DNA of 42,215 nucleotides, from positions 1-42,215 of the forward strand of contig JAGALB010000049.1 in the NCBI GenBank assembly GCA_017625405.1, written 5' to 3'. A model generated the notes under the pieces. It was not told the DNA's origin. It did not search any database and saw nothing but the letters and a program-made list of their open reading frames with translations. Made by a program: the position numbers and the translations under genes. Source of the stretch: Ruminiclostridium sp. (GTDB lineage Bacteria; Bacillota; Clostridia; Oscillospirales; Ruminococcaceae). Positions 1 to 42,215 of the stretch are shown here, one piece after another. The number at the start of each line of letters is the position of its first letter. Position 1 is the first letter of the stretch.

Positions 1-205
1 ATTTATCGGAGGAAACCTTTCTGAAGAAAGGTTCTCCCCCGTACCCCCTTCCAAAGACTTTTAATATCAATTACAGCCTGACAGGTTTACCCTGCCAGGC
101 TGTAATTAATATTTGAAGTTTTAGGAAAGGAGTTTGAGGAAAAACCCTTTTTCAAAAGGGTTTCCCTCAATAATATATATAATATTTCTATACGAACCGC
201 TGTCT
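1..205 (+). mobile_element. Foldback MITE-like element, copy 1 (left end outside the window)
   Basis: No coding capacity. The sequence is a chain of inverted repeats: a small hairpin at 14-33 (AACCTTTCT/AGAAAGGTT), a central palindrome at about 70-110 (ACAGCCTG...CAGGCTGT), and a third hairpin at about 136-170 (AAACCCTTTT/AAAAGGGTTT). The right end CGAACCGCTGTCT is followed by TA (206-207). It aligns without gaps to the reverse complement of copy 2 with 5 mismatches in 205 bases, counted by eye. Comparison with copy 2 puts the missing left terminus 31 bases before base 1. It lies downstream of cdaR. TA flanks and TIRs suggest mobilisation in trans by an IS630/Tc1-mariner-type transposase; no transposase is in the window. 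Confidence 0.85.
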
Positions 206-220
206 TACAACTGCGGGGTT
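206..220 (-). terminator. One arm of the cdaR terminator, probably split by element copy 1
   Basis: TA (206-207) followed by CAACTGCGGGGTT (208-220) abuts the element. By analogy with copy 2, where ACTGCGGGATTTTT sits in the same place and pairs with its complement beyond the other end, this should be the first arm (read on the minus strand) of the cdaR terminator. The partner arm should lie just outside the window, left of the missing terminus. Confidence 0.5.
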
Positions 221-235
221 AATTATATTATAATA

Positions 236-1549
236 TCAATATCCAGGTGTCAGTGCGTCAACATCCTCGGGAGGAAGTGAAATCTGGATTTCAACCTTGT
301 ATTCCTCGCCTGTTACCCAGCCTCTGCTGTTTGTACCCGAAAGACGGAAGGAGACAGATACGCTCTTTGTGCCTTCGGAAAGCTCAACGCCAAGGAGATT
401 TACAGTTGCATAAATATCATCGGATGTCATTTCCTGGATGTAGGAAGAAAGGCCTACAACGTTGACTGTAAGGACATTCGTAAGCACCTTTACATCAAAA
501 TTGTTCGGTGCATTGATAACGTTGATGTTTTCAGCAGGAACTGTAAAGCCCAGCTGACCGTATTCGTCATAGTTTTCAAAATAAACGGTTACGGTCTTAT
601 TGCCTGAAATATTCTTGTAGCCGTCGGGAAGCTTCACAGGAAGCGCTACACCGCCCTGGAGATCCTTGAGAGTGAGGGATGTAAGAGAAATTTCTCCTAT
701 ATCTATTGCATCAAGGTTGTCAATGGAGCTGTCAGGTGAAGCAATTGTAAGCTCGGTAACCGACATTGAATACTTGAGATTTGAAATATTGAAGTTTGTG
801 GAAGAGTTTGTGAACTGAACATTGAGAGGAAGCGTCTTGACCTTGTATACAGGCACATTCATCGAAATATTGCCTTCGCTTAATGCAAGGTCGTCATTGA
901 GCATTCTCATTCCGTACTGATTATAAAGAACAGGAGTGCAGATAAGCTCGGCACTTTCACCGAGAACATCCTCATAATCAGGCACCGCCTTGATATGGCC
1001 GATGGAATTTACAAGCTTTTCCTCGCCTGTAACTATGATAGTTGACGGGAAAACCTCAACCTTACCTTCAATCTGCATTCCGTCAGCAATTTTTATTCCG
1101 TCGGTATACGCCGCAACCTCAATTTCACGGGAAATAATCTTGGAAACATTTACCTTTGCAGTAAGATTATCCGCAAGTATTTCACATTCAGTTGCAGAAT
1201 CTGCTGTTTCAACAACTATATCAACATCGTGTACACCGGCTTCATAAATCTTGGAAAGATCACAATGCGCAACAAAGTCTTCACCCTTGAGGTCGCTGAT
1301 AGAATAACGCTTGCCCTGGATTTTGATGGTAACCTCAGATACATCAACGGAGGTTATCTGAAGATTCTCGTTAATCATATGCTGTGTGGGCTTGCATTCT
1401 ACCTTTACATCGGATATATGCTGTGTGATATTGGGGAATATCTGTATTGAAATGAAAAACCAGATTATTACCGAAGCGATTACCGCCTGAAGTATAGTTT
1501 TCAGATTGGTAAGGAGTTTTGAAGTGAATTTTTTGAAAAAGTTATTCAT
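236..1549 (-). CDS. cdaR: CdaR, YbbR-domain membrane regulator of diadenylate cyclase
   Basis: A 437-residue protein with one N-terminal membrane segment (about residues 17-36), then a long extracellular part made of repeated YbbR-type beta-rich modules (about 50-430). It has no catalytic motifs. CdaR is known to bind the membrane diadenylate cyclase CdaA and tune c-di-AMP output. The start overlaps the end of cdaA by 8 bases, the usual coupled order cdaA-cdaR. In many Firmicutes glmM follows; here the gene is followed instead by a foldback element and the window edge, so the presence of glmM cannot be judged. Identification rests on the repeated fold pattern plus the overlap with cdaA. Confidence 0.93.
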   Translation of the reverse strand: MNNFFKKFTSKLLTNLKTILQAVIASVIIWFFISIQIFPNITQHISDVKVECKPTQHMINENLQITSVDVSEVTIKIQGKRYSISDLKGEDFVAHCDLSKIYEAGVHDVDIVVETADSATECEILADNLTAKVNVSKIISREIEVAAYTDGIKIADGMQIEGKVEVFPSTIIVTGEEKLVNSIGHIKAVPDYEDVLGESAELICTPVLYNQYGMRMLNDDLALSEGNISMNVPVYKVKTLPLNVQFTNSSTNFNISNLKYSMSVTELTIASPDSSIDNLDAIDIGEISLTSLTLKDLQGGVALPVKLPDGYKNISGNKTVTVYFENYDEYGQLGFTVPAENINVINAPNNFDVKVLTNVLTVNVVGLSSYIQEMTSDDIYATVNLLGVELSEGTKSVSVSFRLSGTNSRGWVTGEEYKVEIQISLPPEDVDALTPGY

Positions 1550-2423
1550 TTACTTCTCCCCCCTTCTTCTTTCTGCGTGACTGCTTCTCCTTTTTACGCT
1601 GCTCTGCAGGTTCGGGAAGAAGTCTGTTTCTCAGGTGGAGTGTAAGCTTGTCACGGTCAAAGCCTCTTTCAAGAACGCCGTTCTCAGCAATGGAAATCAT
1701 ACCCGTTTCCTCTGAAACAATAATAACAATTGCGTCAGAAACCTCGCTCATGCCTATTGCTGCACGGTGACGTGAGCCAAGCTCCTTGTTGATAAGCTCC
1801 TCCTTCTGGGGCTTCGGCAGGAAGCATCCTGCGGCATAAATCAGATTGTCACGTATAATTACCGCACCGTCATGGAGAGGTGTGTTGGGAAAGAAAATAT
1901 TTCTGAAAAGCTCTTCACTGGGTACAGCCTTGATAATTGTACCTGTTTCAATCTGCTCGCCCAGCTTTGTCTGGCGTTCTACAACGATAAGCGCACCTGT
2001 TGCTGTACGTGAAAGCTTTTCACAGGCAAGGGCAATCTGATTGATTGCAGCCATACAGCCTGTTTCATCAGCTGTTACTGTTTCAAAAAGCGTAATAGGC
2101 TTTACCACCTTCGCACGTCCGACTTTTTCAAGTGCACGGCGCAGTTCAGGCTGGAACATAACTATAAAGGCTATGATAGAAACGTTGAAAAGCGTATCGC
2201 TTATAACGCTCATAACCTTGAATTCAAACTGATTAAGGAAGAAAAGTGCGACAGCGAAAAGCGCAATACCTTTAAGCAGCTGTTCCGCACGGGTTTCCTT
2301 GATGATTTTTATAACAAAATAAAGGATAAAAGAGAGAAGCACTATGTCCAGTACATCAACAAAGGTCATTGAGCTGAATACATTGACAAGTGCATCCCAT
2401 ATATCCACAAGATAATTAATCAA
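1542..2423 (-). CDS. cdaA: CdaA, membrane-bound diadenylate cyclase (c-di-AMP synthase)
   Basis: A 293-residue protein that joins two ATP into c-di-AMP, which controls osmolyte transport and wall homeostasis. Three hydrophobic segments lie in about residues 10-95, followed by a DisA_N/DAC domain with the signature DGAVII...AAGCFLP and the RHRAAIGMSE motif that binds ATP. A Lys/Arg-rich tail ends the protein. The start is TTG at 2423: a TAA stop lies immediately upstream in frame and AAGGGTG precedes it by about 6 bases. It is transcribed with cdaR. The matching phosphodiesterase gdpP is 6 kb away on the other strand. Confidence 0.96.
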   Translation of the reverse strand: MINYLVDIWDALVNVFSSMTFVDVLDIVLLSFILYFVIKIIKETRAEQLLKGIALFAVALFFLNQFEFKVMSVISDTLFNVSIIAFIVMFQPELRRALEKVGRAKVVKPITLFETVTADETGCMAAINQIALACEKLSRTATGALIVVERQTKLGEQIETGTIIKAVPSEELFRNIFFPNTPLHDGAVIIRDNLIYAAGCFLPKPQKEELINKELGSRHRAAIGMSEVSDAIVIIVSEETGMISIAENGVLERGFDRDKLTLHLRNRLLPEPAEQRKKEKQSRRKKKGGEVNE

Positions 2424-2459
2424 TTACAACACCCTTACATATTTAAAATACCTTATTAT

Positions 2460-2487
2460 ATTTTACCACATATTTTAAAAATTTCAA
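2460..2487 (-). promoter_or_regulatory. Promoter of cdaA-cdaR
   Basis: On the minus strand TTGAAA (2487-2482) is followed after 16 bases by TAAAAT (2465-2460), about 36 bases before the TTG start. The surrounding 2424-2546 is AT-rich with no other feature; no c-di-AMP riboswitch-like structure was recognised. Confidence 0.55.
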
Positions 2488-2546
2488 GTGTTTTAATGCA
2501 TTTTCAGTAAATTTTGTTCATATTTTTTTGAATTATGCCCAGAAAC

Positions 2547-3686
2547 CTATAAAACATCGGCGGTTATTCTCGAAATAGCTCTTATAAGCCCGTTTGTTTC
2601 GCTCATTGTGCTGAACACCGACGGCGAAAATCGCACTGCACCTGTTTCATGTGTGCCGATTTTCTTATGAACAGGATATGCACACTGAAAACCGCCTCTC
2701 AGGCAATACCCTGCACTGCTCAGCTTCTGTGCGGTTTCCTCCGAGCCAAGCCCCCTGATGTTGAACGGTATTACAGGAGCATATCGTTCATTGAGATAAT
2801 CCGTATACAGTACGACATCGGGATTTTTTGACAATTCTACGTAAAATCTGCGGCACAGCCTCATTTCGTGGTTATAAATCACATCAAGACCCTTGCTGCG
2901 TACAAAGTCAACGCCCGCTCCCAAAGAAATCGCTCCTGCAGTGTTTATCGTACCGCTTTCAAAACGGTCAGGGAGAAATTCAGGCTGTGAAAGCTCCTTC
3001 GAAGCGCTTCCTGTCCCGCCCTCAACCAGAGTTGAAAGACGGTATTTTCCGTCTGTTATCATAAGCCCTGTTCCCATAGGGCCGTAAAGTCCCTTATGAC
3101 CTGCCGCACAGATTATATTTATGCCGTCTGCAAGCTTAATCGGCAGAACTCCTGCGCCCTGCGCCGCATCCACAATAAAGCATATATTTCTGCGCCGGCA
3201 TATCTCCGCAATTTTCTTTACAGGAAGTATCTTTCCCGTAACATTACCAGCAAGCGTGCAGACAACGGCTCTCGTTCTGCGGTTTATATTCCTTTCAAAG
3301 GCTTCGGCAGTCAGATTGTCATCATCATAGGTCTGTGCAAAAGAATAGGTTATCCCCTTTTCCTTTGAACAGGCGTATATCGGACGCAGTACAGCATTAT
3401 GCTCAATATCGCTGCATACAATGTGATCACCGTTTTTAAGTATTCCTTTTATAGCCATATTAAGTGCGTGAGTGCAATTAAGGGTGAAAACGGTGTTTTC
3501 CGTTTCAGCTCCGAAAAAATCAGCGCACTTTTCTCTTGCTTCAAACACCGCTTCCGCCGTTTTCATGGACATTCTGTGTCCTGCCCTTCCCGGGTTTGCA
3601 CCGTATTCCATAAGCGCACCCGTCATGGCGGAAATTACCGAATGGGGCTTCGGAAAAGTAGTTGCGGCATTATCAAAATATACCAT
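2547..3686 (-). CDS. Class V aminotransferase, cysteine desulfurase family (EF2568-type)
   Basis: A 379-residue PLP enzyme. It has the N-terminal YFDNAATT motif, the PLP-binding H-K pair in AAGHKGLYGP (Lys198) and a C-terminal catalytic-type cysteine in RGGFQCA. It ends with the HKKIGT stretch seen in the cysteine-desulfurase-like subfamily that is distinct from IscS/SufS. It probably releases sulfur (or selenium) from cysteine. The start ATG is one base after the stop of the DUF3343 gene, so the two are translated together. No scaffold, thiI or selD gene is next to it, so the acceptor pathway is unknown. Confidence 0.88.
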   Translation of the reverse strand: MVYFDNAATTFPKPHSVISAMTGALMEYGANPGRAGHRMSMKTAEAVFEAREKCADFFGAETENTVFTLNCTHALNMAIKGILKNGDHIVCSDIEHNAVLRPIYACSKEKGITYSFAQTYDDDNLTAEAFERNINRRTRAVVCTLAGNVTGKILPVKKIAEICRRRNICFIVDAAQGAGVLPIKLADGINIICAAGHKGLYGPMGTGLMITDGKYRLSTLVEGGTGSASKELSQPEFLPDRFESGTINTAGAISLGAGVDFVRSKGLDVIYNHEMRLCRRFYVELSKNPDVVLYTDYLNERYAPVIPFNIRGLGSEETAQKLSSAGYCLRGGFQCAYPVHKKIGTHETGAVRFSPSVFSTMSETNGLIRAISRITADVL

Positions 3687-3687
3687 T

Positions 3688-3894
3688 TCAGTTTTTTATC
3701 TTTCCGCAGCGTATGTTTACCGCCGACAGCAGTCTGCATACCCTTTCGGGATTTTCATACACACGTATTCCATAGCTGCATCCGCCCCCTGATGCACCCT
3801 TTTCAACTTCAGCGTTGATTTTTATAGAACGCAGATACCTTGCGGCACGGTTTGCCTCGGTATATGATGCAAGATTTATAAAATAAGATTTCAT
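3688..3894 (-). CDS. DUF3343 protein, putative sulfur/selenium carrier-like
   Basis: A 68-residue cytosolic protein with a small alpha/beta fold, a conserved cysteine in GGGCSYGI near residue 39 and two further cysteines near the C-terminus (CRLL, RCGK). Length and the GGCSYG motif match DUF3343, which is often annotated as Se/S-carrier-like and found beside class V desulfurases. It directly precedes such a gene here, one base apart. A role as persulfide acceptor is inferred from the neighbour and the cysteine. The start is supported by AAAGGA 9 bases upstream. Confidence 0.8.
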   Translation of the reverse strand: MKSYFINLASYTEANRAARYLRSIKINAEVEKGASGGGCSYGIRVYENPERVCRLLSAVNIRCGKIKN

Positions 3895-4015
3895 ACAATC
3901 ATTCCTTTCGTCAGAACTCCTTACATTTTATGCCTGTAAAATATTTTTGTGCGGTATATTTGCCTTTGCTGTTACCATAATTATATTGATAAACATTACG
4001 AAAGGAATGATTAAA

Positions 4016-6253
4016 ATGAAAGCCGTCATACTTGCAGGCGGAGAAGGCAGCAGACTGCGCCCCATGACCTGTAATCTGCCGAAGCCTCTTGTCCCTGTGG
4101 CGGGAAAGCCTGTGCTTGAATATATCCTTGCTCTTCTCTCTGAAAACAATTGTGATGAAGCCGTAATTGCGGTGCATTACCGTTCAGAAAAAATAGAAAG
4201 ACATTTTTCTTCGGGCAGATTCATGGGGATAAAAATACGCTTTTCCCATGAAACAAAGCCTCTCGGTACGGCAGGCTGCGTAAAAAAGGCATCGGAAGGC
4301 TTTGAGGAGGATTTTGTAGTCATAAGCGGTGACGCTATATGCGATTTTGAGCTTTCCGAAGCACTGAATTTTCATAAAAAACACAGCGCTGACGCAACTA
4401 TAATAACAAAAAGAGTGGATGACCCGAGAGAATACGGTCTTATAATCGAAAAAAACAACAGAATAACTGATTTTTCGGAAAAGCCGTCCTACATCAATTG
4501 CCGCAGTGACCTTGCAAACACGGGCGTATATATTCTTTCGCCTGCAGTTCTTGAGCTTATACCTGAAAATGAGCCTTATGACTTTGCTAAAAATGTTTTT
4601 CCCGATATGCTGGGCAGGAACATGAAGCTTATGAACTATGAAGAAAAGGGATACTGGTGCGATATGGGGGATATCCCTGCGTACAAACGGTGTACGGAGG
4701 ATATTTTAGAAGGCAGACTGAAAGGGTATGAGCCTAAGGAATGGCTGATAGGCGAAAACTGCATGATTGACCCCGAAGCATTCATATCAGGCAAAACCGT
4801 TATCGGCAGCAGCGTTTCGGTAGGACGTGGCGCAAAGCTGAGAAATGCAGTTGTTATGGACGGCGCATTTATCGGCGAAAACACAACCCTGAACGACTGT
4901 ATAATATGCTCTGACGCACACATCGGAAGCGGTGCAGCCGTATACGAAAATGCGGTGGTGGGAGAAGGAGCGCATATTGGCGAAAATGCTGTAATATGCG
5001 GAAATATCAGAATCTGGCAGGATAAAACCGTCGAAAACGGAGCTTTTGTAAACAGCGACAGAAAATACGGTGTGCGCAGTCCTGTTGAAATAACCGAGGA
5101 CGGTATCTGCGGCGAAACCAATACCGTTATCACTCCTGAATTTGCAGGAAAGCTCGGCTGTGCTGTATCACGGATTGCAGGCTCATACATTGCTGTTGCC
5201 TGTGGCAATGACAATGCGGCGGAAACCCTGAAAAACGCTTTATTAAGCGGCATTTCAAGCACAGGAAAACAATGCTTCGACTGCGGAAATGCAAGTCTGC
5301 CTGTGCTGCTTCATACAGCTTCTCTCCTTAATTGCAGTCTTGTTGTTCATATAGATTCAAAAACAAGAACAGATATCCTGATTTACAACAGCGGTATGCT
5401 GCCACTTACAAGGGTGCAGGAAAGACTGCTGGAGAATGCACTTAACCGTGGGGAATACCTGAGTGCAAGCTGGAACAATTTCAGCTGTATAAACAAATTC
5501 ACCGGGGCAATACCGCTGTACAACGCCATGCTGGAAGGTATAACCGATTTCACGGTTCCCTTTCATATAACCCTGAATTGTATGAACGATTCTGCTTCGG
5601 TATGTCTGCCCTATGCCGCAAAAATCGGCACAGGAAAAGCAGAACTGACAATTACACTAAGTGAAAGGCTTACCAAGGCTGAAATTGCCGATAATAAAGG
5701 AAATGTGATTGATTATGACTCCATGATTATGCTTGCGGTAATGTCAAAACTGAGGAAAGGCGCAGAAACCGCACTTCCCTTTGCTTTTCCGAGGGTAGCA
5801 GACGTGATGGCGGAACAGCTGGGCGGAAAGATACACCGCTTTTATGCAAGCTCAATGGATAACCGTGACGCCGAGGCACGGCGTATTGCCGCTGAGGAGA
5901 AATTCCTGTACGACGGATTTGTCCTTGCGGTGCAGGTGCTGAAATTTATTTCAGAGAATAAACTGACAATACCCGAAGCTCTTGAACTGCTTCCGAAATT
6001 TTCAGAAATCAGGAAATTCATTTACATTTCCTGTCCGCCGCAGAAAATACTGGGCAGAATAAGCGGTGACACCTCAGAAAGTGAAGGGGTGGTGATTTCG
6101 GGGGACGGTGAACGTATTTTCCTGCGTTCAAACAAAAAAGGAAACGGACTTTATATGTTTGCCGAAAGCGCCAGCAGCGAAACCGCAGCAGAGCTTTGTG
6201 CAAAAACGGAAAAGCTTATAAAAGACATCATGAAGGACGGCGGACAATCATAA
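4016..6253 (+). CDS. Sugar-1-phosphate nucleotidyltransferase fused to a degenerate phosphohexomutase domain
   Basis: 745 residues from the ATG at 4016, chosen because AAAGGA sits 9 bases upstream and the N-terminus then reads MKAVILAGGEGSRLRP; an upstream in-frame ATG at 3947 has no such support. Residues 1-235 are an NTP-transferase domain with GGEGSRLRPMT and LPKPLVPVAGKP. Residues about 250-345 are left-handed beta-helix hexapeptide repeats. Residues about 365-745 follow the layout of a phosphomannomutase/phosphoglucosamine mutase, but the active-serine loop (usually TASHNP) reads DSKTRTD near 445. The metal loop (usually DGDxDR) reads LSERLTK near 547, and the sugar and phosphate loops are also changed. 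It probably makes an NDP-sugar, with the C-terminal half as a non-catalytic or regulatory module. Confidence 0.82.
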   Translation: MKAVILAGGEGSRLRPMTCNLPKPLVPVAGKPVLEYILALLSENNCDEAVIAVHYRSEKIERHFSSGRFMGIKIRFSHETKPLGTAGCVKKASEGFEEDFVVISGDAICDFELSEALNFHKKHSADATIITKRVDDPREYGLIIEKNNRITDFSEKPSYINCRSDLANTGVYILSPAVLELIPENEPYDFAKNVFPDMLGRNMKLMNYEEKGYWCDMGDIPAYKRCTEDILEGRLKGYEPKEWLIGENCMIDPEAFISGKTVIGSSVSVGRGAKLRNAVVMDGAFIGENTTLNDCIICSDAHIGSGAAVYENAVVGEGAHIGENAVICGNIRIWQDKTVENGAFVNSDRKYGVRSPVEITEDGICGETNTVITPEFAGKLGCAVSRIAGSYIAVACGNDNAAETLKNALLSGISSTGKQCFDCGNASLPVLLHTASLLNCSLVVHIDSKTRTDILIYNSGMLPLTRVQERLLENALNRGEYLSASWNNFSCINKFTGAIPLYNAMLEGITDFTVPFHITLNCMNDSASVCLPYAAKIGTGKAELTITLSERLTKAEIADNKGNVIDYDSMIMLAVMSKLRKGAETALPFAFPRVADVMAEQLGGKIHRFYASSMDNRDAEARRIAAEEKFLYDGFVLAVQVLKFISENKLTIPEALELLPKFSEIRKFIYISCPPQKILGRISGDTSESEGVVISGDGERIFLRSNKKGNGLYMFAESASSETAAELCAKTEKLIKDIMKDGGQS

Positions 6254-6273
6254 GCTGCATATATACAATTATA

Positions 6274-6302
6274 TTGACATTTTCCTGATTTTGTTATATA
6301 AT
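6274..6302 (+). promoter_or_regulatory. Consensus promoter of the RNase J operon
   Basis: TTGACA (6274-6279), a 17-base spacer and TATAAT (6297-6302), a perfect sigma-A consensus. It lies about 218 bases upstream of the RNase J start, so the mRNA should carry a leader of about 210 nt. Confidence 0.85.
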
Positions 6303-6410
6303 TGATAATGAATTGCTATGTTTAATAACAGAATGAATCTGTTGAATTAATATATTTATTTCGTACGGTGTATGAATCCTTATATAACCGTTTTTACGGT
6401 TAAAAAACAA

Positions 6411-6471
6411 TACAGCGGTCAGCAGAACAGGCAGTACCGTCTTTTGCCTGTCTACAACATCTGCCGCTGTA
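6411..6471 (+). promoter_or_regulatory. Structured 5' leader of the RNase J mRNA
   Basis: A two-tier hairpin. The outer arms are TACAGCGG (6411-6418) and CCGCTGTA (6464-6471), the inner arms ACAGGCA (6427-6433) and TGCCTGT (6445-6451). A smaller hairpin AACCG/CGGTT lies at about 6386-6402. No U-tract follows, so it is not an obvious terminator. It ends about 48 bases before the start codon. No known riboswitch class is recognised. Feedback control of RNase J on its own message is a possibility only. Confidence 0.5.
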
Positions 6472-6519
6472 CATAATATCAATCAATAACACATACGCAC
6501 GAAAAAGAAAAGAGGAAAA

Positions 6520-8439
6520 ATGCAGAAAAACAATCAGAACACCAAGGAAACAGCAAATAAGGCAAAGAACATAAAGAAACCTGCGGCAAAAACTGCTTCC
6601 GCAAAGCTGTCCCGTCAGGCGAAACAGCTGCAGCAGGCAAAGCAGACAGCTCAGCAGAAGACTGAAACACTCAGAAAAAGAGCGCCGTCAAGAGCTTCGG
6701 CACGCACAAAGCAGGCTGCTCAGGATTCTGCGGTACAGAAAAAAACAACTACCCGCAGAAATTCATCAAAGCCTCAGAAGATTTCTCCCTTAAGAATTAT
6801 ACCTCTGGGCGGTCTTAACGAAATCGGCAAGAATATGTACCTCTACGAAATGGGCAATGACATGTTCATTATCGACTGCGGTCTTGCCTTCCCCGATGAT
6901 GATATGCTGGGCGTTGACCTTGTAATTCCCGATTTTACCTATATCGAAAAAAACAAGGAAAAGCTCCGTGGTATCGTGCTTACCCACGGCCACGAGGACC
7001 ACATCGGCGGTCTTGCATACCTGCTGAAAAAGGTCAATGTTCCTGTTTACGGAACACGTCTTACTATCGGTCTTGTAGAGCACAAGCTCCGTGAACACGG
7101 AATTTTAAGCCAGTGCAACCTTAATGTTGCTACACCCCGTCAGACAGTAAAATTAGGCTGTATGACCGTTGAATTCATAAGAGTAAACCACTCGATTCCC
7201 GACGCCTGCGCTTTTGCGGTGCATACTCCTGCCGGTGTTGTAATCCACACAGGTGACTTCAAGGTTGACTACACACCTATCGAAGGCGGAATCATTGACC
7301 TTGCACGCTTCGGCGAGCTGGGAAATCAGGGTGTACTTGCTCTCCTCTCCGAAAGTACCAACGCTGAACGTCCCGGCTATACAATGTCCGAGCGCAGAGT
7401 TGGAAATACCTTCAGAAACTTTTTCTCAAATGCTGAGGGCAAGCGTATTATCGTTGCTACCTTCTCCAGCAACATTCACAGAATCCAGCAGATTATCGAC
7501 TGCGCCGTAATGTACGGAAGAAAGGTTGCTGTTTCGGGAAGAAGTATGATAAACGTTCTCCAGACAGCAATCGAACTCAACTATATCCGTGTACCCAAGA
7601 ATATCCTCGTGGATATTGACAAAATCGGAAAGATGCCGCCCGAAGAGGTTGTCATCATTACAACAGGAAGCCAGGGCGAGCCTATGTCGGCACTTTCCAG
7701 AATGGCTACAAACGACCACAGACAGGTTACAATCACACCCCAGGATTTAATTATAATATCCGCTACACCTATCCCCGGCAATGAAAAGCTTGTGGGCAGA
7801 GTTGTAAATGAGCTTATGAAAGCGGGCGCAAGCGTTGTTTACGAAGCAATGTACGACGTACACGTTTCAGGTCACGCTTGTCAGGATGAGCTTAAAATGA
7901 TGCTTTCCCTCACCCGTCCGAAATTCTTTATTCCTATCCACGGCGAATACAAGCATCTGTTCAAGCATACAGAGCTTGCGCTTCAGCTGGGCGTACCCGA
8001 AGAAAATATCTTCATCGCCGACAACGGCACCGTACTTGAAACCGACGGCAACGAAATGAAGGTAACAGGACAGGTTACAGCAGGCAGAGTGCTTATTGAC
8101 GGTCTGGGCGTAGGCGATGTAGGCTCAGTTGTACTCCGTGACAGAAGACATCTTGCGGAAGACGGTCTTATCATCGTGGTTGCCGCTGTTGATAAAGCGG
8201 CCGGTAAGGTAGTTTCCGGACCCGACATTGTTTCAAGAGGCTTCGTTTATGTACGTGAATCGGAAGCGCTTATGGAAGAATCCAGAAATCTTATGCGCTC
8301 TGCTATGGAAAAGACTCTTACACCCAATGTACGTGAATGGAATACCGTAAAGGGTGTTATGAAGGATACTCTCGGAAGCTTCATCTTCCAGAAAACAAGA
8401 AGAAGCCCCATGATTCTCCCTATTATAATGGAAATCTGA
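6520..8439 (+). CDS. rnj: Ribonuclease J with a long basic N-terminal extension
   Basis: A 639-residue metallo-beta-lactamase/beta-CASP ribonuclease that processes and degrades mRNA in organisms lacking RNase E. The catalytic core begins near residue 88 (LRIIPLGGLNEIGKN). The zinc motif HGHEDHIGG is near residue 157, HTGDFK near 242 and the beta-CASP TTGSQGEP motif near 383; the usual RNase J C-terminal domain follows. The first 87 residues or so are low-complexity and rich in Lys, Gln, Ala, Thr and Arg, an extension of the usual length of about 555 that is likely disordered and could bind RNA or partner proteins. The start has AGAGGAAA upstream. It heads a run of plus-strand genes. Confidence 0.95.
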   Translation: MQKNNQNTKETANKAKNIKKPAAKTASAKLSRQAKQLQQAKQTAQQKTETLRKRAPSRASARTKQAAQDSAVQKKTTTRRNSSKPQKISPLRIIPLGGLNEIGKNMYLYEMGNDMFIIDCGLAFPDDDMLGVDLVIPDFTYIEKNKEKLRGIVLTHGHEDHIGGLAYLLKKVNVPVYGTRLTIGLVEHKLREHGILSQCNLNVATPRQTVKLGCMTVEFIRVNHSIPDACAFAVHTPAGVVIHTGDFKVDYTPIEGGIIDLARFGELGNQGVLALLSESTNAERPGYTMSERRVGNTFRNFFSNAEGKRIIVATFSSNIHRIQQIIDCAVMYGRKVAVSGRSMINVLQTAIELNYIRVPKNILVDIDKIGKMPPEEVVIITTGSQGEPMSALSRMATNDHRQVTITPQDLIIISATPIPGNEKLVGRVVNELMKAGASVVYEAMYDVHVSGHACQDELKMMLSLTRPKFFIPIHGEYKHLFKHTELALQLGVPEENIFIADNGTVLETDGNEMKVTGQVTAGRVLIDGLGVGDVGSVVLRDRRHLAEDGLIIVVAAVDKAAGKVVSGPDIVSRGFVYVRESEALMEESRNLMRSAMEKTLTPNVREWNTVKGVMKDTLGSFIFQKTRRSPMILPIIMEI

Positions 8440-8471
8440 TTTTATAATCTCCGCTGAAAGGAGTGTTTTGT

Positions 8472-10445
8472 TTGAAAAATTATTTCCGTGATTCAGGACT
8501 TGTATTCTCGGTCATTGCTCTGCTTATCGTTTCGGTTGCAATGCTGATTTTCTCCTACACCGCTTCCCTCAAGGCGTTCTGCATCTTTGCTCCGCTGCTT
8601 GTGCTTGCGGCAGGCTTTACCGCCGCAAAGCTCATCTCGGTAACGCAGAAGAACTTTCAGTATTTTGCACGTATTGACGAAGAAATCGAGCAGCTTGAAC
8701 GTTTATCGCTTTACGATATTCCTCTGAGCGTAACTATTGTTGATAACATGAATAAAATTGTGTGGTTCAACAATGAATTCTCCCGCTGTTTTGAAGAAGA
8801 AGCCGTTTACGGCAGCTCAATCGAGGTCATCACAAAGCTCAGCTTTGACAAGCTTATCGGCAAGGAAGGCTATGAAATAAAATACAAGAACTGCTATTAC
8901 AGGGTTTATGCAACCGTTCCCCAGGAAAAGGACGCAAAAGAAGTCTATATGATTTACTTTCAGGATATTACAAAGCTGCGTATACTGGAAATTGAAAAGC
9001 GTATGTCCCAGCCTGTTGTAATGCTGTTCGTCATTGACAGTTACGAGGAAATGTTCGGCGGAAACACGGAAAGTGAAACCGCTAACGTTACCGTACAGAT
9101 TGACAAGCTGCTGGAGGACTTTGTAAACGGCACTTCAGGTATCCTCAAAAAGCACAGCAAGGACCGCTTCTGGGCAGTTGTCGAAGAAAAGCATATACGT
9201 GCACTTATTGAAGAAAAAGTAAGAATACTTGACCAGGTACGTGAAATTCAGGTCAACGACCGCATGAGCGTTACCCTTTCAATCGGTATAGGACGCACTG
9301 CAAAAACAATTGCGGAAAGTGAAGCCTATGCAAAGCAGGCGCTTGATATGGCGCTGGGCAGAGGCGGCGACCAGGCAGCTATCAAGACCGATAACGGCTT
9401 TGAATTCTACGGCGGTGTTTCAATGGGTGTTGAACGTCATACAAAGGTAAAGACACGAATCATTGCAAACTCTCTCATTGAAGCCATCGAAGGTGCGGAC
9501 GACGTATACATAATGGGTCACCGCAACAGCGACCTGGACAGTATAGGCTCTGCAGTAGGTCTTGCCGCTGCTATCAAACGCCTCGGCAAGGATGCATATG
9601 CAGTAATTGACAAAAATACCACACTTTCAATTCAGCTTTATGAGTATCTGAATGAAAAGGATAAATCGGGAATATTCACGACTCCCACACAGGCTATCGA
9701 AAACTTCAAGGAAAACTCTCTGCTGATTATCGTGGATACACATAATCCTCAGATTGTTGACGTTCCCGAGCTTCTTGAAGACGCAAAGAAGCTGGTTATC
9801 ATCGACCACCACAGAAAGATGGTCAACTACATTGATACATCAATGATTTTCCACCACGAGCCTTACGCTTCCAGTGCTTCGGAAATGGTTACCGAGCTTT
9901 TACAGTACTTCGGTGATGCAGGTAAGATTTCATCCTTCCATGCAGAAGCGTTGCTGGCAGGTATCACCCTCGACACAAAGAATTTCACGCTCAGGACAGG
10001 TGTGCGTACCTTTGAAGCGGCAGCCTTCCTCAGAAAGCTGGGTGCTGATACCGTAAATGTAAAGACATTGTTTGCAAGCTCTATAAGCTCCTATAAGCAG
10101 AAGACGGAAATTGTAAGCTCCGCATGGATTTACAAGAACTGCGCTATTGCCGCAACCGACAAGACAACCGAAGAAATGCGTGTTGTTGCAGCTCAGGCGG
10201 CAGATGAACTGCTGGGTGTTGCAGATGTTTCGGCATCCTTTGTTCTCTCAAAGACAGGCAGTGACGAAATCTCAATCAGCGGACGCTCACTGGGTGCTGT
10301 CAACGTTCAGCTTATTGCTGAAACTCTGGGCGGCGGCGGTCATCAGACAATGGCAGGCGCACAGTTCAAAGGACTCAGTCAGGATGAAGTAACAGAAAAG
10401 CTGAAGGCAGCTATCGACAAGTATTACAGCGATTTAAACACATAA
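8472..10445 (+). CDS. gdpP: GdpP-type c-di-AMP phosphodiesterase (DHH/DHHA1)
   Basis: 657 residues from TTG at 8472. AAAGGAG (8457-8463) lies 8 bases upstream, whereas the in-frame GTG at 8463 overlaps that ribosome binding site. Two N-terminal membrane helices (about 8-55) are followed by a PAS-like domain (about 75-150), a degenerate GGDEF domain (about 170-300), and the DHH domain with SDLDSIG near 352, DTHNP near 422 and DHHRK near 445. A DHHA1 domain with GGGGHQ is near 620. It hydrolyses c-di-AMP to pApA and so opposes CdaA. The gene order gdpP-rplI-dnaB is conserved across Firmicutes. Confidence 0.96.
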
Positions 10446-10461
10446 GAAAGGAATAAATAAA

Positions 10462-10905
10462 ATGAAAGTTATTTTATTACAGGATGTACAGGGTACAGGA
10501 AAAAAAGGCGAAATCAAGGAAGTAAAGGACGGTTTCGCAAGGAACTGCCTTATAAAGAAGAATCTTGCGGTTGAAGCCACAAACCAGAACCTCAATATTC
10601 TTGACGGTCAGAAGGCTCACGCTCAGCACAAGATTGATACGGATATCGCAAACGCAAAGAAGATTGCCGAAACTATCGAAGGCAAGACATACTCCACAAA
10701 AATCAAGGCAGGCGCAGGCGGAAAGCCTTTCGGCTCCGTTACTGCAAAGGACGTTGCAAAGATGATCAAGGATGCGGAAGGTCTTGATGTGGACAAGAAA
10801 AAAATCGTCTGCAAGGATATAAAGACCTTTGGCGTTCACGAGGTTGAAGCTAAGCTTTACAACGGTGTAAGCGCAAAATTCAAGGTACAGGTTACAGAAC
10901 TTTAA
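10462..10905 (+). CDS. rplI: 50S ribosomal protein L9
   Basis: A 147-residue protein beginning [17 protein letters not shown], the diagnostic L9 N-terminus, with the usual N-terminal rRNA-binding domain, a connecting helix (about 40-75) and a C-terminal domain. It binds 23S rRNA at the base of the L1 stalk and helps keep the reading frame. AGAAAGGAA lies upstream of the ATG. It sits 16 bases after gdpP and 34 bases before dnaB, the standard arrangement. Confidence 0.98.
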
Positions 10906-10939
10906 TCCCCTTAATAAAAAAGGGAAAGGAATGATAAAA

Positions 10940-12286
10940 ATGGCGGAATTTGATATTTCCGACGCTAATTTACCCTTTAATATCGACGCTGAGCAGATTA
11001 TTCTCGGCTCACTTATTATTGACCCTCAGCTAATCTCAAAAGTAAGCGACAAGATTACTCCCGACCATTTCCACATCCGCACCCACAGCGGCATCTACGG
11101 AGTTATCAGCAAGCTTTTCGTTTCAGGCGAGGAAATCAATATTGTCAGCGTTATTGAAAACTGCGTAAGACAGAGTATCTTTGATTCAAACGACTCTGCA
11201 AGAACATATATTTTCAAGCTTACCGAAAGCTCTGTTGAAACTTCAAGCATTGAAAGCTATGCACGTATTCTGGAAGAAAAATTCCTGGTGCGTCAGCTGA
11301 TTTTAGCTTCCAAGGATATTTACGACCTTGCGGTTTCCAACACAGAAGAGCCCCAGAAGCTCCTTGACTTTGCGGAAAAGAAAATTTACGACATCCGCAA
11401 CGAAAAGGAAATAAAGGGGCTTCGTCACATCGGACCTATTGTCCGTGACCAGCTGAGAGAGCTTGTACACATCAATGAACATCCCGAAGATGCGAACAAG
11501 AAAGGCCTCAGCTCAGGCTTCCCCTCTCTCGATAAGGTTATTTTCGGTCTTAACCCCTCCGACCTTATTCTGATTGCGGCTCGTCCCGCTATGGGTAAAA
11601 CCTCCTTTGCAATGAATATTGCGGTAAACGCCGCACGCATCAACAAGGGCAAGAAGGTTGCTGTTTTCAGCCTTGAAATGTCCTGTGAACAGCTTGTTGC
11701 ACGTATGCTTTCCTCCGAAGGACGTATCTCCTCCGACCAGCTGAGAACAGGCAGATTTGAAAAATCCCAGTGGCGTGGCATTCATGAAGCGGCAGAAATG
11801 CTCAACCAGATTGAGCTTTTCATTGACGACACCGCAAGCATCACCATCGGTGAAATGAAGGCAAAGCTCCGTCGTGTGGAAAACCTTGGCCTTGTGGTAA
11901 TCGACTACTTACAGCTTATGTCTACCAACCGCAAGGACGGAAACCGTGTAAACGAAATTTCCGAAATCACACGAAACCTGAAAATTCTCGCAAAAGAACT
12001 GAGCGTTCCTGTTATCACGCTTTCACAGCTCTCCCGTGGTCCCGAATCCAGAACGGATAAACGACCCATGCTGTCTGACCTGCGTGAATCGGGTTCTATC
12101 GAGCAGGACGCAGATATCGTTCTCTTCCTTTACCGAGATGTTTACTATACTAAGAATGAAGAAAACATGGAAACCTCGGAATGTATCGTCGCAAAGAACC
12201 GTCACGGTGAAACCAGAACTGTAAACTTACGCTTTGACGGTCAGTTCACACGCTTCAGCGATCTGGAGACACGCTATGGTGAATAA
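10940..12286 (+). CDS. dnaB: Replicative DNA helicase DnaB
   Basis: 448 residues from ATG at 10940; AAAGGA lies 9 bases upstream, while the in-frame ATG at 10931 directly abuts that site. The N-terminal helical domain (FNIDAEQIILGSLI) interacts with primase. The RecA-like domain has Walker A ARPAMGKTS near residue 217, Walker B VVIDYLQLM and the later SQLSRGPE and SDLRESGSIEQDAD motifs. It is the hexameric helicase of the chromosomal replisome. The end overlaps the start of tilS by 11 bases. Confidence 0.98.
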   Translation: MAEFDISDANLPFNIDAEQIILGSLIIDPQLISKVSDKITPDHFHIRTHSGIYGVISKLFVSGEEINIVSVIENCVRQSIFDSNDSARTYIFKLTESSVETSSIESYARILEEKFLVRQLILASKDIYDLAVSNTEEPQKLLDFAEKKIYDIRNEKEIKGLRHIGPIVRDQLRELVHINEHPEDANKKGLSSGFPSLDKVIFGLNPSDLILIAARPAMGKTSFAMNIAVNAARINKGKKVAVFSLEMSCEQLVARMLSSEGRISSDQLRTGRFEKSQWRGIHEAAEMLNQIELFIDDTASITIGEMKAKLRRVENLGLVVIDYLQLMSTNRKDGNRVNEISEITRNLKILAKELSVPVITLSQLSRGPESRTDKRPMLSDLRESGSIEQDADIVLFLYRDVYYTKNEENMETSECIVAKNRHGETRTVNLRFDGQFTRFSDLETRYGE

Positions 12287-13241
12287 AATCACAGATACCA
12301 TTGAACGCTACTGTATGATCGGAAAAGGCGACACCGTGGTTGTGGCGTTAAGCGGCGGAGCAGACAGTATGGCTTTGCTTCATTCGCTGTTTTCGCTGAA
12401 AGACGACCTGGGAATTACGGTTCATGCCTGCCATATCAACCATAACCTCAGAGGCAAGGAAAGCGACCGTGATGAACAGTTTGTCCGTGATTTCTGCAAC
12501 AGCAACTCAATACCTCTTACGGTATACAGTCTTGATATAAAGACGGACAAGCACGAAAGTCTTGAAGAACGTGCACGCAAAATGCGTTATGAATGCTTTG
12601 AAAAGCTGTGCGGAAGTCTTGCTTCGGCAAAGCTTGCAACTGCACACACCGCTTCCGATAACGCAGAAACGGTTTTTCTCAACATTCTCCGTGGCACAGG
12701 CACAAAAGGTCTTGGCGGTATTCCCCCTGTACGTGGAAATATCATCCGTCCCCTGATACGCTGTACCAGAGAAGATATTGAACAATACTGCAGTGAAAAT
12801 AAGCTGACTTTTGTTACCGACAGTTCAAATCTTACAGATGAATACACCCGCAACAGGCTCAGACACAGACTTATTCCTCTTTTGCAGGAATTCAACCCTT
12901 CCTTGTTTGAAGCAGTTTCAAGAATGACCTCGGCCGTGTATGACGATAATATGCTGCTGGAGGAAATTGCGGCTGATGCAAGAAAGGGCGCAGAAACCGA
13001 TAACGGTTTTTCCTGCGAAAAGCTCTCTTTGCTGAAACGCCCTGTGCTTTGCAGAGTGGTTTCAGGTATACTTTCCGAAAACGGAATCGAGCCCAGCACT
13101 CTGAGAATCAACGAATGTGTTCAGATAATCCTTGAGAAAAAGGGAAAAATCAATCTTTGCCGCAATAAATTTGCGGTTGTGAGAAAAAAAGTATTCAGAA
13201 TTACTTACGAGGAACAACAGTTTCGTCGTAAAACCACTTAA
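12276..13241 (+). CDS. tilS: tRNA(Ile)-lysidine synthase TilS (short form)
   Basis: 321 residues from ATG at 12276, overlapping dnaB by 11 bases; an upstream in-frame ATG at 12234 lies inside dnaB and is less likely. The PP-loop ATP site VALSGGADSMALLHS is at about residues 20-34, followed by the CHINHNLRG and LEERARKMRY motifs. It changes C34 of the AUA-reading tRNA(Ile) to lysidine, using ATP and lysine. It is shorter than the common form of about 430-460 residues: the C-terminal tRNA-binding part is reduced to about 80 residues ending in a basic tail. tilS-hpt-ftsH is a widely conserved order. Confidence 0.94.
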   Translation: MVNKITDTIERYCMIGKGDTVVVALSGGADSMALLHSLFSLKDDLGITVHACHINHNLRGKESDRDEQFVRDFCNSNSIPLTVYSLDIKTDKHESLEERARKMRYECFEKLCGSLASAKLATAHTASDNAETVFLNILRGTGTKGLGGIPPVRGNIIRPLIRCTREDIEQYCSENKLTFVTDSSNLTDEYTRNRLRHRLIPLLQEFNPSLFEAVSRMTSAVYDDNMLLEEIAADARKGAETDNGFSCEKLSLLKRPVLCRVVSGILSENGIEPSTLRINECVQIILEKKGKINLCRNKFAVVRKKVFRITYEEQQFRRKTT

Positions 13242-13268
13242 TTTTCAGATAATGTACAATTTTCAGCA

Positions 13269-13297
13269 TTGATTTTATGATGAAAATATGATATAAT
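13269..13297 (+). promoter_or_regulatory. Promoter of hpt
   Basis: TTGATT (13269-13274), a 17-base spacer and TATAAT (13292-13297), about 47 bases upstream of the hpt start in the 102-base gap after tilS. Confidence 0.75.
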
Positions 13298-13343
13298 ATC
13301 ATTTATTGCTGGCATCCTATACAGCTGAAAGGATAATTACCAA

Positions 13344-13883
13344 ATGAATAAGGATATTGAAAGAATATTACACAGCGAAGAAGATATAAAGGCCGCCGTA
13401 AAACAGATCGGTACACAGATTACCGCTGATTATGCAGGAAAAGCACCCCTGCTTGTAGGCATTCTCAAGGGCTCGGTTGTTTTTATGGCTGACCTTATGA
13501 GAGAAATTGACCTGAACTGTGATATAGACTTCATGGTTGCAAAATCTTACGGAAACGCTGCTGTTTCTTCGGGAAATGTTAAAATCATCAAGGATCTTGA
13601 TACAGATGTTACAGGTCGCGACCTTATTATTGTTGAGGATATTCTCGACAGTGCACGTACCCTTTACTCTGTAAGAAATTATCTTATGCAGAAGAATCCT
13701 GCTTCTGTAAAAATCTGCACCCTTCTCGACAAGAAGGTTGAACGTGCATTTGATCTTAAGGCAGATTATAAATGCTTCGACATCGAAAACGAATTTGTAG
13801 TAGGTTACGGTCTTGACTATGCGGAAAAGTACCGTTGCCTTCCCTATGTAGGCGTACTCAAGCGTGAGGTTTACGAAAAGTAA
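13344..13883 (+). CDS. hpt: Hypoxanthine phosphoribosyltransferase
   Basis: A 179-residue purine salvage enzyme joining hypoxanthine or guanine to PRPP. It has the [13 protein letters not shown] stretch and the PRPP loop [15 protein letters not shown] near residues 93-107. In most family members the loop reads ED(I/V)(I/L)D(S/T)GxT; here the glycine position is alanine, a mild deviation. AAAGGATAA lies upstream of the ATG. It is placed between tilS and ftsH as in Bacillus and many clostridia. Confidence 0.95.
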
Positions 13884-13938
13884 CCCACCATAAGATATAA
13901 AATAAAATGTTATGAGGAACAATGAAAGGTGGTCATAA

Positions 13939-15900
13939 ATGAACTCCAATAAATTCAAAAGCTCAATAATTTATCTGCTTATCATCATTCTGCTTGTGGG
14001 TGGATTTATCGGTATTCTTCAGGTTGTAGGCGGTATGCAGCAGCCCGAAGGACAGACAGATAAAATTGAACGTGACTTCAAGAATATGAAAACCGTACCC
14101 GTTGAAACCTATTCTTCAGTTCTCAACGATTTTGACAACTTTATAGTTGAAGAATACTATCTGGATCTGGGTTCAGGTTATCTTCACTATTACAAGAAGG
14201 GCGAGCCCAACACACAGTATTACTGCAATGTCCCCAATGTTTCGCTTTTTGTAAGCGATGTTGAAGATTACAGAACAGAATACAACCAGCGTAACCCCGA
14301 CGCACTTCTTCGTGTAAACTACAAGAAGATTTCAGATAACACATTCTTAAGCTTTGTACCTTACATCATCCTGGTTGCTATCATGCTGGTCATGACCTTC
14401 GTTTTCATGCGTCAGACCACAGGCGGCGGAAAAATGTCCCAGTTCTCAAGGGCGAATGTCCGTCAGGCAAACGGCAAGAAAATCACTTTTGCCGATGTTG
14501 CAGGTGCAGATGAAGAAAAGCAGGAGCTTGAAGAAATTGTTGACTTTATGAAAAACCCCAAGAAATATCAGGACCTTGGTGCAAGAATTCCCAAGGGCGT
14601 ACTTCTCGTGGGTCCTCCCGGTACAGGTAAAACCTTACTTGCAAAGGCTGTTGCAGGCGAAGCAAACGTTCCCTTCTTCTCCATCAGCGGCTCTGATTTC
14701 GTGGAAATGTTCGTAGGTGTCGGCGCTTCACGTGTACGTGACCTTTTTGATCAGGCAAAGAAGCATACTCCTTCAATTATCTTTATTGATGAAATCGACG
14801 CAGTAGGTCGTCAGAGAGGCGCAGGTCTCGGCGGCGGTCACGATGAACGTGAACAGACACTTAACCAGCTGCTTGTTGAAATGGACGGTTTTACAGATAA
14901 CCAGAACATCATTGTTATGGCTGCAACAAACCGTCGTGATATCCTCGACCCCGCACTTTTACGTCCCGGTCGTTTCGACAGACAGATTACCGTAAACTAT
15001 CCCGACGTAAAGGGCAGAGAGGAAATCCTCAGAGTTCACGCAAGAAACAAGCATCTTGCTCCCGATGTTGACCTTAACGTAATCGCAAAGACAACCCAGT
15101 ACTTTACAGGTGCAGACCTGGAAAACCTGCTTAATGAAGCTGCCCTGCTGGCTGCAAGAAACAACCGCAAGGCAATTATCGAGCACGATATTGAAGAGGC
15201 TACCCTCAAGGTTATTGCAGGTCCCGAAAAGAAATCCCACATCATCACAGACCGTGACAGACGAATCACAGCTTACCACGAGGCAGGTCATGCAGTTGCA
15301 GCATATTACCTCCCCGAATGCGAGCGTGTTCATCAGGTTACAACAATTCAGCGTGGTCAGGCAGCAGGTCTTACCGTATGCCGTCCCGAAACTGATGACA
15401 ATCATGTTACAAAGGGCAAGATGTACCAGAACATTGTTATGACAATGGGCGGTCGTGTTGCAGAAGCAATCACCTTTGACGATGTATGCACAGGTGCAAG
15501 CGGTGATATTGAGCAGGCTACAAAGCGTGCAAGAGCTATGGTTACACAGTACGGCTTCTCCGAAAAGCTGGGTCCTGTGCTTTATGGCAGCGATAGCAAC
15601 GAGGTATTCCTCGGCAAGGATTACGGCCACACAGCACAGTACAGTGAAGAAACACTTAACCTTATCGACAGTGAAATCAAGGCTATTATCACAAAGGCTT
15701 ATGATGAATGTAAGGCTCTTCTCACCGAGCACAATGACAAACTGGTTGAAGTTGCCGAATATCTTATCGAAAAGGAAAAAATCAGCGGCGACGACTTTGA
15801 AAAGCTTATGAAGGGTGAACTTATCGTCAACAGCGAACCCGAGGCTGTAAGCGAAGAAATCAAGACTGAAGAATCCACCGATAATGGTGAAGAAATCTGA
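13939..15900 (+). CDS. ftsH: ATP-dependent zinc metalloprotease FtsH
   Basis: A 653-residue membrane AAA protease that degrades misfolded or regulated membrane and cytosolic proteins. Membrane helix 1 is at about residues 9-30, an extracytoplasmic loop of about 100 residues follows, and helix 2 is at about 135-157. Walker A GPPGTGKT is near 225, Walker [12 protein letters not shown] follows, then the second region of homology with RPGRFDRQI. The zinc motif HEAGH is near 447, with a third ligand Asp in the ATKRARAM helix region. The acidic tail is rich in Glu. AAAGGTGG lies upstream of the ATG. A strong terminator follows. Confidence 0.98.
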
Positions 15901-15930
15901 AACCATAACGCATAATATGAGATAAACCTG

Positions 15931-15967
15931 AATGCACAGGTCCGTAAACGGACCTGTGCATTTTTTG
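15931..15967 (+). terminator. Intrinsic terminator after ftsH
   Basis: Perfect 14-bp stem AATGCACAGGTCCG (15931-15944) with its complement at 15949-15962, loop TAAA, then a T-run. Confidence 0.95.
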
Positions 15968-16074
15968 TTTCAACCAGAATGTTAAGATTTTTCCATAAAG
16001 TGCAAATAAAAACACAGTTTATTCAAGGAGATTACAAAAATAACAAACAGGTGATGTAAAGATTATGATAAATA

Positions 16075-16111
16075 TGTTATTTTTTAATTACCGAAATAAA
16101 TTCAGAAAGGA
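16075..16111 (+). promoter_or_regulatory. Promoter -10 and leader shared with the surface-protein gene at 18216
   Basis: Extended -10 TGtTATTTT (16075-16083), a 3-base gap, then a 25-base leader (16087-16111) ending in AGAAAGGA. The 25 bases are identical to the reverse complement of 18838-18862, which has the same spacing to its own extended -10. No clear -35 is seen. Confidence 0.6.
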
Positions 16112-16120
16112 TCAGAATAT

Positions 16121-17527
16121 ATGAATAATAAAAGATTAGTATCATCAACACTTGCACTTATTACATTATTAAGCACCGCTTCCTGTGCACAGAGCGGCGA
16201 AAGAAGCGAAACAACACAGCCTGCACTTACCGCAGCTTCCACAACAACCACAACGGCTGCTGCTACACTCGCTGAAGAAGATAAGCAGGCACTTGCAGAA
16301 GTTGAAACAACTTTTGACAAGCTGGAAAACGGCACTATAAAGTTCCTTTCCTCCTGGGATATCAACCCCGCTGACGGCAAGCCCAAGCAGGTTTCCCTGG
16401 AAATGTTCGAAACAAACTACGGCGGCAAGATTGAATATGTTCCCTGCACATGGGAAACACGTTATGAAGCACTCGGTAAGATGATTGCCGCAGGTGATTC
16501 TCCCGATATGTTCAGCGCAGGCGACCTTGACTGCTTCCCTCAGGGTGCGGCAAGCAAGATGTTCTTACCTCTTGATGATTATGTTGATTTTGATTCTGAG
16601 CTCTGGGCTCCTATGAAGGAAGTAAACGATCAGTTCGTTTTCCAGGGTAAGCACTATGTAGGTGCAACAAGCACAGACGCAGGCGTTGTAATGATTTACA
16701 ACCAGAAGACAATCGAAGAAAACGGTCTTGCAGACCCCGCTGAACTTCTTGAAGAAGGCAACTGGAACTGGGATACATTCTATGATATGATGATCGGTTT
16801 CTGCGACAGAACAAACGAAAAATTCGCTATTGACGGCTGGTGGTTCGAAGGCGCTATTTCCCTTACAACAGGTGTTCCTTATGTAGGAATGAAGGACGGT
16901 AAGGTTGTTCAGAATCTCGACGATCCTATGATCGAACATGTACAGCGCTTCATGCTCAACATGAAGAAGCAGGACTTACCTTTCCCCAAGTCTGAATACG
17001 GCTGGCAGATTCATCCCGAAAATATCGGCAACGGCAAAACTCTCTTCTACCCCTGCGGTATCTGGGCATTATACGTAACAGATCTTTCCGATTTCGGCGA
17101 AATGGAAGACATCAGATTCGTTCCCATGCCTGCATGTCCTTATGCTGACAAGCACTACCTCCCCACTGCTATCAACGGTTTCACTCTCTGTTCCGGCGCT
17201 AAGAATCCCGAAGGCGTTGCAGCTTACCTCGACTGCCTTATGATCTGTCGTGAAAACGAAGTTGCTACAAAGATCGAAAAGGATCAGATCTTCGAAGATT
17301 ACCAGTGGACTGATACAATGTACGATATGCTTCTCAAGACAAGAGAAATGACAGAACAGGCTCCTGTAATTGAATTCTACACAGCAGTAAATGATACTGT
17401 AAATGACCTTGTAAACAACCCCATGAAGGAAACCTACAACGCAGGTATTTCCTGGACTGAAACAAAGGAATCCATCAAGATGGCTCTTCAGGCAGAGCTT
17501 GATTCCTTCAACACTAAGCTTGATTAA
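16121..17527 (+). CDS. Extracellular sugar-binding lipoprotein (ABC family 1 solute-binding protein)
   Basis: 468 residues. A lipoprotein signal ends in the lipobox STASC (Cys22), and a Thr/Ala-rich linker (about 30-60) precedes the mature domain. The mature domain has the family-1 solute-binding layout, with DSPDMFSAGDLD and the FYPCGIWALYV and LPTAINGFTLC regions. It probably captures oligosaccharides for an ABC importer. No permease or ATPase gene is next to it; a terminator follows immediately, so it is an orphan that must work with a transporter encoded elsewhere. AGAAAGGA lies upstream of the ATG, within a leader duplicated at 18838-18862. Confidence 0.9.
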   Translation: MNNKRLVSSTLALITLLSTASCAQSGERSETTQPALTAASTTTTTAAATLAEEDKQALAEVETTFDKLENGTIKFLSSWDINPADGKPKQVSLEMFETNYGGKIEYVPCTWETRYEALGKMIAAGDSPDMFSAGDLDCFPQGAASKMFLPLDDYVDFDSELWAPMKEVNDQFVFQGKHYVGATSTDAGVVMIYNQKTIEENGLADPAELLEEGNWNWDTFYDMMIGFCDRTNEKFAIDGWWFEGAISLTTGVPYVGMKDGKVVQNLDDPMIEHVQRFMLNMKKQDLPFPKSEYGWQIHPENIGNGKTLFYPCGIWALYVTDLSDFGEMEDIRFVPMPACPYADKHYLPTAINGFTLCSGAKNPEGVAAYLDCLMICRENEVATKIEKDQIFEDYQWTDTMYDMLLKTREMTEQAPVIEFYTAVNDTVNDLVNNPMKETYNAGISWTETKESIKMALQAELDSFNTKLD

Positions 17528-17559
17528 ACTTTTTGAGTTTCTTCATATCTCTCCTTTTT

Positions 17560-17589
17560 GCAGCTCAGCATCGCTGAGCTGCTTTTTTT
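17560..17589 (+). terminator. Intrinsic terminator after the sugar-binding lipoprotein
   Basis: Perfect 10-bp stem GCAGCTCAGC/GCTGAGCTGC (17560-17569, 17573-17582), loop ATC, then seven T. Confidence 0.95.
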
Positions 17590-17590
17590 C

Positions 17591-17619
17591 TTGACCTGAT
17601 AACAAAAGCGTGGTATAAT
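17591..17619 (+). promoter_or_regulatory. Promoter of the small membrane protein gene
   Basis: TTGACC (17591-17596), a 17-base spacer and TATAAT (17614-17619), starting one base after the T-run of the preceding terminator. Confidence 0.85.
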
Positions 17620-17650
17620 TAATGCATAATCAGAAGAAAGAGGAATGAAA

Positions 17651-18148
17651 ATGCTACTTGCTGTTCAGTGCATCGTATGCTGTATAATTTTCACACTTAT
17701 AATACTTCCTGCCCAGTACAGAAATCCGCTGGTCATGCTCGCATCCTACCCTCCTGCAGTAATCAGACGTGTAAAGGAGCTTCCACAATACAATGGGTAT
17801 GCCGACAGTACGCAAAAGAAGCACATCGCAAAGAAAATCACAGGCGCTGTGTTTTTATCCGCCGTTTTTGCTGCTGTTGCATTCTTTTCAGACAAGAGAG
17901 ATTTCATTTCCGCTTTTATCCACGTATTTATAATTATTTCATCTATAAACATCTACGATTTACTGATTCTTGACTGGGGTGTTTTCTGCCATAGCAAAAA
18001 ACTGAGAATCAAAGGCACAGAGGATATGGATGAAGCATATACAGACCGTCTGTTTCATCTAAGGGGAGCACTCATAGGTGAAATCATAGCAGTGATTGTA
18101 GCGCTTATATCGGGCGGTATGATATGCCTTATTGAAACTATCTTTTAA
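17651..18148 (+). CDS. Small integral membrane protein of unknown function
   Basis: 165 residues from ATG at 17651; AAAGAGGA ends 6 bases upstream, while the in-frame ATG at 17645 touches it. Four hydrophobic segments are visible at about residues 3-20, 68-83, 90-113 and 142-163, with a basic cytosolic loop between the first two (RRVKELPQY) and an acidic loop (GTEDMDEAYTD) before the last. The family is not recognised. It has its own promoter and shares a bidirectional terminator with the converging surface-protein gene, so it is probably monocistronic. Confidence 0.75.
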   Translation: MLLAVQCIVCCIIFTLIILPAQYRNPLVMLASYPPAVIRRVKELPQYNGYADSTQKKHIAKKITGAVFLSAVFAAVAFFSDKRDFISAFIHVFIIISSINIYDLLILDWGVFCHSKKLRIKGTEDMDEAYTDRLFHLRGALIGEIIAVIVALISGGMICLIETIF

Positions 18149-18160
18149 TAATAAAAAAGA

Positions 18161-18187
18161 AAAGCAAAGGCGAGTCGCCTTTGCTTT
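18161..18187. terminator. Bidirectional terminator between converging genes
   Basis: Stem AAAGCAAAGGC (18161-18171) with GCCTTTGCTTT (18177-18187), loop GAGTC. It is flanked by an A-rich tract on the left and a T-rich tract on the right, so it can stop transcripts from both sides. Confidence 0.9.
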
Positions 18188-18215
18188 CCGTTTTTATTAT
18201 TTAATTTACAGTTGC

Positions 18216-18827
18216 TTACTTTCTTTTCTTTGTAACTGCTACTGCAGCTGCACTTAATGCAAAACCGAGACCGCTGAGGCCAACGCCTGTTGTGGGGTTA
18301 TCAGAACCACCCTTGGGTGCTTCAGGTGCAGCTTCGGGTGCAGCTTCGGGTGCAGCTTCAGGTGCAGCTTCGGGAAGAGTTTCATCATTGGAAACTGTAA
18401 GTTCGCCGAGTGTAATGCCGTGACCCATGAATGCAAGACCTGCAATCTGGATGTGTTCAATCTGATCAGCGGGGAAGCAGAACTTGATTTCTGTACCGTC
18501 AACGGGAACTACATAAGAGCTGCCGTCTTCGGAAGGTGTAAGACCCTTGATGTTTTCAACTAAAGGCCAGCCTGCGTCATTGATCATGGGCTTGATTACC
18601 CAGTATTCGTGACCAGGCATATCAGCAAGAGAAGGATCAGCAGTGTATGTGATTGTGATTACGGAATCTTCGGTAATTCCTTCAAATTCACTGCCGGGAA
18701 CAGTTGTGCTGATGCTCCAGCCTGTCTTTAAATCCTTGTTGAGTTCGTAAGCGGACGCACTTACTGCGAATGTTGCCACTGCAACTGCTGCTGCAGCGAT
18801 TACGGATAATACTTTTCTGATTTTCAT
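18216..18827 (-). CDS. Secreted surface protein with NPTTG sorting signal and PEAA repeats
   Basis: 203 residues from ATG at 18827 (AAAGGAA 9 bases upstream; a longer in-frame start at 18875 lacks support). A Sec signal peptide (about 1-26, ending SASA) is followed by a beta-rich domain of about 115 residues resembling bacterial carbohydrate-binding or cellulose-associated modules. Then come PEAA repeats (about 152-172) and a C-terminal sorting signal: NPTTG, a hydrophobic stretch and a KKRK tail. It is likely anchored to the wall by a sortase. Binding of plant glycans is inferred from the neighbours (GH5, GH16, sugar-binding lipoprotein) and a shared promoter leader. Confidence 0.8.
   Translation of the reverse strand: MKIRKVLSVIAAAAVAVATFAVSASAYELNKDLKTGWSISTTVPGSEFEGITEDSVITITYTADPSLADMPGHEYWVIKPMINDAGWPLVENIKGLTPSEDGSSYVVPVDGTEIKFCFPADQIEHIQIAGLAFMGHGITLGELTVSNDETLPEAAPEAAPEAAPEAAPEAPKGGSDNPTTGVGLSGLGFALSAAAVAVTKKRK
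18325..18372 (-). repeat. Four 12-bp tandem repeats encoding the PEAA linker
   Basis: Units starting at 18325, 18337, 18349 and 18361 read GGTGCAGCTTC(G/A), encoding Pro-Glu-Ala-Ala on the minus strand. The repeat number may vary between strains by slippage without breaking the frame. Confidence 0.85.
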
Positions 18828-18837
18828 AATGAGTAAT

Positions 18838-18874
18838 TCCTTTCTGAATTTATTTCGGTAATCATATAATAGCA
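18838..18874 (-). promoter_or_regulatory. Promoter -10 and leader duplicated from the lipoprotein gene at 16121
   Basis: On the minus strand, extended -10 TGCTATTAT (18874-18866), a 3-base gap, then the 25-base leader 18862-18838 identical to 16087-16111. The 12 bases before the -10 also match with two differences (ATCATAATTATG against ATGATAAATATG). Confidence 0.6.
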
Positions 18875-18934
18875 TAATTATGATATGATTTATGACAGCT
18901 GGTTGTCATTTTTGTAATATGATTGAACAAATGA

Positions 18935-18962
18935 AAAAATCCTGCTTTTCAGCAGGATTTTT
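18935..18962. terminator. Terminator downstream of the cytoplasmic GH5 gene
   Basis: Perfect 12-bp stem AAAAATCCTGCT (18935-18946) with AGCAGGATTTTT (18951-18962), loop TTTC. A and T tracts on both sides allow termination from the minus strand. Confidence 0.92.
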
Positions 18963-18966
18963 ACTA

Positions 18967-19920
18967 TTAAAGATATCTGATAAGCTCTTCCCTAACCGAA
19001 TCAAGACGTTCGCTGCTAAGACCGAAGTCCATTTCCTTGTAGCTCCATGCGCATCTTGCAATTCCATACTTTTCAAAAACACTGTTGATGCATTTGAACC
19101 ATTTTACAGTATCCTCGGGCGAGCAGATGTCAATTACGCCGTATTCACCGCAATAAAGCTCTGTGCCATTCTCTTTGGCTCTTAAAATTGCATCTTCAAA
19201 TTTTTCCTCAAACATCTGAGGTGTAATGCCGGCCTCTTCAAAGGACAGTCTTTTTTCAGGATCTATCAGATCAGTCCAGTAAGCTCCCTGATGTGTAAAA
19301 ATCAGCGGATCATAACAATGCATATTGTATACAACCTTATCATCATAAGGCGGTGCAAGGTCCTTTACCGCATCGGGGCTGTTATTCCAGTAGCTTCCTA
19401 CAAGAATGATGGTATCGGGAGCATACTTTCTGATACGTGCAATGCATTCAGCGGAAACCTTGTTCCATGTTTCAATGAAATCCTTGTCTGTAATCTCGTT
19501 GAGAAGCTCAAAAACAACTGTATCGCTGTATTTTCCGAAGCGCTGTGCGAACTGCTCCCATAAGCGGCAGAAACGTTCCTGAAGGTTGGGGCTGTCAAAA
19601 AATCCGCTTTCGCTTTCGCCGTAATTATCAAAGGAAAAGCCTGCTGTTTTATGAAGGTCTATTACTGTGCCGACGCCATACTTTCTGCAGTATTCAACTG
19701 CCTTTTCAAGTCTTTCAAAACCGCTTTCGTTATATGAGCCGTCGTCATTTTCAAAAATATTGTAGTCAACAGGAATGCGGATATGGTCAATTCCCCAGCC
19801 TGCTGCTTTTTCAAAATCCGATTCCTTTATAAAGTTATTGAGTCTGTCTTCGCTGTAATCGCACTGTGATAACCAGCCGCCGAAGTTGACCCCTTTGTAG
19901 AATCCTTTTTCTTTAAGCAT
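18967..19920 (-). CDS. Glycoside hydrolase family 5, apparently cytoplasmic
   Basis: 317 residues beginning MLKEKGFYKGVNFGGWLSQ, with no signal peptide or lipobox. GH5 landmarks: RIPVDYN near 48-54, acid/base Glu142 in ELLNE, HCYDP near 201-205, nucleophile Glu259 in YCGEYGV and a late aromatic AWSYKEMDFG. It probably cleaves short beta-glucan or mannan-type oligosaccharides after uptake; the exact substrate cannot be told from sequence. It diverges from the secreted licheninase across a 205-base region with repeated TATATCAC motifs, so the two may form an outside/inside pair. The start is preceded by AGAAAGGCTGGAAAC. Confidence 0.9.
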   Translation of the reverse strand: MLKEKGFYKGVNFGGWLSQCDYSEDRLNNFIKESDFEKAAGWGIDHIRIPVDYNIFENDDGSYNESGFERLEKAVEYCRKYGVGTVIDLHKTAGFSFDNYGESESGFFDSPNLQERFCRLWEQFAQRFGKYSDTVVFELLNEITDKDFIETWNKVSAECIARIRKYAPDTIILVGSYWNNSPDAVKDLAPPYDDKVVYNMHCYDPLIFTHQGAYWTDLIDPEKRLSFEEAGITPQMFEEKFEDAILRAKENGTELYCGEYGVIDICSPEDTVKWFKCINSVFEKYGIARCAWSYKEMDFGLSSERLDSVREELIRYL

Positions 19921-19959
19921 ATTGTTTCCAGCCTTTCTGAAATATTCTTATGGTAACAG

Positions 19960-20012
19960 TATATCACAACTGAATAGCATTTTATATCACAAAATTATCG
20001 TTTATATCATAT
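19960..20012. promoter_or_regulatory. Repeated TATATCACAA motifs between GH5 and GH16
   Basis: TATATCACAA at 19960-19969 and 19983-19992 and the variant TATATCATAT at 20003-20012 (spacings 23 and 20 bases). On the minus strand the first overlaps a GH5 -10 candidate TGATATACT. They are candidate binding sites for the AraC-type regulator encoded just downstream of the GH16 gene. Confidence 0.4.
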
Positions 20013-20039
20013 CTATGTTATGCAATTATAGCAAGATAG

Positions 20040-20068
20040 TTGCATTAATGACAAATTTTTGATATAAT
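20040..20068 (+). promoter_or_regulatory. Promoter of the licheninase gene
   Basis: TTGCAT (20040-20045), a 17-base spacer and TATAAT (20063-20068), 57 bases upstream of the start. A second TATAAT at 20086-20091 has no well-placed -35. Confidence 0.75.
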
Positions 20069-20125
20069 AACCTTGGCAGAAATGATATAATTTTGTTAAA
20101 ACTAAGGATAACGGAGGTTATACAC

Positions 20126-20938
20126 ATGAAAGCCTTAAAAAAATTCATACCTTTAATTATAGCATCGGCTCTCCTTTCTGCCTGTGCAGGTAATAATCCT
20201 GAGCCTGCCGCAACAACAGAGCTTACCACAACCACCACTACCGCAGAAACAACAGTTGTTACAGAACCTGCCGTAGAAATTCCCGAAGGTCATGCATACG
20301 CTGAATTCACAAACGGTATGCCTGAAGGATGGGAGTGTGCAGACGGCTGGTGCAACGGAAGCATGTTCAACGTAACATGGAGAAAAAAGAACATAACCTT
20401 CAACGACGGAAAAATGCAGCTTATAATCGATAATGATACCGTTCCGAAGGATGGTGTTCCCTATTCGGGCGGCGAATTCAGAAGCAGGGAGTTCTACGGC
20501 TACGGCCGCTATGAAGTATCAATGAAGGCAATAAAGAATGATGGCGTTGTTTCATCCTTCTTCACATATACAGGTCCTTCTGACAACAATCCCTGGGATG
20601 AAATCGACGTTGAAATCTTAGGCAAAGACACCACAAAGGTTCAGTTCAACTATTTTACTGACAGCCGTGGAAATCACGAATATATGCATGACCTCGGATT
20701 TGACGCAGCAGAGGATTTCCACACATATGCCTTTGAATGGTATGAAGACAAAATCATATGGTATGTTGACGGAGTTGAAGTACACCGTGCAACTGAAAAC
20801 ATTCCCGTTACCGAAAGTAAAATCATGATGAACGCATGGTGCGGAAAGGGTGTTGACGGTTGGCTCAACGCTTTTGATGATACTAAAATGCCCCTTACCG
20901 CTGAATATGAATGGATTAAATTCACCCCCTTCAACTAA
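20126..20938 (+). CDS. GH16 licheninase-type beta-glucanase, lipoprotein
   Basis: 270 residues from ATG at 20126 (CGGAGG about 9 bases upstream; the longer in-frame start at 20093 is less likely). Lipobox LLSAC (Cys20), then a Thr-rich linker (about 30-48) and a GH16 jelly-roll. The catalytic signature is E159-I-D-V-E163, with the nucleophile and the acid/base glutamates in place. The following FHTYAFEWYEDKIIWYVDGV stretch is typical of Bacillus-type beta-1,3-1,4-glucanases. It probably cuts mixed-linkage glucan at the cell surface. An AraC regulator follows 41 bases after the stop and a GH5 gene diverges upstream, suggesting one regulated glucan unit. Confidence 0.92.
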   Translation: MKALKKFIPLIIASALLSACAGNNPEPAATTELTTTTTTAETTVVTEPAVEIPEGHAYAEFTNGMPEGWECADGWCNGSMFNVTWRKKNITFNDGKMQLIIDNDTVPKDGVPYSGGEFRSREFYGYGRYEVSMKAIKNDGVVSSFFTYTGPSDNNPWDEIDVEILGKDTTKVQFNYFTDSRGNHEYMHDLGFDAAEDFHTYAFEWYEDKIIWYVDGVEVHRATENIPVTESKIMMNAWCGKGVDGWLNAFDDTKMPLTAEYEWIKFTPFN

Positions 20939-20979
20939 GTCAAAGCAATCGGCTGTAATCAATGCAAGGAGATGATATG

Positions 20980-21717
20980 ATGAACGTAAATAAAAAGCTC
21001 TCGCATCTGGAATTTATAAACAGAGAATACAATATTTCGCATTTATCATATGAACGTGAAATGGCATTTTTCAACAGCATAAAAGAAGGCAGAGCCGATG
21101 ATGTCAAAAAGCTCTTCAAACCTTTTGACTGTGAGCAGATGGGTAAGCTGAGTCCTGATAATCTCAGAAACCTCAAATATCACCTTATAATTTCCGTTGC
21201 GCTTATTACCCGTTACTGTATCGAAGGCGGAATGGAGATGGAAGCGGCATACAATTTAAGCGATATCTACATCAACAGCATTGATAAATGCAGAACCGAA
21301 GAAGAAATAAACCTTCTTCACCACGAGGTTGTAAACGACTATGCACAGCGTATGCAGATTATCCACAAGACCAATATTTACCCGAAGCCTGTAATACTCT
21401 GTCTTGATTACATCTACAACAATCTCCATACAAAAATAACCCTTGATAAGCTTGCAGAGGTTTCACGGATGAGTCCTACCTATATCTCCAAGCTTTTCCA
21501 TAAGGAAGTGGGAATCACTATTTCCGATTACATAACAAAAAAGCGTATCGAAGCGGCGGAGAATATGCTTAAATTCTCCGACCATTCCTGCATCGAAATA
21601 ACCGAATGCTTATGCTTCAGCTCTGAAAGCCATTTTATTCAGGTATTTAAAAAGCATACGGGATATACGCCGAAATGCTATCGTGAAAAGTTCTTCAGAA
21701 CAAGAAAAATTGTATAA
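20980..21717 (+). CDS. AraC-family transcriptional regulator
   Basis: 245 residues from ATG at 20980 (AAGGAG 8 bases upstream; ATG at 20977 is equally in frame). The N-terminal 140 residues are mostly helical, start with LSHLEFINREYNISHLSYE and have no recognised sensor fold. The C-terminal 100 residues hold two AraC helix-turn-helices: ITLDKLAEVSRMSPTYISKLFHK and a second ending in FIQVFKKHTGYTPKCYR. It follows the licheninase gene closely and ends at a terminator, so it likely controls the GH16/GH5 pair; the inducer is unknown. Confidence 0.9.
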   Translation: MNVNKKLSHLEFINREYNISHLSYEREMAFFNSIKEGRADDVKKLFKPFDCEQMGKLSPDNLRNLKYHLIISVALITRYCIEGGMEMEAAYNLSDIYINSIDKCRTEEEINLLHHEVVNDYAQRMQIIHKTNIYPKPVILCLDYIYNNLHTKITLDKLAEVSRMSPTYISKLFHKEVGITISDYITKKRIEAAENMLKFSDHSCIEITECLCFSSESHFIQVFKKHTGYTPKCYREKFFRTRKIV

Positions 21718-21728
21718 ATATATTTTTG

Positions 21729-21764
21729 GAACAGCACTTTTTTCAAAGTGCTGTTCTTTGCTTT
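21729..21764 (+). terminator. Terminator after the AraC regulator
   Basis: Perfect 12-bp stem GAACAGCACTTT (21729-21740) with AAAGTGCTGTTC (21745-21756), loop TTTC, then a T-rich tract. Confidence 0.92.
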
Positions 21765-21780
21765 TTAAATTATTACAATT

Positions 21781-21821
21781 TGTAACTTTTCAGAAAAAAC
21801 TGTAATAATATTGTAACTTTT
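21781..21821. promoter_or_regulatory. Candidate Pho-box-like repeats upstream of the PstS-like gene
   Basis: TGTAACTTTT occurs at 21781-21790 and 21812-21821, with TGTAAT at 21801. On the minus strand these read TTACA repeats, two of them 11 bases apart as in PhoP boxes; the third is off by about two bases. They lie directly upstream of the -35. Weak evidence. Confidence 0.3.
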
Positions 21822-21827
21822 AAAATA

Positions 21828-21855
21828 TTGACTTTAAAAATATGAGTGATATAAT
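21828..21855 (+). promoter_or_regulatory. Promoter of the PstS-like lipoprotein gene
   Basis: TTGACT (21828-21833), a 16-base spacer and TATAAT (21850-21855), 36 bases before the start. Confidence 0.75.
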
Positions 21856-21891
21856 TAAAATACAGAAATAAAAATGAGGAGAGCCTTTGCT

Positions 21892-24192
21892 ATGAAGAAA
21901 AAAATATCACTTTTGCTTGCAGCAGTCATGCTTTTAACAGGCTGCAACAGCACTCAGCCCGAAACAACCAATCAGACCACTGAAGCGGCAACTACTACAA
22001 CTGCAGAAACAACAGCCATAACAACATCTGCTACAACGGTTGCTACAACAACTTCAGCAACTACCACTACTGAGGAAGAACAGCCCGACCCTGCCGAAGA
22101 ACTGCCACGCATGGACGGCTCAACCTCGGCAACACCTCTCGAAGCGGGTCTGAAAGCCGAGCTTTTAGGAATATCCTATAATGAAGCCAAGGAGCTTGTT
22201 TATCACACAAAGACGCATGAATCCTTTGAGCGGCTTCTGAACGGCAAGGTTGACCTGATTTTCTCTGTGCCGATTTCTGAAGAGCAGCAGAAAATGGCGG
22301 ACGAAGCAGGCGTTACGCTTAACGCTGTTCCTGTGGCAAAAGAGGGCTTTGTATTTGTTGTAAACGCAGACAACCCTGTTGATACTCTTACCACACAGCA
22401 GATAAAGGATATTTACAGCGGAAAAATCACTAACTGGGCAGAGGTCGGCGGTAAGGATATGCCTATACTGGCATATCAGCGTAATACCGATTCAGGCAGT
22501 CAGAACTATATGACCCAGTTTATGGGCGATACAGCTCTTAAAGACCCCGAAAGCAAATATGTGGCAGTGGGTATGGGCGGACTTATGGACGCTATCGCTA
22601 CCTATGACAATTCCGAGGGTGCTATCGGATATTCCGTGTATTCCTATGCGGCGCAGATGTACGCAAACGCAAACAAGGTAAAATTTATTGCGGTTGACGG
22701 GGTTGAGCCTACAAAGGCAACTATGGCAGACGACAGCTATTCCCTTTCAAGCTGTACTTACATAATTTATCCCGATACAGCAGATGAGAAAACAATGAAT
22801 TTTGTAAACTGGGCTGTATCAGACGAAGGGCAGAACGCCGTTCTGAAAAGCGGTTATCTGCCTGTAAACGGTATGGAAATCCCAGATAGTTATCTTCCCT
22901 ACGACGCTGTGGGAACGGGCGAAGCAAAGCCTGCGGATTATATGCCTGACCGTGAATTCAACACAAAAACTCCAAGATATAAAGACGGTATAAAGCTTTC
23001 AGGTTACCTTCACAATCAGGTCAATTATTATAAAATTACCTTCCTTGCAGACAAGGATTTACAGGACAGAATAAATGCTGATATACGTGAAGCTACCGAC
23101 TCTTTAAGACCATATTACGATGATAAATATCTTGTCGGCAGAAGTAGTGATGATCCCAATGAACTTACCGGCGGTGTTTCAATTATGGCGGAATGCTTTA
23201 ACGGATATCTTTCCATACTGCTTTATTACGAAAGCAAGGACATTAAAAATAATGACCCGATATTCTATAATTATAGTCAAAGCTATGATTATGCGGTAAG
23301 TCTCAACTATGACCTGTTTACGGGTGAGAAGATAGAAAAACTGTCTGACCTTTTCTATGAAGGCGCTGACTTTGTACCGGCAATGAACAATGCCATTTCG
23401 GATTTCATATCCATTAACTATGTGCCTTCAACCGAAATTAAACAGAAAATAGACTTTTCGGGACTTTTAGGCGAGCCTGAAGTGTTCACAATCAGCAGAA
23501 TATGGCTGCCGCAGGACAATGCTTATTTCTATGATTCGCCGTATCTTGTCTATACAGGTGACCAGAGCATATATGACCTTATGGTTGTGGGTAAGTACCG
23601 TGATATGTCGGAGATTTTCGTACGTGAAGATGATGCATATGATATGAAATATACCGAATGGGAAGAGGATTATATCATCGAAGACGGACTTTACATTCCT
23701 TACGTTAAAAGCTCACGCTATCACACCGAGGAAGAAATCAAGGAACGCAATGAGCTTTATTATAAAGCATACAAGGCTGCCGCAAAGGTATTCAAAGATG
23801 AATATAAGCATGATTTTTCTGCGAACACATGGAATCTCCGGTTGAGAATGCATAAACGAGTCGGTGCATATTGGCTTACATCAGGTTTTGTTGAAGCAGA
23901 TCTGGCTGCCTGGCTTGACGCCGAAACTCTTGAACCGCTTTCAATAAGCGATATACTGGGTGAAAACTGGATAGAGCACGCAAGCAGTGAAGTAAAGAAT
24001 GCCTCGGCGCACAGCCTTAGCGGATATACAATTCCTGTTGATTACAACGAAGACCCGCCCGTTCAGAAGGACTATCTGTCAGCGTGGATTATGTATAAAG
24101 TAGATGAAGAGTGGGGTTGGGGGATACAGAATGTCGATATTCCTCTCAGTGAAGTCAATATGAAATATATAGGAGATAATACAGATTACTGA
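21892..24192 (+). CDS. Lipoprotein with PstS-like binding domain and C-terminal DUF3298/RsiV-like domain
   Basis: 766 residues from ATG at 21892; GAGGAG lies about 10 bases upstream. Lipobox LLTGC (Cys18), then about 50 residues of Thr-rich linker. Residues about 75-345 resemble phosphate-type binding proteins (MDGSTSATPLEAG, VDTLTTQQIKDIYSGKITNW, NTDSGSQNYM, GAIGYSVYSYA). Residues about 360-766 resemble tandem DUF4163/DUF3298 beta-alpha units found in RsiV-type anti-sigma and lysozyme-binding proteins. The fusion is unusual: phosphate capture is one option, but no pstCAB genes are nearby, so a sensing or scaffold role is equally possible. Confidence 0.75.
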   Translation: MKKKISLLLAAVMLLTGCNSTQPETTNQTTEAATTTTAETTAITTSATTVATTTSATTTTEEEQPDPAEELPRMDGSTSATPLEAGLKAELLGISYNEAKELVYHTKTHESFERLLNGKVDLIFSVPISEEQQKMADEAGVTLNAVPVAKEGFVFVVNADNPVDTLTTQQIKDIYSGKITNWAEVGGKDMPILAYQRNTDSGSQNYMTQFMGDTALKDPESKYVAVGMGGLMDAIATYDNSEGAIGYSVYSYAAQMYANANKVKFIAVDGVEPTKATMADDSYSLSSCTYIIYPDTADEKTMNFVNWAVSDEGQNAVLKSGYLPVNGMEIPDSYLPYDAVGTGEAKPADYMPDREFNTKTPRYKDGIKLSGYLHNQVNYYKITFLADKDLQDRINADIREATDSLRPYYDDKYLVGRSSDDPNELTGGVSIMAECFNGYLSILLYYESKDIKNNDPIFYNYSQSYDYAVSLNYDLFTGEKIEKLSDLFYEGADFVPAMNNAISDFISINYVPSTEIKQKIDFSGLLGEPEVFTISRIWLPQDNAYFYDSPYLVYTGDQSIYDLMVVGKYRDMSEIFVREDDAYDMKYTEWEEDYIIEDGLYIPYVKSSRYHTEEEIKERNELYYKAYKAAAKVFKDEYKHDFSANTWNLRLRMHKRVGAYWLTSGFVEADLAAWLDAETLEPLSISDILGENWIEHASSEVKNASAHSLSGYTIPVDYNEDPPVQKDYLSAWIMYKVDEEWGWGIQNVDIPLSEVNMKYIGDNTDY

Positions 24193-24198
24193 TATTTA

Positions 24199-24226
24199 AA
24201 AGCGGCTCATCACGGGCCGCTTTTAT
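24199..24226 (+). terminator. Terminator after the PstS-like gene
   Basis: Stem AAAGCGGC (24199-24206) with GCCGCTTT (24216-24223), then a T-rich tail that touches the next promoter. Confidence 0.85.
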
Positions 24227-24255
24227 TTGACATTAAATGCCTGATATGATATAAT
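24227..24255 (+). promoter_or_regulatory. Perfect-consensus promoter of the M28 peptidase gene
   Basis: TTGACA (24227-24232), a 17-base spacer and TATAAT (24250-24255), 31 bases before the start. Confidence 0.9.
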
Positions 24256-24286
24256 TTAACAGTTAAAAATATATAAGGAGAGTTTT

Positions 24287-26602
24287 ATGTCAAAGACAAG
24301 GAAATTAATATGTGTGGTTTTTTCACTGCTGCTGTGCCTTTCGTTCACGCTGTCGCTTATTGACACCGCTGAACTGCCTGTAAGCTCAGATTTCAACCAC
24401 GAAAACATCTATTCCCATATCGGAAAAATGTGCGAAATGGGTCCTCACTCAATTTTAAACAAGGAAGAAAACAAGCAGGTTGAGGAATATATAATATCCG
24501 AGCTTGAAAAGCTGGGAATTGTAAATTCCGATACTACCGAAGCACCTGCATATCTTGTTCAGGAGTTTATTACAAAAGCTCCCAGATATTCACCCTTCTA
24601 CCTTGATAACATAATCGTACACATTCCTGCAAATGCGGCCGAAAAAACAGGTCAGGCGGTAATGACAATGGCGCATTTTGACTCTGTTGCCACAGGACAG
24701 GGCGCATCTGACGACGTTATGGCGTGCGGCACCATGCTGGAAGCAATACGCTATTACCTTGACAAAATGGAAAAGGGCTACACTATTTCAAATGACCTTG
24801 TGTTCTGCTTTGTAAACGGCGAAGAATACGGACTGCTCGGCTCAGAAGCCTTTATGGCTGAGTTCACAGGATTCGATAACCTTGTTGAACGCATCAACTT
24901 CGCAATCAACCTTGAAGCAAGAGGCACTTCTGGCACACAGATAATGTTTGAAACCTCAGAAAACAACTACAATACCGTAAAGTTATTCTGCGAGGTGAAT
25001 AAAAACGTCTTCACCTGCTCTATCGCCACAATGATTTATAACGAAATGCCCAACGGTACGGACTTCTCAAATTACAAGGATTTCTATCAGGGCGTCAATA
25101 TGGCAAATATTGCAGAGGGCGAAAATTATCACACCCAGAACGACAGTCCTCAGAATATAAGCGAGAGCGCTCTCACCCAGCAGGCGCAGATTATAAACAG
25201 ACTGCTTGACAAGCTGGGTAATTATGACCTTGATTCCCTTTATGAAGCAGAGGAAAACGCAATTTTCTTCTCTTACCTGAATATAGGCGATGTGGTATAT
25301 AACCACACTGTTTCGGTTATTCTTGCGGTAATCGGTATTTTACTGCTTATAGCAAATATTGTTCTTTCTGTAATTTACAAAAAGAAAAATCTTGTTAAAA
25401 CTTTAAAATCAATACCGATTATTATTATCGGACTTGCCCTCACAGCCGGAATCACCTATGGCTGCTGCTACCTGTTCCAGCTTATTGCCGCAATTGCAGG
25501 CAACATTGATTTCCATGCTATCGGCAGAATTTCATACACAAATAACGCAATAAGCGCAGGTATCGCTTTGCTCGCACTCGGCACCACTACCCTTACAGCA
25601 TATTTCGGCTGCAGACTGTTCAAAATTACAGGCGAGGATATAAGAAGGGCTTTTTCCTACATTCATATACTCCTCGGAGTTGTTCTGACATTCGTTATAC
25701 CCGATGCAAGCTATCTCTTTATTTTCAGCGGTCTTATGCTGATGGTATATGAGGTTACTGTTACGGTAAAGCCGCAGCTTTCCGCATATCACGCCGAACT
25801 GCTTATTGAAGCGGTTTATCTGCCTGTTGTAATGCCAATTATTACAATTGCTGCTTCTGCCCTGGGCCTTGAAATGGCGTATATTTACGGTGTTCTGTTC
25901 GCTCTCACAACATTCGGCATAGCAAGCTGTATTGCTCCCGTCTGCGGTTATTTCTCGATAAATATGCTCCTCAGAAAGGACAAGAGCAAACCCGTTGCGG
26001 GCTGGGTCGGCGCAGTGCATATTATCGCTGCATCGTTTGCTGTCTTCCTTTGCGTAAGCCTTTCAGGATACAGCATTCATTCCGATCTCACCGACGGCTT
26101 CAGCCATATGGATGATGACGCACTTATATATTCAACCGACAATGAAAGCTTTTACAGCTACTATGTATTTGACCTGAACGCATATAAGGAACTGAAAAAA
26201 TACGCTCCTGAAATGGAATACGTCGATTATGAATACGGCTATTTTGCTGAAACCGAGAAGAAGGAGCTTGGAATTTCTTCATTGATAACCGCCGAAGGCA
26301 GAACGATTGATTTAAAACGTGCCCATGAGGATTCCTGTATCAGAATCAACCTCGAAACCTCCGGTGCCGAGTCCTTTACAATTGACGACGGAACAGCCGT
26401 ACAGACTATTGAAATCCCCGAGCATGGATATACATATGTGCTGGTATACAACGACTGTACATTGACGCTGAACGGTGGCACGGGAACAGCTTATACTACG
26501 GAATACATTGTGGATTACCCTCCGCTTATTCCCGAAAATTACAATCCCGACGAAAAGCTTCATTTCAATTTATGGCTCTGGAAGCAGTTTGAGCTTGCAT
26601 GA
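24287..26602 (+). CDS. M28-family zinc aminopeptidase with multi-spanning membrane domain
   Basis: 771 residues. A hydrophobic N-terminal segment (about 5-27) leads into an extracytoplasmic M28 domain. Metal ligands are visible: His and Asp in AHFDSV (about 129-131), Asp in GASDDV, the Glu pair in NGEEYG (about 178) and a late His in NYHTQND (about 281). About eight membrane helices follow (about 340-620), then a beta-rich soluble domain to the end. The layout recalls eukaryotic ERMP1 and vacuolar Pff1 proteases, an M28 domain at the front of a polytopic membrane part. AAGGAGAG lies upstream. It probably trims peptides outside the cell membrane; the substrate is unknown. Confidence 0.87.
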   Translation: MSKTRKLICVVFSLLLCLSFTLSLIDTAELPVSSDFNHENIYSHIGKMCEMGPHSILNKEENKQVEEYIISELEKLGIVNSDTTEAPAYLVQEFITKAPRYSPFYLDNIIVHIPANAAEKTGQAVMTMAHFDSVATGQGASDDVMACGTMLEAIRYYLDKMEKGYTISNDLVFCFVNGEEYGLLGSEAFMAEFTGFDNLVERINFAINLEARGTSGTQIMFETSENNYNTVKLFCEVNKNVFTCSIATMIYNEMPNGTDFSNYKDFYQGVNMANIAEGENYHTQNDSPQNISESALTQQAQIINRLLDKLGNYDLDSLYEAEENAIFFSYLNIGDVVYNHTVSVILAVIGILLLIANIVLSVIYKKKNLVKTLKSIPIIIIGLALTAGITYGCCYLFQLIAAIAGNIDFHAIGRISYTNNAISAGIALLALGTTTLTAYFGCRLFKITGEDIRRAFSYIHILLGVVLTFVIPDASYLFIFSGLMLMVYEVTVTVKPQLSAYHAELLIEAVYLPVVMPIITIAASALGLEMAYIYGVLFALTTFGIASCIAPVCGYFSINMLLRKDKSKPVAGWVGAVHIIAASFAVFLCVSLSGYSIHSDLTDGFSHMDDDALIYSTDNESFYSYYVFDLNAYKELKKYAPEMEYVDYEYGYFAETEKKELGISSLITAEGRTIDLKRAHEDSCIRINLETSGAESFTIDDGTAVQTIEIPEHGYTYVLVYNDCTLTLNGGTGTAYTTEYIVDYPPLIPENYNPDEKLHFNLWLWKQFELA

Positions 26603-26610
26603 CCCGATAT

Positions 26611-26880
26611 AAAAATCCCGCAGTCTTAAGGCAGCGGTTCGTATAGAAATATTATATATATTATTGAGGGAAACCCTTTTGAAAAAGGGTTGTTCCTCAA
26701 ACTCCTTTCCTAAAACTTCAAATATTAATTACAGCCTGGCAGTGTAAACCTGTCAGGCTGTAATTGATATTAAAAGTCTTTGGAAGGGGGTACGGGGGAT
26801 AACCTTTCTTCAGAAAGGTTTCCTCCGATAATTACATATAAAACTTCTATATGAGCACCGTTCTTAACTGCGGGATTTTT
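26611..26880. terminator. Bidirectional terminator split by element copy 2
   Basis: AAAAATCCCGCAGT at 26611-26624 pairs perfectly over 14 bp with ACTGCGGGATTTTT at 26867-26880. Between them lie CT, the TA duplicate and the element. Without the element and one TA the site reads as a 14-bp stem with loop CTTA and A5/T5 flanks, a standard terminator for the M28 gene and the converging chemoreceptor gene. Confidence 0.85.
26629..26864 (-). mobile_element. Foldback MITE-like element, copy 2 (complete, 236 bp)
   Basis: Bounded by TA at 26627-26628 and 26865-26866. Read on the minus strand the ends are AGAACGGTGCTCATATAGAAG and the complement of AGGCAGCGGTTCGTATAGAA, imperfect terminal inverted repeats sharing the TATAGAA block. 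Almost the whole length folds back on itself, with three nested hairpins. There is no open reading frame. It lies between converging genes. Confidence 0.88.
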
Positions 26881-26898
26881 ATTGTAACAGTTTCAGAT

Positions 26899-28617
26899 TT
26901 ATTCATCGTCAACAACTTCTTCATCAATCTGTTCTGCATCACGAAGTGTAAACTGGCTTACAAGATCACGGCAGGTATTGGACTGAGCTGAAAGCTGTTC
27001 GCTGGCTGCCGCGGTTTCTTCAGCAGTTGCGCTGTTGTTCTGTACAACGATTGAAATTCTGTCAACGCCGGATGTAACCTGTCTGATAGCGTCAGCCGCT
27101 TCACCGGAAGACTTTGCAATCTTTCCGTTGATAACAGAAATCGCATCTGCGGCATCAGAAACGGAATTCATTCTTTCTGCCACATCATTTACAAGGTTGT
27201 TACCACGTTCAATGGCTGCAACTGTGTTTTCGATAAGTGCTGTTGTGTTGTTTGCAGCTTCCGCAGACTTTCCAGCGAGGTTTCTTACTTCATCAGCAAC
27301 TACCGCAAAGCCCTTGCCCGCATCACCTGCACGTGCAGCTTCAACAGCAGCGTTAAGAGCTAAGATATTTGTCTGGAATGCAATATCTTCAATAGTCTTG
27401 ATAATCTTCTTGGTTTCATCGGAGGAAGCACTGATTTCATCCATAGCCTTTACAAGTTCATTCATCATATCATTTGCACGTGCAACCTGCTCGCCTGCAA
27501 AGCTTGTACGTTCTGTTGCTTCAACGGAATCCGCAGCATTGGATTTAATCATTTCGGAAATAAGGCTGATTGTTGCGGAAAGCTCCTGAATTGAGGAAGC
27601 CTGGTCAGTTGCACCCTGAGAAAGTGTTGAGGAAGCGGAGGATACCTGGCTTGCACCGCTGTCAACCTGCTGAGCCGCAATATTGATTTCGGAAAGTGTT
27701 GCACTGAGCTTCTGATTGATTACACGGATTGATTCGAGAATCTGTGTGTAATCACCCTTATAGCTGTCTGCACAGCTTGAATCAAGACGGAAATTACCTT
27801 CAGACATTTCGCTGAGTATATAATTGATATCATCAATAATCTGAATCTGTGTTCTCTGGAAATAATTGATTGCCTTGACTGTCTTGCCGATTTCGGTATC
27901 ATTTTCGGGGTAATCCATCGCATCACGCATATTGCCCTCTGCGAAATCGAGCATCTTTTCTTCAATCTTGAGAATAGGACTGATAAGCTGTCTCAGAACG
28001 AACAGCATAAGTACAACCTGTACTGCAAGAGTAACAACAAGTGCGACATATGTAAAGACATCCGCAACAGCTATCATGTTCTGATCGTAGACTATTCTTT
28101 CCTGCATTCTTGAGCTGAGCAGATTTTCAAATTCATCAAGCTGTGTGGAAAGCTTGTCCATATATTCTTCATATTCGTCACAATAGATATTGATTGATGC
28201 AGCATTTGTATCGCCGTTCTTTGCAAGTGCTGCGGAATCCTCTTCGATAATCGCAAGCTGCTCGCCTGTTGCAATAATCGCTTCGATCATTGCGATTTCA
28301 TCTTCATAAAGACCTGTTTCATACATTTTTGAAATGCTTTTTTCACGGCGCATATCGGTCTTCTTTTCCTTGAGATAAGCGTCATAGTATGCCTGGTCAC
28401 CTGTTACGGCATATGCACGCACTTCTCTGATGAGAAATTCCGAAGCGCTGCGGTACTGCTCACAGCAGGAATAAAGATCATATTCCTGTCTGAATGCGGT
28501 ATTCAGACGTGCATCAAGAGATTGAACGGTAAGAGTACCCAGAAAGCATATGCAAACCATAACAATTGAAAGTATAGTAAGAATTTTCGCCAGAGTTGAC
28601 TGTTTTACATTAGCCAT
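26899..28617 (-). CDS. Methyl-accepting chemotaxis protein
   Basis: 572 residues: membrane helix 1 (about 8-30), a helical extracellular sensor of the four-helix-bundle type (about 35-180), helix 2 (about 183-208), HAMP (about 209-262) and a long coiled-coil signalling domain. Its hairpin tip contains [22 protein letters not shown] (here split for length: [13 protein letters not shown], then AAVEAARAG) near 412-433. It reports chemical cues to CheA/CheW. No other chemotaxis gene is near, and there is no CheR-tethering pentapeptide; the tail is acidic. It has its own promoter and is likely monocistronic. Confidence 0.95.
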
Positions 28618-28654
28618 AACGAAATACCTCGCTTAGTGTGTTATATTTACAATA

Positions 28655-28683
28655 ATTATACCATTATTTTCTTCAAAAGTAAA
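28655..28683 (-). promoter_or_regulatory. Promoter of the chemoreceptor gene
   Basis: On the minus strand TTTACT (28683-28678), a 17-base spacer and TATAAT (28660-28655) with the TGG extended -10. Confidence 0.75.
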
Positions 28684-28742
28684 GTTATAAATACAAGTTA
28701 TATGACGAATTTTACCTCTTTTTATTGTTTATATTCACAATA

Positions 28743-28776
28743 AAAGCTTCCGTTTCCCGAGGGAAACGGAAGCTTT
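28743..28776 (-). terminator. Terminator after rubrerythrin
   Basis: Perfect 16-bp stem AAAGCTTCCGTTTCCC (28743-28758) with its complement at 28761-28776, loop GA. On the minus strand a short T-rich tract follows. Confidence 0.9.
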
Positions 28777-28799
28777 GCTATCAAACGTTCATTATCTGA

Positions 28800-29333
28800 T
28801 TAATAATTTTCCTTACGTACTTCAAAGAAGCTCTGGGGGTGAGCGCATACAGGACATACGCCGGGTGCCTTCTTGCCCATTACAAGATGACCGCAGTTGC
28901 GGCATTCCCACATGGTTTCTTCACTCTTTTCAAACACCTTCTGCATTTCAACATTGTTGAGAAGTGCACGGTAGCGTTCTTCATGGGACTTTTCAATCTT
29001 TGCAACTGCTCTGAACTTGAATGCAAGAGCTGTGAAGCCTTCTTCTTCAGCTTCCTTTGCAAAAGTGTCATACATATCTGTCCATTCGTAGTTTTCACCT
29101 TCAGCGGCAGCTAAAAGGTTCTGTGCTGTTGTGCCAAGCTCGCCTAGCTCCTTGAACCACATCTTTGCGTGTTCCTTTTCGTTGTTTGCTGTTGCTTCAA
29201 AAATTGCGGCAATCTGCTCGTAGCCTTCCTTTCTTGCTACAGAAGCAAAGTATGTGTACTTGTTTCTTGCCTGGGATTCGCCTGCAAAAGCAGCCATTAA
29301 GTTCTTTTCGGTTTTTGTTCCTTTGAGTTCCAT
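28800..29333 (-). CDS. rbr: Rubrerythrin
   Basis: A 177-residue non-haem diiron peroxidase of anaerobes that reduces hydrogen peroxide. The ferritin-like domain carries the Glu ligands in [18 protein letters not shown] and [10 protein letters not shown]. The C-terminal rubredoxin-like domain has CRNCGH and CPVCAHP, four cysteines for one iron. It lies 45 bases downstream of a Fur/PerR-family gene on the same strand, a peroxide-response pair. A good AAAGGAG lies upstream of the ATG. Confidence 0.97.
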
Positions 29334-29378
29334 AATTTGAGTTCTCCTTTGATGTTATTTTTTGCCTTTCGGCTTAAG

Positions 29379-29741
29379 TTACCATGTTCTGCATCCGGGG
29401 CAGATATAATGCACATTAAGGTCGTAGTGCGTTACTTTACTGCCGATTGATTTTTCCAGCGCTTCTCTGATACCGCCGGGATTTATGTCGGCAATACCGC
29501 CGCATTTATCACATATTGCGTGGTCATGAGGAATTATGTTCCTGTCGTAGAAATCTGCACCGTCGCTTACTCCGATTTTTCTGATATAATCATTATCGGA
29601 AAGATATTTAAGGTTGTTATAGACCGTCGCCATGGCAATGCCCGGCATTTCCGCCTTAGCCGCCATATAGATCTGTTCAGCATTCATATGCTCGCAGGTG
29701 TCGTTTATAACCTTCAATATAAGCTTTCGCTGTGCTGTCAT
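29379..29741 (-). CDS. perR: Fur-family regulator, probably PerR
   Basis: 120 residues: an N-terminal winged helix with ATVYNNLKYLSDN as recognition helix, then the dimerisation domain with HDHAICDKCGG and YICPGCRTW, the two CxxC pairs of the structural zinc site. The pairing with rubrerythrin argues for PerR (peroxide-sensing, iron- or manganese-loaded repressor) rather than Fur or Zur. A palindromic operator lies between its own promoter and start. AAAGGAGGGGTG precedes the ATG. Confidence 0.88.
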   Translation of the reverse strand: MTAQRKLILKVINDTCEHMNAEQIYMAAKAEMPGIAMATVYNNLKYLSDNDYIRKIGVSDGADFYDRNIIPHDHAICDKCGGIADINPGGIREALEKSIGSKVTHYDLNVHYICPGCRTW

Positions 29742-29764
29742 ATCACCCCTCCTTTAAATTAGAT

Positions 29765-29788
29765 TTAGAATTGTTCCAAATTCTTTAA
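29765..29788. promoter_or_regulatory. Candidate PerR operator
   Basis: AGAATT (29767-29772), six bases, AATTCT (29779-29784), within the longer TTAGAATT...AATTCTTTAA. It lies around the expected transcription start of perR, so it fits autorepression. It resembles, but does not equal, the Bacillus PerR box TTATAATnATTATAA. Confidence 0.5.
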
Positions 29789-29792
29789 TCAT

Positions 29793-29821
29793 ATATTACC
29801 ACAAATACTATCCTTTGTCAA
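29793..29821 (-). promoter_or_regulatory. Promoter of perR-rbr
   Basis: On the minus strand TTGACA (29821-29816), a 17-base spacer and TAATAT (29798-29793) with the TGG extended -10. Confidence 0.8.
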
Positions 29822-29914
29822 TAGTTTTTTGAAAATTTTTATATTTAAAAGTATTTTTTTAATTCAGATTCGGATAATATATCAGATACATTACAGATTG
29901 AAAGAGGTAACTTT

Positions 29915-30829
29915 ATGTGCACAAGCATTGCATTAACCGGAAACAAAGCTTTTTTCGGCAGAAATATGGATATTGATTACAGCTTCGGAGAATGCGCCGT
30001 CAATACACCACGAAGCTTCCCTCTTGCTTTCAGAACAGGGATAACCCTCGAAAAGCATTACGCATTCGCAGGAACGGCGGTTGTAACAGATAACTTTCCC
30101 CTGTATGCAGAAGCGATGAACGAAAACGGGCTTTACATCGCTGCTCTTAAATTTCCTGAAAATGCCTTTTATAACGAAACAGAAATAAAAGGAAAAATCA
30201 ATCTCGCTCCTTACGAAATAATACCTTTTATACTTGCTAAATGCCGTAATCTTAACGAAGTCAGAGCCTTATTATCAGAAATTGAAATAATTGCTCTTCC
30301 CTTTTCGGACAATATGCCATTATCGCCCCTTCACTGGCACATTGCAGACAAAAACGGCTCGCTGGTTCTTGAAAAAACAGCAGATGGTATGCATATCTAT
30401 GAAAATCCTGCAAATGTCCTTACAAACAATCCGCCCTTCCCTTTTCATCTTCATAACATAACGCATTATCAGAATCTTTCGTCTGAAAACCCGGATATCT
30501 CCGAAAAGAGAATGCTTGGTCTTGGTACTGTGGGGCTTGTCGGAGATTTCACCCCTGCATCCCGTTTTGTGAGAGCGGATTATCTGCTGAAAAACACTCC
30601 CGAAGACTGCATTGACGCAAATCACTTTTTTCATATTCTTGATAATGTCGCCATACCCAGAGGCGCTGTCAGAACACCTGACGGCAAATATCATTATACC
30701 AGTTACAGCTGTTGCTTTGATGCTGAAAAGCTTATTCTGTACTATCGCATATATGACTGCTTTCATGTGGAAGAAATGCCGCTTACAACGGAGGGAAACA
30801 ATCTTATTGTAAAAGAATATAAGAAATAA
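29915..30829 (+). CDS. Choloylglycine hydrolase family protein (C59, bile salt hydrolase or acylase)
   Basis: 304 residues, an Ntn hydrolase. Cys2 becomes the N-terminal nucleophile after Met removal. Other family residues are in place: Arg16 and Asp19 in FFGRNMD, Asn171/172 in LTNNPPF and Arg217 in TPASRFVRA. The loop usually reading GLNF in bile salt hydrolases is AALKF here (Lys79), so amide substrates other than conjugated bile acids, such as acyl-homoserine lactones or penicillin V-like amides, are possible. It is cytosolic with no signal peptide. AAAGAGG lies upstream of the ATG. It converges on the GH5 gene across an element-interrupted hairpin. Confidence 0.88.
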   Translation: MCTSIALTGNKAFFGRNMDIDYSFGECAVNTPRSFPLAFRTGITLEKHYAFAGTAVVTDNFPLYAEAMNENGLYIAALKFPENAFYNETEIKGKINLAPYEIIPFILAKCRNLNEVRALLSEIEIIALPFSDNMPLSPLHWHIADKNGSLVLEKTADGMHIYENPANVLTNNPPFPFHLHNITHYQNLSSENPDISEKRMLGLGTVGLVGDFTPASRFVRADYLLKNTPEDCIDANHFFHILDNVAIPRGAVRTPDGKYHYTSYSCCFDAEKLILYYRIYDCFHVEEMPLTTEGNNLIVKEYKK

Positions 30830-30839
30830 AAGACAAATC

Positions 30840-31117
30840 CCCCGACATAAGAACGGTACTCATATAGAAGCTTTATAAGTATTTATCGTGGGACACCTTT
30901 CTGTAGAAAGGTTATCCCCCGAACCCCCTTCCAAAGACTTTAATAATGATTTAAGCCTGACAGGGTAATTTACCCTGTCAGGCTTAAATTAAAATTAAAA
31001 GTTTTCGGAAAGGAGTCTGAGGAAAAGCCCTTTTACAAAAGGGTTTTCCTCAGTAATGCCTGTAAAGCTTCTATACGGATATCCACCTTATAAAGGGGCA
31101 CCCTTTATATGTCGGGG
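30840..31117. terminator. Hairpin split by element copy 3
   Basis: CCCCGACA (30840-30847) plus TA, followed beyond the element by TAAAGGG (31091-31097), GCA and CCCTTTATATGTCGGGG (31101-31117). Removing the element and one TA gives a perfect 17-bp stem with loop GCA. T-rich sequence on the minus-strand side suits termination of the GH5 gene; the plus-strand side is only AT-rich. Confidence 0.8.
30850..31088 (+). mobile_element. Foldback MITE-like element, copy 3 (complete, 239 bp, diverged)
   Basis: Bounded by TA at 30848-30849 and 31089-31090. The left end AGAACGGTACTCATATAGAAG differs from copy 2 at one base; the right end is more diverged but keeps CTTCTATACG. The central palindrome has a perfect 20-bp arm (ATTTAAGCCTGACAGGGTAA) where copies 1 and 2 read TACAGCCTG; both arms changed together, keeping pairing. 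The flanking hairpins CACCTTTCT/AGAAAGGT and CCCTTTT/AAAAGGG are also kept. No reading frame. Confidence 0.86.
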
Positions 31118-31129
31118 AATAATCATTAT

Positions 31130-32992
31130 TTACGGAGCTGTGAAAGTGAAAGTAACTTCCATTGTCTTTATCTTTGTGTTTCCGAGGTCCATAATCTGTG
31201 CGGAAGCATCAGATAAATCACCGCCGACAACTCTGGCATCATCGGGTGCCTTTGAAACCCACTGATTATAGAGATTTACTCTTGTGCACTTACCGTCGTC
31301 AGAGGATGTATAACCTGTACCCTTAAGCTCAATCGGCTCACCGTTGATTCTGATTTCATCAATTGTTGCGATATATCCCGGGAATAAGGTTTCACCGTTG
31401 GAGATACCGAGAGCGCAGAATGCTGTACCGCTTGCATTTACACCTGAGAAATCAAGGCTTACTGTATATGTACCCTCGCCTTCAATGATAACATTGCTGT
31501 CCTTTACTCCTGTGGTCTTGTTTGTGGGGTCGTATGTATCGCCTACGCTGTATGCGATGCCATAGTCGCCGCTCTGGTACATAATCCATGCAACCGCATA
31601 GTCATCAGATGCAGGAACGGAAACATCCGCCATTGCCGCAGCTGTTGCATCTTCATACGCCTTGGTGATGTCGGCCTCTGCCCTTGCCTGAATATCGGCG
31701 TAATCAATACCCGCTTCATCCGCAGGTGTTCTGCCCTTGAATACAGCCGCAACTGTTTCGTCTGCAACAATACCCGAACTGCGCTTATAAAGATTGCTGC
31801 AATCCCAGAGAACAGGACAATAATTATATAAATCACAGTTATCGAGGAAGTTTTCGTAGAACTTGTCGGTATCGGGCTTCTGGCCTGCACCGCTCTTCAT
31901 AACCGCATATTCACCGATAATAACACCATAACCCTTGTCGGTGAACTTCGACATCATTTCAAGCAGTCCGTTCTGCTCTTCGTAGTCGTCGGGAGAGCCC
32001 CACTGCTGGATTGCATCTGTACCGCAGTAATCCCAGGGAGTATAGTAATGAACAGAAATAAAGAGCTTGCCCTCAGCGGTATCATCAGGCATAACGTAAC
32101 GGTCATCACAGGTATTCATAATGTCTGTGTTATAGCCTGCAATAAGTAAGAATCTGTCCTCGTTCTTGCCGCCGAGAGAACGGATAGTCTTTACAAATTC
32201 GTTGTTGATTTCAGTTATCTTTTCATAGCATTCATCCTTTGTGAGAATACCCTTTGTACCTGTAATATCGCTGTCATTAAGGCGGTCGCCCAGCTCTTCG
32301 TTGGCGGATTCAAAAATAAGCTTGTAGCTGTAACCGCCGAAGCGTTCGCCTATCTGAGTCCACATGGACTTGTACATTTCCATTGCCTTTTCACGTACCG
32401 CCATATCCTCAGAGCCGAACATACCCCACCAGCTTCCGTCCCAGTGGTCGTTGACGATAACATACATATCGGCATTAAGAGCATAATTGACAATTTCTTC
32501 TACACGGTTCATAAGACGCTCATCAATTGTATAGTCGCCGCTTTCAAAATTCATGCCGTTAGTCCACGCCACAGGAACTCTGAGTGTATCAAAGCCCATA
32601 GCCTTCATACCGTTAATCATTTCCTGAGTCGTTGTGGGCTGTCCCCATAAATTCTCAAAGGATGTGGGGTCGGAGCCGTTGACATAGGCGTTATGATTAT
32701 AGGCTTCCATTGTATTGCCTAAGTTTATACCGTTGCCCATAAGCTGTGTAAGCTCAAGTGCGTTGAGACCCTTGAGTATTTCTTCCTCATCGGGGTTTCC
32801 CAGCGATGAAACTGCTGTTGTAACAGCGGAATCATCAGCAGCAGTGGTAACAGCTGCGTTGCCGCCCTCCTGCACGACTGCACCGTCGGTTGTTGTCACT
32901 TCACCGTCGGAAGAAGTGCCGCAACTACTAAAAAGTGTAGTTGTCATTAAAGCAATAGCGGTCAGTATTGCCGCAATTTTTCTGTTCTTCAT
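31130..32992 (-). CDS. GH5 endoglucanase-type lipoprotein with C-terminal binding-like module
   Basis: 620 residues from ATG at 32992 (AAGGAG upstream; a longer in-frame start at 33058 is unsupported). Lipobox LFSSC (Cys24), then a Thr/Val/Ala-rich linker. The GH5 domain (about 75-425) starts with MGNGINLGNTME, has RVPVAW, acid/base Glu232 in FESANEE, HYYTPWDY and nucleophile Glu361 in IIGEYAVMK, the pattern of subfamily 4 endoglucanases/xyloglucanases. Residues about 463-620 form a beta-rich module (YAVAWIMYQSGDYGIAY) likely to bind glycan; no dockerin is present. It is anchored to the membrane surface by lipid. Confidence 0.92.
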   Translation of the reverse strand: MKNRKIAAILTAIALMTTTLFSSCGTSSDGEVTTTDGAVVQEGGNAAVTTAADDSAVTTAVSSLGNPDEEEILKGLNALELTQLMGNGINLGNTMEAYNHNAYVNGSDPTSFENLWGQPTTTQEMINGMKAMGFDTLRVPVAWTNGMNFESGDYTIDERLMNRVEEIVNYALNADMYVIVNDHWDGSWWGMFGSEDMAVREKAMEMYKSMWTQIGERFGGYSYKLIFESANEELGDRLNDSDITGTKGILTKDECYEKITEINNEFVKTIRSLGGKNEDRFLLIAGYNTDIMNTCDDRYVMPDDTAEGKLFISVHYYTPWDYCGTDAIQQWGSPDDYEEQNGLLEMMSKFTDKGYGVIIGEYAVMKSGAGQKPDTDKFYENFLDNCDLYNYCPVLWDCSNLYKRSSGIVADETVAAVFKGRTPADEAGIDYADIQARAEADITKAYEDATAAAMADVSVPASDDYAVAWIMYQSGDYGIAYSVGDTYDPTNKTTGVKDSNVIIEGEGTYTVSLDFSGVNASGTAFCALGISNGETLFPGYIATIDEIRINGEPIELKGTGYTSSDDGKCTRVNLYNQWVSKAPDDARVVGGDLSDASAQIMDLGNTKIKTMEVTFTFTAP

Positions 32993-33046
32993 ATAAATTC
33001 TCCTTAAATAAATAGCATGTAAAGGTTTACATAAGCTTGTTTTCAT

Positions 33047-33075
33047 ATTGTAGCACAAAATTTATACAAAATCAA
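33047..33075 (-). promoter_or_regulatory. Promoter of the secreted GH5 gene
   Basis: On the minus strand TTGATT (33075-33070), a 17-base spacer and TACAAT (33052-33047) with the TGC extended -10. Confidence 0.75.
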
Positions 33076-33125
33076 TACCCATTGTGACATTTTTTAGAAT
33101 ATTTTTGCCAGACACATAAACCGCA

Positions 33126-33154
33126 TTGACATAATACCGATATTATGCTAAAAT
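33126..33154 (+). promoter_or_regulatory. Promoter of the acetyltransferase-kinase pair
   Basis: TTGACA (33126-33131), a 17-base spacer and TAAAAT (33149-33154) with the TGC extended -10, 27 bases before the start. Confidence 0.8.
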
Positions 33155-33181
33155 TTTACAAAGCAAATAAAAGGAGTAATT

Positions 33182-33622
33182 ATGGAACTTGTTATAAAAA
33201 GATATGAAGAGCTTACAGGCGATGAAATGTATGAAATACTGAAAGCAAGAATCAATATTTTTGTTGTTGAACAGAACTGCCCCTATCCCGAAGCCGACGA
33301 CAAGGATAAGAAATCCTGCCACATTTTCTACCGCAATGAAAACGGCGTGCAGGCATATATACGTGTTGTTGACAAGGGTGTTTCCTACCCTGACGAGCCT
33401 TCCATCGGCAGAGTCATCACCGTAGCACGGGGCACAGGACTTGGATACAAAATCATGTGTGAGGGAATAAAATATGTTCGTGAAGTGCTGCACGAAAACA
33501 GAATCCGCATCAGCGCCCAGCTCTATGCAAAGGGCTTTTATGAAAAGTGCGGCTTCAGACAGGTTTCCGAACAATATCTCGAGGATGATATACCGCATAT
33601 TCAGATGCTTCTTGAGATGTGA
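33182..33622 (+). CDS. GNAT-family acetyltransferase, ElaA-like
   Basis: 146 residues. The N-terminal LKARINIFVVEQNCPYPEADDKD stretch (ARINIFVVEQNCPYPEAD) and the HIFYRNENGVQAYIRVV strand are typical of ElaA-type GNAT proteins. The acetyl-CoA loop is RGTGLGYKIM (about 81-90), and the C-terminus has YEKCGFRQVSEQY. It is expected to transfer an acetyl group to a small molecule or protein amine; the substrate is unknown. AAAGGAG lies upstream. The sugar kinase follows 31 bases later, probably co-transcribed. Confidence 0.88.
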   Translation: MELVIKRYEELTGDEMYEILKARINIFVVEQNCPYPEADDKDKKSCHIFYRNENGVQAYIRVVDKGVSYPDEPSIGRVITVARGTGLGYKIMCEGIKYVREVLHENRIRISAQLYAKGFYEKCGFRQVSEQYLEDDIPHIQMLLEM

Positions 33623-33653
33623 ATAATTAATACAACAAATAAAGGAGGTACTT

Positions 33654-34556
33654 ATGAATTACGAAATTTATATGCACGGTCAGATACTCGGAACACATTC
33701 CTTTTTGCTTAAAGGAGAGTTCTTACAGCCTGATGAATACTCGGAAATCAAGGCAAAATATTTTCTTCCCGGCGGAGAAACAGGCACAGCGGCAACCGTG
33801 CTGTCCTCTCTTGGCGCAACCGTAAAAATTGACGGCACACATATCGGAACAGAGGTTGCACCGCTTTTAAAAGAATTCTATAAGGATAAAACAGTCGATT
33901 TGTCCTCCCTTTATTTTGACCCTGATTATGAAGGACTTATGGATTATGTTGTAATTGCGGGGCTTGTCCGCTCTCCTATGGGTGTGTTTCAGTCGCTGTA
34001 TGAAAAAGGCGCAAAGAAACGCTGGAATATGCCGAAAGAAGGGGATATAAAAAACTGTAAGGTTGCTGCGATAGACCCGTTTTTTCTGGAAGAAACACAG
34101 GCTGCGGCAGAGCTTTGCGTAAAGCATAACAAGCCTTTTGTTACAATAGACTGTCATCACGATAGTTATCTTCATCAGCACTCAGCTATTAATGTGGTAT
34201 CAAAGGAATGTACTGGTTCGGAACAGTACAAGGGCAAAAGCATAGAAGAAATTTATGAAATGCTTACCGATAACACCGATGGTCTTGTTATCATCACCCG
34301 TGGAGAAAAAGAAATGATTTACGGCAGAAAAGGTCAGCCGATAAAGAAAATGAAACCCTTTTCTACCCAGGTTAAAAGCACACTGGGTGCAGGTGATACA
34401 TTCAAGGCTGGCTGTGTTTACGGCTTACTGCATGGTATGAGTGATGATGAGATTGTTCGTTTTGCAAGCGCTTGCTCTGCGATAGCAATATCCAGATTTC
34501 CTCTGCCGCTTAATCCGCCGACTATGGATGAGGTCAAGGAATTGCTGAACAGCTAA
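33654..34556 (+). CDS. PfkB-family carbohydrate kinase
   Basis: 300 residues of ribokinase-like fold. The N-terminal GGETGTAATVLSSLGA loop binds sugar, and the C-terminal anion-hole/catalytic motif STLGAGDTFKAG is near residue 240. It phosphorylates a sugar or nucleoside; the specific substrate cannot be assigned. AAAGGAGG lies upstream. No transporter or aldolase gene accompanies it. The end of a second PfkB gene lies at the right edge of the window on the other strand. Confidence 0.9.
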   Translation: MNYEIYMHGQILGTHSFLLKGEFLQPDEYSEIKAKYFLPGGETGTAATVLSSLGATVKIDGTHIGTEVAPLLKEFYKDKTVDLSSLYFDPDYEGLMDYVVIAGLVRSPMGVFQSLYEKGAKKRWNMPKEGDIKNCKVAAIDPFFLEETQAAAELCVKHNKPFVTIDCHHDSYLHQHSAINVVSKECTGSEQYKGKSIEEIYEMLTDNTDGLVIITRGEKEMIYGRKGQPIKKMKPFSTQVKSTLGAGDTFKAGCVYGLLHGMSDDEIVRFASACSAIAISRFPLPLNPPTMDEVKELLNS

Positions 34557-34558
34557 TC

Positions 34559-34738
34559 TGCTATAAACAAACAGGAAAGTATATCAGCCGACAAAAAGAA
34601 TTACTTTCACTTGTTGCGCCTGATGAGCGTGTTATTATTGAAACTTTTTTAAGTTTAAGGAATGGCGGAATGATTGATTTTGATGAAATGTCCGAAGTCT
34701 TGTTTATCTGGGCTAAGAAATGGATAAACAAAGAATAA
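34559..34738 (+). pseudogene. Remnant of an unrecognised gene downstream of the sugar kinase
   Basis: The frame from 34559 is open for 59 codons to TAA at 34736-34738 and reads as a normal protein end (SRQKELLSLVAPDERVI..., ...SEVLFIWAKKWINKE) but has no plausible start or ribosome binding site. It lies directly after the pfkB stop. It looks like the 3' end of a gene whose 5' part was lost. The rest of the 333-base gap (34557-34889) holds only a promoter. Confidence 0.4.
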
Positions 34739-34814
34739 CTTTTTTTGAATATGAAATCTATCCGACAAATCGGCGTCTGTTACGATTCGTGTCATCAGTG
34801 TGACAATGCGGTTC

Positions 34815-34843
34815 TTTACTGTTTTTATATCCTTTGCTATTAT
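34815..34843 (+). promoter_or_regulatory. Promoter of the PAP2-XRE pair
   Basis: TTTACT (34815-34820), a 17-base spacer and TATTAT (34838-34843) with the TGC extended -10. Confidence 0.6.
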
Positions 34844-34889
34844 TAAATCAGCTCTGAGAGCAAAATAATATGCGAAAGGACAAATAAAA

Positions 34890-35564
34890 ATGAAAGATAA
34901 AAAATTGTTTTCTGTCGGACTTATCCTGATTGCAGTATTTGTATTCTGGACAATACTGATTCTGACAGTTGATGTTCAGCCCGTCGGAGTTAATGGAACT
35001 GTTGTCGGTTTTGCGACGCTGAATTGCTCGTTTCACAATCTGACAGGTGTGAATATGTCAGTCTATCACATCACCGACTGGCTGGGACTTGTGCCGCTAT
35101 TCTGCTGTATGATTTATGGCTCAGTCGGCTTTGTTCAGCTCATTAAAAGAAAAAATCTTTTAAAAGTGGATATTGATATTCTGCTGTTGGGCGTTTATTA
35201 TTTAATTGTAATCTTTGGTTATTTGTTTTTTGAAATGATACCGATAAATTACAGGCCCATACTGATTGACGGAATAATGGAAGCGTCGTATCCATCTTCT
35301 ACGACGCTGCTCGTGTCAAGCGTTATGCCGACTGTTATTTTTCAGATTGACCGAAGAATTAAAAACATGGTTGTCAGAAGAATTATTACGCCATCTACTA
35401 TTCTCTTTTCGTTATTTATGTTAATCGGACGGACTATTGCAGGCGTTCATTGGCTGACAGATATTATCGGCTCAGTAATTCTTGCTATGGGTTTATATCT
35501 GATTTATTATTCAAGCGTTTTATTGCTTGACAAAAAACGGAGGGTATATAGTGGAATTCAATGA
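34890..35564 (+). CDS. PAP2-superfamily membrane phosphatase
   Basis: 224 residues with about six membrane helices. The phosphatase motifs are YPSSTTLLV (about 133-141, the PSGH-like motif) and GRTIAGVHWLTDIIG (about 180-194, corresponding to SRxxxGxHxxxD with His and Asp). The first KxxxxxxRP motif is poorly conserved. It may dephosphorylate lipid or polyprenyl phosphates at the membrane. GAAAGGAC lies upstream. The end overlaps the start of the XRE regulator by 14 bases, so the two are coupled. Confidence 0.82.
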   Translation: MKDKKLFSVGLILIAVFVFWTILILTVDVQPVGVNGTVVGFATLNCSFHNLTGVNMSVYHITDWLGLVPLFCCMIYGSVGFVQLIKRKNLLKVDIDILLLGVYYLIVIFGYLFFEMIPINYRPILIDGIMEASYPSSTTLLVSSVMPTVIFQIDRRIKNMVVRRIITPSTILFSLFMLIGRTIAGVHWLTDIIGSVILAMGLYLIYYSSVLLLDKKRRVYSGIQ

Positions 35565-36165
35565 GAAATTACAGGAACTGAGAAAAAGCAAAGGTCTTAC
35601 TCAGGAAGAGCTTGCCGAAGCATTGTATGTGTCCAGAACTGCAATATCAAAATGGGAATCGGGCAGAGGGTATCCGAGCATTGATTCGCTCAGAGAAATT
35701 TCAAAATTCTTTTCGGTTACTATTGATGAACTGCTGTCAAGCGAAAAAATAGTAAACATAGCCGAAAGAGAAAACAAATCAAATATCCGTAACATCTGCG
35801 ATTTGCTGTTTGGAATTGCGGATCTGATGAGCATATTACTTATAATTCTGCCGCTTTACCCGAAAACAATAACCGATTTTGTTTATTCTGTGCCATTATT
35901 TGATTATACCGAATCAGAACCATTTTACGGAGCAATTTATTGGATTATGTTTGTTTCATTTTTTCTGATTGGTGTGATCAAGACTTTTTCGAACTTTAGA
36001 AAAATAGAAAAAGCAAGAAACATTACCACAAGCATATCTATAATAGCCAGCATTATTGCTGTACTTTTTTTAGCAATAACAAGGCAGACATATGCAATAG
36101 TAATAGCCTTTTTATTACTGATTTTAAAAGGAATACTGATTCTAACAAATAAAAAAACATCATAA
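35551..36165 (+). CDS. XRE-type regulator with C-terminal membrane domain
   Basis: 204 residues from GTG at 35551; CGGAGGG sits about 6 bases upstream, and the ATG at 35527 inside the PAP2 gene has none. Helix-turn-helix at about residues 4-58 (LTQEELAEALYVSRTAISKWESGRGYPS), then a linker and three or four membrane helices (about 82-200). A DNA-binding domain tethered to the membrane suggests direct sensing of the envelope, perhaps of the product of the coupled PAP2 phosphatase; that link is inferred. Confidence 0.85.
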   Translation: MEFNEKLQELRKSKGLTQEELAEALYVSRTAISKWESGRGYPSIDSLREISKFFSVTIDELLSSEKIVNIAERENKSNIRNICDLLFGIADLMSILLIILPLYPKTITDFVYSVPLFDYTESEPFYGAIYWIMFVSFFLIGVIKTFSNFRKIEKARNITTSISIIASIIAVLFLAITRQTYAIVIAFLLLILKGILILTNKKTS

Positions 36166-36188
36166 ACTTTTTCGATATAAAAACAAAA

Positions 36189-36215
36189 ACCTCCCTGAAA
36201 CCAGGGAGGTTGATT
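36189..36215 (+). terminator. Terminator after the XRE membrane regulator
   Basis: Perfect 9-bp stem ACCTCCCTG (36189-36197) with CAGGGAGGT (36202-36210), loop AAAC, A-tract before and TGATTTTG after. The rest of 36216-36377 shows only a short AAGCG/CGCTT palindrome near 36234 and a repeated GTTAGTT (36291, 36302). Confidence 0.85.
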
Positions 36216-36377
36216 TTGTATATAGTCCGGAAAGCGATTAACGCTTGGGTAACTTATATCCGCATTACAATGCCGATTTCTTTCCGTTTTGTTAGTTGTT
36301 TGTTAGTTTCTGATTGAGACTTACAATATCAGAAAAGGAGTATCGTCTGATTTTATCAACAAAATTTCTCTTTCCTC

Positions 36378-36438
36378 TTGATTTTTACAGAATTATAGGG
36401 TATAATAATACCAAATCACGATTTACTAAATCACGATT
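36378..36438 (+). promoter_or_regulatory. Promoter and operator-like direct repeats of the DUF234 ATPase gene
   Basis: TTGATT (36378-36383), a 17-base spacer and TATAAT (36401-36406). AAATCACGATT then occurs twice (36413-36423 and 36428-36438, 15-base period), starting at the expected +1. Such a position suits a repressor site. Confidence 0.65.
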
Positions 36439-36458
36439 AGACAAACGAGGTGAGATAT

Positions 36459-37907
36459 ATGTTTATAGGCAGAGAAGCTGAATTACAATTTCTGAATGAC
36501 CGCTACAACAGCAACAAGGGCGAGCTTATAGTTCTTTACGGTCGCAGACGTGTGGGCAAAACTGAAACATTACGGCAGTTCTGCAAGGGTAAGCCGCATC
36601 TCTTTTTCTCCTGTCGTGAATGTACTGACAAGCTCCAGCTTAAAACATTCTCCGAAAAACTCTTAAGGGAAAATATCCCTGCAAGTGCATATATATCAGA
36701 GTTTTCCGACTGGGATAAGGCAATCCGCAGTATAACTGAGCTACCCTACGGCGACAAGAAAAAGCTGGTTGTTATTGATGAATTCCCCTATATGTGCAAA
36801 GGTAACGAGAGTGTTCCCTCAATTCTTCAAAACCTATGGGACGAAATCCTCAAAGACGAAAACATAATGCTTGTTCTCTGTGGCAGTGCTATGAGCTTTA
36901 TTGAAAAGGAACTGCTTGCCGAGAAAAATCCGCTTTACGGACGTGCAACAGGCATATACAAGATGACCGAAATGGGATTTTACGACGCAGTAAAATTCTT
37001 CCCCGACTACTCTGCAAGAGATAAGGTCATCGCATATTCCGTTCTTGGCGGCATTCCCCATTATTTGCAACAATTTGATAACAGAAGAACGCTTGAGGAA
37101 AACATCAAAAAGAGTATTCTTACAAAGGGTAGTGCCCTATACAGCGAGGTTGAGTTCCTGTTAAGACAGGAACTGCGTGAAACTCCCGTTTACAACTCCA
37201 TTATCGAGGCGGTTGCCCTCGGAAATACAAAGCTGAATGATATAAGCGTTAAATCGCTTATTGATGACACATCGAAAACCAGCGTGTATCTGAAAAATCT
37301 CATTGAACTGGGAATAGTCGAGCGTGAATTTTCCGTATCGGAAAACACAAAGGAGAAAGCCAACACAAACAGAGGCTTGTACCGAATTACCGATAATTTC
37401 TTCCGTTTCTGGTATGCCTTTGTGTTCACAAATATATCCGAGCTTGAGGGCGGAGATGTTGACGGTGTTTATAAATACTCCGTTGAGCCGTTGCTCCACG
37501 AATTTGCGGCGATGTCCTTTGAAGATGTCTGCCGTGAATATGTTAGAGAATTACAGAAAGCAGGCGAGCTGCCGTTCAGATACTCGAAAATGGGCAGATG
37601 GTGGGGCAAGACAACTGTACGAAGAAAGGAAAATCAGACCGAGCTTGCCGACACCGAGATTGACCTGCTGGCGATTTCAAAGCAGTCCGACAAATATCTT
37701 GTGGGAGAATGCAAGTTCAAGGGCAAGCCGTTCAGATATTCAGAGTATCTCGATACCGCCGCAAAGCTGGCATCGTATAAGGATAAGGCAGAATTTTACT
37801 ACTATCTGTTCTCCGAGAGTGGTTTTGATGAGAATGTAATCAAAGAGGCGGAAAGTGACAGATGTATTGTGTTGTGTGATTTGGATGAGATTGTAGGGTA
37901 TAAATAA
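36459..37907 (+). CDS. STAND-type ATPase with C-terminal DUF234 nuclease-like domain
   Basis: 482 residues from ATG at 36459 (CGAGGTG upstream; GTG at 36450 overlaps it). FIGREAELQFL starts an archaeal-type ATPase domain, with Walker A YGRRRVGKTE near residue 31 and Walker B LVVIDEFPYM near 105, plus the GSAMSFIEKELL sensor region. A winged-helix part (about 225-310) is followed by DUF234 (about 320-470), where EIDLLAIS and GECKFKG resemble the D...ExK core of restriction-like nucleases. The family is widespread and patchily distributed, often near mobile or defence genes; its function is not settled. Monocistronic. Confidence 0.87.
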   Translation: MFIGREAELQFLNDRYNSNKGELIVLYGRRRVGKTETLRQFCKGKPHLFFSCRECTDKLQLKTFSEKLLRENIPASAYISEFSDWDKAIRSITELPYGDKKKLVVIDEFPYMCKGNESVPSILQNLWDEILKDENIMLVLCGSAMSFIEKELLAEKNPLYGRATGIYKMTEMGFYDAVKFFPDYSARDKVIAYSVLGGIPHYLQQFDNRRTLEENIKKSILTKGSALYSEVEFLLRQELRETPVYNSIIEAVALGNTKLNDISVKSLIDDTSKTSVYLKNLIELGIVEREFSVSENTKEKANTNRGLYRITDNFFRFWYAFVFTNISELEGGDVDGVYKYSVEPLLHEFAAMSFEDVCREYVRELQKAGELPFRYSKMGRWWGKTTVRRKENQTELADTEIDLLAISKQSDKYLVGECKFKGKPFRYSEYLDTAAKLASYKDKAEFYYYLFSESGFDENVIKEAESDRCIVLCDLDEIVGYK

Positions 37908-37911
37908 AATT

Positions 37912-37939
37912 ACAGGGATAACGTGGTGGTTATCCCTGT
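37912..37939. terminator. Bidirectional terminator
   Basis: Perfect 11-bp stem ACAGGGATAAC (37912-37922) with GTTATCCCTGT (37929-37939), loop GTGGTG, A/T-rich on both sides. It lies between the DUF234 gene and the converging CPBP gene. Confidence 0.88.
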
Positions 37940-37946
37940 TGTATTA

Positions 37947-38801
37947 TTATACTATACATTTTAAAACAATAAATATCACAGTAACCGCCGTATAAGCCCA
38001 GATTCCTTGATTTGTAAAAACTGCTTTTATATCTTCTTTACCGAAAAGATGTGCTTTGCCGTCAACAGATATTTTCTTTTTATTGACAGCAAACAGGACT
38101 GCTCCAACAATAGCACATATCATCATAAGCATGGAATACATTCCTGTAAGCTCCATAGATATACCCGAAAGGAACTGAACCATTATACTGCCGAAGAAAT
38201 TTGATATTGCGTGCATTGCAACAACAAGGATAAAATTTCCTGTTTTTGCGTAAAGATATGACCAGATAAGTCCCAGTATAAATGTATATACAATCTGCGG
38301 CAAGCCTAATGATACTCCGTGTACTATGGAAAAACAGAATGCTGAAACAAGAATGAAAAAGCCTTCACCGTATTTATATAATTTATCAGCCAAAAGCTTT
38401 CGGAAAACAAATTCTTCAATAACAGGATTAAATATAAGCAGCATAAATAACGAGTAAGGCGATATTGCATCAATATTATTCGGTTGCTCGGACTGACCTG
38501 CTAACGAAGAAATATTGACCAACATTGATAAAATCATTATTGCGGTAAATTGCAGTAAAAAACATAAAGCGACCGTCTTTTTCGATATCTTTTCCTTGTT
38601 TATTTTCTGGCTCGGTACAGCTTTTATGATGAACATATAAACAGCAAGTCCTAATCCGTACAAACTTACAAGTCCGATAATCGTATTTGCAAATTTCGGT
38701 ATATCAATCATATTGCTTATCAAAACGGAATAACACCAGTAAATTCCGAACATAGCACCTATACCGAGTGCTGCTTTATTAAGTGCGGTTTTCTTAAGCA
38801 T
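37947..38801 (-). CDS. CPBP-family intramembrane glutamic protease
   Basis: 284 residues from ATG at 38801 (AAGGAG 7 bases upstream). About eight membrane helices. The protease motifs are EEFVFR (Glu129, Glu130, Arg134), His161 in IVHGVSLG and HAISNF (His197, Asn201). CPBP (Rce1/Abi) proteins process prenylated or secreted peptides, give bacteriocin self-immunity, or act on membrane regulators. It is the last gene of a LytTR-DUF3021-CPBP operon, overlapping DUF3021 by 8 bases. Cleavage of the DUF3021 protein or of a bacteriocin-like peptide is possible. Confidence 0.9.
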   Translation of the reverse strand: MLKKTALNKAALGIGAMFGIYWCYSVLISNMIDIPKFANTIIGLVSLYGLGLAVYMFIIKAVPSQKINKEKISKKTVALCFLLQFTAIMILSMLVNISSLAGQSEQPNNIDAISPYSLFMLLIFNPVIEEFVFRKLLADKLYKYGEGFFILVSAFCFSIVHGVSLGLPQIVYTFILGLIWSYLYAKTGNFILVVAMHAISNFFGSIMVQFLSGISMELTGMYSMLMMICAIVGAVLFAVNKKKISVDGKAHLFGKEDIKAVFTNQGIWAYTAVTVIFIVLKCIV

Positions 38802-39234
38802 TGTCAAACTCCTTATTCTGATATTCTTTAAGTTTTTTCGTATATTCCTTGCCCTTTATGCGGTGCTCAATTTCAAACAACAATACAGAAAGTAATCCAC
38901 AGCCTAAAAATATACCGATAAATTTCAGATACACGCTTATGCTCTGATACTCTGTAATCCACTGAAAAATCACTGCACACAGAAACGTAATGACCGCAAA
39001 AGGAGCAATAAACAGACTTACTCTTTTTATATCCGACAGCTGTTTGAATACACATTTTCCAAATGCGAACTCCATCAGCACTCCGCCTATCACTGCAAGT
39101 ATAAACAGCTCAAAAAATCTCATAATCGGTATAGCTGTTACACCACGCAGAGTGCTGATTATGGCAAAAATCAAACACATAACGGCATAGGTACTTGCTA
39201 TCTGTCCTATTGAATTTTTCAGAAATATTTTCAT
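38794..39234 (-). CDS. DUF3021 membrane protein
   Basis: 146 residues with four membrane helices (about 8-28, 36-56, 72-92, 101-120) and a basic C-terminal cytosolic tail (KGKEYTKKLKEYQNK). DUF3021 proteins are usually encoded next to a LytTR DNA-binding protein, and such membrane partners are known in some systems to inhibit it. Its ATG overlaps the LytTR stop (ATGA), so the two are translationally coupled. Confidence 0.85.
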   Translation of the reverse strand: MKIFLKNSIGQIASTYAVMCLIFAIISTLRGVTAIPIMRFFELFILAVIGGVLMEFAFGKCVFKQLSDIKRVSLFIAPFAVITFLCAVIFQWITEYQSISVYLKFIGIFLGCGLLSVLLFEIEHRIKGKEYTKKLKEYQNKEFDNA

Positions 39235-39692
39235 AGTCTTTTGCCTCCGATACCTAATTTTTCTTTCAAAAGCGGCGAATACTGACGGGATATATACAGC
39301 TTTTCACCATTCTCCATTGTCGCAAGTATTTTCCCACCGAAATCGGGTTTCAGTGAATCTATTTTTTTCAGATTCACAATAGTTGATTTTGAAATTCTCA
39401 TCATATCTGTGAATTGATATTTTTCTTCAATCTCATAAAGCTTTAGATTCGACTCGTAAACCTCGCTGTATGTATAGCAGAAAGTCTTTCTGTCCACAGA
39501 TTCAATATACAGTATATCGCGAATGTTAAGGCTATGAATCTGTCCATCGCAGCTTGCCATAATGTTATCGTCCAATTCGTCAAGATGAGTTACAAAATCT
39601 ATGAGCTTATCAACCTTTATATCCTTTTCTTTATATTCAATCGTTACCTGCGTTTGCTTTATCTTAATATCTTCTATCAGCTTGAGTATCAT
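39231..39692 (-). CDS. LytTR-domain DNA-binding regulator
   Basis: 153 residues: a short N-terminal segment, then a LytTR domain (about 50-150) with IRDILYIESVDRKTFCYT, FMRISKSTIVNLKKI-like sequence (MMRISKSTIVNLKKID) and YISRQYSPLLKEKL. There is no receiver domain, so activity is probably controlled by the coupled membrane protein, as in LytTR regulatory systems of streptococci. Two direct repeats 21 bases apart lie just upstream of its own -35, pointing to autoactivation. AAGGGGG lies upstream of the ATG. Confidence 0.9.
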   Translation of the reverse strand: MILKLIEDIKIKQTQVTIEYKEKDIKVDKLIDFVTHLDELDDNIMASCDGQIHSLNIRDILYIESVDRKTFCYTYSEVYESNLKLYEIEEKYQFTDMMRISKSTIVNLKKIDSLKPDFGGKILATMENGEKLYISRQYSPLLKEKLGIGGKRL

Positions 39693-39714
39693 TGTTCAGC
39701 CCCCTTATGCCACA

Positions 39715-39784
39715 ATTATAGCAAACAATTTTTTATCTTTCAAGATGTAATAACATAAGCTGCGTTTTAGGTAACGTAAGTTGC
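39715..39784 (-). promoter_or_regulatory. LytTR operon promoter with tandem binding-site repeats
   Basis: On the minus strand TTGAAA (39743-39738), a 17-base spacer and TATAAT (39720-39715). Upstream lie GCAGCTTATGTTATT (39763-39749) and GCAACTTACGTTACC (39784-39770), start-to-start 21 bases, two helix turns, as is typical of LytTR dimers. Ten of 15 positions agree. Confidence 0.65.
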
Positions 39785-39806
39785 AATTATCACATATAAC
39801 AATAAT

Positions 39807-39840
39807 ACCGTACCTGTAATCAGATACGGTTTATAACTTT
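39807..39840 (-). terminator. Probable terminator of the repressor gene
   Basis: Stem ACCGTA/TACGGT (39807-39812, 39835-39840) with an inner CTG/CAG pairing and an AT-rich tail on the minus strand. Weak. Confidence 0.45.
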
Positions 39841-39851
39841 GATAAAATGTA

Positions 39852-40556
39852 TTACTCCCCATTCCCCGTCAACATAAAATCATAGCTGACATTGAAAGCC
39901 TCGGAAATTCTCATAAGGTCTGAAAAATTCAGACCTTTTTTCTTTTCTGCTGGCATTGCCAAATCGTACAGGTCACGGATTTTCTTTTCAGATAGGTTAA
40001 TATCAATCAGCTTGTCCATTGTTATGTTCTTCTTGGCAAGGTTGGAAATGATAATGGATGATATTCTGACCTGAAGATAGCGGTATGCAGCATTGCCTGC
40101 GAGCTTTTCAAGAATGTTCAAGATGCAGTCCTTGTCGGGAATGACGGAGCTTGTCTTGCCGTCATCGGCTCCCTCCACAGCTATATCAGCAGGTACAAGG
40201 TACTCAACCGAACAGTTCATATATGCTGCTATCCTGTTGAGGTCGGCGGAAGAAATCGTCGTGCCCGAATACATACTTGCTATATGGTCGGGATGAGCCG
40301 CAAGGACATTATACACTTTCTTGATAGAATTGCCGTCATCGGCGATTACCATTTTGTCGGCTGGCTCATCATCTTCAAAGAAATAATCTACGGGAACATC
40401 AAAGTGTTCTGAAAGTTTGGCAAGTATATCAGAATTAACGGTAGAGCCGTTCTGCCACCTTTTCAGATTTGTTGCACTTAATCCTAATGACTTTAATAAT
40501 GGTGTTGGTTTTTCGTTACGCTCCTCACAGAGCTTGATGAGTTGGTTATAGAACAC
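39852..40556 (-). CDS. XRE-type repressor with three helix-turn-helix-like modules
   Basis: 234 residues from GTG at 40556, placed by AGGAGG 7 bases upstream; longer frames to 40619 run through its operators. Module 1 (about 10-60) has LLKSLGLSATNLKRWQNGST. Module 2 (about 78-122) is degenerate (TISSADLNRIAAYMNCSVEYL). Module 3 (about 170-230) has NFSDLMRISEAFNVSYDFML. Repetition of the xxLAxxFxVSxDYx ending in all three suggests internal duplication. It diverges from a small DNA-binding gene and a RepA-like helicase across overlapping promoters and operators, the position of a mobile-element immunity repressor. Confidence 0.85.
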   Translation of the reverse strand: MFYNQLIKLCEERNEKPTPLLKSLGLSATNLKRWQNGSTVNSDILAKLSEHFDVPVDYFFEDDEPADKMVIADDGNSIKKVYNVLAAHPDHIASMYSGTTISSADLNRIAAYMNCSVEYLVPADIAVEGADDGKTSSVIPDKDCILNILEKLAGNAAYRYLQVRISSIIISNLAKKNITMDKLIDINLSEKKIRDLYDLAMPAEKKKGLNFSDLMRISEAFNVSYDFMLTGNGE

Positions 40557-40594
40557 AGAAAACCTCCTGAAGCATTGTGCATAATTCACGAAAG

Positions 40595-40657
40595 TCACTT
40601 TTAAGTTATCTAAAATCACTTAAAAGTGTTGACAAGTCACTCGTAGTGGATTATAAT
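40595..40657. promoter_or_regulatory. Divergent switch: three operators over two overlapping promoters
   Basis: Operators of the form TCACTnnnAGTG-like: TCACTTTTAAGTTA (40595), TCACTTAAAAGTGT (40616) and TCACTCGTAGTGGA (40637), exactly 21 bases apart. Rightward promoter: TTGACA (40629-40634), 17 bases, TATAAT (40652-40657). Leftward: TTGTCA (40635-40630), 17 bases, TAGATA (40612-40607). The two -35 boxes overlap. A weaker fourth site, CACTATAAGT, is at 40674. Nothing else is seen in 40686-40757 apart from the AAGGAGG site. Confidence 0.8.
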
Positions 40658-40757
40658 AAAGTTGGTAAAGATACACTATAAGTTATTATCTGCTGACTTT
40701 TGTGTATAAATTATACCACACTAACACCGAATAGTCAATAAGTAAGGAGGAAATGAA

Positions 40758-40991
40758 ATGAATTATGTAGAACACCCTAAATTCACAGGTCGAAATGTAC
40801 CTATCACCGAAATTGCCCGTGCAACAGGCAAAAATCCGCAGTTTATCCGCATCGGCTTACAGCGTGGCATACTTCCTTTCGGGGTTGCGATGAAGAACGA
40901 AGGCTCTTCTGAATACACCTATTACTGCTCCGATAAGCTGGTGTGGGAGGCAACAGGCTATTTCAACGACAAGGCGGCTCTCAATGAGTAA
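40758..40991 (+). CDS. Small excisionase/phage-regulator-like DNA-binding protein
   Basis: 77 residues with a MerR/Xis-like helix-turn-helix (VPITEIARATGKNPQFIRIGLQRG, shown here as PITEIARATGKNPQFIR) followed by a beta wing (AMKNEGSSEYTYYC). Such proteins open the early operon of Firmicute phages and integrative elements, acting as excision or transcription factor. AAGGAGG lies upstream. The end overlaps the helicase start by 8 bases. No integrase is in the window, so excision by this element alone is unlikely. Confidence 0.75.
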   Translation: MNYVEHPKFTGRNVPITEIARATGKNPQFIRIGLQRGILPFGVAMKNEGSSEYTYYCSDKLVWEATGYFNDKAALNE

Positions 40992-41946
40992 AACCCCGCT
41001 CACCCTTATAAATATGCGTGACGTGGCGTCCGTTCCTGTCAAATGGCTGTGGAAACCGTACATACCTCTCGGAAAAATCACAATAATTCAAGGCGATCCG
41101 GGCGAGGGTAAAACCACTCTCGCCCTCGCTATCGCCGCCGCACTCACCCGTGGAGATATGCTCCCAGGAGATACAAACAGCCGAGAGCCTGTAAATATCA
41201 TCTATCAGACCGCAGAGGACGGACTTGCCGACACCATTAAACCGAGATTAGAGGCTGTTAATGCGGATTGCAGCCACATTCTCGTTATAGATGAAAGCAA
41301 AGACGAGCTTTCTATGAATGATGAACGTATTGAGGAGGCTATAAAGCAGACTAACGCAAAGCTGGTTATTCTCGACCCCATTCAAGCCTATCTTGGTGCG
41401 AATGTAGATATGCACAGAGCCAACGAGATACGCCCTGTAATGTCCCACTTGGGAAGAATAGCGGAAAACTACGGCTGTGCTGTTGTTCTTATCGGACATC
41501 TGAATAAAAGTTCAGGACAGAAATGTGCATACCGAGGGTTAGGCTCAATAGATATTCCTGCGGTGGCAAGAAGTATGTTGATTGTAGGTAAAATGAAAAA
41601 CGAGCCGACAAAGCGTGTTATGAGCCACGCCAAAAGCAGCCTTGCTCCCACGGGGCAGTCGCGTTTGTTTGAGATTAACGAAAACTCCGCCCTTGAATGG
41701 CGAGGAGCAATAGACATCACCGCAGACCAGTTTTTAGAGGACGGTGGTACAAGCATCAGCAAACTGGAAACAGCAAAGGACTTTCTGCTTGATATACTTG
41801 CCGACGGTGAAAAGAGTCAAAAAGAGATACTGGGTGCAGCAGCGGAAATGGATTTCAGCAAGCGAACGCTTGACGAGGCGAAAAAAGCTCTCGCCGTAAC
41901 CTCATTCAAGGTCGGCGAGAGCTGGTATTGGAAATTATCAGAGTGA
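40984..41946 (+). CDS. RepA-like hexameric helicase/AAA ATPase of a mobile element
   Basis: 320 residues. RecA-like core: Walker A IIQGDPGEGKTTLA near residue 35, Walker B KLVILDPIQAYLG near 125 and VVLIGHLNKSSG near 160, the pattern of plasmid RepA and phage replication helicases (AAA_25). The C-terminal 70 residues form a winged helix (GEKSQKEILGAAAEMDFSKRTLDEAKKAL). It probably loads on the element's own origin. A primase or relaxase gene usually follows; here only 143 bases with repeats separate it from an opposing chromosomal kinase gene, so the element looks truncated. Confidence 0.88.
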   Translation: MSKTPLTLINMRDVASVPVKWLWKPYIPLGKITIIQGDPGEGKTTLALAIAAALTRGDMLPGDTNSREPVNIIYQTAEDGLADTIKPRLEAVNADCSHILVIDESKDELSMNDERIEEAIKQTNAKLVILDPIQAYLGANVDMHRANEIRPVMSHLGRIAENYGCAVVLIGHLNKSSGQKCAYRGLGSIDIPAVARSMLIVGKMKNEPTKRVMSHAKSSLAPTGQSRLFEINENSALEWRGAIDITADQFLEDGGTSISKLETAKDFLLDILADGEKSQKEILGAAAEMDFSKRTLDEAKKALAVTSFKVGESWYWKLSE

Positions 41947-41952
41947 ACATTG

Positions 41953-41992
41953 CAAGGTTGCAAGATTGCAATGACTGTGCTTTGCAACCTTG
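41953..41992. repeat. Inverted repeat after the RepA-like gene
   Basis: CAAGGTTGCAA (41953-41963) and TTGCAACCTTG (41982-41992), perfect 11-bp arms with an 18-base loop that itself contains TTGCAA. There is no T-run. It may be a replication or protein-binding site. Confidence 0.65.
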
Positions 41993-42018
41993 AAAATGTA
42001 GCGGCGGTGTCTAAATAA

Positions 42019-42044
42019 CCGTCACAACCGTCACCAGCCGTCAC
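42019..42044 (+). repeat. Three iteron-like CCGTCAC repeats
   Basis: CCGTCAC at 42019-42025, 42028-42034 and 42038-42044, periods 9 and 10. Placed just after a RepA-like helicase gene they may be the remains of an origin. The rest up to 42089 holds nothing recognisable. Confidence 0.5.
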
Positions 42045-42089
42045 GCAAGGTGAAATTAACTGACAGATAAATTGGAATTTATCGCTCAA

Positions 42090-42215
42090 TCAGAAGCCTC
42101 CGTAGTGCATTAAAGTTTCCGCTGCAATTTCTGAACCAACACTCATAGCCTTTTCAATATCTTTTTCAAGAATATACGAGCAGACAAACCCTGCATGATA
42201 ACTGTCACCACACCC
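42090..42215 (-). CDS. PfkB-family sugar kinase, C-terminal part (runs off the window)
   Basis: Open from the window edge to TGA (42092-42090). The 41 visible residues begin with GCGDSYHAGF, the G(A/C)GD catalytic motif of the PfkB family, and continue ILEKDIEKAMSVGSEIAAETL, the usual C-terminal helices. It is probably a fructoselysine-6-kinase-like or other ribokinase-fold enzyme; the substrate cannot be assigned from this part. It points toward the mobile-element remnant. Confidence 0.82.
   Translation of the reverse strand, partial: GCGDSYHAGFVCSYILEKDIEKAMSVGSEIAAETLMHYGGF

Follow-up and report, generated by a model that had tools for sequence, protein, structure and literature searches.

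Background

MITEs of the IS630/Tc1-mariner type are TA-duplicating elements, and group IIC introns are ribozymes that use terminator hairpins as targets and insert beside the hairpin. The element family described here has terminator hairpins as targets in common with the group IIC introns, but unlike them it has terminal repeats and a TA on both sides, and it sits in the hairpin tip.

Insertion into hairpins has also been described for DNA elements. The available portion of the report by Furi et al. 2016 describes, for IS1272/TnSha1 of the IS1182 family, hairpin insertion without primary sequence specificity; five of the seven targets of TnSha1 were confirmed transcriptional terminators, and entry was blunt with partial deletion of the hairpin (PMC4923244). 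Tobes and Pareja 2006, in the part of their article that is available, report that insertion sequences (ISs) of several families (IS1397, ISKpn1, IS621) target REP palindromes (PMC1525189). Because of these two reports, as far as their available text goes, the targeting of terminator hairpins has to be regarded as known in kind.

The window analyzed in this work is a complete contig of 42,215 nucleotides from Ruminiclostridium sp. that carries three copies of a short element. We conclude that they probably belong to a family of Ruminococcus transposable elements, small, non-autonomous and of the foldback (MITE-like) type, that insert by preference at a TA lying precisely at the tip of an intrinsic-terminator hairpin. 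Like IS1272/TnSha1, the element is found in hairpins, terminators included, but IS1272/TnSha1 are a full IS or transposon for which the available text gives blunt entry, partial deletion and no duplication (PMC4923244), whereas the present element is ~240 bp long and non-coding, has the TA at the apex, shows no sign of deletion, and is accompanied by no IS1182-type transposase that we could find. It shares insertion in extragenic palindromes with the REP-targeting ISs, but according to the accessible part of that source those recognise the repeated REP sequence, while the target hairpins of the element vary by locus (PMC1525189). Its resemblance to the IS630/Tc1-mariner MITEs, as the available portion of the source presents them, lies in its being short and non-coding with terminal inverted repeats and a TA on each side (PMC10969869); unlike them, it has no DDE_3 transposase in its genome and its target is the hairpin centre, not any TA or CTAG.

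The initial annotation of this contig had suggested an undescribed target rule. Hairpin and terminator targeting has already been reported for IS1272, and REP palindromes for ISs, which removes the general part of that claim but leaves the apex-TA form as new. What is new is the apex-TA precision, the non-coding foldback form and the co-varying arms. A literature search, covering few subscription journals, gave among the papers listed no report of the element or of an apex-TA, non-autonomous, hairpin-extending variant.

The copies in the window

The features of the three copies are as follows.

1..205, minus strand: copy 1 (subfamily A), cut by the contig end, matching copy 2 at 98% across 203 nt
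206-207: TA adjoining copy 1
208..222, plus strand: terminator arm right of copy 1, CAACTGCGGGGTTAA
26611..26624, plus strand: left arm of the split terminator of copy 2, AAAAATCCCGCAGT
26627..26628, plus strand: left TA of copy 2
26629..26864, plus strand: copy 2 (subfamily A), 236 bp, nearly a full palindrome, ends AGGCAGCGGTTCGTATAGAAA / CTTCTATATGAGCACCGTTCT
26665..26699, plus strand: inverted repeat of copy 2, potential internal hairpin 1 (TGAGGGAAACCC..TTCCTCA)
26721..26771, plus strand: central hairpin of copy 2 (ATTACAGCCTG..CAGGCTGTAAT), differs between genomes
26793..26827, plus strand: inverted repeat of copy 2, potential internal hairpin 3 (CGGGGGATAACCTTTC..GAAAGGTTTCCTCCG)
26865..26866, plus strand: right TA of copy 2
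26867..26880, plus strand: right arm of the split terminator of copy 2, ACTGCGGGATTTTT
30840..30847, plus strand: left arm of the hairpin holding copy 3, CCCCGACA
30848..30849, plus strand: left TA of copy 3
30850..31088, minus strand: copy 3 (young subfamily B), 239 bp
31089..31090, plus strand: right TA of copy 3
31091..31107, plus strand: extra 17-nt hairpin TAAAGGGGCACCCTTTA between copy 3 and the outer right arm
31110..31117, plus strand: outer right arm TGTCGGGG, partner of 30840-30847

Re-reading of the sequence slices reconfirmed the three related TA-flanked copies that the initial annotation had placed here; the left part of copy 1 lies beyond the contig end because the window is the entire contig. 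The annotation had also proposed that deleting an element together with one TA restores a perfect hairpin at both complete copies. At copy 2 this yields AAAAATCCCGCAGT / ACTGCGGGATTTTT, a perfect 14-bp stem. At copy 3 the proposed 17-bp stem is obtained, with the loop GCA, but the TA is placed in the stem and not in the loop, and lies 9.5 nt away from the midpoint of the strongest hairpin formed on joining. The locus can also be read as CCCCGACA-TA / TA-TGTCGGGG, with the outer arms flush and the 31091-31107 hairpin as a side branch, and it is this form that the RNA fold of the locus yields.

The genes adjoining the three copies are ordinary (peptidase M28, chemotaxis receptor, choloylglycine hydrolase family, cellulase GH5 and YbbR), and no Rfam family matched anywhere in the window at gathering scores.

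Copies and subfamilies of the element

The element occupies 40 distinct places in its own genome (G000; 2.1 Mb, 64 contigs), a count that includes some split halves of single copies at contig ends; these places account for 75 match rows because the palindromic element also matches its own reverse. The relative G066 has at least 40 element places, the best 40 of 113 first-look candidates having been scored, which gave 40 distinct places and 2 reversed self-matches, and 30 of these places were retrieved for reading. In a first sample of 60 genomes of the genus, to which G066 did not belong, matches were found in 13, own genome counted, several of them consisting of one 50-bp half only. Three nearly full-length copies were read in a further genome, G009 (L042, L055, L067). 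The ends of the element are of the TAAGNNCGGTRCTCATATAGAAG type, and the single exact match to the end pattern in a wider genome-contig collection, which may omit records of the own or a very near genome, falls in a Ruminococcus assembly from water-buffalo omasum.

Two subfamilies can be distinguished, namely A, which is older and variable and includes window copies 1 and 2, and B, which is young, includes window copy 3, and has full-length copies of 98-99% identity. The internal order of hairpin 1, central hairpin and hairpin 3 within an outer stem recurs in relatives, the central hairpin being the part that varies between genomes. With a size of 236-239 bp, too small for a transposase gene, terminal inverted repeats and many dispersed copies, the element has the build of a MITE. 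The many dispersed copies with differing, locus-specific hairpin arms support the earlier view of a single mobile family.

Target hairpins and neighbouring genes

The left and right flanks of each copy were aligned as complements, and all mismatched-copy pairs within the same genome served as control. The test comprised the 57 copies readable on both sides (27 in G000, 27 in G066, 3 in G009); the other 16 of 73 loci were dropped on account of a contig edge or an incomplete core. Whole-arm complementarity exceeded the 95% control level in 19/27 copies of G000, 21/27 of G066 and 3/3 of G009, the control of G009 being 6 mismatched pairs only. When bases were counted only beyond a fixed 33-nt cut, the same level was exceeded in 16/27, 12/27 and 2/3 copies, respectively; this cut between end repeat and flank is conservative since the ends of some copies are shorter. 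The alignments show a stem that does not stop at the element's end but goes on in the flank, reaching a T-rich tract in many copies.

The initial annotation had named as evidence against itself the finding that most other copies lie outside inverted repeats, and whole-arm pairing in the 57 copies gives the opposite picture. Insertion into locus-specific hairpins is supported and the hairpin-target rule mostly holds. The minority without outer arms consists of L029 and L036 in G000, of which the core alone is left, and L131 and L134 in G066, which have end repeats without a flanking hairpin; L132 in the same genome is weak. Hairpin targets are a trait of IS1182/IS1272-like elements that is found here as well.

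By a simple reading of open frames, convergent genes flank 41 of the 52 decidable copies, 11 copies lie between tandem genes and none between divergent genes (5 of the 57 copies were undecided), which largely bears out the suggestion of a niche between converging genes. In many copies both frames stop within ~25 nt of the flank cut point. The convergent setting alone is not special, because an excess of convergent genes is known for many IS families, IS630 and IS1182 included, according to the available part of the source (PMC9208149).

Position of the TA at young sites

A TA adjoins the element at all 17 left and 15 right ends of young B copies examined. The left ends represent 17 of the 22 end matches in G000 (four subfamily-A ends and one without flank were omitted) and the right ends all 15 end matches; 13 of the left and 11 of the right ends are situated at contig ends. 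Four B copies are intact in one contig, three of them with arms pairing around the TA; the fourth, window copy 3, does not have this arrangement when simply read. Of the orphan contig ends, 13 are left and 11 right; when they are assigned to each other in the best way, nine pairs score ≥12, which leaves four left and two right orphans without a good partner. Among the left-right comparisons, 15 of 255 reach ≥12; nine of these are the pairs, three the intact copies and the remaining three cross-matches. Within one side, such a score is reached in 1 of 136 comparisons of left ends and in 1 of 105 of right ends. C16 scores 15 with C52 versus 14 with its assigned partner C19; the pair C40-C52 gains support from a common internal deletion that occurs elsewhere only in C55 among the ends compared. 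Because partners were chosen by the similarity of their arms, the pairing of the arms is a circular result; where the TA lies is less affected by this.

At 12 of the 13 young sites, three of them intact within one contig and nine being joins inferred from contig ends, the TA is ≤0.5 nt away from the middle of the hairpin. All 12 centred sites score ≥10, and in the background 6 of 9,924 TAs outside elements centre a hairpin with such a score. Window copy 3 is either an exception to this centring rule or rearranged. Within 40 nt each centred site has 6-12 TAs, only one of which is central in 10 of the 12. After joining with one TA, the best-scoring loops are 3-7 nt at 8/12 centred sites, and 4/12 are full palindromes. 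In element-free terminators, collected under strict criteria, the loop measures 3-7 nt and includes a TA in 4/21. The loop sizes of the joined sites fit insertion without loss of bases and give no sign of partial hairpin deletion, which may nonetheless have occurred. The TA next to the element may be a duplication made at insertion or may belong to the element; the relatives compared gave no near-identical empty allele.

Element-free relatives and shared sites

At copy L003 of G000 the left gene ends in TAATAAAAAGCCTCCGCTGTCA, followed by the element and then by TGACAGCGGAGGTTTTTTA. The same gene end in G004, G066 and G009 is followed by a plain terminator without the element. Only the left gene is common to this comparison, the next segment being inverted in G004 and G066 relative to G000. 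The hairpin in G066 reads AAAAGCCTCTCG-GATAA-CGGGAGGCTTTTTT, with AAAAGCCTC in common and the TA in the loop; judged by eye, this empty hairpin is not longer than the joined hairpin of G000, and it is too diverged to prove TA duplication.

On the 3' side of groEL the element is present in both G000 and G066, with differing arm sequences. A groEL match was obtained in 49 of 71 genomes (own included) and 30 loci were read, one of which was too short. None of the 27 other readable relatives has the end motif, and 21 of the 27 have a hairpin scoring ≥9 while six do not. The expectation that relatives without the element would carry plain terminators thus agrees with what is seen after the left gene of L003 and after groEL. 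Three more neighbourhoods are occupied in both G000 and G066 (L002/L143, L012/L141, L026/L140); separate insertions at the same terminator position and an old shared insertion would both explain the doubly occupied sites. G004 was also consulted for the C38 site, where its contig stops short of the site, and for an empty counterpart of window copy 3, where synteny is broken.

Pairing of the arms and folding

In 22 subfamily-A copies of G000 and 27 of G066, the terminal repeats were permuted among copies, and in both genomes 0 of 2,000 arm permutations reached the observed sum of within-copy pairing; the arms of one copy have therefore co-varied. Selection for pairing and arm-to-arm copying or correction would both produce such co-variation.

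The loci of copies 2 and 3, with the element in place, each fold into one long structure whose closing stem is formed by the original terminator arms (fold z-scores -17.8 and -12.5, respectively); in the minimum-energy fold of copy 2 the hairpin 1 repeat (26665-26699) pairs with hairpin 3 instead. These values, together with the 6 of 9,924 background TAs that centre a hairpin scoring ≥10, put the hairpins at the two sites beyond chance. Together with the arm alignments, the two folds support the earlier idea that insertion leaves the arms paired, now at the foot of a longer hairpin. Since the element is nearly palindromic, its arms would prolong the terminator stem, with the oligo-A and oligo-T edges paired at the base. 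On these predicted structures, termination is probably kept after insertion.

Search for the mobilizing enzyme

The initial annotation had pointed to IS630 as the mobilizer, which is not what we find: the own genome has no match to the DDE_3 (IS630) transposase, with a control search positive in 3 of 14 genomes, and no longer element with matching ends was seen there, its end matches running into the element itself (15/15 in the case of right ends). The IS1182-type DDE_Tnp_1_6 transposase (PF13751) was found in 0 of 3 genomes (G000, G066, G009), its control being positive in 4 of 14. Beside the exact end match in the genome-contig collection there was no longer element within the 1,001 bases read. 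Among 19 readable contig starts of 20 retrieved, none opens with the element in a motif check, and eight open frames from eight contig starts gave no transposase in Pfam, two of them being without any family. Because the assembly is fragmented, the absence of a transposase is weak evidence, and so is that of an autonomous partner sharing the ends, as a MITE would have.

Discussion

The precise centring of the TA suggests an enzyme that senses a symmetric apex. The reading we prefer, and consider probable, is that the element favours the tip of an intrinsic terminator, most often one common to two convergent genes. The transposase would be one missing from the assembly or of a family outside DDE_3 and IS1182; it would recognise the symmetric or extruded apex and insert the element there with TA duplication (or with a TA core). 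A bolder reading, somewhat less likely than not, is transposition that reads DNA shape and not sequence: a hairpin, extruded or nascent, would be recognised by its symmetric apex and the element joined exactly at the central TA, whereupon the near-palindrome would splice into the stem and the joined arms would then be corrected towards pairing.

A rather unlikely alternative is an IS1272-like transposase that cuts both arms of the hairpin bluntly, possibly deleting the loop, without duplication and with the TA being the element's own. Such a route is known for IS1272/TnSha1 in staphylococci from the available part of the report (PMC4923244), arms cut bluntly should also be almost perfectly symmetric, and a TA belonging to the element would stand next to every young end, as it does at 32/32. 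It is opposed by the lack of a DDE_Tnp_1_6 match in the three genomes, by the 8/12 centred sites that retain unpaired bases around the TA in loops like the native ones, and by the G066 terminator after the gene of L003, whose loop holds the TA and whose hairpin, judged by eye, does not exceed the joined one of G000 in length.

The other two alternatives we consider highly improbable. If the element entered at any TA and selection spared only the harmless copies between convergent genes, the absence of copies between divergent genes would follow, and the convergent excess common to many IS families, as given in the available part of the source (PMC9208149), would agree with it; however, the TAs neighbouring the central one should be equally harmless and yet it is the central one that is used. 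Alternatively, one flank might have been copied in inverted form once the element was in place (through template switching at the base of the hairpin, or quasipalindrome correction), which would have made the flanks palindromic. This suits the co-variation of arms within copies, and a similar native terminator found elsewhere in the genome (AACCCCGCAGTTGCAAAACGGCGGGGTT beside L021) is less symmetric than some of the occupied sites. We give this second alternative little credence, given that element-free relatives carry a terminator after the same gene, that the arms show the A-tract/T-tract layout of terminators near stop codons, and that several young sites have unpaired tips.

If transposition does read shape, mobile DNA would have a safe harbour in the intrinsic terminators that lie between facing genes, located by their shape and not by their sequence, and host terminators would act as a self-sealing landing niche. 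The family would offer a testable case of structure-directed DNA transposition, and it suggests that a terminator tolerates a 240-bp insert in its loop. The insertion sites help explain the assembly breaks that occur there, and the pairing rule predicts matching contig ends; two pairs of A-type orphan ends, L006/L025 and L017/L028, also fit when judged by eye.

Target sites and an inverted segment

One type of terminator, AACCCCGC..GCGGGGTT, is found repeatedly in the source genome (G000) and has been a target of the element again and again (loci L004, L021, L077, L085 and L189); its occupied forms are more symmetric than the empty copy that adjoins L021.

Two further copies, L003 and L031, bound a segment whose orientation in G000 is opposite to that in the relatives G004 and G066:

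L114:4477-8127 (G000 contig C48), inverted segment between copies L003 and L031

Each end of this segment in G000 holds an element. The arms, the flanking halves of the terminator hairpin, are still matched at both sites, so the inversion is not explained by simple recombination between the two copies.

Structural variants and related sequences

Three contig ends of the source genome (L084, L090 and L091, on contigs C40, C52 and C55) carry a variant of the young subfamily B that is without the central hairpin (..CCTTCCAAAGGCTTAAATTAAAATTAAAAG..). Very short elements, hardly more than terminal repeats, are found at L098:3850-3960 and near position 1500 of L074, where they adjoin partial terminator-like arms.

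Several relatives contain one half of the element (e.g., AAAGTCTTTGGAAAGGGG..GGGGGATAACCTTTCTTCAGAAAGGTTTCCCCC; L046, L047, L048, L050, L053, L056, L057 and L062), often adjoining GCGAAGC-like sequence; these halves may represent either a solo module or some other element that has the hairpin in common. At L043, L044, L049 and L058, in the genomes G048, G005 and G034, the element's inner hairpins are enclosed by long outer stems (at L049 a perfect stem of at least 23 bp, as judged by eye), and the end sequence TATAGAAG is missing.

Other repeats in the window

An inverted repeat pair of 94 nt (16018-16111 and 18838-18931), 80% complementary and spaced by 2.7 kb, has no match to the element. 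A tandem repeat with a 12-bp unit, GCTTCGGGTGCA, lies at 18307-18383 within a listed reading frame.
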